Positions 1-64,000 of a DNA stretch of 64,000 nucleotides are shown here, piece after piece. Both the position numbers and the translations under genes were made by a program. Under the pieces are notes generated by a model. The model did not search any database and had not been told where the DNA came from. It worked only from the letters and a program-made list of their open reading frames with translations. Source of the DNA: Coniferiporia sulphurascens (taxonomy: Eukaryota; Basidiomycota; Agaricomycetes; Hymenochaetales; Hymenochaetaceae); the NCBI GenBank assembly GCA_002794785.1, contig NBBA01000012.1:434001-498000 (forward strand). The letters run 5' to 3'. Within the stretch, counting starts at the first letter, position 1. Each line of letters opens with the position of its first letter.

Positions 1-1
1 C

Positions 2-584
2 AGTGATTACTGGAACGCCCTTCATCGTACCCGACCCACCATCCCCTCAACCTCGTCGGCTAGTCTAGCCACCACCCGAGCCGCCGAAGCTGCCGCCTCT
101 GCTCAGTGCGAGATGACCCCCACCCCCTACTCGCAAAACCCCCCCCTGGCCCCGACCTCCTCCCTGGATGTCCTCGCACAATCCCCTGCTATAGGCAACT
201 CCCAACTGATCTCGGCCTACGACTTCACCACCCAAGCACGTGCGGAATCAAGGCAGGCATCCCAAGCCGGCTCCCCAGCAGCCTCGGTAGGATTGATCCA
301 CGGCTCCAACAAATTCAGTGAGACAGCCCCAGAGATGGCAGTTGACCCCCATACCCCCCCGCAACAGGTGGGAGGCGCAAGCCTCGGGCGGAAACACTCC
401 TCAGCTGCCATGTCGCCTCTCACACCGAGAGGACCCCCCGCCCAACAACATGAACAGCACACAGCAGGGTTCATGTACTCCCTTACCCGTGCCCTGGACA
501 ACTTCAACCAGCAAACCAGGGACGCCACCACTGAGACAATAGACATTAATGCGGCACAGTTCATGGGCGACCTCCTCTGGACAC
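2..584 (+). pseudogene. LINE family C ORF1, N-terminal fragment
   Basis: The frame is open from base 2 and matches the N-terminal part of ORF1 in the family C LINEs at 26533-28515 and 48947-51012; shared blocks include AYDFTTQ, MAVDPHTPPQQVGG and FMYSLTRALDNF. ORF1 of Tad1-type LINEs is an RNA-binding protein of the retrotransposition particle. The first bases correspond to about codon 4, so the 5' end of the element lies just outside the window. The homology ends at FMGDLLW, where the 5' end of LINE A1 starts; the few codons before the in-frame stop are A1 leader. I did not find the continuation, because the far side of A1 is also cut away. The family assignment is firm; nothing else can be said about the element. 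Confidence 0.85.
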
Positions 585-638
585 CTTCTTGACCAGTAAC
601 CACCACCATCGACTAGTGCAGGCAGCTAAAACTCCCCC

Positions 639-2667
639 ATGTCGAACCCCAGTGGATACAGGAATGCTCTATGTTCGACTCGACCACCCCTCCTACCCCC
701 GTCATCGGCCAGGCCGATGCCGACAGGGCCGCCAGGGCCGCCGCCAATTGGGTGGCCACTGGCAACATTGCCACCGCTATGCACGGTACGACCCCCACCC
801 CCGCCCAAATCGACCCAGGCCTCCCGGCATCATCTCCAGACGCTCTCCAGCTCACCCTGTCCCCCATCATCGGCATCTCGAACAACGAGTTCACTCGCTC
901 TTTCGCACACATCAGCCGTCCCCCCTCTGTAGGCTCCAACCCCCCGGCCAGCTCCAACGAGTCGGGTGCAATGGACATCCTCGAGAACCTGCACACTCCC
1001 TTGCCGCCACTCACCCACAAGCGCTCTGCAGAGAGCCTCTCCCCGCACACCCCCCACCCCTGCCCTTGAGACCAGTTCGAGCCACACATGGCGGGCTTCA
1101 TGTACTCCCTCTCCTGTGCTTTAGAGGACTTTGACCGCAAAACCCTCTGCACCAACATCACTGAGACCGACACCGCCACCACACAGTTTGTAGGAGACCT
1201 CTTCTGGAACCTCCAACAAACCATCGCAGGCATCATTAGGGATGAGAAGGACCCCCAGTACATCGTCTCCCACAATATGGAGATGGCCTATAACTTTGCT
1301 AGGAAGGGGGCGGAAGCCTCCCTCCCAGCACCCTTCGCCCCAGCTCCCCCCCATCAAAGGACTCCGGCCACCACCCCCCAACCCTCTGCCCAGACCAGGA
1401 CCCCCAGAACCGCTAACATCTCGCCCGATGTGGCCGTGCTGACTAACATTGTTCAGCAGCTTTCCACAGAGGTTGCCTCCATCTCCTGGCAAGTCTCAAC
1501 CCTTGTCAACCGGCCCACCCCCCGTGCCCCACAGGCCCAGAAAGCCCAGGCCCCCACCACCACCACCCAGGCTGCTATCACTACAGCACCTACTTCCTAT
1601 GCCCAGGTGGTGGCTGCACTGGCACCACCCACGGCCTCCAACCCCAACTCCGTTGCACCCACAGTGGGCACCGTCTTTATGATGGTGACCCACAAGAAAA
1701 AGAAAAAGCAACATCAAGTCCCGCCCCCGCCCCCGATGTACGCCAAGGATCTGACCCTGGTCCTTATCCCGGCCATCTCGCTCAAATCTGAGATTCAGCT
1801 CCCAGCTATGCACCTCACCACCACCGCCTGTGAGTTCTTTTCCTCCCTTCCCACTGCTGACCAGGTCACAGTCTTGGCCTCCTCCTTCAATGTGAAGGGG
1901 AACCTTGTGACCTCCTTCGCCAAGCGCCCCACCTCCGCCTCTCCGGCCACAGACACAATCATCGATCGGCACTCCATGGCCTTTGTGGCCCACATGTGCG
2001 AACATTGCCTCTCAGTCGCAATCGACAAGATCCCCAAGCAGTACACGCTCAACCCCATCTGTGTCCGTCCCCAGTCCGCCCTCTGCATCTCCATGGTGCC
2101 CTGTGTGGACTACCTCTTCAGCCAAAATGGCCACACCATCTCCCCAAAGGCCCTCATGGCCGAAATACAGAATAACCTGTCTCTCCACCCCTCAACTTTG
2201 TAGTCGACCCCCACTTTGCTGCCACCGAAGAACACCTCCCAACCCTCCAGAAGTGCCCCATGGCGTTCTCCTTCTCCAACCCCAATGGATCCATCTGGGC
2301 TCAGCTCCTCAAGCGCCCACGAGTATGGCTCTTCGGCTCGGCTCTCTCCCTCTCCATCCCGCCCTACCGCCCTGGCCTCACACAATGTGAGCACTGCCAG
2401 GGCCTCGGCCACGGAACGAAAGGGTGCCACGCCCAGCCCTGCTGCACCGACTGCGGGGGAGGCCACCTCACCCGCAACCACCGTAAGTCATGCGCTTCCT
2501 GCGCCTCCGAAGCCATTGAGGGCGACCACTGCCCTCATCCTCGCTACTGCACCAACTGCAAAGGTGACCACCCCGCCACCCTCCCTCAGTGCCCCAAGAA
2601 ACAGCGTTTTCGCCAAATCGAGGCAGCATTTGATGGGCCCGATGACGACCACATGGAGGATCAATGA
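639..2667 (+). pseudogene. LINE A1 ORF1, zinc-knuckle RNA-binding protein (broken)
   Basis: The start codon at 639 lies about 55 bases after the 5' end of the element, in the same context as in the other copies. The frame shifts near 665-690 and again near 2200, and has a TGA at 1067-1069 where LINE A5 reads CGA. In order the protein has a Ser/Pro/Thr-rich N-terminus, a conserved helical block around FMYSLSCALEDF and MEMAYNFA, a Pro-rich linker, a KKKKK basic stretch near 1695, and a C-terminal Cys/His region. The first zinc knuckle is CX2CX4HX4C at 2386-2427 and further Cys/His clusters follow to 2630. This is the usual ORF1 of Tad1-clade LINEs, which binds element RNA. The stop codon overlaps the ORF2 start. 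The product would be non-functional. Confidence 0.85.
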
Positions 2668-2685
2668 ATAGAGACATCTCTATTC
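2664..2685 (+). promoter_or_regulatory. ORF1/ORF2 stop-start overlap plus hairpin (A1)
   Basis: The ORF1 stop TGA and the ORF2 start ATG overlap as ATGA at 2664-2667. A perfect 9-bp inverted repeat (GAATAGAGA and TCTCTATTC around CA) occupies 2666-2685. The arrangement resembles the stop-start coupling known in the LINE SART1; a coupling role here is inferred. Confidence 0.7.
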
Positions 2686-5624
2686 TTCAGTGGAATGCCG
2701 CCTGCTCCTTAGCCGTGGTCCATTCCCTCATTCCGATCCTTACCACTGACCCATCCCCACCCACCGTCATTTTGCTACAGGAACCACCCTGGTACCAAAT
2801 CGGTCTCCAGCCATCTCTAACCAACCCAACTGGCACGCCAGTCCTCAATGTACCTTCCCTCCCAGGGTACATAGCGGTCCTACCCCCAGCCACCCGGCCT
2901 TGGGTAGTCACCTATGTATCTCGCACCATCCCCTCAACCTCATGGTCGGTCCTCGGCACCGCCTCATCTGGCACCGACATCCTCACCATCGAAATCCGCT
3001 CCCAACTAACCGTCCACCTCTGCAACTACTATGGTATGCATGTGCCAGACCGCACCACCACCACCCCACAATACCCCAGTGAGTCATTCCTTTTTACGAT
3101 CCCGCCAGGCTTGGTCTCCACTCTGCTCGTGGCAGGCGACTTCAACCATCGCCACCACTCGTGGTCCGAACTCCTTGCCGCTCGGCAGGAGGACTTGAGG
3201 GTGCAACCCCTTGATGACTTCTTCCAGGAGCATGGCCTTGCGCCAGCCCACCTCCTGGATTCTGACTCACAGCCTGTGGACAATCGTCAATGGTGCCCCA
3301 TTGACATGATCTGGGCCCCACCCGCAATCAACCCCAACGCCATTATAGACTTGGGTTCATCAACCACCTCCCCACTGTCTGACCATGCGATGCTACGCTG
3401 GTCCCTGCCATCCCGGCCCCCCCCTCCAGTCATGAAAATGCGCCGGCTTCTCCCAGCTGACAGAGAGGAATGGTCCAACATCACCTTCCCACTACTCGAA
3501 TCCGCATTCCTCTTAACAGCGGACAACCCCTCCACCCTCGACACCAAAGCGCAGGCCGTAGTCGACTCTATGATCACTGCCCTCGCCCCATTCACCAGAA
3601 TTGCCAAGCCGTCAAAAACCGAGGTCCCCTGGTGGACCCCGACCTGCAAGTCGCTCCTCCAGGCGATTTCAACGGCCACCACCCCCCTTCAGCGATCAGC
3701 AGCCCGCTGCGCCTTCAAACGTGGGGTACGAGCGGCCAAACGGCACTTCTATGCCGAACAAGCCGACCAGGCAGATGCCTCCAACATATGGAGCTGGGCC
3801 AAATGAGGTCTCGGCAACCGACCCACCCCAATCCCCCCACTCAAGAAATGCGATGGCACCTTCACCCAGTCGGACATTGAGAAAGGTGAGCTATTCCACA
3901 CTACTTTCTTCGCACCCCCTCTGCCCCCCAAAGCGGCTCCCACCCCACCGCCTCCCCCCCAGCCAGCTGCCCTGCCCATACTCCTCACAGAGCTCACAGG
4001 GGCACTGTCCGACACCTCCAACTTGTCAGCTCCAGGCCTCTTGGGGATCGGCTACTGCCCACTAAAATGGGTGGTAGACACCTACCCCGCCGAGATCCTT
4101 ACCCTTTTCAATGACTGCCTATGCATGGGGCACCACCCTAAGTGCTGGTGGGCTGCAAAAGTGGTAATGCTCCGGAAGCCGAACAAGAAGGACCCATTCT
4201 CACCGAGATCATACCGTCCCATCACCCTCGAGGAGACCCTAGGGAAACTCCTCAAAAAGATAATAGCTAACCAGCTCCAGTTCCTTGCTAACACGAGGGA
4301 TTGGCTGCCACCCAACCAATACGGGGGGCATCAGGGACACTCAGTCTATGACGCTGCCCAGCACCTTTTACAGATTGTAGAATGTGCCCATGCCGAGGGC
4401 CATGTATACTCAGTCCTAGTGGTCGACATACAGGGTTTCTTCGACTCGGTACACCCACAGCTCCTCCACCGACAACTGCTGGACCTCCAGTGCCTGCCCA
4501 ACATGGCAGACTGGTGCTTGTCCTTCATGATGGACCGGCAGGTCGCCATCGCTTTTGATGGCACCACCCTCCCAACTGCCCACAAACCCGACCTCGGCAC
4601 CCCCCAAGGGTCGCCGGTATCCCTGATCCTCTCCACCATATTCATGGGGGTGGTCCTCTGGAAATTTCACCAAACCGGCACTACTGCCCTCACATATGTC
4701 GACGACCACCTCCTCGTGTGCATCGGACCCAGCATGGCATCCAACTGCCAGCAACTGTCCAACACCTACCACCAACTCAATGCTCACTTTGGCGACATCG
4801 GTCTCAACATCGAGGCTGCCAAGACTGAGTGCCTACACTTCCACCCACCCTGGCATTGATCACCAGCATACACCAACTGGGACACTGCCGGGGTCCAAGT
4901 CGACCCCACCACCCTTGTCCAACCCTCTATCCCGCTCCGATGGCTCAGGATCTGGTGGGACCCCACCCTTACCTTCAAGGCCCATGTTGAACACATGTGC
5001 TCCAAAGGCCTCTCCACCCTCCCTGCCCTCTGCATCCTTGGCAACACCGAACACAGTATTTTGGTCCTCCTCCTACATCGCCTGTATATCGCCTGCATCC
5101 GCTCTGTTCTTACATGGGGCGCACTGGTGTGGTACTATGGCCGGTGCCAAAAAACATTAGTAAGCCGCCTGCAGGCTGTGCAAAACACGGCATGCAGATG
5201 GATCCTCAGCATCTACAAGGGCGCCTCTCCTTTCTCTACAAATTTCCTTTGTTCCCTTCCCCCCCTTTCTTATTATTTCAAATATGTTAAGACTCTCCAT
5301 TCTCTGCACCTATGGTGCACCCTGCACTCCATTGGTAGAAAACATTTTTATAAAACAGTAACTAACCGCCCCTTTTCCACTTCTCTGCAGGTCCGGGTCC
5401 CTTGGGTTCAGCCGGTCCCTGCATACACTCATCCCCTGTGGACGGATCCTCTGGAATTTATGAATGGTCGAGTTTCATTTGCCTCTCCTATCACTCCAGT
5501 CAGCAAAGACACCCACAAGGAATTTGTGGATGCTGTGTGCTCCCTGAGCACCCTCCCCCACCTCCAGGTCTTCACCAATGGCTTGTGCATAGGCATGAAG
5601 TCTGGATCAGTGGTCTGCACCATT
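2664..5624 (+). pseudogene. LINE A1 ORF2, endonuclease-reverse transcriptase-RNase H (broken)
   Basis: ORF2 encodes the enzymes of target-primed reverse transcription. The AP-like endonuclease spans about 2670-3420, with QWN, LQEPPW, GDFN, CPIDMIW and LSDH blocks. The reverse transcriptase spans about 4020-4860, with VVDIQGFFDSVHP (motif A), GTPQGSPVS (motif B) and YVDD at 4695-4706 (motif C). A thumb region follows, and RNase H begins at about 5570 with FTNG where intact copies have FTDG. In-frame TGA codons interrupt it at 3804-3806 (other copies have CGA or CGT there) and at 4857-4859; the frame then shifts before 4995. Coding ends at the minus-strand LINE tail, so the RNase H core and the C-terminal Cys/His region are gone. 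Confidence 0.88.
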
Positions 5625-8000
5625 TTTTTTAAATTTTTTTTTAAATTTATTATTCCTACTGTGCTATGTAATACACCTGTGGCCCCATAGGGGCCACCTG
5701 TAAACTACCTAACTACTGAGGCGCCTGTCATCACTCATCGAGCGAAACTGGGCGGGGTGCATGCCTCCCGAGGGAGGCCTAGTGGACTTACGCACCCTAT
5801 TAGGGGGTTGAGGAGAGAGGGGAGAGGGAGGCATACATATTGCAACTATTTTTACCCAAACCAAGTCAAAGCGAGATCAGGAAGAGACAGTCCCTTAGAA
5901 GAGGAAAGGAGTGGCTGCAAGTGCCATAGAAGAAACCAAAGGGGAATCCGAAGGGCAGTCAAGAGACAGTGGGAAATGGTGGGAGCGTACCTGAGAGCTC
6001 CAAGAGAGCTAGGTCTGTGTCTTGAGTCCTGGATCCGAGCAACCTGTGCACGTAGCCCCGGAGGGTGTCCAAATCGAGGTCATTGTCAGTAGGGAGTCCA
6101 TCTAGTTCCATAGCTGCAAAGGCGAGGTGAATTGCGCCTGCTGTGCAGTTGGACATCCGGTTGAGGTGGCCAGTCAGGCGGAGCCAGCTCCTTAAGACCA
6201 GGAGGTGGTTTTCGTCCGCCCATTCGGAATGGTGGACAGGGAGGGGGTCGCTCTTGGGCCAGACATGGCATATCCAAGGCTGGAAGGCTTCACAGCCGCC
6301 TAGGACATGGGGAGTTGACTGCACTGGCCAGGGTGGGTGGTTGTGCCATCTGCAATGCGAGATCAGGCTGTGTCTGCGTTGGTAGTCTGAGTCGAAGCTC
6401 AGCCAGTAGCCCCCATAGGGACCAGCTCGACAGAGGGCCTGCGCCACAGCAGTGAGCTCAGAGCGGGGGTGGTCAACCGAGACTGTGAGGATCTTTCATG
6501 GTCAGCAGGTTGGAGGGCCAGTGACTGCGAGATATTTGTCTGCAGTTGAGGCAAGGGGGCAGGCCAGCTGGAGGGACCAGCGTTCATGCAGAGTGTGAGT
6601 CGCCACTTCCTTCAGAGCGGAGATAGAGGGGGATAGGGTCGATGGGGGGAGCTCGGTGGCAAGCTTCGCCTCGGAGTCTGCCCATTCATTCCCAGGGATG
6701 GCCTCATGACCCGGGCACCATCGGAAATGAACAGTCAGGTTCGGGAAGGAGTCGATAAGAGTCTCGACCCCCGCCTTCCAAAGAGGGAGGAGCTGGGCTT
6801 CCGGTGCTGAGGGCCATGTGCGGAAGAGGCCAATTGCTGTCAGGGAGTCAGAGAGGAAATAGATCTCCTGGACTTCTGGCAGTAGGTGACATAATTGGTG
6901 TGCGGCCCAGCCTGGTGCAGTCACCAGTGAGAAGATCTTGGCATCTGTTGCTGTGGTGCAGGTGGGGGAGGTGAGTTGTGTGGAGGTGATGTAAAGATCT
7001 CCCTTCATGCTACAGATGGCGGAGCCTGAAGCGTTACCGATGCGAGATCCATCCATAAACACCTGCAGGGAGGAATCAGTGCAGAGAGCTTGAGCTTGGG
7101 AGACATAGCATTTGTGTACTTCCTCTGAGACTGGCTGCCTAGGGGCTGAGAAGACGATTCGACCTTGACCAAATGCCAGAGGGTCCGTCCATGGGGGGTG
7201 CATGTACACTGGGATCCGTTGGACTTGAGGGGCACGGACCTGCAACGAAAGTGAAAAAGGGGTGTTAGCATTAGGATTGAACTTTTTCTGCCCTACTCGG
7301 TGTGGGGTGCGCCAGAGACACAAGGAATGAGTGGTCTTTAAATACTCGAAGTAAGCGAAGAAAGGGGGAGTGGAACAAAGGAAATTTGTGGAATAAGGAG
7401 ACATGCCCTTGTAAACGCCTAAGATCCAACGGCAGGCGGAATTCTGTACTGCCTGCAGTTGGTTGATGAGGGTTTTTTGTCAATGTCCATGATACCATAC
7501 TGGTGCGCCCCATGCTAGGACAGTGCGCACACAGGCGGTGTAGAGTCGTCGGAGGTGGATGGCAGACAGGCCCCTCTCAGTGTTGCCGAGGATGCGGAGG
7601 GCTGCCAGTGTCGAAAGGCCTTTGGAGCGCATTCGCTCTACATGAGGTTTGAAGGTGAGGCCCACGTCCCACCAGATTCCCAGCCAGCGCAGGGGGTTGG
7701 TGGGGCGGACCAGGGTGTCGGCGTCGATTTGTATCCCGGTGGTGTCCCAGTGATGGTAGCCAGTTCATCGCCTGGGTGGGTGGAAATGGAGGGCCTCCAT
7801 CTTTGCCGGCTTGATGTTGAGACCGATTTGTTGGAAGAGAAGGTCGAGTTGTTGGTACGCTTGGGCTAGGGACCTGCAGTTAGCGGTTACCGAGGTGCCT
7901 ATGCAAGCTATTAGGTGATCGTCGACGTATGCTAGAAGTTGTGATCCGCACTGTTGAAAGCGCTGCATCACAATGCCCGCAAAAATCGTCGAGAGGATGG
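5625..8000 (-). mobile_element. LINE family alpha copy 1, 5'-truncated
   Basis: The 3' end is at 5625 (T-rich on the plus strand, then TTATTATTCCTACTG). The 3' UTR runs to about 5958 and contains the GGCCCC/GGGGCC hairpin at 5679-5695. Coding sequence continues to 8000, where the 5' LTR of the gypsy element begins. The upstream part of the LINE is not found on the other side of the gypsy element. Confidence 0.85.
5959..8000 (-). pseudogene. LINE alpha1 ORF2, RT motif C to C-terminus (broken)
   Basis: On the minus strand the sequence starts in the reverse transcriptase just before YVDDHLIACIG (about 7905-7935). It runs through the thumb region, the RNase H domain (FMDGSRIGNASGSAICSM, FFLSDSLTA, GNEWADSEAKLA) and the C-terminal Cys/His region (HCRWHNHPPWP, then HVLGGC). 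All of it lies in one frame, interrupted by TGA codons near 7765, 7480 and 6502, and it ends at 5959-5961. Several of these stops sit where paralogues have an Arg CGA codon. Family alpha differs from A and C in this region (for example KKFNPNANTPFS) and in its 3' UTR. The fragment is inactive. Confidence 0.85.
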
Positions 8001-8560
8001 TGTTACAATTTTCCTTTACTTTCCCTTATTGTGCTGACTCACTTCCTCTTCGTCATAATCAGTCAGCGCAACTCCCCCATTTCTCTGCCTTACTCATCCT
8101 TATTTCGCCTTGCACCATAAGACGCCATGATGATGCCATATTACATCACCATGACGTGCTTTGCTTACTGATAGCCCTACTTGTATTACCAAGGCATTCC
8201 TTGGGTTTCCATGACCTTCCATAGTCTGGTAAACTACCCTACACAGGCCACTACAGTAGTAAACACATAGAGTAGCATATAAGCATGTAACTTCAGTAGC
8301 ACAAGCCCTAAGCTTGTGCTCTTTGTTCATACAAGCTCATTATCTGCTACCACCAGTCTACTGTGTGCCTGTTGGCCACTAGTCGCTTCATTGTAACCCG
8401 ACTCCACTAAGAAGCCTACCACATCCACATCATCGATCAGGAAGCCCTGCTGATGATCACCTTCAACTTACAACATCTAGGAAGCCCTGTTGTCATCACC
8501 ATCAGCCTCGACAATCAGGAAGCCCCGACGCCGATCATCGCGTAACTGTTGAGCTTAACA
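8001..8560 (+). repeat. 5' LTR, gypsy family 1
   Basis: It is 560 bp long and starts TGTTACAATTTTCC and ends TTGAGCTTAACA, with TGTTA/TAACA inverted ends. It differs from the 3' LTR mostly at CpG-type sites (CG against TG or CA). A TATA-like box lies at 8278-8283 and a 9-bp stem palindrome at 8298-8320. Three AGGAAGCCC repeats lie at 8439, 8479 and 8517, about 39 bp apart. Confidence 0.95.
8278..8320 (+). promoter_or_regulatory. LTR promoter: TATA box and predicted transcript start
   Basis: TATAAG at 8278-8283 is followed 32 bases later by AAGCTTGTGCT at 8310-8320, the expected distance to a start site. This 11-mer is the exact complement of the segment next to the 5' LTR (8563-8573). The unrelated LTR at 34954-35380 has the same TATA-to-11-mer spacing (35150 to 35182). 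The start site is predicted, not measured. Confidence 0.6.
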
Positions 8561-8562
8561 CT

Positions 8563-8573
8563 AGCACAAGCTT
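8563..8573 (+). promoter_or_regulatory. Primer-binding site, probably self-primed
   Basis: AGCACAAGCTT begins 2 nt after the 5' LTR. Its reverse complement, AAGCTTGTGCT, is present exactly at the predicted mRNA 5' end (8310-8320). I see no obvious match to a tRNA 3' end (no TGG start). An 11-nt match to the transcript's own 5' end is what Tf1 of fission yeast uses for self-priming, so the same mechanism is inferred here. Confidence 0.65.
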
Positions 8574-8865
8574 TCCCAATTTTTTTTGCTGACATATCCA
8601 ACGTCCAAGCACCAACCCTCTGCCCAACCTGTCAACCAAACTTGCCATCCCACAGTCTGTTTACCCCCTCGTCAGAGGAATCTGGGACCACAACCTCAAG
8701 TGCTTTAAGAAAAAGCAATCCAACACAAACGACTATGACTACTACTCGTGGTTAGAAAATACAAATGGAGACTTTCAGTGGTTTAAAGCCAACGACGCTG
8801 ACGACACACATATTACCTTCACGCAGAACATACCCGACTACCATATACAATTCCCAAAGACCCAG

Positions 8866-9879
8866 ATGCCACCTCCACAAATGTCATTGACACCAGCACC
8901 CAAAGAGATCAACCTTGTGCGGCCCAACACTTTCGATGGGGACCGCAAGTATGCCCGCTGCTTCTTATCCAGCTGCGAGGCCTACCTCCATATCAACCGC
9001 CACGTGTACACCACCAATGAGTTGAAGATCAACTTCATCCTCTCCTATATGCAGACAGGGACTGTGGGAGATTGGGCCATCAACCAAGAAATGCTCGCCT
9101 CGGCCTTCGCTAAAGACCCAAGCGGCAAGGCTCTCACCACACTCATAGGATATGGCATGTGGGGCGATTTCAAATGCGACTTTCGCAGCACCTTCATCAC
9201 CACCAATGACATTGCCGAAGCCTCCCAGGAGATTATGACACTTCAGCAGACCAATTCCACTGACAACTACAACAGTTGTTTCCAGTCTCTCGTAACCCGA
9301 GCTGGCATGTCAGGGGACAACAACCTCATCCCCATCTACGAGAAAGGCCTCAAACATGGCCTCCTGGCACGCGTTCTTGCAAACGCCAAACAGCCCACCA
9401 CCATTAAGGAATGGTATCGCGAGGCCTCCAGGCAGGACGCCATCTACCAGCGACTCAAGGCCCTCCGTGGCCCGGGACAAGCTCCCATTAAACAAGAGAA
9501 CCGCTTCCGTAACCTCGGAAACAACCAGCAGCGCTGCCCGTACCAGCCTAACCAGCGTAGTACGCAGGTTACAGCTACCAGCCGCCCACCATGTCTCTCG
9601 GAGGAAGAACATGCCAAATGTATGTGTGAAGGACATTGTCTTGCTTGTAGAGAGAAAGGCCACAACACTCATGACTGCACCAAGTACCAGCAGGGACCTG
9701 GCCAACAGCGCACAGTCCGTACCATCGATAATGCGTTCCCAATTATCGAGACCCCTGAGCCCACTCTGGAGAACACTACTCCTGAGCACATCGCTGCAAG
9801 CATCCGTAACCTGCTCAGCCACTTCGACAAAATGAAGAAAGACAAGATCTTCGACATTCTAGACAAGCAGGGTTTTTAA
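8866..9879 (+). CDS. gag: Gag (capsid and nucleocapsid) of the gypsy element
   Basis: This 337-residue frame has no internal stop. It matches the capsid-like gag of fungal Ty3/gypsy elements (FDGDRKYARCFLSSCEAYL near the N-terminus, then a helical core). It ends with one CCHC zinc knuckle, CLACREKGHNTHDC, which binds packaged RNA. The first ATG in frame is at 8866. The same frame is open back to a TGA at 8590 without another ATG, and this upstream part looks coding (DYYSWLENTNGDFQWFKAND), so the original start was probably further 5' and has been lost. The stop TAA at 9877-9879 lies 17 nt before the first pol ATG, in a different frame. Gag is the only intact coding region in this element. Confidence 0.88.
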   Translation: MPPPQMSLTPAPKEINLVRPNTFDGDRKYARCFLSSCEAYLHINRHVYTTNELKINFILSYMQTGTVGDWAINQEMLASAFAKDPSGKALTTLIGYGMWGDFKCDFRSTFITTNDIAEASQEIMTLQQTNSTDNYNSCFQSLVTRAGMSGDNNLIPIYEKGLKHGLLARVLANAKQPTTIKEWYREASRQDAIYQRLKALRGPGQAPIKQENRFRNLGNNQQRCPYQPNQRSTQVTATSRPPCLSEEEHAKCMCEGHCLACREKGHNTHDCTKYQQGPGQQRTVRTIDNAFPIIETPEPTLENTTPEHIAASIRNLLSHFDKMKKDKIFDILDKQGF

Positions 9880-9896
9880 AGAGGAAGCTTAGATGG

Positions 9897-12800
9897 ATGC
9901 TAAGTCTTCCTGTTACCATGTCTCCAATTGTAAATTCCGATCCTTCGCTCCCCGCAATGAAGATCCCAATTTCTATGATTGTTTATGACAAAACCGTCCC
10001 CACCAACACGCTCATCGATTCTGGTGCTGAAGGCCAGTTTATTGATGCGAAATTTGTTATCAAGCATCATATACCGACATGAACGCTTGCCCGCCCCATT
10101 ACTGTTCTCAATGCGGATGGATCCACCAACGAGCACAGAACCATCACCAAGTACACTTGGCGATTGGTGCACATCAAAGGGAAATCACTCCCCCTCAAGT
10201 TACTCGTAACATCTCTAGGCAAGGAAGATGTTATCCTTGGCCTACCATGGTTAAAGAACCATAACCCGGTTATTGATTGGCATAAAGGCACTCTCACTAT
10301 CACAAAGGTCACCACCACTACTACACTCGCTCAGGAACAGGTTAAAGACACTAAACCTGTGGAAAAGATGATCCCACCTGAATACCACCGGTACCTCGAC
10401 ATCTTCCGCAAGAAATCTGCAGAACGATTCCCGACCTCCAGACCATATGACCATGCCATCGATCTCAAACCCGAGTTCATACCACGTGACTGTAAAGTCT
10501 ACCCACTGGCACCTAAGGAACTGGCAGCACTCAACGAATTCCTGGATGAAAATCTATGCAAAGGATATGTCCGGCCATCCAAATCACCCATGGCATCTCC
10601 TTTCTTCTTTGTCGGGAAAAAGGACACTAGTCTTCGCGGATGCCAGGATTATCGAGCCCTTAATGAAGGAACCATTAAGAACGCATACCTGTTACCCCTG
10701 ATTAGCAATCTCATGGACAAACTGAAAGGCGCCAAATACTTTATGAAACTCGACCTCCACTCTGGCTATAATAACATCAGGATAAAAGACAGTGATCAAT
10801 GGAAAGCCACTTTTAAAACTCCCCATGGATTATTCGAACTGACCATCATGTTTTTTGGGTTATGCAATTCACCTGCCACCTTCCAAGCATTCATGGATGA
10901 TACCTTCCATTTCGTAATTCTCGAAGACGGGACCATGATATACATGGATGACATGCTCATCCCAGCCAACTCAATGGAAGAACTTCACCAACGCACTTGC
11001 CGAGTTCTCGATATCTGCACAGCCAATGATCTTTATTGCAAACTGGAGAAATGCCTATTTGGGGTACAATGCATCGAATTTTTGGGGATGATCATCACCC
11101 CGGATAACATTCACATGGATCCAGTCAAGCTTGCAGGAATTGCTGATTGGCCTACCCCGTGTACCATTAAACAACTCCGAAGCTTCATGGGATTCTGTAA
11201 CTATTACAGATGGTTCATCCCCAGCTTCTCAGATAGTGTATATCCGCTTAACGAGCTCACCCACACCAACGAACAATGGAAATGGACACCTGAACGAGAC
11301 CAAGCGTTTACGAAACTTAAAATGCTCTTTTTGGATAAACCAGCATTACTTGTACCTGACCCCACCAAGCCATTTATCCTAGAAACAGACGCATCTAAAG
11401 TGGCTTCCGGAGCCGTCCTCTATCAGGCAAACTCTAATGGTGATCTCCAACCGTGCAGCTACATATCTGAAACATTCGGACCCGCCCAACAGCGCTATGA
11501 AGTATATGACAGAGAACTTCTTGGCATTATATGAGGCCTTGAAGCATGGCAACACTACCTACTCGGCAACCTGCATACAACCACGATCTGGTGCAATCAC
11601 AAAAACTTGTCGTACTTCCAATCGGAGCACCGCTTAACCCCAAGACAATCGCAATGGAACCTGTTTCTATCCCAGTTCAACTGTGTCATCACCCACCGCC
11701 CAGGAAAGTCCATTCCCGGCGCTGACACATTATCTAGACGCCCAGATCATGGCGAAGAACCACTAGAAGAACATATTATGTTGCCAGAAACACTGTTTAT
11801 TGGAACAATCAATATCGATCTCCAGAACCATATCTGCGATGCTCAGGAAAAGGACTCCTTTGCGAAAACGATCCAGGATGCACGGGCTTTAAAAAACCCA
11901 TCTCCTTTCCGATTTTCTCTTGATGACTGGACCACCGATTCGGGTCTTCTCCAATACCAGAAACGAGTCTACATACCAGACAATGTGGAAATCAAACGAG
12001 AAATCTTACAGATGTTCCATGACCTCCTGTCATTTGGCCACCCTGGGGTATTCAAAACCTCCCAATTAGTGCGACAACACTATTGGTGGCCTGGCCTAAC
12101 TGTCTTTGTGGGAAACTACGTCAAAGGATGCGCCACGTGTCAACAGATGAAAATCAACACGCACCCGACCAAGCCACCAATGCTTCCGATACCCGTGGAC
12201 GCCTCTATGCTCCCATTTCAATCGGTATCCATGGATTTCATCACCAACCTGCCGACATCCAATGGATATGACTCCATAATGGTAGTAGTGGACCATGACT
12301 CATCTAAAGGAATTATTCTTATTCCCTGCAACAAAACCATTGACGCACTTGGAACAGTGAAGTGTTACCACAACAATGTGTATTGGCGTTTCGGACTCCC
12401 CAAACGCATTATCTTGGATAGAGGACCCCAATTCGCATCACAAGTTTTCCAGATGCTATGCAAGCGCCTCGGAATTAAATCTAAACTGTCAATGGCATAC
12501 CACCCTCAAACGGACAGGCAAACCGAATGTGCCAATCAAGAAGTTGAGGCTTATCTGCACATTTATTGCAGCACATCGCCTCACTCTTGGGCTGATTCAC
12601 TCACAGACCTGGAATTCTCACACAATATCCAGACCCATTCAGTTACCAAGACCTCGCCATTCACCGTCATGCTAGGGTACAACCCTATACCCATCCCCTC
12701 AGTGATAGAAGATACCGATCTCCCATCACTCTCACAGTGCCTGCGCCTACTTTCATCAATCAGGAAAGAAGCACTCACTGCCCATGATCTAGCCCGCGCT

Positions 12801-13265
12801 CACATGGCACATTTCGGAGCACAAGGCTTCAAACCATTCAAACTTGGAGACAAGGTTTGGTTAGAAGCCACAAATTTACATTTTTCCAACTGATCCCGCA
12901 AATTGTTGCCTAAATGAGAGGGACCATTCACCATAATCCAGGTACTATCACCTCTGAATTATCGCCTCAAATTGCCAGACGCATGGCGCATACACCCCGT
13001 TTTCCATGCCTCACTTCTTTCGGCATACTCGGAGACCAAAGCACACAGACCTCCATTCAGTCAACTGCCACCTGACCTGATAGAAGATCAGCAGGAATAC
13101 GAAATTGAGGCCATTGTCTCCCACAAGGGCGCCGGAAACAGACAACGTTTCCTAGTCAAATGGACCAGCTACCCCTCTTCTGAAAACCAATGGTTAGCTG
13201 AAAAAGACCTTTCACATGCTTCGGACATTTTAGAAATGTATAAAACCCTCAAAAAAATCACCTAA
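9897..13265 (+). pseudogene. pol: Pol polyprotein: protease, RT, RNase H, integrase, chromodomain (broken)
   Basis: One frame runs from 9897 to 13265 with four in-frame stops, all TGA: at 10080-10082, 11532-11534, 12891-12893 and 12915-12917. The retropepsin has IDSGAEGQFID near 10015 and ILGLPWL near 10235. The reverse transcriptase covers about 10380-11000 and has [24 protein letters not shown] and YMDD. RNase H starts at [15 protein letters not shown] (about 11380). The integrase has the His/Cys zinc region (FGHPG, then CATCQQ near 12130) and the catalytic blocks SMDFITNLP, ILDRGPQFAS and YHPQTDRQTECANQ. A chromodomain (EYEIEAIVSHKG to HASDILEMYK) fills 13095-13250; in other elements it binds histone marks and guides integration. 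Nothing suggests frameshifts, only point decay. ORF3 follows about 30 nt downstream. Confidence 0.93.
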
Positions 13266-13299
13266 AGTTCTTCATCTGCCCCACCTCTTCTCTTATGCC

Positions 13300-13859
13300 T
13301 GTTAAGCTCAACGGTTACGTGGTGATTGATGTCGGGGCTTCCTGATCGTCAAGGCTGATGGTTACGGCAACGGGGCTTCCTTGATGTCGTAAGTCGAGGG
13401 TGATCGTCGGTGGGGCTTCCTGATCGACGATGTGGACGCGGTAGGCTTCTTGGAGGAGTCAGGTTATGACGAAGTGACTAGTGGCTTAGTAGCGCACAGT
13501 AAACTGGTGGTAACAGATAATGGGCTTGTATGAACAAAGAGCACAAGCTTAGGGCTTGTGCTGCTGAAGTTACATGCTTATATGCTACTCTATGTGTTTG
13601 CTACTGTAGCGACTTGGTTAGGTATGTTTGCCAGACTATGGAAGGTCGTGGGGACTCAAGGAAGGCCTTGGTAATACAAGTACGGTGATCAGTAGGCAAA
13701 GTACGCCATGATGGTGCAGTAAGGCGTCATCATGGTGTCTTATGGCGCAAGACGAAATAAGGATGAGTAAGGCAGAGAAATGGGGGAGTTGCGCTGACTG
13801 ATGATGACGAAGGAGAAGTGAGTCAGCGCAATGAGGGAAAGTAAAGGAAAATTGTAACA
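13300..13859 (-). repeat. Solo LTR, gypsy family 1, in the gypsy element
   Basis: It is a 560-bp inverted copy of the family 1 LTR (TGTTAAGCTCAAC ... AATTGTAACA on the plus strand), flanked by exact ATGCC duplications at 13295-13299 and 13860-13864. It lies between pol and ORF3, and its target duplication contains the ORF3 start codon. The internal part of this younger copy was removed by LTR-LTR recombination. Confidence 0.95.
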
Positions 13860-15186
13860 ATGCCCACTGCCTACATCACCATCAACAACCACCTCTGGTA
13901 CCTCGCTATTGTCATACCGGGAGGTCTCTTCGTACTAGTCTGTGCTCTCACCACCACCATCCGCACTTGCACCCATCGCACCCCGCACATCCGCTACCCC
14001 ACCGTGGCTAACCGTCGACCTCTCTCTCCAACGCTTCCCATCCAAAACCCTCCGACAGAGATCCGCCACCTGGAATACCAACCACGCAGATCCGCACCTA
14101 CATGCCAGGACATAATCGACCAGCTTAGACGTACCTTCCCAGCCGACTTTGCTCAACCCTCAGACCTCACTGAGATAGAGTTCAAAATTGAAGGACTGGA
14201 AAACCAGCTAAGTCGCACAGAACCACCCTCTGTCGACCTCCTCCTTCACCTTGCCAATCTACATGACCAGGCAGTCATCTTCCATGAGCTCGCCCTTGCA
14301 GCACACCTCCAGGAACAATGGCGTCAACGCCGAGTACCGTTGCTGCCACCACCTAGCCACCCATCGCCAATTCCCGCTACAGAACCAGAACCGGCAACTC
14401 GCACCCCTCCTCCCATGTACCATCCTCCAGCACGTTCTCGCAGCCCCAGACCTGGATATGGACATCAACCGGCTCCTCGCCACTCACCTGAGGTCACACC
14501 AGGTCAACAGGATGTGCCAATGACTCAGGACACTGGAGGACATGCAGCGCCTGGCATGGCATGCACAGGAACTAACTGAATTGCTCGACTCTCGACTGGG
14601 TAATCTGGTTGACGATCTCCGGCTTCTGCGTAACACAGACTACAAGGCGCTTGAAGAAGAGGGCATTCACATGGTACTCATCCCTCTGCATCCTCAGGCG
14701 CATCTCTATCGTCCCACACCAAATCCTCCTCTTGTTCCGACCATCCCCTCTTCACCTGTGGTCACTTGTCACAACTCAGCCGCTCAGACGGAACCACGTC
14801 CCGTTCAGGTTCAACCTCCATCCCAGACATCGTCCTCATCATCCTCGCGCACACATTGCTCGGCATGCCTATCACCGGCTCACCTCACCACCTTCTGCGT
14901 ACAGTACACCTGTCCATGGTGTAACAAGAATGCTCCTGGACATCCGCCTGGGAACTGTCCCCAACACGGATGACAGTCGGCATCACCTCCCCCACTGGCA
15001 CCAGCATCTACTCCGGATGAGAACATACTGCCATCACCAACGCCACCCACTACTGGTAGGCATACAGTATGGCTATCTGATCTAGGAGCCCGCATTCTAC
15101 TTCAGTCCTACATGGATGACATTGTGGCAGGCATCAACATCGATGACATGGATATGGGGTCTAACAACGATGATCACTCCAACTAG
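13860..15186 (+). pseudogene. Gypsy ORF3, membrane-like segment plus zinc knuckles (broken)
   Basis: This third ORF lies downstream of pol and I do not recognise the family. The frame from 13860 reads through a hydrophobic stretch (LWYLAIVIPGGLFVLVCAL, residues about 12-30) that could span a membrane. A Gln/Leu-rich helical region (FKIEGLENQLSR, ALAAHLQEQW) follows. The frame then appears to shift near 14330; the +1 frame continues with LLATHLRSHQ, MQRLAWHAQELTELLDS, two CCHC knuckles (CSACLSPAHLTTFC and CPWCNKNAPGHPPGNC, 14858-14965), and an acidic tail ending at TAG 15186. TGA codons at 14521 and 14971 interrupt it. Before the solo LTR landed, the same ATG lay at 13295, 29 nt after the pol stop. 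It could be an envelope-like or an accessory nucleic-acid-binding protein; the function is unknown. Confidence 0.6.
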
Positions 15187-15664
15187 AGGGATCTAGTCCA
15201 CAATGACAGAAAACTAGCATGTGTCTGCAATGACCCTAAACTACTACTCCTGGGTATGACCTTAAAAGGCCCACTAGTGCATTTCTTCTTCTTTTTTTTT
15301 TATGCCCGTTTCTCTGCCTGTTATCGTCCTTTTTGGCAGTTTGCCTTCTCCTTATTGTTTATTGGCCTTCACTTGGCCCTATAGGCACATATGACTCGCA
15401 ATCCGGGTTAGGGATTCTTTTTGCATCTTTTTTCCGCTTTTTCACCGTCTTCAGACATCATACCATTAATTTTGGTGAAAAACCAGGATTAGGTACCAAA
15501 GAGCATGGTAGCAAACTCTGCAGTGAACCTAGCATTACACTTAAAGACCTGCTAGGCCGGCATTCTGATACACCTGGATTCTTTTTTCTCTTTTCTTGCA
15601 TTTCATCTTTTTTTGTTTGTTTATTTGACAATTCAGTGACTTGTCGATCCTAAATAGGAGGCAA
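15187..15664 (+). other. Gypsy 3' untranslated region and polypurine tract
   Basis: No ORF is convincing in this 478-bp stretch, which is T-rich (for example 15290-15300 and 15580-15620). The last bases before the 3' LTR, AAATAGGAGGCAA at 15652-15664, are the likely polypurine tract that primes plus-strand DNA synthesis. Confidence 0.6.
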
Positions 15665-16224
15665 TGTTACAATTTTCCTTTACTTTCCCTTATTGCACTG
15701 ACTCACTTCCTCTTCATCATAATCAGTCAGTGCAACTCCCCCATTTCTCTGCCTTACTCATCCTTATTTCGCCTTGCACCATAAGACACCATGATGATGC
15801 CATATTGCATCACCATGACATGCTTTGCTTACTGATAGCCCTACTTGTATTACCAAGGCATTCCTTGGGTTTCCATGACCTTCCATAGTCTGGTAAACTA
15901 CCCTACACAGGCCACTACAGTAGTAAACACATAGAGTAGCATATAAGCATGTAACTTCAGTAGCACAAGCCCTAAGCTTGTGCTCTTTGTTCATACAAGC
16001 CCATTATCTGCTACCACCAGTCTACTGTGTGCCTGTGTGCCACTAGTCACTTTGTCGTAACCTGACTCCAATAAGAAGCCTACCGTGTCCACATCGTCGA
16101 TCAGGAAGCCCTGCCAACGATCATCTTCAACTTACAACATCTAGGAAGCCCTGTTGTCATCACCATTAGCCTCAACGATCAGGAAGCCCCGACATCGATC
16201 ACCGCATAACCATTGAGCTTAACA
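15665..16224 (+). repeat. 3' LTR, gypsy family 1
   Basis: It is 560 bp long with the same ends as the 5' LTR. Differences from the 5' LTR are mainly transitions at former CpG sites, including places where one LTR has TG and the other CA. The 3' flank is a minus-strand LINE remnant unrelated to the 5' flank. Confidence 0.95.
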
Positions 16225-16243
16225 CTGGGTCCGAGTCCTGGGT

Positions 16244-16820
16244 TTTATTATTATTATTATTATTATTATTCCTGCAGTATTACATAATTACAAGCTGCCC
16301 CCCTGAAGGGGGGGCCCTAACTACATAACAACAGAGGCGCCTGTCATTGTGCATCGCACAAAACTGGGCGGGGGCCCTGCTCCCCGAAGGGTGCCGAAGT
16401 ATGGAGGGCCCCTATTAGTACGTGACAAATGAAGAGGGAGGAGTACATATCACTACGATGATACCAAGCGGATGAATGCAGGCAAAAGAGGTAGCTTAGA
16501 ATGGAGAAGGGGAGGGTGAGAGCACTGGCCGAGACATATGGTTAGGAGTCTGAAAGGCGGTCACAGATCTGAGAGAAAGGGTGGGAGCGTACCTGAGAGA
16601 AAGGGCGGGAGCGTACCTGAGAGCTCCAAGAGCGCCAGGTCCAAGTCCTGGGTATGGGGTCCGAGCATACGACGCATGTAGTCCCTAAGGAGGTCCAAGT
16701 CCATATCCTCATCGGTGGGGTGGCTGTCTAGTTCCATCGCAGCAAAGGCCAGGCCAGAATTAAAGGGCACCCTTGCGGGACCCCACTACGCATGCACCTT
16801 CCTCATGACATAGATGCCCA
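16244..16820 (-). mobile_element. Small X-LINE chimera B (577 bp)
   Basis: It is flanked by GTCCGAGTCCTGGGT at 16229-16243 and 16821-16835. On the minus strand it has only the last 67 nt of X (16820-16754, with the GCAA-loop hairpin and TTAATTCTGG), then a LINE end from the LAFAAMELD codons through the ORF2 stop at 16561 and the 3' UTR to a TTATTA-type tail. The coding end contains a short direct duplication (SGTLPPFL twice). The 3' hairpin of the beta type lies at 16296-16315. Confidence 0.85.
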
Positions 16821-17693
16821 GTCCGAGTCCTGGGTGCGGGGTCTGAGCATACAACACATGTAGTCCCATAGGAGGTCCAGGTCCATATCCTCATCGGTGG
16901 GGTGGCCGTCTAAGTCCATGGCAGCAAATGCTAGCCGAATGGCGCCTGAGGTCCGGTCTGTTAGGCGGTTTAGGTGCCCTGTCAGCTTAAGCCAATGGCG
17001 CAAAACCAGGAGACAGTGTTCATCAGCCCACTCTGAATGGTGGACTGGGAGAGGGTCGCAAGGTGGCCACTGTTACAATTTTCCTTTACTTTCCCCTCTG
17101 CGCTGACTCACTTCCTATTCGTCATCATCAGTCAGCGCAACTCCCCATTTCTCTGCCTTACTCATCCGCATTCACCTTGCACCATACAATGCCATGATGA
17201 CGCCTTATTCCACCATCATGACGAGCTTTGCTTACTGATACCTTCACTTGTATTACCAAGACATTCCTTGGGGTTCCATGACCTTCCATAGTCATGTAAA
17301 CATACTAATACATGACCCTACAGTAGCAAACACATAGAGTAGCATATAAGCATGTAACTTCAGTAGCACAAGCCCTAAGCTTGTGCTCTTTGTTCATACA
17401 AGCCCATTATCTGCTACCACCAGTCTACTGTGCGCCACTTGGCCATTAGTCACTTCATCGTAACCCGACACCCCTAAGAAGCATCTCACATCCACATCAT
17501 CGATCAGGAAGCCCCACCGACAATCACCTTCGACTTACGACATCTAGGAAGCCCTGTTGCCGTACCATCCGTTCCGACGATCTAGAAGCCCCGACGTCGA
17601 TCACCACGTAACCATTGAGCTTAACAGCCACATGCATCGTATCCATGGGTGGAAAGTGCTGCAGCTGCCTAAGATGTGGGCGGTCAACTGCGC
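16821..17693 (-). pseudogene. LINE ORF2 C-terminal region of chimera A (broken)
   Basis: The minus strand encodes the C-terminal Cys/His region and tail of LINE ORF2, from AQLTAHILG through EWADEHCLLVLRHWLKLTGHLNRL and AIRLAFAAMDLDGHPTDEDMDLDLL to about the GPRTQDSD block, where chimera B has been inserted. A solo LTR at 17071-17626 divides it; on joining across the GCCAC duplication the frame resumes. There is no reverse transcriptase, so this copy was 5'-truncated at insertion and then joined to X at 17693/17694. Confidence 0.75.
17071..17626 (+). repeat. Solo LTR, gypsy family 1
   Basis: This 556-bp LTR (TGTTACAATTTTCC ... CTTAACA) is flanked by exact GCCAC duplications at 17066-17070 and 17627-17631. 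It lies in the LINE part of chimera A. Confidence 0.95.
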
Positions 17694-18715
17694 CTAGAAT
17701 TAAGAGCACCCTTGCGGGACTCAAACAACACATGTACCTTCCTCGGGATATGCAGCAACCAAAACTGCTCCCACTGTCCTCTACGACATATGGATGCTAT
17801 ATTGGAGCACTAGGGTAAGGTGTGCCGCACCAGGAGGCCACCCCGGGTGCAGGTTGCGGCGCCATAGGCACTACTCCACCCATATGGAATGACCCCCCTA
17901 CCCTACACATTCCCTCCCCAACCATAGAGGTCCTGTAGAGTACCGCTGCACTTCTGGGAATCAACTTAAGCCCATAGTGGGAATTACCCCCACATGAACT
18001 GATGGAGGATTTAGTCCTCTGGAGCCACTATGGGGGACTATCCCACAGCACTATGGCCCGAGACACTACACTTCAGCATGCCAGGATGCCGACACACGCT
18101 CCATGCAGGCCCTTTCCCATGCCCTGGCACATGCTTCAGAAACAGCCATTACAGCTGGAATACTCAGGTACCAAGGTCATGGGACAAGCGCCCAGTCAAC
18201 CCCCAGCCCCGCTTCTGGATCTGCAATTGTACCAGGATCTCTGTCTCGCATACCCGACCCCAGTGGCAAAGCCGTCCCAGGGAGTAAGGGATACTAACCA
18301 CCTCAAGAGGGTCCAACCCACCCAAGAGGCCCACAGTGCCCTGTCACCTTTCAGTGTCGGGTGGTTCTTACCACCATGCCATGTGTTATGAGCCCCCTAT
18401 CTCCTTTTAGCATGAGGTGCTGTCATCAGAGACCCTGTTGGGAATTTGGGGGGGCAGTTTTTGATTTGTCATGCCAGGGACAACGCGGGCTCCGAGGTAC
18501 CCAGGAGGGCAGTGCTCAGCACCTGAAGGTGCGATCTGGGTTGCCCCAAACCGAGGTCTCCTGACCGAAGCCGCCCACTGTGAGGCAGGGGGTTTCCCCC
18601 CCCCCTGTGAGGACATTAACATCATGTCCCCCCCGCCTAGCCCATGTACAATGCAGGCTAGACTAGCATGCCGCCCCGAGAGAGCAGCACAGATGCCAGA
18701 AGGATACATGCTCAC
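17694..18715 (-). repeat. X sequence, 3' portion (chimera A)
   Basis: This is repeat X in minus orientation; the other copies are at 33414-33655 (the rest of this one), 37897-39165, 39300-39671 with 42387-43263, and 41050-42372. No coding capacity is consistent between copies. Its 3' end on the minus strand is the hairpin CCC-GCAA-GGG followed by TTAATTCT(GG). Bases 18702-18715 (GGATACATGCTCAC) form the left target duplication of the LINE pair that splits it. Confidence 0.75.
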
Positions 18716-18773
18716 CATCCTTCTTGACCAGTAACCACCACCATCAACTAGTGCGGGCAGCTAAAACTCCCCC

Positions 18774-20790
18774 ATGTCGAACCCCAGTGGATACAGGAAT
18801 GCTCTACGATCGACTCAACCACCCCTCCCACCTCCCTCATCGGCCAGCGCTGATGCCAACAGGGCCGCCAGGGCCGCCGCCAACTGGGTGGCCGCTGGCA
18901 ACACTGCTGCCGCACTACACAGCACGACCCCCACCCCTGCCCAAATCGACCCAGGCCTCCTGGCGTCATCTCCAGACGCTCTCCATCTCGCCCCGTCCCC
19001 CGTCATCGGAGTCTTGAACACCGAGTTCACTCACATGTTCGAGCACATCAGCCACCCCCCCTCAGTAGGTTCCAACACCTCAGAAGAAGTCCAAGGATGC
19101 GAAATGGAGGACATCCTCGAGAACCCACACACACCTTCGCCGCCGCTCACCAACAAGCACTCATCGGAAGCCCTCTCCCCACACACCCCCCGACCCTGCC
19201 CTCAGACCAGTTTGAGCCGCACACATCGAAGTTTATGTACTCCCTCTCCCATGCACTGGAGGACTTCGACTGGAAGACCCATTGTGCCAATGCCACAGAG
19301 ACCGACTGGGCAGCCGGCCAGTTTGTTGGTGACCTCCTATGGAACGTCCAACAGACCATTGCTGGAGTTTTTAGGGATGAGAAGGACCCCCAACACATCA
19401 TCTCCCGCAACTTGGAGATGGCCTACAACTTCGCAAGGGAGGGGGCAGTAGCCTCCCTTCCAGCGCCCTTCGCCCCAGCTCCCCCCCAGCAAAGGACCCC
19501 GGCCACCACTCCCCAACCCTCTGCCCCAATCAGGACCCCCAGAACGCCAACATGTCGCCGGATGTGGCTGCGCTGACTAACATCATTAAGCAGCTCACCA
19601 CAGAAGTCGCAACCATCTCCCAGCAAGTCTCCACGCTTGTCAACCGGCCTGTGCCCCAAGCCCCACAGGCCTCGAAGGCCCAGGCCCCCACCACCACCAC
19701 CGCCCAGTCTGCTATCACTGCGGCACCAACTTCCTATGCCCAGGTGGCAGCCGCCCCGGCCCCACCTACAGCCTCCAACCCCAACCCCATCACACTGGCT
19801 CTGGGCACCATCTTCACAATGGTGACCCACAAGAAGAAGAAAAAGCAATGCCAGGTCCCACCCCCGCCCCCGATGTACACCAAGGATCCGACCCTAGTCC
19901 TCATCCTGACTGTCACCCTCAAGTCCGAGATCCAGCTCCTGGCTATGCACCTTACCACCACAGCATGTGAGTTCTTCTCCTCCCTCCTGACTGCTGATCA
20001 GGTCACGGTCCTGGCCTCCTCCTTCAATGTGAAGGGGAACCTCGTGACCTCCTTCGCCAAGCGCCCATCCTCTGCCTCTCCCGCCACAGACACGATCATC
20101 GATCGGCACTCTGCAGTGTTTGCGACCCACATGCATGACAGGTGTCTCTTGGTGGCGGCAGACAAGATCCCCACCCAGTATGCCTTCAACCCTGTCCGAG
20201 TCCGCCCCTGGTCTGTACTCCACATCTCCATGGTGCCCTGTGTGGACTACCTCTTCAGCCAGAATGGCCACACCATTTCCCCAAAGGCCAGAATGGCTGA
20301 AATCTGGAACAACCCAGCACTCCGCCCCCTCGACTTTGTAGTCGACCCCCACTTTGCCACCACTGAAAATCACCTTCCGACTCTTCAGAAGTGCCCTGTG
20401 GCGTTCTCCTTCTCCGACCCCAACGGATCCATACGTGCACAGCTGCTCAAGCGCCCACATGTCTGGCTGTTTGGTGCCGCCCTCTCCCTCTCTGTTCCTC
20501 CCTACTGCCCTAGCCTCACCCAATGTGAGGGCTGCCAGGGCTTAGGTCACGGAACGAAAGGTTGCTGTGCCGACTGCGGAGGAGGTCATCTCACCCATAA
20601 CCACCGTAAGTTGTGCACATCCTGTGCCACCGAAGCCATCGAGGGCGACCACTGCCCTCACCCTTGCTATTGCATGAACTGCAAAGGCGACCACCCCGCC
20701 ACCCTCCCTCAATGTCCCAAGAAACAGCGCTACCACCAGATCATGGAGGCCACTGAAGGGCCCAACGACAAACACATGGAGGACCTATGA
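18774..20790 (+). pseudogene. LINE A2 ORF1 (broken)
   Basis: The start ATG at 18774 is in the same context (CCCCCATGTCGAACCCC) as in A1, A5 and C3. Two frameshifts (near 19195 and 19540) move the frame. Segments in order are the N-terminal RAARAAANWVAAGN block, the FMYSLSHALEDF to MAYNFAREGA helical block, a Pro/Ala/Gln-rich linker, KKKKK near 19830, the conserved VTVLASSFNVKGN core and the C-terminal Cys/His array. The first knuckle is CEGCQGLGHGTKGC. A short deletion right after it removes residues present in A1 (the AQPCCT stretch), which joins two Cys/His clusters. The final codons overlap the ORF2 start as ATGA. Confidence 0.85.
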
Positions 20791-20808
20791 ATAGAGACAT
20801 CTCTATTC
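20787..20808 (+). promoter_or_regulatory. ORF1/ORF2 stop-start overlap plus hairpin (A2)
   Basis: ATGA at 20787-20790 joins the two ORFs, and the same perfect 9-bp inverted repeat as in A1 occupies 20789-20808. Confidence 0.7.
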
Positions 20809-22348
20809 TCCAGTGGAATGCTGCCTGCTCCCTAGCCATGGTCCATTCCCTTATTCCTATCCTTACCACTGACCCATCCCCACCCACCATCATTTTAATC
20901 CAGGAACCACCCTGGTATCAAATTGGCCTCCAGCCATCACTCACTGACCCCTCTGGCACACCAGTGCTCAATGTTCCATCCCTCGCAGGGTACACAGCCA
21001 TTCTTCCCCCAGCCACCTGACCAAGGGTCGTCACGTATGTATCCCGCGCCATTCCACCAACTGCTTGGTCCATCCTAGGCACCACAACCTCCGGCACTGA
21101 CGTCCTTACCATCGAAATCCACTCCCACCTGACAGTCTGCTTATGCAACTACTACAGCATGCATGCTCTGGACTGCACCACCACCACCCCCCTCTATCCA
21201 GGTGAGTCATTTCTTTTTACGATCCTGCCTATGATAGCCACCATGCTACTCGTGGCGGGCAACTTCAACTGTCGCCACCACTCATGGTCCGAATTACTTG
21301 CCACACAGCAGGAGGACTTGAGGGCACAACCCCTTAATGACTTCTTCTGGGAGCATGGCCTTGCGCCAGCTCACCTCCCAGATTCTGACTCACAGCCTGT
21401 CGACAATCGTCGGTGGTGCCCTATTGACATGATTTGGTCCCCCCCTCGATAAACCCTGACACAATCATAGACTCGGGCTCCTCAACCACCTCCCCACTGT
21501 CCGACCATGCCATGTTGCGCTGGTCCCTGCCATCTCGGCCCCCACCCCCAGTCATTAAAACACGCTGGCTACTTCCGGCTGACAGGGAAGAATGGACCAG
21601 CATCACCTTCCCACTACTCAAAACTGCCTTTCACCTACCAGTGAGCAACAACCTCACCCTCAACTTCAAAGCGCAAGCAGTGGTCGACTCTATGGTCGCC
21701 ACCCTTGCACCCTTCACCTGCATCACTAAGCCGTCAAAAACCGAGGTCCCCTGGTGGATGCCGACATGCAAATCGCTCCTCCAGGCGATCACAACCGCTA
21801 CCACCCCCCTCAAGCATTCAGCAGCCCGCCATGCCTTCAAATGTGGGGTACGGGCGGCCAAGCGGCAATTCTACGCCAACCAAGCCGACCAAGCCGACGC
21901 CTCCAACATCTGGAACTGGGCCAAACGTGGCCTCAGCAACCAACCTACCCCTATCCCTCGCTCAAAAAGTGCAACGGGACCTTCACCCAAACGGAAGAAG
22001 AGAAAGGTGAGCTTTTCTGCACCACTTTCTTCACACCCCCTCCACCCATCCCAGTGGCTGACACACCGCCACCTCCCCCTCAACCAGCTGCCCCACCCAT
22101 ACTCCTCTCAGAGCTTACAGGGGCACTGTCTGACACCTCCAACTTGTCAGCTCCGGGCCTCTCGGGCATCGGCTACCACCCTCTCAAATGGGTGGTAGAC
22201 ACTTACCCTGAGGAGACCCTCACCCTTTTCAATGACTGTTTGTGCATGGGGCACCACCCCAAGTGCCGGTGGGCAGCAAAAGTGGTGATGCTCTGGAAGC
22301 CAAACAAGAAGGACCCATTCTCGCCGCAATCATACTGGCCCATTACCC

Positions 22349-23430
22349 ACATCGACAATAAGTCGGGATCGGCCATCTGCACTATGCTAGGCCACACTCG
22401 ACTCCGGTCATGCCGACTGGAGTCCCCCACCTGCGCTACAGCCACGGACACTGAGGAATTCTCCCTCGCCACGGCCCCAGGCTGGGTAGCGCGCCGCCTC
22501 CCGGCACAACTGTGTGTCGCATCGGATATCTTCTTTTTGTCCGATTCGCTGACCGCTCTCCACCTCTTCCGCACTTGGGATGCCACCCCTGGTGCTCACC
22601 TCCTCCACATCTGGAAAGCGGGTGTGGAGACCCTGCTGGACTCATACCCCCAGCTCACTGTTCATTTTGTCTGGTGCCCTGGTCACTCGGACATCCCCGG
22701 TAATGAATGGGCTGACAAGGAAGTGAAACTGGTGACGGAGCTTCCCCCATCCGACCTAAAGCCCTCCACCTCTGCACTAAAAGAAGTCGCCATCTGTACC
22801 CTCATGAACCGATGGACGCTCTCACTAGCCCGCCCCCTCGCCTCAACCGCTGACAAATACCTGGCAGTACGTGGCCTCCCTTCTTGACAACCTCGAAAGC
22901 TACTCATGAACTTGGTCGACCACCCACATAAGGAGCTATCTGCCATCACGCAGGTCCTCTGCCGTGCCGGTCCCTATGGGGGATACTGGCTGAGTTTCAA
23001 CTCAGCCTACCGGCACAGGCATGGCCTGATCTCGCACTGCAGGTGGCATAACCACCCCCCATGGCCTACACAGTTGACCACTCACATTCTAGGCGGCTGC
23101 AGTACATTCCATCCATGGATACAACGTGTATGGCCACCTCGAGACCCTCTCCCAGTCCACCACTCAGAGTGGGCTGATGAACACCGACTCCCAGTTTTGC
23201 ATCGCTGGCTTAAGCTGATGGGGCACCTTAACCCCCTTTCTGACCGTGCTGTGGGCACCATATGGCTGGCTTTTGCCACAATGGACCTAGATGGCCACCC
23301 AACCAACGAATATATGGACTTGGACCTCCTACGGGAATACATGCGTCGTATGCTCGGACCCCGAACCCAGGACTTGGACCCGGCCCTTTTGGAGCTTTCA
23401 GGTATGCTCCCCCCATTTCCTCTTGATTAA
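22349..23430 (+). pseudogene. LINE beta1 ORF2, RNase H and C-terminus (broken)
   Basis: The insert begins in RNase H (DNKSGSAICTMLG; the first catalytic Asp is already missing). It continues with the Glu block (DTEEFSLATAPGW), FFLSDSLTALHLF and NEWADKEVKL, then ADKYLAVRGLPS and a TGA near 22885-22887 followed by CAA where paralogues have CGA/CGC Arg codons. The C-terminal domain follows: LCRAGPYGGYWLSFNSAY, the HCRWHNHPPWP and HILGGC Cys/His cluster, EWADEHRLPVLHRWLKLMGHL, and the end LLELSGMLPPFPLD at 23430. It shares this C-terminus with the C family rather than A. It is only a passenger copy. Confidence 0.85.
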
Positions 23431-23746
23431 ACGCCTGTCTTTCAGATTCCTACAGATACGTCTCGGCTGGTGCTCTCGCCTCCCCTTTCTCACTTCTAAG
23501 CTTCTTACTTTACCTGCCCTCACCTGCTTGGTTGGTTCATAGCAATATGTATCCCTCCTTCTCTTGTTTTTCTTATGAAATAGGGGCTCTCCAAACTTTG
23601 GCACCCTCCAGGGAGCAGAGCCCCCGCCCAGTTTTGTGCGATGCGCAATGATGGGTGCCTCCATTGTTATGTAGTTAGGGCCCCCCCTTTGGGGGGGCAG
23701 CTTGTAATTATGTAATACTGTAGGAATAATTTAAAAAAAAAAAAAA
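22349..23746 (+). mobile_element. LINE beta1, 5'-truncated (1.4 kb)
   Basis: It is flanked by TACTGGCCCATTACCC at 22333-22348 and 23747-23762 inside the A2 reverse transcriptase. It starts in RNase H and ends in an A-rich tail after GTAGGAATAATTT. The hairpin CCCCCCC-TTT-GGGGGGG lies at about 23682-23699. Confidence 0.95.
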
Positions 23747-26532
23747 TACTGGCCCATTACCCTCAAGGAGACCCTAGGGAAACTCCTTGAAAAGATTATT
23801 GCTAACCGGCTACAATTCCTCGCAAACACGAGGGACTGGCTGCCACCCAGCCAATATGGGGGGCGTCAGGGACACTCTGTCTACAACACTGCCCAGCACC
23901 TCCTACAGATTGCAGAGCAAGCCCATGCTGAGGGCCTCGTATGTTTGGTCCTAGCGGTCGACATACAGGGCTTCTTCGATTCGGTACACCCGCAACTCCT
24001 CCACCGGCAATTGTTGGACCTCCAGTGCCCACCTGACATGGCGAACTGGTGCCTGTCCTTCATGACGGATCGGCAGGTCGCCATCTCCTTCGACGGCACC
24101 ACCCTCCCAACCGCCCAGAAACCCAACCTCGGCACTCCTCAAGGGTCGCCAGTATCCCCAATCCTCTTGACTATATTCGCGGGCATGGTCCTCTGGAAAT
24201 TTCACCAAACCGGCACCACCGCCCTAGCATATGTGGATGACCACCTCCTCGTGTGTGTCGGACCCAGCATGGCATCCAACTGCCAGCAACTGTCCAATGC
24301 CTACCACCAACTCAATGCCCATTTTGGTGCCATCAGCCTCAACATTGAAGCCGCCAAAATGGAGTGCCTACACTTCCACCCACCCCGATGCCGCTCAGCC
24401 ACCTACACCAACTGGGACACCACTGGAGTCTGGGTCGCCCCCACTATGCTCATCTGACCCTCTATCCCCCTCCGATGGCTGGGTATATGGTGGGACCTGG
24501 CCCTCACCTTCAAAGCCCATGTGGAATGTATGTGCTCCAAGGGCCTCTCCACCCTCACCGCCCTCCGCATTTTAGGCAACACTGAATGTGGAATCTTGGC
24601 CCTTCTCCTCCATCGACTATACACTGCCTGCATCCGCTCCGTCCTCACGTGGGGCACCCTGGTGTGGTATCATGGCCGGTGCCAAAAAACCTTAGTAAGC
24701 CATCTGCAGGCTGTACAGAACACGGCTTGCAGATGGATTCTAGGCGTCTACAAAGGCGCCTCTCCCTTCTCTACAAACTTTCTTTGTTCCCTTCCCCTCC
24801 TCTCTTACTATTTTGAATACACTAAGACCCTCCATTCTCTACACCTCTGGTGCACCCTGCACTCCATAGGTAGAAAATGATACTATAAAAACATAACTAA
24901 CCATCCCTTTTCCACTTCTCTGCAGGTCCGGGTCCCCCAGGTACAACCAGTTCCTGCATACACTCATCCCCTATGGACAGATCCTCTGGCATTTACGAAT
25001 GGAAGAGTCTCGTTTGCCACTCCTATCACTCTGGTTAGCGAGGACACCCGCAAAGAATTTGTGGCCGCTGCATGCTCACTGAGCACCCTCCCCCACCTCC
25101 AGGTCTTCACCGATGGCTCATGCATGGGATCGAAGTCCGGATCAGCCATTTGTGCAATGACGGGCCTTACTTGACTCAAGTCTCGCAGGCTGGCCTCCCC
25201 CACGTGCGCAACAGCTACGGACGCAGAGATCTTCTCCCTCACATCCGCACCAAGCTGGGCAGCACACCACCTCCGGGACCTTTTGCCTGTCGCATTGGAC
25301 ATCTTCTTTCTGTCCAATTCGCTGACAGCACTACACCTTCTCCGCACTTGGGCACCGGTACCAGGCGCACACCTCCTCCATCAATGGAAGGCAGGGGTCC
25401 AGACCCTATTGGACTCTCATCTGGATCTCTCCATCCACTTCATGTGGTGCCCAGGTCACTCCGACATCCCCAGGAATGAATGGGCAGACCATGAGGCGAA
25501 GTTTGCAATGAACCTACCCCCGTCCTCCCTTGCACCCTCCACCTCTGCGCTGAAAGAGGCCGCCGTTAACACTCTTATGGAGCACTGGTCCCTCTCACTC
25601 ACCCACCCCCTGGCCTCGACAGCCAACAAATACCTCGCTGTCAATGGCATCCCCTCCCGCCATCCCCGAAAGCTGCTCATGCAATCAGTTGATCACCCAT
25701 GCCAGGAGCTGTCCGCAATCGCCCAGGTCCTATGTCATGCCGATCCCTATGGGGGTTACTGGCTGAGCTTCGACTCAGCCTACCGATGCAGGCACGGCTT
25801 GATCTCGCATTGCAGATGGCACAACCACCCCACCTGGCCAGCCCAGTCGACCGCTCACATACTGGGCAGGTGTCACACTTTCCGACCCTGGATCCGCAAG
25901 GTCTGGCCTCCCCATGACCCACTCCCAACCCACCACATCGAGTGGGCCAATGAAAACCATCTCCAGGTTTTGCACCACTGGCTGAAGCTGACGAGGCATT
26001 TTAACTGCCTATCCGACCATACCACTGCTGCCATCTGCCTAGCCTTCACCGCGATGGAGCTGGAGGGACACCTGACTGACGAAGATATGGACTTGGACCT
26101 CCTCCAGGACTACATGAGTCATATGCTTGGACCCCGTACCCAGGACCTGGATCCGGCTCTCTTGGAGCTTTCAGGTGCACTTCCTCCCTTTTCCTCTGAT
26201 CTGTGATTGCCTTTCGGACTCCCTCCATACGTCCTGGCCAGCACTCTCGCCCTCCCTTTCCTATTCTAAGCTACCCCCTTTTGCCTGATGTCATCCGTTT
26301 GGCTTGGCCATAGTGATATGTATTCCTCCCTCTGTTTCTTTCTCTTCTGCGAATAGGGGCCCTTCCCACCTTGGCACCCTTCAGGGAGCAGGGCCCCTGC
26401 CCAGTTTCATGCATTGTGTGATGACGGGTGCCTCTGTTGTTATGTAGTTAGGGCCCCCCCTTTGGGGGGCAGCTTGTAATTATGTAATACTGCAGGAATA
26501 ATAATAAAATTAAAATTAAAATTAAATAAAAT

Positions 26533-28515
26533 CGTTGGCTAGCCTAGCCACCACAAGAGCCACCGAAGCCACCTCCAACCTGTCTGCCGAAGCTGTCACT
26601 GCTGCCATGCGCGAGACGACCCCCACCCCCTACTCTCAAAACCCCCTCTTGGCCCCGACCTCCTCCCCAGATGTCCTCGCACCCTCCCCCACCATTGGCA
26701 ACTCCCAACTGATGTTGGCCTATGACTTCACTGCCCAGGCACACATGGAGTCAAGGCAAGCATCCCAAGCCGGCTCCCCAGCTGCCTTGGTAGGGTCTAT
26801 CCATGGCTCCAATGAATTTGGCGAGATGGCCCCAGAAATGGCGGTTGACCCCCATACCCCCCCCGCAACAGGTAGGAGGTGCAAGCCTCGGGCAGAAATG
26901 CTCCTCAGCCGCCATGTCGCCTCTCACCCTGAGAGGACCCCCAGCCCAGCAGCATGAAAAACACACCTCAGGGTTCATGCACGCCCTCTCCCGTGCCCTG
27001 GACGACTTTGACGAACAAACCAGGGATGCCACCACCGAGACAATAGACGTTAAGGCCACGCAGTTTGTGGGCGATCTCCTTTGGAATGTTCAACAGATGC
27101 TGGCCAACATTGCTCAAGAAAGGAATGACCCCCAGCACATCATCTACCGCAATGCGGTGATGGCCTACAACTTCGCGAGGGAGGGGACGGAAATCGTCCT
27201 CCCAGAACCCTTCGCCCCAGCTCGCCCCCCCCAAAGGGCCCTGGCAACCACTGGGACCCCCGGCACCGCCCCCGTGACCCCAGAAATGAGGGCACTGACT
27301 GATGCAGTCAAGCACCTGACTACTGATGTGGCTTCTATTTCATGTCAGATGGCCTCCATCAGCTCTAGGCCTGCCCAATGTCAACAACAGCAACAACAAC
27401 AGCAATCCGTCCCCCAGGCCGCCATCCCTGCCGCCCCCACCTCCTATGCACAGGTGGCCGCATCAGCAGCCCCCCCGACAACTGCCAACCCTACCCCAGT
27501 GGCTCCGGCTGCTGGAGTGGTCATCAACCTGGCGCAGAAGAAGAAGAAACGCATGCGTAAGGTGCCCCCCCCACCCACGATGTACACCAAGGACCCAACC
27601 TTGGTCCTCACCCTCACCGTCAGCATCTGCACCGAAAACCGGAAATCTGCGATGGCCCTCACTAAAGCGTCATGTGAGTTTTTCGCCTCCCTCCCCACCA
27701 CAGACCGTGTCCTGGTCCTTTCCTCTTCATTTAATGTGAAGGGAAACATCATGACCACATTTGTGGCATGACCATCCTTGGCTAACCCGACCATGGAGAT
27801 GATCATTGATCATCACTCCACGGCATATGCCTCCCATATGTGCACAGAGTGCATTGCAGCAGGAATTACCATCCCGTCTGCCTTCTCCCTAACCCCCTCC
27901 AGAGTCCGCCCTAGGTCCACACTCTGCATCTCTATGGTGCCATGCAAGGACTTCCTGTTTGGCCAGAACAGACACACCATCTCCAAGAAGGCCCTCTTGG
28001 CCGAAGTCCGGCACAACCTGGCACTCCTCAACCTCGATTTCATTGTCACCCCCCACTTCACCGCCACTGAAGATCACCTGCCAAACCTGGACAGGTGCCC
28101 CATGGCCTTCTCCTTTGTCGACCCCGATGGCTCCATCCGCGAGTGCCTCCTCAAGAGGCCACGTGTATGGATGTTCGGCTCTGCCCTCCAGCTCTCGGTC
28201 CCACCCATCCGCCCTACACTCACTCAATGTGAGCGCTGTCAGGGCCTCGGACATGGGACCAAGGGCTGCCACGCCCAACCTTGCTGCACTGACTGCGCGG
28301 GTGCCCATCTGATCCACAATCATCGCAAATTGTGCGCCCACTGCGCCACTGATGCAGTGCCCGAAGGCGACACATGTCCTCACCCCCGCCAATGCAACAA
28401 CTGCAAAGGCGACCACCCCACCACCTTGCCGACGTGCCCAAAGAAGAGGCACTACCGCAAAATCATAGAGGCCCTCGACGCTGACCCCACTGACGAACAA
28501 ATGGAGGAAATATGA
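26533..28515 (+). pseudogene. LINE C2 ORF1 (broken)
   Basis: The frame is open from the truncation point, shifts near 26870, then runs to a TGA at 27769-27771 where LINE C3 has CGA (Arg). It continues in the same frame to 28515. Features in order are the AYDFTAQ and HTPP blocks, the FMHALSRALDDFDEQ to VMAYNFAREG helical block, a polyglutamine run of eight at about 27384-27407, KKKKRMRK near 27540, and VLSSSFNVKGN. The C-terminal knuckle array follows (CERCQGLGHGTKGC, CTDCAGAHLIHNH, CNNCKGDHPTTLPTC). It is the RNA-binding partner of ORF2. The start codon is lost by the 5' truncation. Confidence 0.87.
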
Positions 28516-28532
28516 TAGAGACACTCTCTATC
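28512..28532 (+). promoter_or_regulatory. ORF1/ORF2 stop-start overlap plus hairpin (C2)
   Basis: ATGA lies at 28512-28515. The perfect 8-bp inverted repeat GATAGAGA/TCTCTATC encloses CAC at 28514-28532. The loop and the encoded residues differ from family A, but the pairing is kept. Confidence 0.7.
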
Positions 28533-31500
28533 CTACAGTGGAACACTGCCTGCTCACTAGTGGCGATTCATTCCCTAATCCCAGTCCTTACTACTGATCC
28601 CTCCCCCCCACACCTAATTCTTATACAGGAACCACCCTGGTACCAAATAGGGCTGCAACCCTCACTCACCAACCCAGCCGGCTCCCCGGTCTTTAATGTC
28701 CCCACCATCCCAGGTTATACGCCTGTGCTACCCCCGAGGTTCGCCCCAGGGTAGTCACATATGTCTCCCGAGCCCTCCCCCCCACATCATGGTCAATCCT
28801 CAGCGCCACATCCCATGGCACTGACGTACTGACGGTGGAGGTCCGATCCCAACTCACCCTCCAGGTGTGCAACTACTATGGCATGCACCCCCCGAACCGT
28901 GAGAACGCCTCCCCCCAGTACCCAGGTGAGTCCTTCATATTCTCACTTCCCTCGGAACTGGCCACCACTCTACTTGTGGCAGGCGACTTCAACCGTCATC
29001 ACCACTTGTGGTCCGAATTCCCCATCCCATGACGAGATGACTTGGGGGCACAACCCCTTGATGACTTTTTCCATGGGCATGGCCTGGCGCCTGCCCATCT
29101 TCCTGACCATGATTCTCGGCCTGATGGCAATCGCTGTCAGTGCCCCATTGACATGATCTGGGTCCCACCCACAGTCAACCCTGACTCTATTTTAGATTCA
29201 GCTACCTCTGACCCCTCCCCACTGTCCGACCACTTCATCCTGAGGTGGTCACTGCCATTTCGGCCCCCCCCTCCAGTTCTAAAAACCTACCAGCTCCTCC
29301 CAGCCGACAAGGAGGAATGGACTGACATCGCCTTCCCCCTCCTTGAAGCAGCTTTCCGCCTACCGGGGCTCAACACCCACACCCTGGACATTAAAGCCAA
29401 GGCGGTCATCGACTCTATGGTCGCCACCCTTAAGCCATTCACCCGCCTCTCAAAACTGTCGAAAACGGAAGTTCCGTGGTGGTCCCCCCACTGCAAGAAC
29501 CTTCTATCCGCCATCAAGACGGCCACCACCCCCTTACAGCATGCAGCAGCGCGACGTGCCTTCAAAAGGGGCATTAGGACAGCCAAATGGCAGTTCTATG
29601 CCAACCAGGCATCAGAAGCAGACACCTCCAATATCTGGAACTGGGCCAAATGCGGCCTTGGAAACTGACCAACTCCCATCCCCTTGCTCAAGAGGTGAGA
29701 TGGCTCCTTCACACAGACAGATGACGAGAAAGGTGAGCCCTTCCGTGAAACCTTCTTCATGCCCCCCCTGCCCCATGCAGCAGCCAACACCCCGCCGCCA
29801 CTACCCCAACCAGTTGCCCTGCCCATACTCCTGTCGGAGCTTACAGGGGCACTGTCCAACACCTCCAACTTGTCAGCTCTGGGCCTCTCAGGAATAGGCT
29901 ACTGACCTCTGAAATGGGTGGTCAAGGCCTACCCCAATGAGATTCTATCACTTTTCAACGAATGCCTGCGCTTAGGGCACCACCCCAAGTGTCGGTGGGC
30001 AGCAAAGGTGGTGATGCTTCAGAAGCCTAACAAGAAGGACCCCTTCTCGCTGCACTCCTACCAGCCCATAACCCTCAAGGAGACCCTAGGGAAACTCCTT
30101 GAAAAGATAATAGCTAACCGGCTCCAGTACCTCGCCAACATGCGGGACTGGCTGCCACCTAACCAATATGGGGGGCATCAAGGCCATTTGGTCTATGATG
30201 CTGCCCAACACCTCCTACAGATTGCAGAATGTGCCCACTCAGAGGGCCTCGTCTGTTCGGTCCTCGCAGTCGACATCCAGGGCTTCTTTGACTCAGTACA
30301 CCCCCAACTCCTCCACTGACAACTGTTAGACCTCGGTTGCATGCCTGATCTGGCCAACTGGTGCTTGTCTTTCATGACAGACCAGCAGGTTGCTGTTGCA
30401 TTCAACAGCACCACCCTCCCCACCACCCCCAAACCAGACTTCGGCACCCCCCAGGGATCGCCAGTCTCCCCCATCCTGTCAACTATATTTGCAGGGGTGG
30501 TCCTCCAGCGCTTCCACCAAGCCGGCACCACCGCCCTGGCATATGTTGATGACCACTTACTTATTTGCATAGGTCCCTCAGTGGCATCCAACTGCCGCAA
30601 TCTCGCCCGCGCCTACCACCAACTCGACACCCTCTTCAGCACCATTGGTCTCAACATTGAAGCTGCCAAGACAGAGTGCCTCCACTTTCACCCTCCTTGG
30701 TGATGCACCGGCTATGACAGCTGGGACACTGCCGGCGTACAGGTCGACCCCAACACCCTGATCTGCCCCTCAATCCCACTTTGGTGGTTGGGGATCTGGT
30801 GGGACCCAGGCCTCTCCTTCAAGCCCCACATCGAGCACATGCGCTCCAAGGGACTCTCCACCCTCGCCACCCTCCGCATTTTGGGCAACACCCAATGTGG
30901 CATCTCGGCCCTACTCCTCTGCCGCCTCTACACCTCCTGCATACGCTCCGTCCTAGCATGGGGAGCGCCGGTATGGTATCACGGCCACCGCCAAAAAACA
31001 CTGGTAAACCGCCTACAGACTGTACAAAACACTGCCTGCCGCTGGATCCTAGGCATCTTTAAGGGCGCCTCCCCCCATTCCACTAACTTTCTCTGCTCCG
31101 TTCCCCCTCTCTCTTTCTATTTCGAGTATATAAAGACTACCCATTCCCTACGCCTTTGGTGCACCCCTCACTCTATTGGCCGAAGACTTTTTAGAAACGT
31201 AGCTAATAGACCTTTTTCCCTTTCTCTGCAGGTCTGAGCCCCTTGGGTTCAACAGGTTCCTGCATACATGCATCCCCCATGGACGGACCCCCTGGCTTTC
31301 ACCAACGGCCAAGTCCAATTCACCACCCCTGTCACTCCGGTCAGTGCTGACACCAGGAAACAATTTGTGTGCGCCGCCTGGGACCTAGGCTCCACACCCC
31401 ACGTTCAAGTATTCACTGACAGCTCTCGCATCAACAACAAGTCGGGCTCTGCCATCTGCGCAATGCTAGGCCCCACTCGCCTCCAGTCACGACGACTGGA

Positions 31501-32509
31501 GTCCCACACCTGCGCCACTGCCACAGACGCTGAGGAATTCTCCCTCACTACGGCCCCAGGCTGGGTGGCGCACCGCCTCCCGGCACAACTGCATGTTGCA
31601 TCAGATATCTTCTTTCTATCTGATTTGCTGACTGCGTTGCACCTCTTCTGCACATGGCCTGCCGCTCCAGGGGCCCATCTCCTTCACATCTGGAAGGTGG
31701 GTGTGGAGACTCTGTTGGACTCGTACCCCCAACTCACCGTCCACTTTGTGTGGTGTCCCAGACACTCGGACATCCCTGGTAATGAATGGGCTGACAAGGA
31801 AGCAAAACTGGCGACCAGGCTCCCCCCATCCACCCTAAAACCCTCCACCTCCACACTAAAAGAAGTCACTGTCTGCACCCTCATGGACCGATGGACGCTT
31901 TCACTCACCCGCCCTCTTGCCTCAACTGTGGATAAATACCTAGTGGTACACGGCCTCCCGTCCTGACAACCCTGTAAGCTACTCATGCACTCAGTCGACC
32001 ACCCCCGGAGTGAGCTATCTGCAGTCACTCAAGTCCTCTGTCGTGCTGGTCCCTATGGGGGCTACTGGTTGAGTTTTGACTCGACCTACCAGTGCAGGCA
32101 TGGCCTGATTTCACACTGCAGGTGGCACAACCACCCCCCTTGGCCCACACAGTCGACCACCCACATCCTTGGCGGCTGCAGCACCTTCCACTCATGGATA
32201 CAATGCATATGGCCACCTTGGGACCCTCTCCCAGTCCACCACTCCGAGTGGGCTGATGAACACTGCCTCCCAGTTTTGCGCCGTTGGCTTAAGCTAACAG
32301 GGCACCTAAACCGCCTCTCCAACCATGCCGCAGGCGCCATCAGGCTAGCATTTGCTGTGATGGACTTAGACGGCCACCCCACTGATGAAGACATGGACCT
32401 GGACCTCCTACGGGACTACATGTGTCGTATGCTCGGACCCAGAACCCAGGACTCGGACCCAGCCCTTTTGGAGCTATCAGGTATGACTCCCCCTTTTCCT
32501 CTCGCTTGA
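28512..32509 (+). pseudogene. LINE C2 ORF2 (broken)
   Basis: After one frameshift near 28735 the whole ORF lies in a single frame. It is broken mainly by TGA codons (29032, 29668, 29904, 30319, 30703, 31237, 31966), several of which are CGA or CGG in other copies. The endonuclease has SILQWN, IQEPPWYQIG, GDFNRHHH, CPIDMIW and LSDH. The reverse transcriptase has QKPNKKDPFS, VDIQGFFDSVHP, GTPQGSPVSPIL and YVDD (about 30541-30553). RNase H has FTDSSRINNKSGSAICAM, DAEEFSL, FFLSDLLTA and NEWADKEAKLA (31400-31810). The C-terminal region has HCRWHNHPPWP, HILGGC and LLELSGMTPPFPLA. The 3' UTR follows from 32510 and holds a solo LTR. Confidence 0.9.
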
Positions 32510-32751
32510 AGTCTGCCTTTCGAATTCCTATGAATACATCTCGACTGGCGCTCTTGCCATCCCTTTCTCAATTCTAAGCTTCCTACTTTGCCTGCCCTCA
32601 TCCGCTTGGTTAGTTCATAGTGATATGTATTCCTCCTTCTCCTCTTCTTTCTCTAACTCAATAGGGGCTCTCCACACTGCGGCACCCTTTGGGAGCAGAG
32701 CCCCCGCCCAGTTTTGTGCGATGCGCAATGACGGGTGCCTCCATTGTTATG

Positions 32752-33310
32752 TGTTAAGCTCAACGGTTACTCGATGATCAATGTCGGGGCTTCCTGATCG
32801 TTGGGGCTGGTAGTATGGCAACAGGGCTTCCTAGATGTCGTAACTCGAAGGTGATCGTCAGTGGGGCTTCCTGATCGGCGAAGTGATGCAGTAGGCTTCT
32901 TAGCTGAGTCAGGTTACGATGAAGCGACTAGTGGCACAGCGGCACACAGTAGACTGGTGAGGAGCAGATAATGGGCTTGTATGAACAAAGAGCACAAGCT
33001 TAGGACTTGTGCTACCGAAGTTACATGCTTATATGCTACTCTATGTGTTTGCTACTGTAGAGTCGTGTGTAGGTTCATTTACATGGCTATGGAAGGTCAT
33101 GGAAACCCAAGGAAGGTCTTGGTAATACACGTTGAGGTATCAGTAAGCAAAGCACATCATGATGGTGTGATATGGCGTCATCATGTTGTCTTATGGTGCA
33201 AGGGGAATAAGGATGAGTAAGGCAGAGAAATGGGGGAGTTGCACTGACTGATGATGATGAAGAGGAAGTGAGTCAGCACAATAAGGGGAAAGTAAAGGAA
33301 AATTGTAACA
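32752..33310 (-). repeat. Solo LTR, gypsy family 1, in the C2 3' UTR
   Basis: This 559-bp inverted LTR is flanked by exact TTATG duplications at 32747-32751 and 33311-33315. It sits between the conserved GCAATGACGGGTGCCTC box and the 3' hairpin of C2. Confidence 0.95.
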
Positions 33311-33368
33311 TTATGTAGTTAGGGCCCCCCCTTCAGGGGGGCAGCTTGTAATTATGTAATACTGCAGG

Positions 33369-33399
<31 letters not shown>

Positions 33400-33655
33400 G
33401 GATACATGCTCACTGAGAATCCACCCAGAGGCAACGTTTTCGACAGGTTGCCAAGACTGCCGGTGAGCTCCACACCCATTTCCCGCCGCGTTACGGTGAC
33501 CGATGACCAACCCCGGCACACCAGGGTGAGTCGGAACCTTCTCTTGTATGATGCCCAGTCCCAGAGAGTCCAGACAAGGTTGGGTAGCTGCGACTTCCCC
33601 AAGCCGACCCCAGTTGCAAAACCGAGATGGTGGTGGTAAGAGGACAAGAAGGATG
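33400..33655 (-). repeat. X sequence, 5' portion (chimera A)
   Basis: After the right target duplication (33400-33413) X continues in minus orientation to its 5' end at 33655, which reads CATCCTTCTTGTCCTC on the minus strand. With 17694-18715 this makes an X copy of about 1.26 kb. Confidence 0.8.
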
Positions 33656-33784
33656 GACCGAATGGCCTTGATGCCCCCCATATTGATTAGGTGGCAACCA
33701 GTCCCATGTGTTAGCAAGGAACTGGAGCCGGTTAGCGATTATCCTTTCGAGGAGTTTCCCTAAGGTCTCCTCAAGGGTGATACT
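33656..33784 (-). pseudogene. LINE reverse transcriptase fragment
   Basis: The minus strand encodes only about 40 residues of a LINE reverse transcriptase N-terminal part (TLEETLGKLLER, IIANRLQFLANT, WLPPNQYGGHQGHSV). On its 3' side it is cut by the 5' end of X at 33655. On the other side it joins a plus-strand endonuclease fragment directly at about 33784. It is the target into which chimera A inserted. Confidence 0.75.
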
Positions 33785-34773
33785 ACCCCCAGACTCCTGT
33801 CCTCAGGTTGTTACCTATGTGGCACGCTCCCTCCCCCCAACCTCCTGGTCAGTACTCGGCACAGCCTCCCAAGGCACCGATGTCCTCACTGTGGAGATCC
33901 GATCCTCCCTCATGGTTCAGGTGTGCAACTACTATGGTATGTCACCCCTGGTTCGCATCAGGGCCCCTCCACAGTACCCAGGTGAGTCTTTCCTGTTTTT
34001 CGCTTCCCTCAGCACTGGCCACCACCCTCCTTGTGGCGGGCAACTTCAACCGTCATCACCCCACATGGTCTGAACTCTCCGCCTCACAGCCAGAGGAATT
34101 GAGGGTGCAACCCCTTGACAACTTTTTCTGTGGGCATGGCCTGGCACCTGCCCATTTACCTGACTCTGACTCGAGGCCTGACGGCAACCGCCTGAGGTGC
34201 CCCATAGACATGATCTGGGCCCCCCCCCTCCATCAACCCTGATGCCATCCTGGACTCGGCTACTTCCGACCCCTCACCACTGTCGGACCATGCCATTCTG
34301 CACTGGTCCATTCCTTTTTGGCCCCCACCTCCCATCCTAAAGATACACTGGCTCCTACCAGCCAACAGGGAAGAATGGACTGACATCGCCTTCCCTCTCC
34401 TCAACATCGCATTCAACCTCCCAGTTGGTGACACCCTCACCCTGGACAACAAAGTGGGCACCATGGTGAAAGCCATGGTGGCAGCCCTCGAGCTGTTCAC
34501 CCACCTCTCAAAACCGTCAAAAGCGGAGGTCCCATGGTGGACACCAATGTGCAAGACCCTGCTGACCGCCATTTCGACAGCCACCACCCCCCTCCAGCAT
34601 GCATCAGCGGGCCGCGCTTTCAAATGCGGAGTGCGCACGGCCAAGCGGCAGTTCTATGCCGACCAGGCCACCGAAGCAGATGCCTCCAACATCTGGACTT
34701 GGGCTAAACGAGGCCTTGGCACCCGCCCCACCCCTATCCTGTCCCTCAAATGACAAGATGACACCTTCACCCA
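33785..34773 (+). pseudogene. LINE ORF2 endonuclease fragment (broken)
   Basis: The plus strand encodes the middle and end of a LINE endonuclease, from VVTYVARSLPPTSWSVLG through VCNYYGM, a GNFN block where GDFN is expected, CPIDMIW and LSDHAIL. The linker follows (KAEVPWWTPMCK, AGRAFKCGVRTAKRQFYAD, NIWTWAKRGLGTRPTPI). The frame shifts near 34000 and 34240. It stops in the linker at about 34773, where the 5' leader of LINE D begins. It is head to head with the reverse transcriptase fragment on its left. The sequence is closest to the family C endonuclease. Confidence 0.75.
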
Positions 34774-34953
34774 GTCCCTTCTTGACCTCTTACCACCACC
34801 ATCTCCCTAGTGTGGGCAGCTTAAACTCCCCCATGGCAGATCATTTCAGTGGTTGTCCTCTACAACCTACAGGCCTATCTACTGCTAGCTCTACTGTGTC
34901 TGGTGCCACTCATCAAGCCCGCTGGTCGCCCCCCACCCCCCGAAGCCGCTCGC

Positions 34954-35380
34954 TGTTACAAATTTCCTTTGCTCACCACCTTTATCGGCATTAGTCATCT
35001 TCGCTGACTAATTCTACTTGTACACTGACTGACCCTAGTCTCATGATCAGTCAGACTCTTCTACCAGTTTCTATTCCCTTCCATGCTGACTGACCTTTGT
35101 CTTTGCTCAGTCAGCATTCCATAATGTTCCATAGGTTTCTATACATGTATATAAGAACTCGCTTTCAGAGCACTAAGCCACAAGCTTGTGCTCTTCGTTC
35201 AATAGAGCCTACTTGTTCACTATCTCCTCTGCGGGATATTAAGTCACCAGTCACCAGTACAACAGCCTACTAGTCCTTGGGGAAACCTTTGCTCAATTGT
35301 CACCTCATCTCTACCTTGCCTTAACTCGGTCAATCCTTGTTAATCGCTTATTAAGCCTTACCTAATCAGTAGGCTTAACA
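34954..35380 (+). repeat. Solo LTR, gypsy family 2
   Basis: This 427-bp LTR (TGTTACAAATTTCC ... AGGCTTAACA) is flanked by exact CTCGC duplications at 34949-34953 and 35381-35385. It differs from family 1 over most of its length. It still has TATATAAG at 35148-35155 and the same AAGCTTGTGCT 11-mer at 35182-35192, 32 nt further on. Confidence 0.92.
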
Positions 35381-35630
35381 CTCGCTGTCCCCACTGGCAC
35401 GCATAGGCTCCCCCAACCGCTTCGCCCTCCTCAACGACCTCCATCAGTGGCCGCAACGAGAACCGCAGCCCGCCCCCGACACTGCCCAGGCCCAGTGTAT
35501 AGCAGGGCCTGGAGAGGACGACCAGATGTGGGATGACCCGCATACACCCCCTCCGTCAACGGGCAAGCGCAATGCCGATGTCCTCTCCCCCGAGACCCCT
35601 CACAACCGGCCGGTCACCTCAGAGTTCGTT

Positions 35631-36488
35631 TGGCCCTCAGCTTCGGGGGCCCAGCTCCTCCCTCTCTGGAAGGCGGGGGTCGAGACTCTTCTCGACTCTT
35701 TTCTGAATCTGATCATTCATTTCCGCTGGTGCCCAGGGCACAAGGAAATCCCCGGGAATGAATGGGCGGACTCCAAGGCGAAGCTGGCTACCGAGCTTCC
35801 CCCGTCTACCCTTGCCCCCTCTATCTCCGCTCTGAAGGAAGTAGCGACTCGCACACTCAGCGAGCGATGGTCCCTCCAGCTGACCCGCCCCCTCGCCTCC
35901 ACTGCAGACAAGTACCTTGCAGTGTCAGGCCCACCCACCCGATGACCACAGAAGATCCTCACCGTCTCGGTCAACCACTTGTGAGTAGAGCTCACTGCAG
36001 TGGCCCAGGTCCTCTGCCGCACTGGTCCCTATGGGGGTTACTGGCTGAGCTTTGACTCAGCTTACCGGTGCAGGCACGGCCTGATCTCTCACTGCAGGTG
36101 GCACAACCACCCACCCTGGCCAGCACAGTCAACCTCCCATGTCCTTGGCGGTTGTGAAACCTTCCAGCCATGGATATGCCATGTCTGGCCCAAGAGCGAC
36201 CCCCTCCCTGTCCACCATTCTGAATGGGTGGATGAAAACCACCTCCTGGTCTTAAGGTGCTGGCTGCGCCTCACAGGCCACCTCAACTGGATGTCCAACT
36301 GCACAGCTGGGGCAATTCACCTTGCCTTTGTGGCCATGGACTTGGACAGTCTCCCCACTGATAACGACCTCAACTTGGGCACTCTCCAGGGCTATGTGCA
36401 CAGGTTGCTTGGATCCAGGACTCAGGACGCAGACCCAGCTCTTTTGGAGCTAGCAGGTATGCTCCCACCATTTCCCTCTGACTCTTGA
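35631..36488 (+). pseudogene. LINE alpha2 ORF2, C-terminal part (broken)
   Basis: Coding starts in RNase H between the third catalytic block and the last one: LLPLWKAGVETLLDSF, HFRWCPGHKEIPGNEWADSKAKLA. It runs through ALKEVATRTLSERWSLQL and ADKYLAVSGPPTR to a TGA at 35943-35945, and another TGA lies near 35980. The C-terminal domain (LCRTGPYGGYWLSFDSAY, HCRWHNHPPWP, HVLGGC, VDENHLLVLRCWLRLTGHL) ends with LLELAGMLPPFPSDS at 36488. Without endonuclease and reverse transcriptase it was dead on arrival. Confidence 0.87.
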
Positions 36489-36829
36489 CTGCCCTTCAGA
36501 TTCCCCATCGGTTTCTTCTATGGCACTTGCAGCTGCTCCTTTCCTCTTCTAAGGGACTCTCTTATCCTGATCTTGCTCTTGCCTGGTTTGGCTTTCTGTA
36601 GTTGCAATATGTATGCCTCCCTCTCTTCTATCTCTATTTTCCCTAATAGGGTGCATAAGTTCACTAGGCCTCCTTACGAGGCACATGCCCCACCCAGTTT
36701 CACTCAATGAGCAATGATGGGCACCTCAGTAGTTAGGTAGTTTACAGGCGGCCCCTTTGGGGCCACAGGTGTATTGTGTAGCTCAGTAGGAATAATAAAT
36801 TTTAAAAAAAGAAAAAAAAGAAAAAAAAA
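35631..36829 (+). mobile_element. LINE alpha2, 5'-truncated (1.2 kb)
   Basis: It is flanked by CCTCAGAGTTCGTT (35617-35630) and CCTCAGAGTTTGTT (36830-36843); the one difference is a former CpG. It carries the end of RNase H, the C-terminal region, the alpha 3' UTR with the hairpin near 36748-36765, and an A-rich tail. Confidence 0.93.
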
Positions 36830-37546
36830 CCTCAGAGTTTGTTCAAGCTCTGACTGACTTCGCACCAAACGTCAAAAGGGCCCTTGAATCCCTCAAGGCC
36901 GAAATCAAAGAGGCCGCCAGCTCCACCTCAGTCATACAAGCAACAGCAGCATTCCTGGGGAAACTAACAGCCCTCAGCCATGAAGCCTTGTCAACAGCTT
37001 ACTGGACTCAAGAACAGGATGACCTGGACCACATTGCCACCCACTCAGCAGAACAGGTGTATGCCCAGAACACAATGGGCATGCGAATCTCCCTTGGCGC
37101 ACCATTCTCCTCCGCCTTCAGAGCCCTGTTTTCCTTCAGCACTAGGCCTAAACAGGCAGACTCAAGTCCAACCTACCCCCCTGACTCACAGATTGTGGTG
37201 CTGGCAGACTTTTTTTTTTTTTTTTTTTTTTTAAAATTTATTATTCCTACTGAGCTATGCAATACACCTGTGGCCCCGAAGGGCCGCCTGTAAACTACCT
37301 AACTACTGAGGTGCCCGTCATTGCTCATTGAGTGAAACTGGGCAGGGCATGTGCCTCATAAGGAGGCCTAGTGAACTTACACACCCTATTAGGGAAAATA
37401 GAGATAGAAGAGAGGGAGGCATACATATCATGACTACGGAAAGCCAAACCAGGCAAAAGCGAGATCAGGAAAAGAGAGTCCCTTAGAAGAGGAAAGGAGC
37501 AGCTGCAAGTGCCATAGAAGAAACTGATGTGGAATCTGAAGGGCAG

Positions 37547-37896
37547 TCAAGAGTCAGAGGGAAATGGTGGGAGCATACCTGAAAGCTCCAAAAGAGCTGG
37601 GTCCGTGTCCTGTGTCCTGGATCCGAGCAACCTACACATGTAGCCCCGGAGGGTGTCCAAGTCCAGGTTGTTATCGGTCGGGAGTCCGTCCAGGTCCATG
37701 GCCGCAAAGGTGAGGCGGATCGCCCCGGCTGTGTGGTTGGACATCCGGTTGAGGTGGCCTGTAAGGTGTAGCCAGCGCCTTAGGACCAGGAGGTGGTTTT
37801 CGTCCACCCATTCAGTATGGTGGACTGGGAGGGGGTCGCTTCTGGGCCAGACTCGTTGTATCCACAGCTGGAATGTTTCGCATCTGCCTAGGACAT
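37547..37896 (-). pseudogene. LINE alpha ORF2 C-terminus in chimera 1
   Basis: The minus-strand frame begins at the X junction with the codons for DVLGRCETFQLWIQRVW. It continues through VDENHLLVLRRWLHLTGHLNRM and AIRLTFAAMDLDGLPTDNNLDLDTL, and ends LLELSGMLPPFPSDS at 37547. It lacks everything N-terminal to the Cys/His region. The upstream ATG-like frame running into X (to 37936) is a chance extension. The 3' UTR (37210-37546) has the alpha hairpin near 37271-37288. Confidence 0.8.
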
Positions 37897-39165
37897 CCAG
37901 AATTAAGAGCGCCCTTGCAGGACTCAAATAACGCATGCACCTTCCTTGGGATATGCAGCAGGCGAAACTGCTCCTGCTGTCCTCTCCGACTTATGGATGC
38001 GTGATGCACTAGGGTAAGGCGTGCCGCGCCAGGAGGCCACCCCAGGTGCAGGTCGCAGCACTGTAGGCACTACTACACCCATATGGAATGACCCCCCTAC
38101 CCTACACATTCCTTCCCCAACCATAGAGGTCCTGGAGAGCACTGCTGCACTTCTGGGAATCAACTTAAGTGATGCAGTCAGAATTACCCCGATGCACACC
38201 GACAGAGGATTTAGTCCTCTTGAGCCACTGTATGCAACTCTCACACAGCACTACGGCCCGCGACACACCACTTCAGCAAGCCGGAATGCCGACTCACACT
38301 CCATGATGGCCATTTCCTGTTCCCTGGCATGCACTTCAGAAACAGGCCATTACAGCCTGGAATACTCGGAGGCACCAGTCATGAGTGACAAACGCCCAGT
38401 CAGCCCGGCACCCCCGCTTCTGGATCTGTGATCATACCAGGATCTCTGCCTCGCATAGCTTGACCCTGGTGGCAGAGCCGGCCTGAGGAGTCTGCCATAC
38501 TAACCACCAGACTGGGAGATGAAACAACCCAGCCGGCCCATGCTGCCCTGCACCCTGCCGGGCTTGGGTGGTTATAACCCACAATAGACATGTGTTACAA
38601 GCCGCCTATCTCCTTTTAGCAATAAATGCTGTCATAAGAGACCCTGCCGGGACTTGGCGGAGCAGTTTTTGATTTGTCATGCTAGGGACAATGCGGGCTC
38701 CAAGGTGCCCAGGAGGACAGAGCTCAGCACCCAAAGGCACAATCTGAGTTGCCCCAAACCGAGGTCTCCTGACCGAAGTCGCCCACTGTGAGGCAGGGGG
38801 TTTCCCCCCCTTGTGAGGACATTAACATCGTGTCCCTCCCCGCCAAGCCCACATACAATGCAGGCCCAACGAGCATGCCGCCCTGAGAGAACAGCGCAGA
38901 TGCCAGAAAGAATCATCCTCACCGAAGCATCAATCCAGAGGCAATGTTTTTGATGGGTTGCCAAGCCAGCTGGTGAGCTCCATGCCCGTTTCCTGCCGCA
39001 TTACAGTGACCGACGAACAACCCTGGCGCACCGAGGTAAGCCGGATCCCCTCTCTTGTATGATGGCCAAGGCAAGGCCCCAGTGCAAGGTCAGGTTGCTG
39101 TGACATACTGCCAAGAACACCCCAGAGCGAAAGTGAGATGGTGGTGGTAAGAGGACAAGAAGAGA
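37897..39165 (-). repeat. X sequence, nearly full length (chimera 1)
   Basis: This copy of X is about 1.27 kb. On the minus strand it starts TCTTCTTGTCCTCTTACC and ends with a CCTGCAAGGG hairpin and TTAATTCTGG at 37897. I see no conserved ORF on either strand when the copies are compared. Its first 30 or so bases resemble the 5' leader of LINE D. Confidence 0.75.
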
Positions 39166-39299
39166 TGGCACTGGCAGACGTTGTCAAGCAGCTCTCAGTC
39201 AATGTGGGGAACCTCACCCGCCAGGTCTCCTCCTTGGCCTCCCACCCTGCCCCGCAGCCTCAACAGGTCCCTCAGCAGACTCCAACAAATGTGGGAGGA

Positions 39300-39671
39300 C
39301 ATCCTTCTTGTCCTCTTACCACCACCATCTCGGTTTTGCAACTGGGGTCAGCTGGGGGAAGTCGCAGCTACCCGACCTTGTCTGGACTCTCTGGGACTGG
39401 GCATCGTATGAGAGAAGGTTCTGACTCACCCTGGTGCACTGGGGTTGGTCGTCGGTCGCCGTAATGCAGTGGGGAATGGGCGTGGAGCTTGCTGGCAGTC
39501 TTGGCAACCCATCAAAAACGTTGCTTCTGGTTGGATTCTTGGTGAGCCTGTATCCTTCTGGCATCTGCACTGCTCTCCCAGGGCGGTGTGCTCATTGGGC
39601 TCGGTGGGGGGGGACACAACATTAATGTCCTCACAGGGGGGGGGGAAACCCCCTGCCTCGCAGTGGGCGAC
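39300..39671 (+). repeat. X sequence, 5' portion (chimera 3)
   Basis: It begins CATCCTTCTTGTCCTC at 39300. Bases 39658-39671 (TCGCAGTGGGCGAC) are the left target duplication of chimera 2. The stretch holds no supported gene. Confidence 0.8.
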
Positions 39672-39996
39672 TTTTTATTATTATTATTATTATTATTATT
39701 CCTGCAGTATTACATAATTACAAGCTGCCCCCCCCCCGAAGGGGGGGCCCTAACTACATAACAACGGAGGCGCCTGTCATTGTGCATCACACAAAACTGG
39801 GCAGGGGCTCTGCTCCCCAAAGGGAGCTGGAGTGTGAAGAGCCCCTATTTAGTAAGGGAAATGAGAGAAGGAGGGATACATATCGCTATGAACAAACCAA
39901 GCAGATAAGGGAAGGTTAAAGTAAGAAGCTTAGAAATGGAAAGGGAGGGTGAGAGCGCCAGCCAAGACATATTCAAGGGAATTCAAAAGGCAGATG

Positions 39997-41049
39997 CTAA
40001 TCGAGAGGAAAGGGAGGAAGCATACCTGATAGCTTCAAAAGGGCTGGGTCCGAGTCCTGGGTTCGTGGTCCGAGCATACAACACATGTAGTCCCATAGGA
40101 GGTCCAGGTGCATATCCTCATTGGTTGGGTGTCCATCAAGGTCCATCGCGGCAAAGGCCAGCCGGATGGCACCCAAGGTCCTGTCCGAAAGGCAGTTCAA
40201 GTGCCCCATTAGTTTAAGCCAATGGCACAGAACTGGGAGGTGGTTTTTGTCAGCCCACTCCGAATGGTGGACTGGGAGAGGGTCCCGAGGTGGCCATACA
40301 TGTCATATCCACAGGTGGAAAGTACTGCAGCCGCCTAGGATGTGGGCAGCCGACTGTGCAGGCCATGGGGGGTGGTTGTGCCACCTGCAATGTGAGATCA
40401 GGCCGTGCCTGCGCTGGTAGGTGTTAAGCTCAACGGTTATGCGGTGATCAACGTCGGGGCTTCCTGATCATCGAGACTGGTGGTTACGGCAATGGGGCTT
40501 CCTAGATGTCGTAAGTCGAAGGTGATCGTCGATGGGGCTTCCTGATCGACAATGTGGACGCGGTAGGCTTCTTATAGCGAGTTGGGTTACGATGAAGCGA
40601 CTGATGGCACAACGGTGCACAGTAGACTGGTGGTAGCAGATAATGGGCTTGTATGAACAAAGAGCACAAGCTTAGGGCTTGTGCTACTGAAGTTACATGC
40701 TTATATGCTACTCTATGTGTTTGCTACTGTAGCGACTTGGTTAGGTATGTTTACCAGACTATGGAAGGTCATGGAAACTCAAGGAAGGCCTTGGTAATAC
40801 AAGTACGGGGATCAGTAAGCAAAGCACATCATGATGGTGCAATAAGGTGTCATCATGGCGTCTTATGGTGCAAGGCGAATAAGGATGAGTAAGGCAGAGA
40901 AATGGGGGAGTTGCGCTGACTGATGATGACGAAGAAGAAGTGAGTCAGCGCAGTAGAGAAAAGTAAAGGAAAATTGTAACAGTAGGCTGAGTCAAAACTC
41001 AGCCAGTAGCCCCCATAGGGACCAGCACAACAGAGGACCTGAGCGACTG
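39997..41049 (-). pseudogene. LINE beta ORF2 C-terminus in chimera 2
   Basis: The minus strand begins at the X junction in the codons for VAQVLCCAGPYGGYWLSFDSAY. After the solo LTR it continues with the HCRWHNHPPWP and HILGGC Cys/His region, the LGHLNCL and AIRLAFAAMDLDGHPTNEDM blocks, and the end LLKLSGMLPPFPLD at 39997. Only the extreme C-terminal domain is present. The solo LTR duplication (GTAGG) falls in the SAYR codons. Confidence 0.78.
40422..40981 (-). repeat. Solo LTR, gypsy family 1, in chimera 2
   Basis: This 560-bp inverted LTR has exact GTAGG duplications at 40417-40421 and 40982-40986. Confidence 0.95.
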
Positions 41050-42372
41050 CCAGAATTAAAGGGCGCCCTTGCGGGACCCCACTATGCATGCACCTTTCTT
41101 GTGACATAGAAGCCTGACTGGTAGGACTTACACCCGACATGCTGTCCTCTATGGCACACTGGATTGGGAAGGGCGTGCCATGCCAGGGAGACATTCCGAG
41201 TGAGGGTCATGGTGCCATAGGCACTACCCCACCCATTGGGTGCCCCCCTTACCCTACACATTCCCCCCCTTACCCTGCTTTCCACTGTAGAGTGCCGCTC
41301 GTTTCTGGGAATCAACTTAAGCCCGCAATAGGACTACTCCTACACAAACCCATGCCAGATTTAGTGCTCTGGAGCCAGTGGAGGGAACTATCCCCCACTG
41401 CTACAGCTCGCTCCATAATGGAGGGGTTTCCTAGGCCCCCCCGGAGTTTCCTGTTCCCCGGCACATGCTTCAGAGCCCCAAAGGGGAATATTCAGGCACA
41501 AGGCCCGCTTCTGGATCCATGGCATACCGGAGTTGACGTGTTGCCCTCGCTTGGACCCCGGCACTTGTTACAGCCACCAGGGAGTCCGCTCAGACTAACC
41601 ACCTCTCGAGGGGTACCAGCATCCTTCCCATTTTGATGGGAGAGGGCCAGCTACCAAGAACCTCCCGTGAATGCAAGGTAAGCCCCAGCATTATCCCCCC
41701 AAGAGGCCCATGGTGGCCTGTCGCTCTCGTGTCGGCTGGTTCTTACCACAATGCCATGTGTTATGAAGCCCCTATCTCCTTATATCAACTAGTGATGTCA
41801 TCAGAGACCCTTTTGGGATTTGGGGCAGCAGTTTTTATGGTTTGTCATGCCAGGGACAATGCAGCCCCAGGATTTTAAGTCCCGACCCGAAGGTCAGATC
41901 CGAGTCTCCCCGAACCTGAGGTCTCTTGACCGAAGCTGACTGCTGAAGGGCAGAGGGTTACCCCCCCCCCCCATGTGGGTGTGGGGACGTTAACGTCATG
42001 TCCCCCCCCCGACTGGCAGGCATGTGCCCCTTGCCCTGCCGAGAGGCGGACCAGCGGGAACGCCATCCTCGAGAAGGTCAGTGCAGATGTGAGAGAGGAT
42101 CATCCTCACCGAGTCTCCCCCCCCAAGAGGACATTAATGATGGGTCCTTGTGCCAGCCAGCAAATGCAAGCGCCCATCTCCTGCCATCCAATGACACCAT
42201 TACAGTGCCTTGGCGACTGGCCAGCTGCCCTCCCTATAAGGGTGGGCAGTCAGAGAGCCTTCTCTCATGTTGCCCCAGTAGTATACCAGAGCTAGACATG
42301 GGTTGCTGCGACTGACCAGAGATGACCCTAGAGCGAAGGTGAGATGGTGGTGGTAAGAGGACAAGAAGGATG
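41050..42372 (-). repeat. X sequence, second subtype (chimera 2)
   Basis: This X copy is about 1.32 kb. Its ends match the other copies (CATCCTTCTTGTCC at the 5' end; CCC-GCAA-GGG and TTTAATTCTGG at the 3' end), but its interior differs from chimera 1, 3 and A, and it shares CCCCACTATGCATGCACC near the 3' end with chimera B. Two X subtypes therefore exist. No gene is supported; the ORFs here are not shared between copies. Confidence 0.72.
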
Positions 42373-42386
42373 TTGCAGCGGGTGAC

Positions 42387-43263
42387 TTCGGTTGGGAAAC
42401 CTTGGTTCAGGGCAACCTGGATCGCACCTTCGGGTGCTGAGCAATGCCCCTCTGGGTACCTCGGGACTCATGTTGTCCCTAGCATGAAAAATCAAAAACT
42501 GCTCCCCCAAATTCCCAAAAGGGTCTCTGATGATGGCACTCCATGCTAAAAGGAGATAGGGGGCCCATAACACATGGCATGGCAGTAAGAACCACCCGAC
42601 ACTGAAAGGCGACAGGGCACCATGGGCCTCTTGGGTGGGTTGGACCCCCTTGAGGTGGTTAGTATCCCTTACTCCCTGGGACAGCTTTGCCACTGGGGTC
42701 GGGTATGCGAGACAGAGATCCTGGTACAATTGCAGATCCAGAAGCGGGGCTGGGGGTTGACTGGGCACTTGTCCCATGACCTCAGTTCCCAAGTATTCCA
42801 GCTGTAATGGCTGTTTCTGAAGCACATGCCAGGGCACAGGAAAGGGCCTGCATGGAGTGTGCATCGGCTTTCCGGCATGCTGAAGTGTAGTGTCTTGGGC
42901 CATAGTGCTGTGGGATAGTCCCCCATAGTGGCTCCAGAGGACTAAATCCTCCATTGGTTCATGTGGGGGTAATTCCCACTATGGGCTTGAGTTGATTCCC
43001 AGAAGTGCAACAGTACTCTACAGGACCTCTATGGTCGGGGAAGGAATGTGTAGGGTAGGGGGGTCATTCCATATGGGTGGGGTAGTGCCTATGGTGCTGT
43101 GACCCTCACTTGGGATGGCCTCCTGGTGCGGCACGCCTTACCCTAGTGCTCCAATATAGCGCCCATATGTTGTAGAGGACAGCGGGAGCAGTTTCAGTTG
43201 GCTGCATATCCCGAGGAAGGTACATGTGTTGTCTGAGTCCCGCAAGGGCGCTCTTAATTCTGG
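42387..43263 (+). repeat. X sequence, 3' portion (chimera 3)
   Basis: X continues after the chimera 2 duplication and ends with TCCCGCAAGGG and TTAATTCTGG at 43263. A long antisense frame (42328-42954, starting MEDLVLWSHYGG) has a counterpart in chimera A but is broken or absent in the other copies, so I do not call it a gene. Confidence 0.78.
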
Positions 43264-43847
43264 CTGACAAGTACTTAGCAGTGACTGGACCCCCCACTCG
43301 ACGACTGAGAAAACTAATCACCATCTCAGTCGACCATCCCTGCTCGGAGCTCACTGCAGTGGCGCAGGTCCTCTGTCATGCCGGTCCCTACAGGGGCTAC
43401 TGGCTGAGCTTCAACTCAGCCTACTGACACAGGCATGGCCTGATCACGCACTGCAGGTGGCACAACCACCCCCCCTGGCTGGCACAGTCTACCTCCCATG
43501 TCCTAGGCAGATGCGAAACCTTCCAGCCCTGGATACAATGTGTATGGCCCAAGAGCGACCCCCTCCCAGTCCACCACACCAAATGGGCAGACAAAAACCA
43601 CCTCCTGGTCTTAAGGCGCTGGCTGCATCTCACAGGCCACCTCAACCAGATGTCCAACCATACAGCCGGGGCGATTCACCTTGCCTTTGTGGCCATGGAC
43701 TTGGATGGCCTCCCCACCGATAACAACCTGGACTTGGACACCCTCCAGGGTTACATGCATAGGTTGCTCGGATCCAGGACTCAGGATGCGGACCCAGCCC
43801 TTTTGGAGCTTTCAGGTATGCTCCCACCATTTCCCTCTGACTCTTGA
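43264..43847 (+). pseudogene. LINE alpha4 ORF2 C-terminus in chimera 3 (broken)
   Basis: Right after the X end the frame reads ADKYLAVTGPPTRRLRKLI, then VDHPCSELTAVAQVLCHAG, to a TGA at 43425-43427 (the Arg CGA or CGG of other copies). It continues with the HCRWHNHPP Cys/His region, ADKNHLLVLRRWLHLTGHLNQM and GAIHLAFVAMDLDGLPTDNNLDLDTL, and ends LLELSGMLPPFPSDS at 43847. It is a family alpha C-terminus, and the 3' UTR follows to 44076. The rest of the 3' UTR with the hairpin and tail is at 51085-51196, beyond LINE C3. Confidence 0.83.
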
Positions 43848-44293
43848 CTGCCCTTCGGATTCCTATCAGTTTCTTCTATGGCACTTGCAGCCACTCCTTT
43901 CCTCTTCTAAGGGACTCTCTTTTCCTGACCTCATTCCGACTTGATCTGGTTACCTGTAGTCATGACATGTATGCCTCCCTTCTCCTCCCCTCTCTTTCCC
44001 CTATAATAGGGCATGTAAGCCCACTAGGCCTCCCTTGGGAGGCACACGCCCCGCCCAGTTTCACTCGATGAGCAATTTATTATTATTATTATTATTCCTG
44101 CAGTATTACATAATTACAAGCTTCCCCCCTGAAGGGGGGCCCTAACTACATAACAACGGAGGTGCCCGTCATTGCGCATCGCACAAAACTGGGCAGGGGC
44201 TCTGCTCCCCAAGGGGTGCTGAAGTGTGAAGAGCCCCTATTTAGTGAGAGGAACGCGAGAAGGAGGAATACATATCGCTATGAACAGACCATG

Positions 44294-44851
44294 TGTTAAG
44301 CTCAATGGTTACGTGGTGATCGACGTTGGGGCTTCCAGATCGTCGGAACGGATGGTACAGCAATGGGGCTTCCTAGATGTCGTAAGTCGAAGGTGATCGT
44401 CGGTGGGGCTTCCTGATCGACGATGTGGACGCGAGATGCTTCTTAGGGGTGTCGGGTTATGACGAAGCGACTAATGGCCAAGTGGCGCACAGTAGACTGG
44501 TGGTAGCAGATAATGGGCTTGTATGAACAAAGAGCACAAGCTTAGGGCTTGTGCTACTGAAGTTACATGCTTATATGCTACTCTATGTGTTTGCTACTGT
44601 AGGGTCGTGTATTAGTATGTTTACATGACTATGGAAGGTCATGGAACCCCAAGGAATGTCTTGGTAATACAAGTGAAGGTATCAGTAAGCAAAGCTCGTC
44701 ATGATGGTGGAATAAGGCATCATCATGGCGTTGTATGGTGCAAGGTGAATGCGGATGAGTAAGGCAGAGGAATGGGGGAGTTGTGCTGACTGATGATGAT
44801 GAATAGGAAGTGAGTCAGCACAGAGGGGGAAAGTAAAGGAAAATTGTAACA
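44294..44851 (-). repeat. Solo LTR, gypsy family 1, in the C3 3' UTR
   Basis: This 558-bp inverted LTR has exact CCATG duplications at 44289-44293 and 44852-44856. Confidence 0.95.
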
Positions 44852-44951
44852 CCATGTGGATAAGGGCAGGGTAAAGTAAGAAGCTTAGAATTGGAAAGGG
44901 AGGGCAAGAGTGCCGGCCAAGACATATCTGTAGGAATCCGAAAGGCGGGCA

Positions 44952-47900
44952 CTACTCGAGTGGGAAGGGAGGGAGCATACCTGATAGCTCCAAAAGGGCT
45001 GGGTCCAAGTCCCAAGTTCAGGGTCCGAGCATACGATGCATGTAATCCCATAGGAGGTCCAAGTCCATATCCTCGTCTGTTGGGAGGCCATCGAGGTCCA
45101 TCGCAGCAAAAGACAGCCGGATGGTGCCTGTGGCACGGTCAGAGAGGCGGTTAAGATGCCCCATCAGCTTTAGCCAGCAGCGCAAAACCGGGAGGCGGTT
45201 TTCGTCAGCCCACTCTGGGTGGTGGACTGGGAGAGGGTCCCAAGGTGGCCACATGTGCCATATCCATGAGTGGAAGGTGCTACAGCCGCCGAGGATGTGG
45301 GCGGTCGACTGTGCGGGCCAGGGGGGGTGGTTGTGCCACCTGCAATGCGAGATCAGGCCATGCCTGCGACGGTAGGCTGAGTCAAAGCTCAGCCAGTAAC
45401 CCCCGTAGGGACCGGCACAGCAGAGGACCTGCGCAACTGCAGATAGCTCGCTGTGTGGGTGGTTGACTGAATGCATGAGCAGCTTTCGAGGTCGGCGTGA
45501 GGGGAGGCCGTGAACTGCCAGGTACTTGTCGGCGGTTGAGGCAAGGGGACGGGCTAGTGAGAACGTCCATCGCTCCATGAGGGTGTGGACGGCAACCTCT
45601 TTTAGTGTGGAGGTGGAGGGTTTGAGGTCGGATGGGGGGAGCTCTGTTGCCAGCTTCACTTCCATGTCAGCCCATTCATTACTGGGGATGTCCAAGTGAC
45701 TGGGACACCAGACAAAATGAACAGTGAGTTGTGGGCATGAGTCCAGCAAAGTCTCCACACTGGCTTTCCAGATGTGAAGGAGGTGGGCACCAGGGACGGC
45801 GGCCCAGGTGCAGAAAAGGTGGAGGGTGGTCAGCGAATCAGACAGAAAGAAGATGTCTGATGCAATGTGCAGTTGCACCAGGAGGCGGCATGCTACCCAG
45901 CCCAGAGCTGTGGTGAGGGAGAATTCCTCAGCATCTGTGGCTGTGGCACAGGTGGGGGACTCCAGTCAGTGAGACCAGAGTCGGGTGTGGCCAAGCATGG
46001 CACAGATGGCTGAGCCCGACTTATTGTCAATGCAGGAGCCATCAGTGAATACCTGGATGTGGGGGGTGAGGCCAAGTTGGTGCGCAGTGGTTACAAATGA
46101 TTTTTGGGTGTCGGCACTAACCGGGGTGACAGGAGTGGTGAAGCGGACGCAGCCCTGGGTGAAGGCCAGAGGATCCGTCCACGGGGGATGTGTGTATGCA
46201 GGGACCTGTTGAACCCGAGGGGCTCGGACCTGCAGAGAAAGGGAAAAAGGTCTATTAGCTGTGTTTTTAAATAATTTCCGGCCAATGGAGTGGGGGGTGC
46301 GCCAAAGACACAGGGAGTGGGTGGTCTTTATATACTCAAAATAGAAAGAGAGAGGGGGAATGGAGCAAAGAAAATTAGTGGAATAGGGGGAGGCACCTTT
46401 AAAGACGCTGAGTATCCAGCAACAGGCTGTGTTTTGGATGGCCTGGAGGCAGTTTACCAGGGTTTTTTGGCAGCAGCCATGATACCAAACCGGTGCACCC
46501 CAGGACAGGACAGAGCAGATGCAGGAGGTATAGAGGCGGCAGAGGAGGAGGGCCGAGATTCCGCATTGGGTGTTGCCCAGAATGCAGAGGGCGGCAAGGG
46601 TGGAGAGCCCCTTGGAGCGCATGTGCTCAATGTGGGGCTTGAAGGAGAGGCCTGGATCCCACCATATCCCCAACCACCAGAGGGGGATTGAGGGGCGGAT
46701 CAGGGTGTTGGGGTCGACCTGGACGCCGGCAGTGTCCCAGCCATCGTAGCCAGTGCATCGCCAAGGGGGGTGGAAGTGGAGACACTCCATCTTGGCGGCT
46801 TCGATGTTGAGACCAATGTTGCTGAAGAGGGTGTCGAGTTGTTGGTAGGCACAGGTGAGAGCACGGCAGTTGGATGCCACTGAGGGACCTACGCAAATAA
46901 GTAAGTGATCATCAACATATGCCAGGGCAGTGGTGCCGGCTTGGTGAAAGTGCTGGAGGACCACCCCCACGAATATCATTGACAGGATGGGAGAGACTGG
47001 CAATCCCTGAGGGGTACCGAGGTCGGGTTTAGGGGCGGTGGGGAGGGTGGTGCCATCGAAGGCGACAGCGACCTGCCGGTCTGTCATGAAGGATAAACAC
47101 CAGTCAGCCATATCTGGGGCGCAACCAAGATCCAACAATTGTCAGTGGAGGAGTTGGGGGTGTACCGAGTTGAAGAAGCCCTGAATGTCGACCGCTAGGA
47201 CCAAACAGACAAGGCCCTCTGAGTGGGCATGCTCCGCAATCTGTAAAAGGTGTTGGGTGGTGTCATAGACTGAGTGGCCTTGGCGCCCCCCATACTGGTT
47301 AGGTGGCAACCAGCCCCGCATGTTGGCGAGGAACTGGAGCTGGTTAGCTATGACCTTTTCGAGAAGTTTCCCTAGGGTCTCCTCGAGGGTGATGGGCCAG
47401 TATGAACGCAGCAAGAAGGGGTCCTTCTTGTTTGGCTTCCTGAGCATTACAACCTTTGCCGCCCGCCAGCACTCAGGGTGGTGCCCCAGGTGCAGACAGT
47501 CATTGAAAAGTGTAAGTATCTCATCAGGGTAGGCATCCACTATCCATTTCAGGGGGCAGTAGCCTATTCCCAAGAGGCCCAGAGCCGACAAGTTGGATGT
47601 GTCAGCCAGTGCCCCCATAAGCTCTGAGAGGAGAATGGGTAGGGCGGCTGGTTGGATTGGTGGTGGCGGGGTGTCGGCCGCTGTCTGGGGTGGGGGGGGC
47701 ATGAAGAAGGTTTCTCAGAAGAGCTCATCTTTCTCATCGTCTGTCTGGGTGAAGGAGCCATCTCACCATTTGAGCGAGGGGATGGGGGTAGGTCGGTTGC
47801 CGAGGCCTCACTTGGCCCAGTTCCAGATGCTGGAGGTGTCTGCTTCCGCTGCCTGGTCGGTGTAGAACTGCCGTTTGGCTGTCCTAATGCCCCTTTTGAA

Positions 47901-48950
47901 GGTGCATCGGGCTGATGAATGCTGGAGGGGGGTGGTGGCTGTCGTGATGGTGGATAGGAGGGTCTTGCAGTGGGGGGACCACCATGGGACTTCTGTTTTT
48001 GACAGCTTGGAGAGGTGGGTGAATGGCTGGAGGGCGGCTACCATGGAGTCGATGACCACCTTTGCTTTGATGTCCAGGGCGTGGGTGTCGAGCCCCGAGG
48101 GACGGAAGGCTTCTTCGAGTAGCAGGAAGATGATGCCGGTCCATTCCTCCTTGTTGGCTGGTAGCAGCCAGCATGTCTTTTGGACAGGAGGAGGGGGCCG
48201 AAACAGCAAAGACCAGCACAGGATGGCGTGGTCGGACAGTGGTGAAGGGTCAGAGGTAGCCAAATCTAAAATAGAGTCAGGGTTGACTGTGGGTGGGGCC
48301 CAGATCATGTCAATGGGACACCAATGGCGATTGCCATCGGGCTGTGAGTAAGAGTCAGGAATATGGGCAGGCGCCAGGCCATGCCCATGGAAAAAGTCAT
48401 CAAGGGGTTGTGCCCCCAAGTCATCTCACTGTGTGGCTGAGAGTTCGGACCACGTGTGGTGGCAACGGTTGAAGTCGCCTGCCATGAGTAGAGTGGTGGC
48501 AAGCACTGAGGGGAGTGAGAATAAAAAGGACTCACCTGGGTACTGGGGGGAGGCGTTCTCACATTCCGGGGGGTGCATGCCATAGTGGTTGCATACCCGG
48601 AGGGTGAGTTGAGATTGTACCTCCACCATCAACATGTCGGTGCCATAAGACGTGGCTCCGAGAATTGACCATGAGGTGGGGGGGAGGGCCCTGGATACAT
48701 ATGTGACTACCCGAGGATGAACCTCTGGTGGTAGGACAGGTACGTAGCCTGGGATGGTAGGGACATTGAGAACCGGGGTGCCGGCTGGGTCGGTGAGCGA
48801 GGGTTGCAGACCTATTTGATACCAGGGGGGTTCCTGGATAAGAATTAGATGCGGGGGGGATGGGTCAGTTGTAAGGACAGGAATTAGGGAATGTATCACT
48901 GCTAGTGAGCAGGTGGTGTTCCACTGCAAGATAGAGAGCTTCTCTATCAT
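44952..48950 (-). pseudogene. LINE C3 ORF2, single frame with TGA stops
   Basis: All of ORF2 lies in one frame from 48950 to the TAG at 44952-44954. It is interrupted by TGA codons including those at 48426, 47808, 47142, 45966 and 45018; several are Arg CGA in paralogues. In order the endonuclease has SILQWN, IQEPPWYQIG, GDFNRCHH, CPIDMIW and LSDH. The reverse transcriptase has RKPNKKDPF, VDIQGFFNSVHP, GTPQGLPVSPIL (GSP in others) and YVDDHLL near 46900-46922. RNase H has FTDGSCIDNKSGSAICAM, FFLSDSLTTLHLF and NEWADMEVKLA. The C-terminal region has HCRWHNHPPWP, HILGGC and ENRLPVLRCWLKLMGHL. With no frameshift and mostly CpG-type stops, it is the best-preserved complete ORF2 in the window. Confidence 0.92.
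48930..48950 (-). promoter_or_regulatory. ORF1/ORF2 stop-start overlap plus hairpin (C3)
   Basis: ATGA lies at 48950-48947. The perfect inverted repeat GATAGAGA/TCTCTATC encloses AGC, a different loop from C2 (CAC). Confidence 0.7.
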
Positions 48951-51012
48951 AGTTCCTCCATCTGGTCGTCGGTGGGGTCAGTGGCGAGGGCCTCTTCAAT
49001 TTGGCGGTATCGCCTCTTCTTGGGACATGCTGGTAGGGTGGTGGGGTGGTCGCCCTTGCAGTTGTTGCAGAGGTGGGGGTGGGGACATGTGTCGCCTTTG
49101 GGCACTGTGTCGGTCACGCAGTGGGCACACAATTTGCGGTGATTGTGGGTCAAGTGGGCACCCGCACATTCAGTGCAGCAAGGTTGGGCACAGCAGCCCT
49201 TGGTCCCATGGCCAAGGCCCTGGCACCGCTCACATTGGGTGAGGGTGGGGCGGACAGGTGGGACTGAGAGTCGGAGGGCAGATCTGAACATCCAGACTCG
49301 GGGCCTCTTGAGGAGGCGCTCGCATATGGAGCCATCAGGGTTAACGAAGGAGAAGACCACTGGGCACCTGTTGAGCATCGGCAAGTGGTCCTCGGTGGCA
49401 GTGAAGTGAGGGGTGACTACAAAGTCAAGGTTGCGGAGTGCTGGGTTGTGCTGGATTTCGGCCATGAGGGCCTTCTTGGGGATGGTGTGTCCATTCTGGC
49501 CAAACAAAAAGTCCTTGCATGGCACCATGGAGATGTGGAGGGCAGACTGAGGGCGGACTCTAGAGGGGGTTAGGGAGAATGTGGTCAGGATGGTGATTCC
49601 CTCCACAATGCACTCAGTGCGCATGTGGGAAGCATAGGCTGCAGAGTGCCGATCAATGATCGTTTCCATGGTTGGGTTAGCTGAGGACAGTCGTGCCGCA
49701 AATGTGGTCATGATGTTCCCCTTTACGTTATATGAAGAGGAGAGGACTGGGACTTGGTCTGCTGTGGGGAGGGAGGTGAAGAACTCACAGGACGTCTTGG
49801 TCAGGGCCATTGCTGACTTCTGATTTTCGGCCTGTATGCCAACTGTTGGGGTGAGGACCAAGGTTGGGTCCTTGGCGTACATTGTGGGTGGGGGGGGCAC
49901 CTTACGCTGGCGCTTCTTCTTCTTCTGCACCAGGTTGATGACTGCTCCTGTGGCTGGGGCCACTGGAGATGGGTTAGCGGTTGTTGGGGGGGCCGCTGCT
50001 GCGGCCACTTTGGCATAGGAGGTGGGGGTGGCCTGAATGGCGGCCTGGGGGGCGGGTTGCTGTTGTTGTTGTTGCTGTTGATGCTGGGCAGGCCTAGAGC
50101 TGATGGAAGCCATCTGACGTGAAATAGAGGCTACATCTGTAGTCAGGCGCTTGACTGCGTCAGTCAGCGCCCTCATTTCTGGGGTCACGGGGCGGTGCCG
50201 GGGGTCCCGGTGGTGGCCAGGGCCCTTTGGGGGGGGCGAGCTGGTGCAAAGGGTTCCGGGAGGGCGATTTCCGCCCCTTCCCTTGCGAAGTTGTAGGCCA
50301 TGACCGTGTTGCAATAGATGATGAGTTGGGGGTCTTTCCTTTCTTGTGCAATGTTGGCCAGTGTTGTCTGGACATTCCACAGGAGGTCGCCCACAAACTG
50401 TGCTGCCTTGATGTCTATTGTTTCGGTGGTGGTGTCCACTGTCTCTTTGTTGAAGTCGTCCAGGGCATGGGAGAGGGCGTGCATGAATCCTGCGGTATGT
50501 GGTTCATGCTGTTGTTGTGCCAGGGGTCCTCTCGGGGTGAGAGGCGACATGGCAGCAGAGGAGCGCTTCCGCCCGAGGCTTGCACCTCCCACCTGTTGCG
50601 GGGGGGTATGGGGGTCGACTGCCATTTCTGGGGCTGTTTTGCTGAATTTGTTGGAGCTGTGGATCGACCCTACCGAGGCGGCTGGGGAGCCAGCTCGGGA
50701 TGCCTGCCTGGATTCTAAATGCACCTGGGTGGTGAAGTCGTAGGCCGACACCAATTGGGAGTCGCCAATGGCCGGGGAGGGTGCCAGTATGTCCAGGGAG
50801 GAGGTCAGTGGCAGGAAACCGGTGAGGGGTTGTCTGTTGGGGGTGGTGGGGGCAGCCATCCCTTGGGCGAGGGCGGCAGCATTGGCGCCAGCTGCCACCC
50901 AGTTGGTGGCGGCCCTGGCAGCCTGGTTGGCAGCATCACTGGCTGAAGAGGGGGGTGGGAGGGGTTGTTGAGTACAATGTAGAGCTTTCCAGTAGTCACA
51001 AGGGTTCGACAT
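48947..51012 (-). pseudogene. LINE C3 ORF1 (one frameshift)
   Basis: The frame starts at the ATG at 51012 (MSNPCDYWKALHCTQQPLP). It passes the ATNWVAAGANAAALAQGM, AYDFTTQVHLESRQAS and MAVDPHTPPQQVGGASLG blocks and the FMHALSHALDDFNKE to VMAYNFAREG helical block. It shifts once near 50200 and continues in one frame to 48947. A run of eight glutamines lies near 50058-50081 and KKKKRQRK near 49915. The VLSSSYNVKGN core and the full C-terminal knuckle array (CERCQGLGHGTKGC, CTECAGAHLTHNH, CNNCKGDHPTTLPAC) are intact. It is the RNA-binding partner of ORF2. Only the frameshift prevents translation. Confidence 0.9.
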
Positions 51013-51196
51013 GGGGGAGTTTTAGCTGCCCACACTAGTCGATGGTGGTGGTTACTGGTCAAGAAGGATGACTTGATGAGCAATGACGGGCGCCTCAGTA
51101 GTTAGGTAGTTTACAGGCAGCCCCTTTGGGCCACAGGTGTATTGCATAGCTCAGTAGGAATAATAATAAAATAAAATAAAATAAAAAATAAAAAAG

Positions 51197-51340
51197 TGAT
51201 TAGCTTTCTCAGCCATCAAGTGGGGGGCCCCATTACTGCCAGGTACTTGTCAGCTGTGGAGGCTAGGAGGTGGGCCAACTGGAGGGACCAACGCTCGCTG
51301 AGTGTGCGAGTCGTGACTTCCTTCAGAGCGGAGATTGAGG
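51197..51340 (-). pseudogene. LINE alpha6 ORF2, distal piece
   Basis: The minus strand encodes SISALKEVTTRTLSERWSLQ, then ASTADKYLAVMGPPT. Bases 51326-51340 (GAGCGGAGATTGAGG) recur at 63151-63165, where the same LINE continues upstream, so LINE alpha5 inserted here. The rest of the C-terminus is missing at 51196, where the tail of chimera 3 ends. Confidence 0.85.
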
Positions 51341-51858
51341 CCCGCCCCCTCGCCTCAACTGCAGACAAGTACCTCACAGTCACCGGCCCACCAACCTGCT
51401 GACTGTGGAAGATCCTCACCATCTCGGTTGACCACCCTCGCTCTGAGCTCACTGCAGTGGCACAGGTCCTCTGTCATGCCGGTCCCTTTGGGGGCTACTG
51501 GCTGAGCTTCAACTCAGCCTACCGACACAGACATGGCCTTTTTTTTAAAATTTAATTTAATTATTCCTGCAGTATTACATAATTACAAGCTGCCCCCCCG
51601 AAGGGGGGGCCCTAACTACATAACAACGGAGGTGCCCGTCATCGCACAACACACAAAACTGGGCGGGGGCCCTGCTCCCCAAAGGGTGCCAAGGTGTGGA
51701 GGGCCCCTATTAGTAAGAGAGACTGAAGGAGGGAGGAATACATATCACTACGACTTATACCAAACAGGCAACAGCAGGCAAAGGAGGTAGTTTAGAATAG
51801 GAAAGGGAGGGCGAGAGTGCCGGCCGGGACATGCGGGGGGGAAGCCGAAGGGCAGGCA

Positions 51859-54800
51859 CTAGACAGAGGAAAAGGTAGGAAGCGCACCTGAGAGCTCCAA
51901 GAGAGCCAGGTCTGGGTCCTGGGTCCGGGGTCCAAGCATATGACTCATGTAATCCCTAAGGAGGTCCAGGTCCATATCTTTGTTGGTCGGGTGTCCCTCC
52001 AACTCCATTGTGGCAAACGCTAGGCAGATGGTGGCTGAGGTACAGTCTGAGAGGCGGTTGAGGTGCCCCGCCAGCTTAAGCCAGCGGCACAGAACCGGGA
52101 GACGGTTTTCGTCGGCCCATTCGGTGTGGTGGGTCGGAAGTGGGTCACGGGGGGGCCAGACCTTGCAGATCCATGGTCGGAATGTATGACATCTGCCCAG
52201 TATGTGGGTGGTCGACTGGGCTGACCACGGTGGATGGTTGTGCCATCTGCAGTGCAAGATCAGGCTGTGTCGGTGCCGGTAGGCTGAGTCAAAGCTCAGC
52301 CAGTAGCCCCTGTAGGGACCGGCACGACAGAGAACCTGGGCGACTGCAGAGAGCTCCCGGCAGGGGTGGTCCACCGACTGCGTGATAAGCTTTCGGGGAT
52401 GGCGTGAGGGGGTACTGTTGACAGCTAAGTATTTGTTGGCTGTCAAGGCCAGTGGGTGGGCAAGTGCGAGGGACCAGCGTTCCATAAGGGTGTTGATGGT
52501 GGCCTCTTTTAGTGCAGAGGTGGAGGGTGCAAGGGATGATGGGGGTAGGTTTGTTGTGAACTTCGCCTCGCAGTCTGCCCATTCATTCCCAGGGATGTCG
52601 GAGTGACCCGGGCACCACACGAAATGAATGGAAAGATCCGGGTATGAGTCCAAGAGGGTCTGGACCCCTGCCTTCCATTGGTGGAGGAGGTGGGCACCTG
52701 GGACCGGTGCCCATGTGTGGATTAGGTGGAGTGCTGTCAGTGAATCTGACAGAAAGAAGATGTCAGATGCGACAGGCAAAGACTCCTGTAGGTGGTGTGT
52801 GGCCCAGCTCGGTGCAGATGTGAGGGAGAAAATCTCTGTGTCCATGGCGGTTGCGCAGGTGGGGGAGGCCAGCCGGCGAGACTTGAGGCGAGTGAGGCCC
52901 ATCATGGCGCAGATGGCTGATCCAGACTTTGCACCCATGTGTGAGCCATCAGTGAAAACCTGGAGGCGGTGGAGAGTGCTCAGGGAGCGAGCGGCAGCCA
53001 TGAATTCATCATGGGTGTCCTTGCTGACCGGAGTGATAGGAGTGGTGAACAAGACTCTTCCATTCGTAAACGCCAGAGGATCTGTCCAAGGGGGATGAGT
53101 GTATGCAGGGACTGGTTGAACCTGGGGGACCTGGACCTGCAGAGAAGTGGAAAAGGGGTGGTTAGTTACATTTTTATAATATCGTTTTCTACCAATGGAG
53201 TGCAGGGTGCGCCAGAGGCGCAGAGAATGGAGGGTCTTAGCATATTCAAAGTAGTAAGAGAGAGGGGGAAGGGAGCAGAGAAAATTTGTGGAGAAGGGTG
53301 AGGCGCCTTTATAGACGCCGAGAATCCATCTGCATGCCGTGTTTTGCACAGCCTGCAGGCGGCTTACTAATGTTTTTTGGCAACGGCCATGATACCATAC
53401 CGGCACGCCCCATGTGAGGACGGAGCAGACGCAGGCGGTGTACAGTCGGAGGAGGAGGAGGGCCGAGATACCGTGTTCGGTGTTGCCGAGAATGTGGAGG
53501 GCGGCTAGGGTGGAGAGGCCTTTGGAACACATGCATTCCATGTGGGCCTTGAAAGTGAGGGCGGGGTCCCACCATATTCCCAGCCAGCGTAGCGGGATAG
53601 AGGGTCGGATCACTGTGGTGGGGGTGACCCATACCCTGGCGGTGTCCCAGTTGGTGTAGGCGGCTGAGTGGCATCGGGGTGGGTGGAAGTGTAGGCACTC
53701 TGTTTTGGCAGCTTCAATGTTGAGACCGATGGTGCCAAAGTGGGTGTTGAGTTGATGGTAAGTGTTGGACAGTTGCTGGCAGTTGGATGCCATGCTGGGC
53801 CCAACGCACACGAGTAGGTGGTCGTCGACATATGCGAGGGCGGTGGTGCCGGTTTGGTGAAATTTTCGGAGGACCACACCCATGAATATCGTCGAGAGGA
53901 TTGGGGATACTGGGGACCCTTGGGGGGTACCGAGGTCGGGTTTCGGGGCAGTTGGGAGGGTGGTGCCATTGAATGCAATGGCGACCTGCCAGTCCATCAT
54001 GAAGGACAAGCACCAGTCCGCCATGTCTGGCGGGCACTGGAGGTCCAAGAGTTGCCAGTGGAGGATTTGCGGGTGTACTGAGTCGAAAAAACCCTGGATG
54101 TCGACTGCTAGGACTGAACATACACAGCCCTCAGCGTGGGCGCACTCTGCGATCTGTAGGAGGTGCTGGGCAGCGTCATAGATGGAATGTCCTTGACGCC
54201 CCCTTATTGGTTAGGTGGCAGCCAGTCCCTCGTGTTGGCGAGGAACTGGAGCCGGTTAGCAATAATTTTTTCCAGGAGTTTCCCTAGGGTCTCCTCAAGG
54301 GTGATGGGCCAGTATGAACGTGGTGAGAAGGGGTCCTTCTTGTTTGGCTTCCTGAGCATCACTACTTTTGCCAATCGCCAGCACTTGGGGTGGTGCCCCA
54401 TGCACAAGCAGTCATTGAAAAGAGTGAGGATCTCATCAGGGTAGGCATCTACCACCCATTTAAGCAGGCGGTAGCCGATCCCTGAGAGGCCTGGGGCTGA
54501 CAAGTTGGAGGTGTCAGACAGTGCCCCTGTGAGCTCCGAGCGGAGTATAGGTGGGGCAGTGGGTTGAGGGGGGGGCAGCGGTGTATCAGCCGCTTGTTGG
54601 GGTGGGGGGGTGCGAAGAAAGTGGTGCAGAAAAGCTCACCTTTCTCATCATCCATTTGTGTAAAGGTTCTGTCCCGCTTTTTGAGTGAGGGGATTGGGGT
54701 GGGTCGGTTGCCCAGGCCACACTTGGCCCAGCTCCATATATTGGATGCGTCGGCTTGGTCAGCTTGTTCAGTGTAAAAGTGCCGTTTGGCCACCCATACG

Positions 54801-55865
54801 CCGCGTTTGAAAGTGCGGCAGGCTGCTGATCGCTGAAGGGGGGTGGTAGCCGTTGATATTGCCTGGAGGAGCGATTTGCATGTTGGGGTCCACCAGGGGA
54901 CTTCGGACTTGGACGGCTTTGTGAACCTGGTGAAAGGAGTGAGGGCAGCAACCATCGCGTCAATCACTGCCTGTGCTTTCCCATCAAGGGCGAGGGTGTT
55001 GTCCGCTGGGAGTAGAAAGGTGGCTTTGAGTAGTGGAAAAGCAATATCAGACCATTCTTCCCTGTCTGCCGGGAGTAGCCGGCGCATTTTCATGACTGGG
55101 GGTGGGGGCCGATAAGGCAAGGAAAGGACCAGCATAACATGGCATGGTCGGATAGTGGGGAGGTGGTTGAGGTGCCTAAATCTATAATGATGTCAGGGTT
55201 TATCGTGGGGGGGGACCAGATCATGTCAATTGGGCACCGCCAATGATTGTCAATGGGCCGTGAGTCAGAGTCCGGCAGGTGGGCTGGCTCAAGGCCATGC
55301 TCCCGGAAGAAGTTGTCGAGGGGTTGCGCCCTCAAGTCCTCCTGTCGTGAGGCAAGGAGATCGGACCACAAGTGGTGGTGACGGTTGAAGTCGCCAGCCA
55401 CAAGTAGAGTGGAGGCCAGTGCTGGTGGGATTGTAAATAGGAACGACTCACCAGGGAGAGGGGGGTGGTGGTGGTGCGGTCTGGTGTGTGCATACCATAG
55501 TAATTGTATAAGCGGAGTGTCCGGTGTGAGCGGATTTCGATGGTGAGAATGTCAGTGCCGAAGGAGGCGGCTCCGAGGACGGACCATGTGGTGGCGGGGA
55601 TGGCTCTGGATATGTAGGTGACGACCCTCGGCTGGGTGGCCAGGGGGAGAACTGCAATGTATCCCGGGAGGGAGGGGACATTGAGGACCGGGGTGCTGGT
55701 GGGGTCATTGAGGGAGGGCTGGAGGCCGATTTGGTACCAGGGTGGTTCCTGGATTAAAATGATGGTGGGTGGGGAGGGGTCAGTGGTAAGAATCAGAATG
55801 AGGGAATGGACCGTGGCTAGAGAGTGGGCAGCATTCCACTGAAGAATAGAGATGTCTCTATTCAT
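51859..55865 (-). pseudogene. LINE A4 ORF2, with a 729-residue open stretch
   Basis: From 55865 the endonuclease (SILQWN, IQEPPWYQIG, GDFNRHHH, CPIDMIW, LSDH) is carried in shifting frames to about 55090; the linker and RT N-terminus follow in two more frames to 54204. From 54048 to 51859 there is one unbroken 729-residue frame. It covers RT motif B (GTPQGSPVSPIL) and motif C (YVDD, about 53824-53835), the thumb, RNase H (FTDGSHMGAKSGSAIC, FFLSDSLTALHL, NEWADCEAKF) and the complete C-terminal domain (HCRWHNHPPW, HILGRC, LLELSGALPTFSSV). This open stretch is the longest in the window. The frameshifts upstream (near 55370, 55110, 54470 and 54190) make the gene non-functional. Confidence 0.9.
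55844..55865 (-). promoter_or_regulatory. ORF1/ORF2 stop-start overlap plus hairpin (A4)
   Basis: ATGA lies at 55865-55862 and the perfect 9-bp inverted repeat at 55863-55844, as in A1. Confidence 0.7.
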
Positions 55866-55989
55866 GAGTCCTCCATTGTTTCGTCTTCGGGTCCCTCAAT
55901 GGCAGCCTCGATCTGGCAGTATCGCCTTTTCTTGGGGCACTGAGGGTAGGTGGCGGGGTGGTCACCCTTGCAGTTTGTGCAGTAGTGAG
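55862..55989 (-). pseudogene. LINE A4 ORF1, last codons only
   Basis: Only about 42 codons remain, from YCTNCKGDHPAT (the last zinc knuckle) to the stop TGA that overlaps the ORF2 start. The sequence starts immediately after the tail of LINE A5 at 55990, so this LINE was truncated here when it was joined to A5. The missing knuckles and N-terminus are not present elsewhere. Confidence 0.85.
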
Positions 55990-56308
55990 TTTTTATTTTA
56001 TTTTTTATTATTATTATTCCTGCAGTATTACATAAGTACAAGATGCCCCCCCCAAAGGGGGGGCCCTAACTACATAACAATGGAGGCGCCCGTCATCGCA
56101 CAACACATGAAACTGGGTGGGGGCCCTGCTCCCCGAAGGGTGCCAAGGTGGGAAGGGCCCCTATTAACAGAAGAAAAGAAAGAGAGAGGAATACATGTCG
56201 CTACAACGAAACCAAGCAGATGAGGGCAGGTAACAGGGGTAACTTAGAATTGGGAAAGGGAGGGCGAGAGCGCTGGCCAGGACATACAGGGAAGAGTCCG
56301 AAGGGCAG

Positions 56309-59300
56309 TCACTGAGTAGAGGAAAAGGGAGGAAGTGCACCTGAAAGCTCCAAGAGAGCCAGGTCCAGGTCCTGGGAGCGAGGTCCAAGCATATGACTCA
56401 TGTATTCCTGTAGGAGGTCCAAGTCCATATCTTCATTGGTCGGGTGACCTGCAAGCTCCATCACAGCAAAGGCCAGGCGGATGGAGGCTGAGGTTCGGTC
56501 GGATATGCGGTTCAAGTGCCCTGTGAGTTTCAACCAGTGGTGCAGAACCTGGAGGCAGTGTTCGTCGGCCCACTCGGTGTGGTGGGTCGGGAGTGGGTCG
56601 CGGGGTGGCCATACCTTGTGAATCCATGGCCGGAAGGTGCGGCATCCGCCCAGCATGTGGGTGGTGGACTGGGCCGGCCAGGGGGAGTGGTTGTGCCATT
56701 GGCAGTGCGAGATCAGACCGTGCCTGTGCTGGTAGACTGAGTCAAAGCTCAGCCAGTAACCCCCATAGGGACCGGCATGGCAGAGGATCTGGGCGACTGC
56801 GGAGAGCTTGCGATGGGGGTGGTCGACCGAGTGCGTCAGGAGTTTGTGCGGTCGGTGAGAAGGGGCGCCGTTGACTGCCAGGTACTTATCAGCGGTCGAG
56901 GCAAGTGGGCAGGCAAGTGAGAGGGACCATCGCTCCATGAGGGTGTTCATGGCGGCCTCTTTCAGTGCAGAGGTGGAGGGTGCGAGGGAAGATGGGGGTA
57001 GGATTGTGGCAAACTTTGCCTCGCTGTCTGCCCATTCATTGCCGGGGATGTCAGAGTGACCCGGGCACCAGACGAAGTGAATGGAAAGATCCGGATATGA
57101 GTCCAAGAGAGTCAGGACTCCAGCCTTCCATTGGTGAAGGAGGTGAGCGCCTGGGACTGGCACCCATGTGCAGATAAGGTGAAGTGCTGTCAGTGAATCT
57201 GACAGAAAGAAGATGTCGGATGCAACAGGCAGGAGGTCCCATAGGTGGTGTGCAGCCCATGTGGGTGTGGAGGTAAGGGAGAAGATCTCCGTGTCCGTGG
57301 CGGTGGCACATGTGGGGGAGGCGAGCCGGCGAGATTTGAGGTGCATGAGGCCTTGCATGGCGCAGACGGCTGATCCAGACTTCGAGCCCATGCATGAGCC
57401 ATTGGTGAAGACCTGGAGGTGGGGGAGGGTGCTCAGGGAGCACATGGTGGTCACAAATTCCTCGTGGGTGTCCATGCTGACCGGAGTGATAGGAGTGGCA
57501 AATGAGACTCGTCCAGTCGTAAAGGCCAGAGGATCTGTCCATGGGGGATGAGTGTATGCAGGGACTGGTTGAACCTGAGGGACCTGGACCTGCAGAGAAG
57601 TGGAAAAGGGACAGTTAGTTACTGCTTTATTATAACGTTTCTACCGATGGAGTGCGGGGTGTGCCAGAGGCACAGAGAATGGAGGGTCTTCGCATATTCA
57701 AAATAATAGGAGAGAGGGGGAAGGGAACAAAGAAAATTTGTTGAGTAGGGGGAGGCGCCTTTGTAGACACTGAGAATCCATCTGCATGCCGTGTTTTGCA
57801 TGGACTGCAGGCGGCTTACTAGTGTTTTTTGGTGCCAGCTGTGGTACCAAACCGGCATGCCCCAGGTGAGGACAGAGCGGATGCAGGTGGTGTACAGTCG
57901 GCAGAGGAGGAGGGCCGAAATGCCGTGCTCGGTGTTGCCAAGGATGCAGAGGGCGGCAAGGGTGGAGAGGCCCTTGGAGTGCATTCGCTCCACATGGGCT
58001 TTGAAGGTGAGGGCAGGGTCCCACCATATCCCAAGCCATCGAAGCGGGATAGAGGGTCGGATTAGCATGGCTGGGTCAACCTGAACCCCGTGGTGTCCCA
58101 GTTGGTGTATGCTGCAGAACGGCGCCGAGGTGGGTGGAAGTGGAGGCACTCAGTTTTGGCAGCCTCGATGTTGAGACTGATGTCGCCAAAGTGAGCATTG
58201 AGTTGGCGATAGGTGTTGGACAGTTGCTGGCAGTTGGATGCCACACTGGGTCCGACGCACATGAGGAGGTGGTCGTCTACATAGGCGAGGGCAGTGGTGC
58301 CGGTTTGGTGAAATTTCCAGAGGACCACACCCATGAATATGGTGGAGAGGATAGGGGATACTGGTGACCCTTGGGGGGTGCCGAGGTCAGGTTTCTGGGC
58401 AGTTGGGAGGGTGGTGCCGTCAAATGCTATGGTGACCTGCCGATCCATTATGAAGGACAGGCACCAGTCTGCCATGTCGGGCAGGCACTGGAGGTCCAGC
58501 AGTTGTTGGTAGAGGAGTTGCGGGTGGACTGAGTCGAAGAAGCCCTGTATGTCGACCGCTAGGACCGAGCATACACAGCCCTCTGCATGGGCGCACTATG
58601 CAATCTGTAGGAGGTGTTGGGTGGCGTCATAGACTGAGTGTCCTTGGCGTCCCCCATATTGGTTAGGTGGCAGCCAGTCTCTCATGTTAGCAAGGAACTG
58701 GAGCTGGTTAGCGATAATCTTTTCGAGGAGTTTCCCTAAGGTCTCCTCGAGGGTGATGGGCCGGTAAGATCTTGGCGAGAATGGGTCTTCTTGTTAGGCT
58801 TCTGTAGCATTACCACCTTTGCTGCCCACCAGCACTTGGGGTGGTGCCCCCTGCACAGGCAGTCGTTGAAAAGGGTAAGGATCTCTTCAGGGTAAGCGTC
58901 TACCACCCATTTGAGTGGGCAATAGCCGATTCCTGAGAGGCCTGGAGCTGACAAGTTGGAGGTATCGGCCAGTGCCCCGTAAGCTCCGCAAGGAGTATAG
59001 GCGGTGCAGCTGGTTGGAGGGGGGGTGGTGGGGTGACAGCCACTACCAGGGGTGGGGGGGCATGAAGAAGGTCATGCAGAAGAGCTCACCTTTCTCATCA
59101 TCTGATTGGGTGAAGGTGCCATCGCTCTTTTTCAACGATGGGATGGGTGTAGGTCGGTTGCTGAGGCCGCGTTTGGCCCAGCCCCAGATGTTGGAGGCAT
59201 CCGCAGTGTCGGCTTGGTCGGCGTAGAAGTGCCGCTTGGCCGCTCGCACGCCTCGTTTGAAAGCACGGTGGGCTGCTGATCGCTGAAGGGGGGTGGTGGC

Positions 59301-60311
59301 TGTTGAGATTGCCTGGAGGAGTGATTTACATGTTGGGGTCCACCAGGGGACCTCGGTTTTGGACGGCTTGGCGAGTCGGGTGAAGGGGGCAAGGGTGGCA
59401 ATCATAGAGTCGACCACTGCCTGCACTTTGACGTCTAGGGTGAGGGTGTCGCCCACCGGGAGGCGGAAAGCAGTTTCGAGTAATGGAAAGGCGATATCAG
59501 TCCAGGACTCTCTGTCATCCGGGAGGAGCCAGCGTGTTTTCATGACAGGGGGTGGGGATCGAGACGGCAGGGACCAGCACAGCATGGCATGGTCGGACAG
59601 TGGGGAGGTGGTTGATGAGCCTGAGTCTATAATAGAGTTGGGGTTGATTGTGGGTGGGGCCCAGATCATGTCAATAGGGCACCGCCGATGATTGTCGACA
59701 GGCCATGAGTCAGAGTCCGGGAGGTGAGCTGGCGCAAGGCCGTGCTCTTGAAAGAAGTCATTGAAGGGTTGCACCCTCAGGTCCTCTTGCTGAGCAGCAA
59801 GGAGTTCGGACCATGAATGGTGGCGACAGTTGAAGTCGCCTGCTACCAGGAGGGTGGAGGCCAAGGCTGGCGGGATCATAAAAAGGAATGACTCACCTGG
59901 GTATTGTGAGGTGGTGGTGGTACAGTCCGGCGCATGCATCCCATAGAAGTTGCACAGGCAGATCGTGAGATGGGCGCAGATTTCGATAGTGAGGACATCG
60001 GTGCCAGATGAGGCGGCCCTGAGGACAGACCATGATATTGAGGGGATGGCGCAGGAAATATAAGTGACCACCCGAGGCCGAGTGGCTGGGGGTAGGATGG
60101 CTATGTACCTGGGGAGGGATGGTATGTTGAGGACTGGCGTTCTGGTGGGGTCAGTGAGGGATGGCTGGAGACCGATTTGGTACCAGGGGGGTTCCTGAAT
60201 CAAAATGATGGTGGGTGGGGATGGGTCAGTAGTGAGGATCGGAATGAGGGAATGGACTGCGGCAAGTGAGTGCATGGCATTCCACTGAAGAATAGAGATG
60301 TCTCTATTCAT
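56309..60311 (-). pseudogene. LINE A5 ORF2 (broken)
   Basis: The first 422 codons (60311-59043) are open and hold a complete endonuclease (SILQWN, IQEPPWYQIG, GDFNCRHH, CPIDMIW, LSDHAMLCW) and the linker to KGELFCMTFF. Frameshifts follow near 59040, 58790 (QKPNKK, then one base lost) and 58150, and a TAG replaces a codon near 58598. The reverse transcriptase has VDIQGFFDSVHP, GTPQGSPVSPIL and YVDD near 58272-58283. Another frameshift lies near 57610. From 57475 RNase H (FTNGSCMGSKSGSAVCAM, FFLSDSLTALHL, NEWADSEAKFA) and the C-terminal region (HCQWHNHSPWP, HMLGGC) continue to LLELSGALPPFSSTQ at 56309. FTNG in place of FTDG removes the first RNase H Asp. Confidence 0.88.
60290..60311 (-). promoter_or_regulatory. 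ORF1/ORF2 stop-start overlap plus hairpin (A5)
   Basis: ATGA lies at 60311-60308 and the perfect 9-bp inverted repeat at 60309-60290, identical to A1. Confidence 0.7.
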
Positions 60312-62340
60312 TGGTCCTCCATATGGTTGTCGTTGGGTCCATCAAAGGCCACCTCGATCTGGCGGAAACGCCATTTCTTGGGGCATTGAGGTAGGGTAGC
60401 GGGGTGGTCGCCTTTGCAGTTTGTGCAGTAGCGAGGGTGAGGGCAATGGTCGCCCTCAACAGCTTCAGAAGCGCAGGATGTGCACGACTTATGGTGATTG
60501 CGGGTGAGGTGTCCTCCCCCGCAGTCGGTGCAGCAGGGCTGGGCACAGCAGCCCCTCATTCCATGGCCGAGGCCCTGGCAGCGTTCACATTGAGTGAGGC
60601 CGGGGCAGTAAGGCGGGACAGAGAGGGATAGGGTGGAGCCGAACAACCATACACGCGGGCACTTGAGGAGTTGCGCCCAGATGGATCCATCGGGGTTGGA
60701 GAAGGAGAATGCCATGGGGCACTTCTGGAGAGTCGGGAGGTGCTCTTCGGTGGCAGCGAAGTGAGGGTCGACGACGAAATCGAGGGGACGGAGTGCCGGG
60801 TTGTTCTGGATTTCGGCCATGAGGGCCTTTGGGGATATGGTGTGGCCATTCTGGCCGAAGAGGTAGTCCACGCAGGGCACCATGGAGATGCGGAGGGCAG
60901 ACCGGGGGTGGACACGGACGGGGGTGAGTGTATACTGCTCGGGGATCTTGTCGATCGTGACCAAGAGGCAATGTTCACACATGTGGGCCGTGAAGGCCAC
61001 GGAGTGCCGATTGATGATCATGTCCATGGCTGGGGAGGCAGAGGCAGGGCACTTGGCGAAGGAGGTCACGAGGTTCCCTTTTATGTTGAAAGAGGCGGCC
61101 AAGACCATGACCTGGTCAGCAGTGGGAAGGGAGGAGAAAAACTCATGGGTGGTGGCAGTGAGGCGCATTGCCGGGAGCTGGATCTCGGACTTGAGCGAGA
61201 TTGCCGGGATGAGGACCAGAGTGGGGTCCTTGGCATACATCGGGGGTGGGGGTGGAACTTGGCGTTGCTTTTTCTTCTTCTTGTGGGTCACCGTTGTGAA
61301 AACAGCGCCCAGGGCAGGTGCAATGGGGTTTGGGTTGGAGGCAGTAGGTGGGGCCAGAGCAGCCGCCACCTGGGTGTAAGATGTTGGTGCTGCGGCGATG
61401 GCGGCCTGGGGCGTGGTGGTGGGGGCCTGGGCCTTCTGGGACTGTGGGGCATGGGGGGTGGGCTGGTTGACAAGGGTTGAGACCTGTCAGGAAATGGAGG
61501 CGACCTCTGTGGAGAGCTGCTTAACAATGTTAGTCAGCACAGCCACATCAGACGAAACGTTAGCAGTTCTGGGGGTCCTGGTCTGGGCAGGGGGTTGGGG
61601 GGCGGTGGCCGGGGTCCGTTGACGGGGGGGGGCTGGGGCAAAGGGCGCTGGCAGGGAGACTTCTGTCCCCTTCCTGGCGAAGTTGTAGGCCATCTCCATG
61701 TTGCGGGAGACGATGTACTGGGGGTCCTTCTCATCCCTTAACATGCCTGCGATGGTCTGCTGGAGGTTCCAGTAGAGGTCCCCAACAAATTGCGCTGCGG
61801 CCATGTCAGTCTTGTTGATGTTGGTGTGGAGGGTCTTGCAGTCGAAGTCCTCCAAAGTGCGGGAGAGGGAGTACATGAAGCCCACCATGTGCGGCTCGAA
61901 CTGGTCTCGAGGGCGGGGGCAGGGGGTGTGTGGGGAGAGGCTCTCTGCGGAGCGCTTGTGGGTAAGTGGTGGCGAGGGAGTGTGCAGGTTCTCAAGGATG
62001 TCCTCCATCGCGCCCGGCTCGGTGGAGCCGGCCGGGGGTTGGAGCCTACGGAAGGGGGACAGCTGATGTGCGCGAAGGTGCGAGTGAAGTCGTTGTTCGA
62101 GATGCCAATGACGGGAGATGGAGCGAGCTGGAGAGCATCTGGAGACGATGCCAGGAGGCCTGGGTCGATTTGGGCGGGGGTGGGGGTCGTACTGTGCATA
62201 GCAGCGGCAACGTTGCCAGCGGCCACTCAATTGGCGGCGGCCCTGGCGGCCCTGTCAGCATCGGCACTGGCCAATGAGGGAGGTGGGAGGGGTGGTCGAG
62301 TCGAACATAGAGCATTCCTGTATCCACTGGGGTTCGACAT
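60308..62340 (-). pseudogene. LINE A5 ORF1 (one frameshift, two stops)
   Basis: The start ATG is at 62340, 58 nt after the 5' end. A TGA near 62227 replaces the Trp of ANWVAAGN. The frame shifts near 62050, and a further TGA lies at 61487. From there one frame runs to 60308. The domains in order are the SNPSGYRNALCSTRP N-terminus, the FMYSLSRTLEDFDCK to MEMAYNFARKG helical block, a Pro/Ala-rich linker, THKKKKKQRQVPPPPP, the MVLAASFNIKGN core, and the C-terminal knuckle array (CERCQGLGHGMRGC, CTDCGGGHLTRNH, CTNCKGDHPATLPQC). The protein is the LINE RNA-binding partner; this copy is inactive. Confidence 0.88.
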
Positions 62341-63150
62341 GGGGGAGTTTTAGCTGCCCACACTAGTCGATGGTGGTGGTTACTGGTCAAGAAGGATGAC
62401 ACAGACATGGCCTGATCTCTCATTGCAGGTGGCACAACCACCCACCCTGGCCAGCGCAGTCAACCTCCCATGTCCTCAGCGGCTGTGAAACCTTCCAGCC
62501 TTGGATACACTGTGTCTGGCCTAAGAACGACCCCCTCCCTGTCCACCATTCCGAATGGGTGGACGAAAACCACCTCCTGGTCTTAAGGTGCTGGCTCCAC
62601 CTGACAGGCCACCTCAACCGTATATCCAACCGCACTGAAGGGGCTATTTGCCTTGCCTTTGCGGCCATGGAACTGGATGGACTCCCTACCGATAACAACC
62701 TCGACTTGGACACCCTCTGGGGCTACATGTGCAGATTGCTCGGATCCAGGACTCAGGACATGGACCCAGCCCTTTTGGAGCTCTCAGGTACACTCCCACC
62801 ATATCCCTCTGACTCTTGACTGCCCTTCAGATTCCACATTGGTTTCTTCTATGGCACTTGCAGCCACTCCTTTCCACTTCTAAGGGACTCCTCTTTCCTG
62901 ATCTCACTCTCTGCCTGGTCTGGCTTTTCATAGTCACAATATGTATGCCTCCTTCCTTCTCCCTCTATTTATCCTTAATAGGGCACGTAAGTACACTAGG
63001 CCTCCCACAGGAGGCACACACCCGCCCAGTTTCACTCAATAAGTGATGATGGGTGCCTCAGTAGTTAGGTAGTTTACAGGTGGCCCCTTCGGGGCCGCAG
63101 GTGTATTGCATAGCTCAGTAGGAATTTTAAAAAAAAAAATTTTAAAAAAA

Positions 63151-64000
63151 AGAGCGGAGATTGAGGGGGCAAGGGAAGAGGGGGGAAGCTCAGTTGCTAG
63201 CTTCGCCTCGGCGTCGGCCCATTTGTTCCCGGGGATGTCCTCATGGCCCGGGCACCATCAGAAATGAACAGTCAAATGCAGGAATGAGTCGAGAAGGGTC
63301 TTGACCCCTGCCTTCCAAAGGGGTAGGGGCTGGGCCCCTGAAGCAGAGGGCCAGGTGTGGAAGAGGCTGAGTGCTGTCAGAGAGTCCGAGAGGAAGTAAA
63401 TTTCTCAGGCGTCTGGCAGCAGATGTTGGAGGCAGCGAGCAGCCCAGCCAGGGGCAGTTGCCAAGGAGAAGATCTTGGTGTCTGTCACTGTGGTGCAGGT
63501 GGGGGGAGGCAAGGTGTAGGGAGGAGATGTGTAGCTCCCCTTTCATGCTGCAGATAGCGGATCCTGAGGTGTTGCCAATGCGAGAACCATCGGTGAATAC
63601 CTGCAGGGATGTGTCAGTGCAGCATGCTCTGGCCTGGGTGACATAACTGTTGCACATTTCAGAGGAAACCAGCTGTCTTGGGGCCGAGAAGATGATTTGG
63701 CCTTGACCAAAGGCAAGGGGGTCCGTCCAGGGGGGGTGTGTGTATGCTGGGATCCATTGGACTCGGAGGACATGGACCTGCAACAAAAGGGAAAAAGGAG
63801 TGTTAGCATTAGGATTGAACTTTTTCTGCCCAACACAGTGGGAGGTGCGCCATAGGTGCAAGGCATGAGTGGTCTTTAAATATTCGAAATAAGCAAAGAA
63901 AGGGGGATTGGAACAAAGAAAATTGGTAGAATATGGAGATGCACCCTTGTAGATGCCTAAAATCCAACAGCAGGCAGTGTTCTGCACGGCCTGTAGTCAG
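63151..64000 (-). pseudogene. LINE alpha6 ORF2, thumb to RNase H (runs off window)
   Basis: The minus strand enters at the window end in QNTACCWILGIYKGASPYST and continues through KKFNPNANTPFS, PPWTDPLAFGQG and RNase H (FTDGSRIGNTSGSAICSM). The frame is lost at about 63500 by a frameshift. In the next frame DSLTAL- and CPGHEDIPGNKWADAEAKLA-like residues continue to 63151, where LINE alpha5 has inserted; the gene resumes at 51340. Its upstream part lies outside the window. The sequence is closest to alpha1 at 5959-8000. Confidence 0.83.

Follow-up and report, generated by a model that had tools for sequence, protein, structure and literature searches.

A repeat, here called X, is fused by the same 3′ end to differently truncated LINE ends in a 64,000-nucleotide stretch of a Coniferiporia sulphurascens contig (NBBA01000012.1; hereafter the window). 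Is X a constant part of one LINE family, or a unit of its own that has been joined to LINEs many times, and by what route were the two brought together?

X-LINE chimeras in the window

The first-pass annotation placed five X-LINE joints in the window, at 16753/16754, 17693/17694, 37896/37897, 41049/41050 and 43263/43264. All five were found at exactly these bases and at five different points of the LINE, with best matches in two of three LINE subfamilies. The X ends that it had given were right as to the joints, with the end at 17694 to be read as TTAATTCTAG. This region of the window is full of nested elements.

In the first chimera, on the minus strand, only the last 67 nt of a B-type X copy remain (16754..16820), ending TTAATTCTGG at 16754 and followed by a LINE 3′ fragment (16243..16753) with a TTA/TAA tail at 16243; the target duplication lies at 16229-16242 / 16821-16834 (14/14). 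The second, also on the minus strand, contains an A-type X copy in two parts, a 5′ part with the leader start at 33655 (33400..33655) and a 3′ part (17694..18715) that ends TTAATTCTAG at 17694. The copy is interrupted by a full LINE starting at 18716, whose own duplication is found at 18702-18715 / 33400-33413 (14/14), and it continues into a LINE fragment (16835..17693) that is interrupted by a 560-bp solo-LTR-like repeat (~17071-17626).

The third chimera joins a complete, divergent A-type copy of 1,271 nt (37897..39167, minus strand) to a LINE 3′ fragment (37210..37896, minus strand), with a duplication at 37198-37209 / 39168-39179. The fourth consists of a complete B-type copy of 1,323 nt (41050..42372, minus strand) and a LINE 3′ fragment (39674..41049, minus strand) interrupted by a 560-bp solo-LTR-like repeat (40421-40981), with a duplication at 39660-39673 / 42375-42388. 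This chimera in turn interrupts the A-type X copy of the fifth, which lies on the plus strand as a 5′ part with leader (39300..39673) and a 3′ part (42375..43263) that ends TTAATTCTGG at 43263; its LINE fragment, of the third subfamily, is cut short by another LINE (43264..44076, plus strand). Clear 14-15 bp duplications had been claimed for three units. The claim is fully right for 16243-16820 alone, while 39674-42372 (12/14) and 37210-39167 (10/12) fall short of that description.

Ends, content and genomic copies of X

X is ~1,265 nt long, with sister forms of up to 1,323 nt, and has a fixed 3′ end, TTAATTCTGG. Of 46 X copies, 28 extend without a break between one constant 5′ end and one constant 3′ end. 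Not noticed before is a leader of 30 nt at the start of X that agrees with the 5′ end of the resident LINE at 26/30 positions. This LINE leader, CATCCTTCTTGACCAGTAACCACCACCATC, opens the full LINE that splits the second X copy (18716..18745, plus strand), and it is also found at 62398-62369 in the LINE copy used as reference 1 (55991..62398, minus strand), which has an A-rich tail at 55991.

X as LINE coding sequence was rejected: blastn of X forms A and B against the LINE gave no convincing and no significant match past the 30-nt leader, apart from short weak antisense ones, no long frame common to four X forms was found, and Pfam had no match for one antisense frame or for the sense frame that is longest in one A copy. 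X as a described RNA was rejected as well, an Rfam search of window positions 15000-45500 up to E 1 giving a single weak hit, unrelated and lying outside X. For the last 240-380 nt of X, the consensus fold is more stable than column shuffles, but its covariation term (positive taken as unfavourable) is no better than in the shuffles, and we do not claim a conserved structure. The earlier reading of X as non-coding and non-autonomous is supported and, given its LINE-like leader, X has the look of a non-coding LINE satellite. SINEs are non-autonomous LINE passengers with a promoter of their own and a 3′ end that mimics the LINE tail. X resembles them as a non-autonomous passenger, but it shares the LINE's 5′ leader and has no LINE-like tail of its own; X stops at TTAATTCTGG, and the tail is supplied by the joined LINE piece.

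Across the 39.3-Mb genome, ~141 X ends are recognisable by two extended end patterns that demand a near-intact end and would miss eroded or different 3′ ends. The patterns gave 71 and 72 matches, as compared with 1 and 2 for reversed controls, and 2 of the 143 hits in total were discarded as chance. As a partial check on this bias, the terminal 888 nt of X were used as query in a DNA search that scored only 40 of 255 candidates; 39 of its 41 matches reach the end (37 at 888 and 2 at 886).

The 3′ flank was read for 86 of the 141 ends, and all 86 are sense LINE (85 sense, none antisense, and one later resolved as sense). The LINE part is 5′-truncated in 86/86, at variable points and in the same orientation as X, whereas upstream of 27 complete X copies the sequence varies: sense LINE in 8, antisense LINE in 12 and neither in 7. 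The joints spread over the LINE from the 5′ UTR to the 3′ UTR and over three LINE subfamilies; the 82 that were mapped occupy 70 distinct sites, some of which recur with different LINE lineages. X has been joined independently to different LINE lineages. The view of the first-pass annotation that X is not a constant part of one LINE family is supported by the flanks read: the junctions of the X copies vary, and among 86 flanks of ~141 ends there is neither a solo X without a LINE end nor one constant junction. Target duplications matching at no fewer than 12 of 14 positions surround the whole unit in 7 of the 24 distinct chimeras that could be tested (8/25 rows, with 17/25 below), against 0.7% of 600 mismatched pairs; three further chimeras had no detectable tail.

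The MINE elements of Magnaporthe grisea, in which a WEIRD sequence is fused to MGL LINE ends by what has been attributed to template switching (PMC2104539), had been suggested as a parallel, and this comparison holds. According to the excerpts of that paper, MINE, like the X-LINE chimera, has a complete non-coding 5′ partner (there of ~1.1 kb) joined by one end to varied 5′-truncated LINE 3′ fragments, with target duplications, shared joint sites and a joint motif, and in neither system was a solo 5′ partner found (here, among 86 flanks). The two systems differ in copy number (~141 X ends vs 31 MINEs) and in the joint motif (YYG^CC vs GCC^A/U, PMC2104539), and X starts with the LINE's leader, a link of which the excerpted text makes no mention for MINE. 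X gave no sign of being WEIRD: two WEIRD primers and one MINE primer match X no better than shuffles, and the sequences differ as far as these three published primers can tell. The bipartite arrangement is of an already known kind; the LINE-like leader on X and the sharp motif on the LINE side of the joint are new.

The motif at the joint

The LINE side of the joint carries a sharp motif, YYG^CC, which is confined to positions -3 to +2. Counts are based on 85 joints, as joints 33 and 36 are identical and 36 was dropped, and the LINE context at each joint was taken from the majority bases of related copies that are ~80% alike. YYG^C is present at 48/85 joints (25-fold, p 6e-56), with 37/85 lacking a strict fit, and C(C/U)G^C at 36/85 compared with 1.3 expected, with 49/85 lacking one; G stands at +2 in 2/85. 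The motif is alike in A-type (29/53) and B-type X (19/32), and it extends into LINE bases that are absent from the chimeric product.

Mismatches to the LINE majority occur at 11/85 joints at +1, close to the 7-9/85 at +2 to +4, and thus the joint is scarless, with no excess of extra bases. A two-base microhomology with the X end was rejected (GG at -2,-1 in 0/85 vs 4.8 expected). The G at +3 of the S. cerevisiae Ire1 site is not enriched (16/85), and the MINE motif GCC^A/U was found at 0/85 joints. Among plain truncated LINEs, a small sample of 13 rows hand-reduced to 7 with one ambiguous, G^C is seen in none or in one of the 7 (p 0.003 or 0.04).

Joint sites showed a preference for unpaired positions in a first test that lacked motif-matched unused sites. 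Against such sites, placement in loops was mostly lost: with two flank sizes, p was 0.03 / 0.11 for unpaired positions and 0.22 / 0.27 for hairpin loops, and a flank shuffle gave p 0.38. That X might arise when a finished chimera is cut again at the joint was rejected, as folding lends it no support: the joint is unpaired at 0.30-0.34, below the mean of 0.45-0.51.

Routes to the X-LINE hybrid

One route is that LINE RNA is cut and then ligated to X before retrotransposition. We favour it over template switching by the reverse transcriptase and give it about an even chance. Cutting and ligation ahead of reverse transcription fits at least as well as the template jumping suggested in the first-pass annotation, because the motif takes in bases outside the product, two-base homology is absent and the core resembles a cleavage site. 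X RNA would share the leader of the LINE RNA and end at TTAATTCTGG without a LINE tail, and its retrotransposition would require an acquired one. The LINE RNA would be cut at about C(C/U)G^C, leaving a 3′ piece that keeps the tail used by the LINE proteins; a host RNA-repair ligase would join this piece to the 3′ end of X RNA; and the LINE machinery would copy and insert the hybrid RNA, with one target duplication around the whole chimera.

We infer that the joining takes place at the RNA level, with an Ire1-type nuclease cutting the LINE RNA, a Trl1-type ligase joining the pieces and the shared leader acting as promoter. Candidates for both enzymes are present in the genome, an Ire1-type RNase domain and an RNA_lig_T4_1 domain, the latter in a ligase that we take to be Trl1; RtcB has no match in the genome. 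The C(C/U)G^C core and the avoidance of G at +2 are reminiscent of Ire1/tRNA-ligase joining in HAC1 splicing and regulated Ire1-dependent decay, for which excerpts of the literature give UG^C with a bias against G at +2 in S. pombe (PMC3470409), C(U/C)GCAG in filamentous fungi (PMC10551036) and CNG^(C/A)NGN in S. cerevisiae (PMC8104961). Nuclease and ligase domains in the genome add to this likeness, whereas X joints depart from Ire1 sites in the flat +3 G and in the hairpin-loop result with matched controls. The weak loop preference, the flat +3 G and the 37/85 joints without strict YYG^C also count against ligation, and X's own end (UGG) lies outside the motif, so the X 3′ end needs another origin.

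RNA ligation before retrotransposition has been proposed for U6/LINE-1 chimeras (Moldovan et al. 2019, as discussed in the excerpts of PMC13247085 and PMC13174262), in which the 3′ end of a non-coding RNA is likewise attached to a piece of LINE. X differs from U6 in being a repeat of 1.3 kb that has a LINE-like leader, in a genome with an RNA_lig_T4_1 ligase and without an RtcB match. A further step, which we regard as rather unlikely, is that X might parasitise the LINE by way of RNA repair, keeping the LINE leader and gaining a new LINE tail each round through the unfolded-protein-response route (Ire1-type cut, tRNA-ligase joining) and existing only as chimeras. Each chimera could then remake X RNA, which would explain why no solo source gene turned up among the 86 flanks.

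Template switching, somewhat unlikely in our view, would have the reverse transcriptase copy the LINE from its 3′ end, pause at a preferred sequence, jump to the X 3′ end and copy to the X 5′ end. It is the published model for MINE, the closest known system (PMC2104539), where joints likewise share sites, follow a site motif and lie within target duplications, and where the excerpted text reports no microhomology; the recurrence of X joint sites with different LINE lineages fits it too. However, the motif takes in -3 and -2, bases that would still be uncopied when the enzyme jumps, and the joints show neither two-base homology with X (0/85) nor an excess of extra bases. There is also no significant hairpin excess after motif matching, the MINE motif is found at none of the 85 joints, and plain truncations, which are likewise points where the enzyme stops, show G^C in 0-1/7, a small sample.

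A hybrid of the two, in which LINE RNA is cut at YYG^CC and the reverse transcriptase reaches the cut 5′ end, leaves the template and jumps end-to-end to the X 3′ end without a ligase, seems improbable. It would account for the cleavage-like motif and the fixed acceptor end, and a plain truncated LINE (window 22350) may share its first LINE base with X joint 2. End-to-end jumps of reverse transcriptases often add untemplated bases, however, and no excess of these is seen at the joints. That X is simply part of a LINE family, or was joined to the LINE by spliceosomal trans-splicing or chance nesting, is very improbable: the common 30-nt leader and the many nested elements of the region point that way, but there are 70 distinct joint sites among 82 mapped in three subfamilies, there are LINEs in which no X lies between their own leader and the body, the AG acceptor of trans-splicing, a candidate we rejected, occurs at 2/85 joints vs 3.9 expected, the downstream flank is sense LINE in 86/86 against a mixed upstream flank, and target duplications enclose X and LINE together.

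The MINE arrangement, from one ascomycete, recurs in a basidiomycete genome on a larger scale, and its 5′ partner, instead of being a random host RNA, can look like a satellite of the LINE. The ~85 independent joints document the joining of two RNAs at base resolution, and with them it can be tested directly whether LINE chimeras originate in reverse-transcriptase jumps or in the cutting and ligation of RNA. If ligation is the true route, the cell's RNA-repair route would feed a transposon.

Repeat X and its setting

The genome holding the window comprises 39.3 Mb in 31 contigs, and the window itself is dense with nested LINEs, LTR-like repeats and repeat X. Within window positions 8001-16226, a pair of LTR-like direct repeats that are 94% alike (8001-8562 and 15665-16226) flanks gag and pol frames of Ty3 type (8593-12893). 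This repeat occurs again, inverted, at 13300-13859, and solo copies are found at 17071, 32751, 40421 and 44293. Later insertions interrupt two X copies of the window, each insertion with a 14-bp duplication that matches at 14/14 in one case and 12/14 in the other. Domain matches across the genome include at least 100 for DUF6533 and 14 for hydrophobin, families whose presence in such numbers agrees with a basidiomycete.

X starts with CATCCTTCTTGTCCTCTTACCACCACCATCTC and finishes with TTAATTCTGG, and is uninterrupted from leader (its first 30 nt) to end in 28 of the 46 copies with longer flanks, spanning 1,263-1,323 nt. Four representative copies (forms A, divergent A, B and C) have conserved blocks in common, among them the start and the final ~58 nt, which alternate with stretches without alignment between A and B/C. 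No long reading frame common to the X forms was found, the X frames tested had no Pfam match, and Rfam gave no match within X. The first 30 nt of X and the LINE 5' end are identical at 26/30 positions. In X copies from the fetched loci, substitution from the X majority sequence reaches 18% in CpG-type contexts versus ~5% elsewhere, as expected for methylation-linked decay. To the eye, TTAATTCTGG (for example at window 43254-43263) is vaguely like the Ire1-cut TTAACTGGTGC of S. pombe Bip1 given in PMC3470409.

Across the genome, leaders (235 X-type and 287 LINE-type; none with reversed-pattern controls) exceed the recognised X 3' ends, which number 71 and 72 by two patterns (reversed controls, 1 and 2). 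Nine of 35 leaders in fetched DNA have no X end inside 1.4 kb, mostly through interruption or truncation of the copy, or where it extends beyond the fetched piece. Two loci, G000:C6:940558-940975 and G000:C12:633590-634042, have an X-type leader followed 388-423 nt downstream, in the same orientation, by a LINE leader; nesting may explain this, or a piece of X borne on a LINE. At locus L055 (G000:C8:1654649-1656340), the 5' end of a C-type X (~420 nt) precedes a complete A-type X, itself joined to a nearly complete LINE at LINE base ~96; this tandem is likely nesting, with a double joint as a lesser alternative.

X-LINE chimeras and their insertion

The first-pass annotation had placed five X-LINE joints in the window, and all five were confirmed to the base. 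Genome-wide, we sampled 86 of 141 X ends, namely 46 with long flanks and 40 with 50-nt flanks drawn randomly from the remainder. Sense LINE lies downstream in 86/86; 85 flanks match the LINE reference set directly, and one is LINE ORF1 region recognised via another copy. Upstream of X the picture is mixed: among 27 complete copies, the 5' flank is sense LINE in 8, antisense LINE in 12 and not LINE in 7. On the 6.4-kb reference LINE the joints range from base ~96 to ~6,255, mostly in the final third, and the 82 mapped joints occupy 70 distinct sites, eight of them reused 2-4 times.

Chimeras that share a joint site have LINE parts 74-86% alike in three sets, and X parts 90-94% alike in the four pairs with comparable X; thus, the shared sites represent independent events. 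Three other pairs score lower on X, as copies 0 and 1 carry an incomplete X. The exception is the pair 33 and 36, identical with shared flanks and hence a duplicate. The chimeras at L023 (contig C16) and L029 (C28) are segmental or assembly duplicates, since they have the same target duplication and do not differ anywhere in the X and LINE parts compared.

Among 25 chimeras with both X start and LINE tail located, 8 (7 of 24 distinct) have a target duplication of at least 12/14, versus 0.7% of 600 mismatched pairs, and a second method adds one (copy 23, 14/15). The remaining chimeras show none at the 12/14 level, likely owing to nesting, decay and missed tails. The duplications surround the whole chimera, so the chimeras bearing them, at least, went in as a single unit by the LINE route.

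Base preference at the joint

We compiled 85 independent joints, with upstream (lost) LINE bases inferred from related copies and downstream bases as observed. Information is limited to -3 to +2, reading YYG^CC. YYG^C occurs in 48/85 joints, 25 times the LINE background, and similarly by X type (A 29/53, B 19/32); C(C/U)G^C occurs in 36/85 against 1.3 expected, and G at +2 in 2/85. AG at -2,-1 is found in 2/85 joints. By manual count, the base following X in the 71 A-type matches genome-wide is C 52, T 10, A 8 and G 1, with a slight bias to C as the search pattern itself ends in C. Mismatches to the LINE majority number 11/85 at +1, close to the 7-9/85 at each of +2 to +4, and the joint thus shows no excess of extra bases. 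Among seven hand-checked plain LINE truncations, G^C is present in none (p 0.003) or one (p 0.04), depending on how an ambiguous case is read.

Chimera formation and relation to MINE

A motif extending into LINE bases missing from the product has the look of an endonuclease site. The genome encodes an Ire1-type RNase domain and an RNA_lig_T4_1 domain, the latter presumably as in fungal tRNA ligase; RtcB had no match in the genome. The joint core C(C/U)G^C and the avoidance of G at +2 are close to published Ire1 cleavage sites (PMC3470409, PMC8104961 and PMC10551036). For U6/LINE-1, ligation before retrotransposition has been argued, as discussed in PMC13247085 and PMC13174262. Together, the motif, its Ire1 likeness, the two domains and this precedent lead us to put first, as an evenly balanced proposition, a route in which LINE RNA would be cut by an endonuclease at the joint motif and the cut piece ligated to X RNA ahead of retrotransposition. 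Against this cut-and-ligate route, the tendency of joints to sit in loops largely faded against matched controls, the G that the S. cerevisiae Ire1 site has at +3 is not enriched, the strict motif is absent from many joints, and the 3' end of X itself does not fit the motif.

Template switching, the model published for MINE (the WEIRD-MGL chimeric elements of Magnaporthe) in PMC2104539, is a possible but doubtful alternative; two-base homology to X, GG at -2,-1, is found in 0/85 joints versus 4.8 expected. A hybrid, in which LINE RNA is cut and reverse transcription then jumps, appears improbable.

X-LINE is in kind a MINE-type chimeric element. It shares four of the five MINE features listed by PMC2104539; the fifth has the 5' part copy a cellular RNA in full, with which the fixed X ends are consistent at the DNA level. 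MINE's own joint motif occurs in 0/85 X-LINE joints. Among hits from the open-licence literature, most of them judged by title and the start of the abstract, we recognised neither a basidiomycete report nor a link of Ire1 to LINE chimeras. What X-LINE adds is a LINE-like leader on X, its scale and a joint motif resolved to the base.
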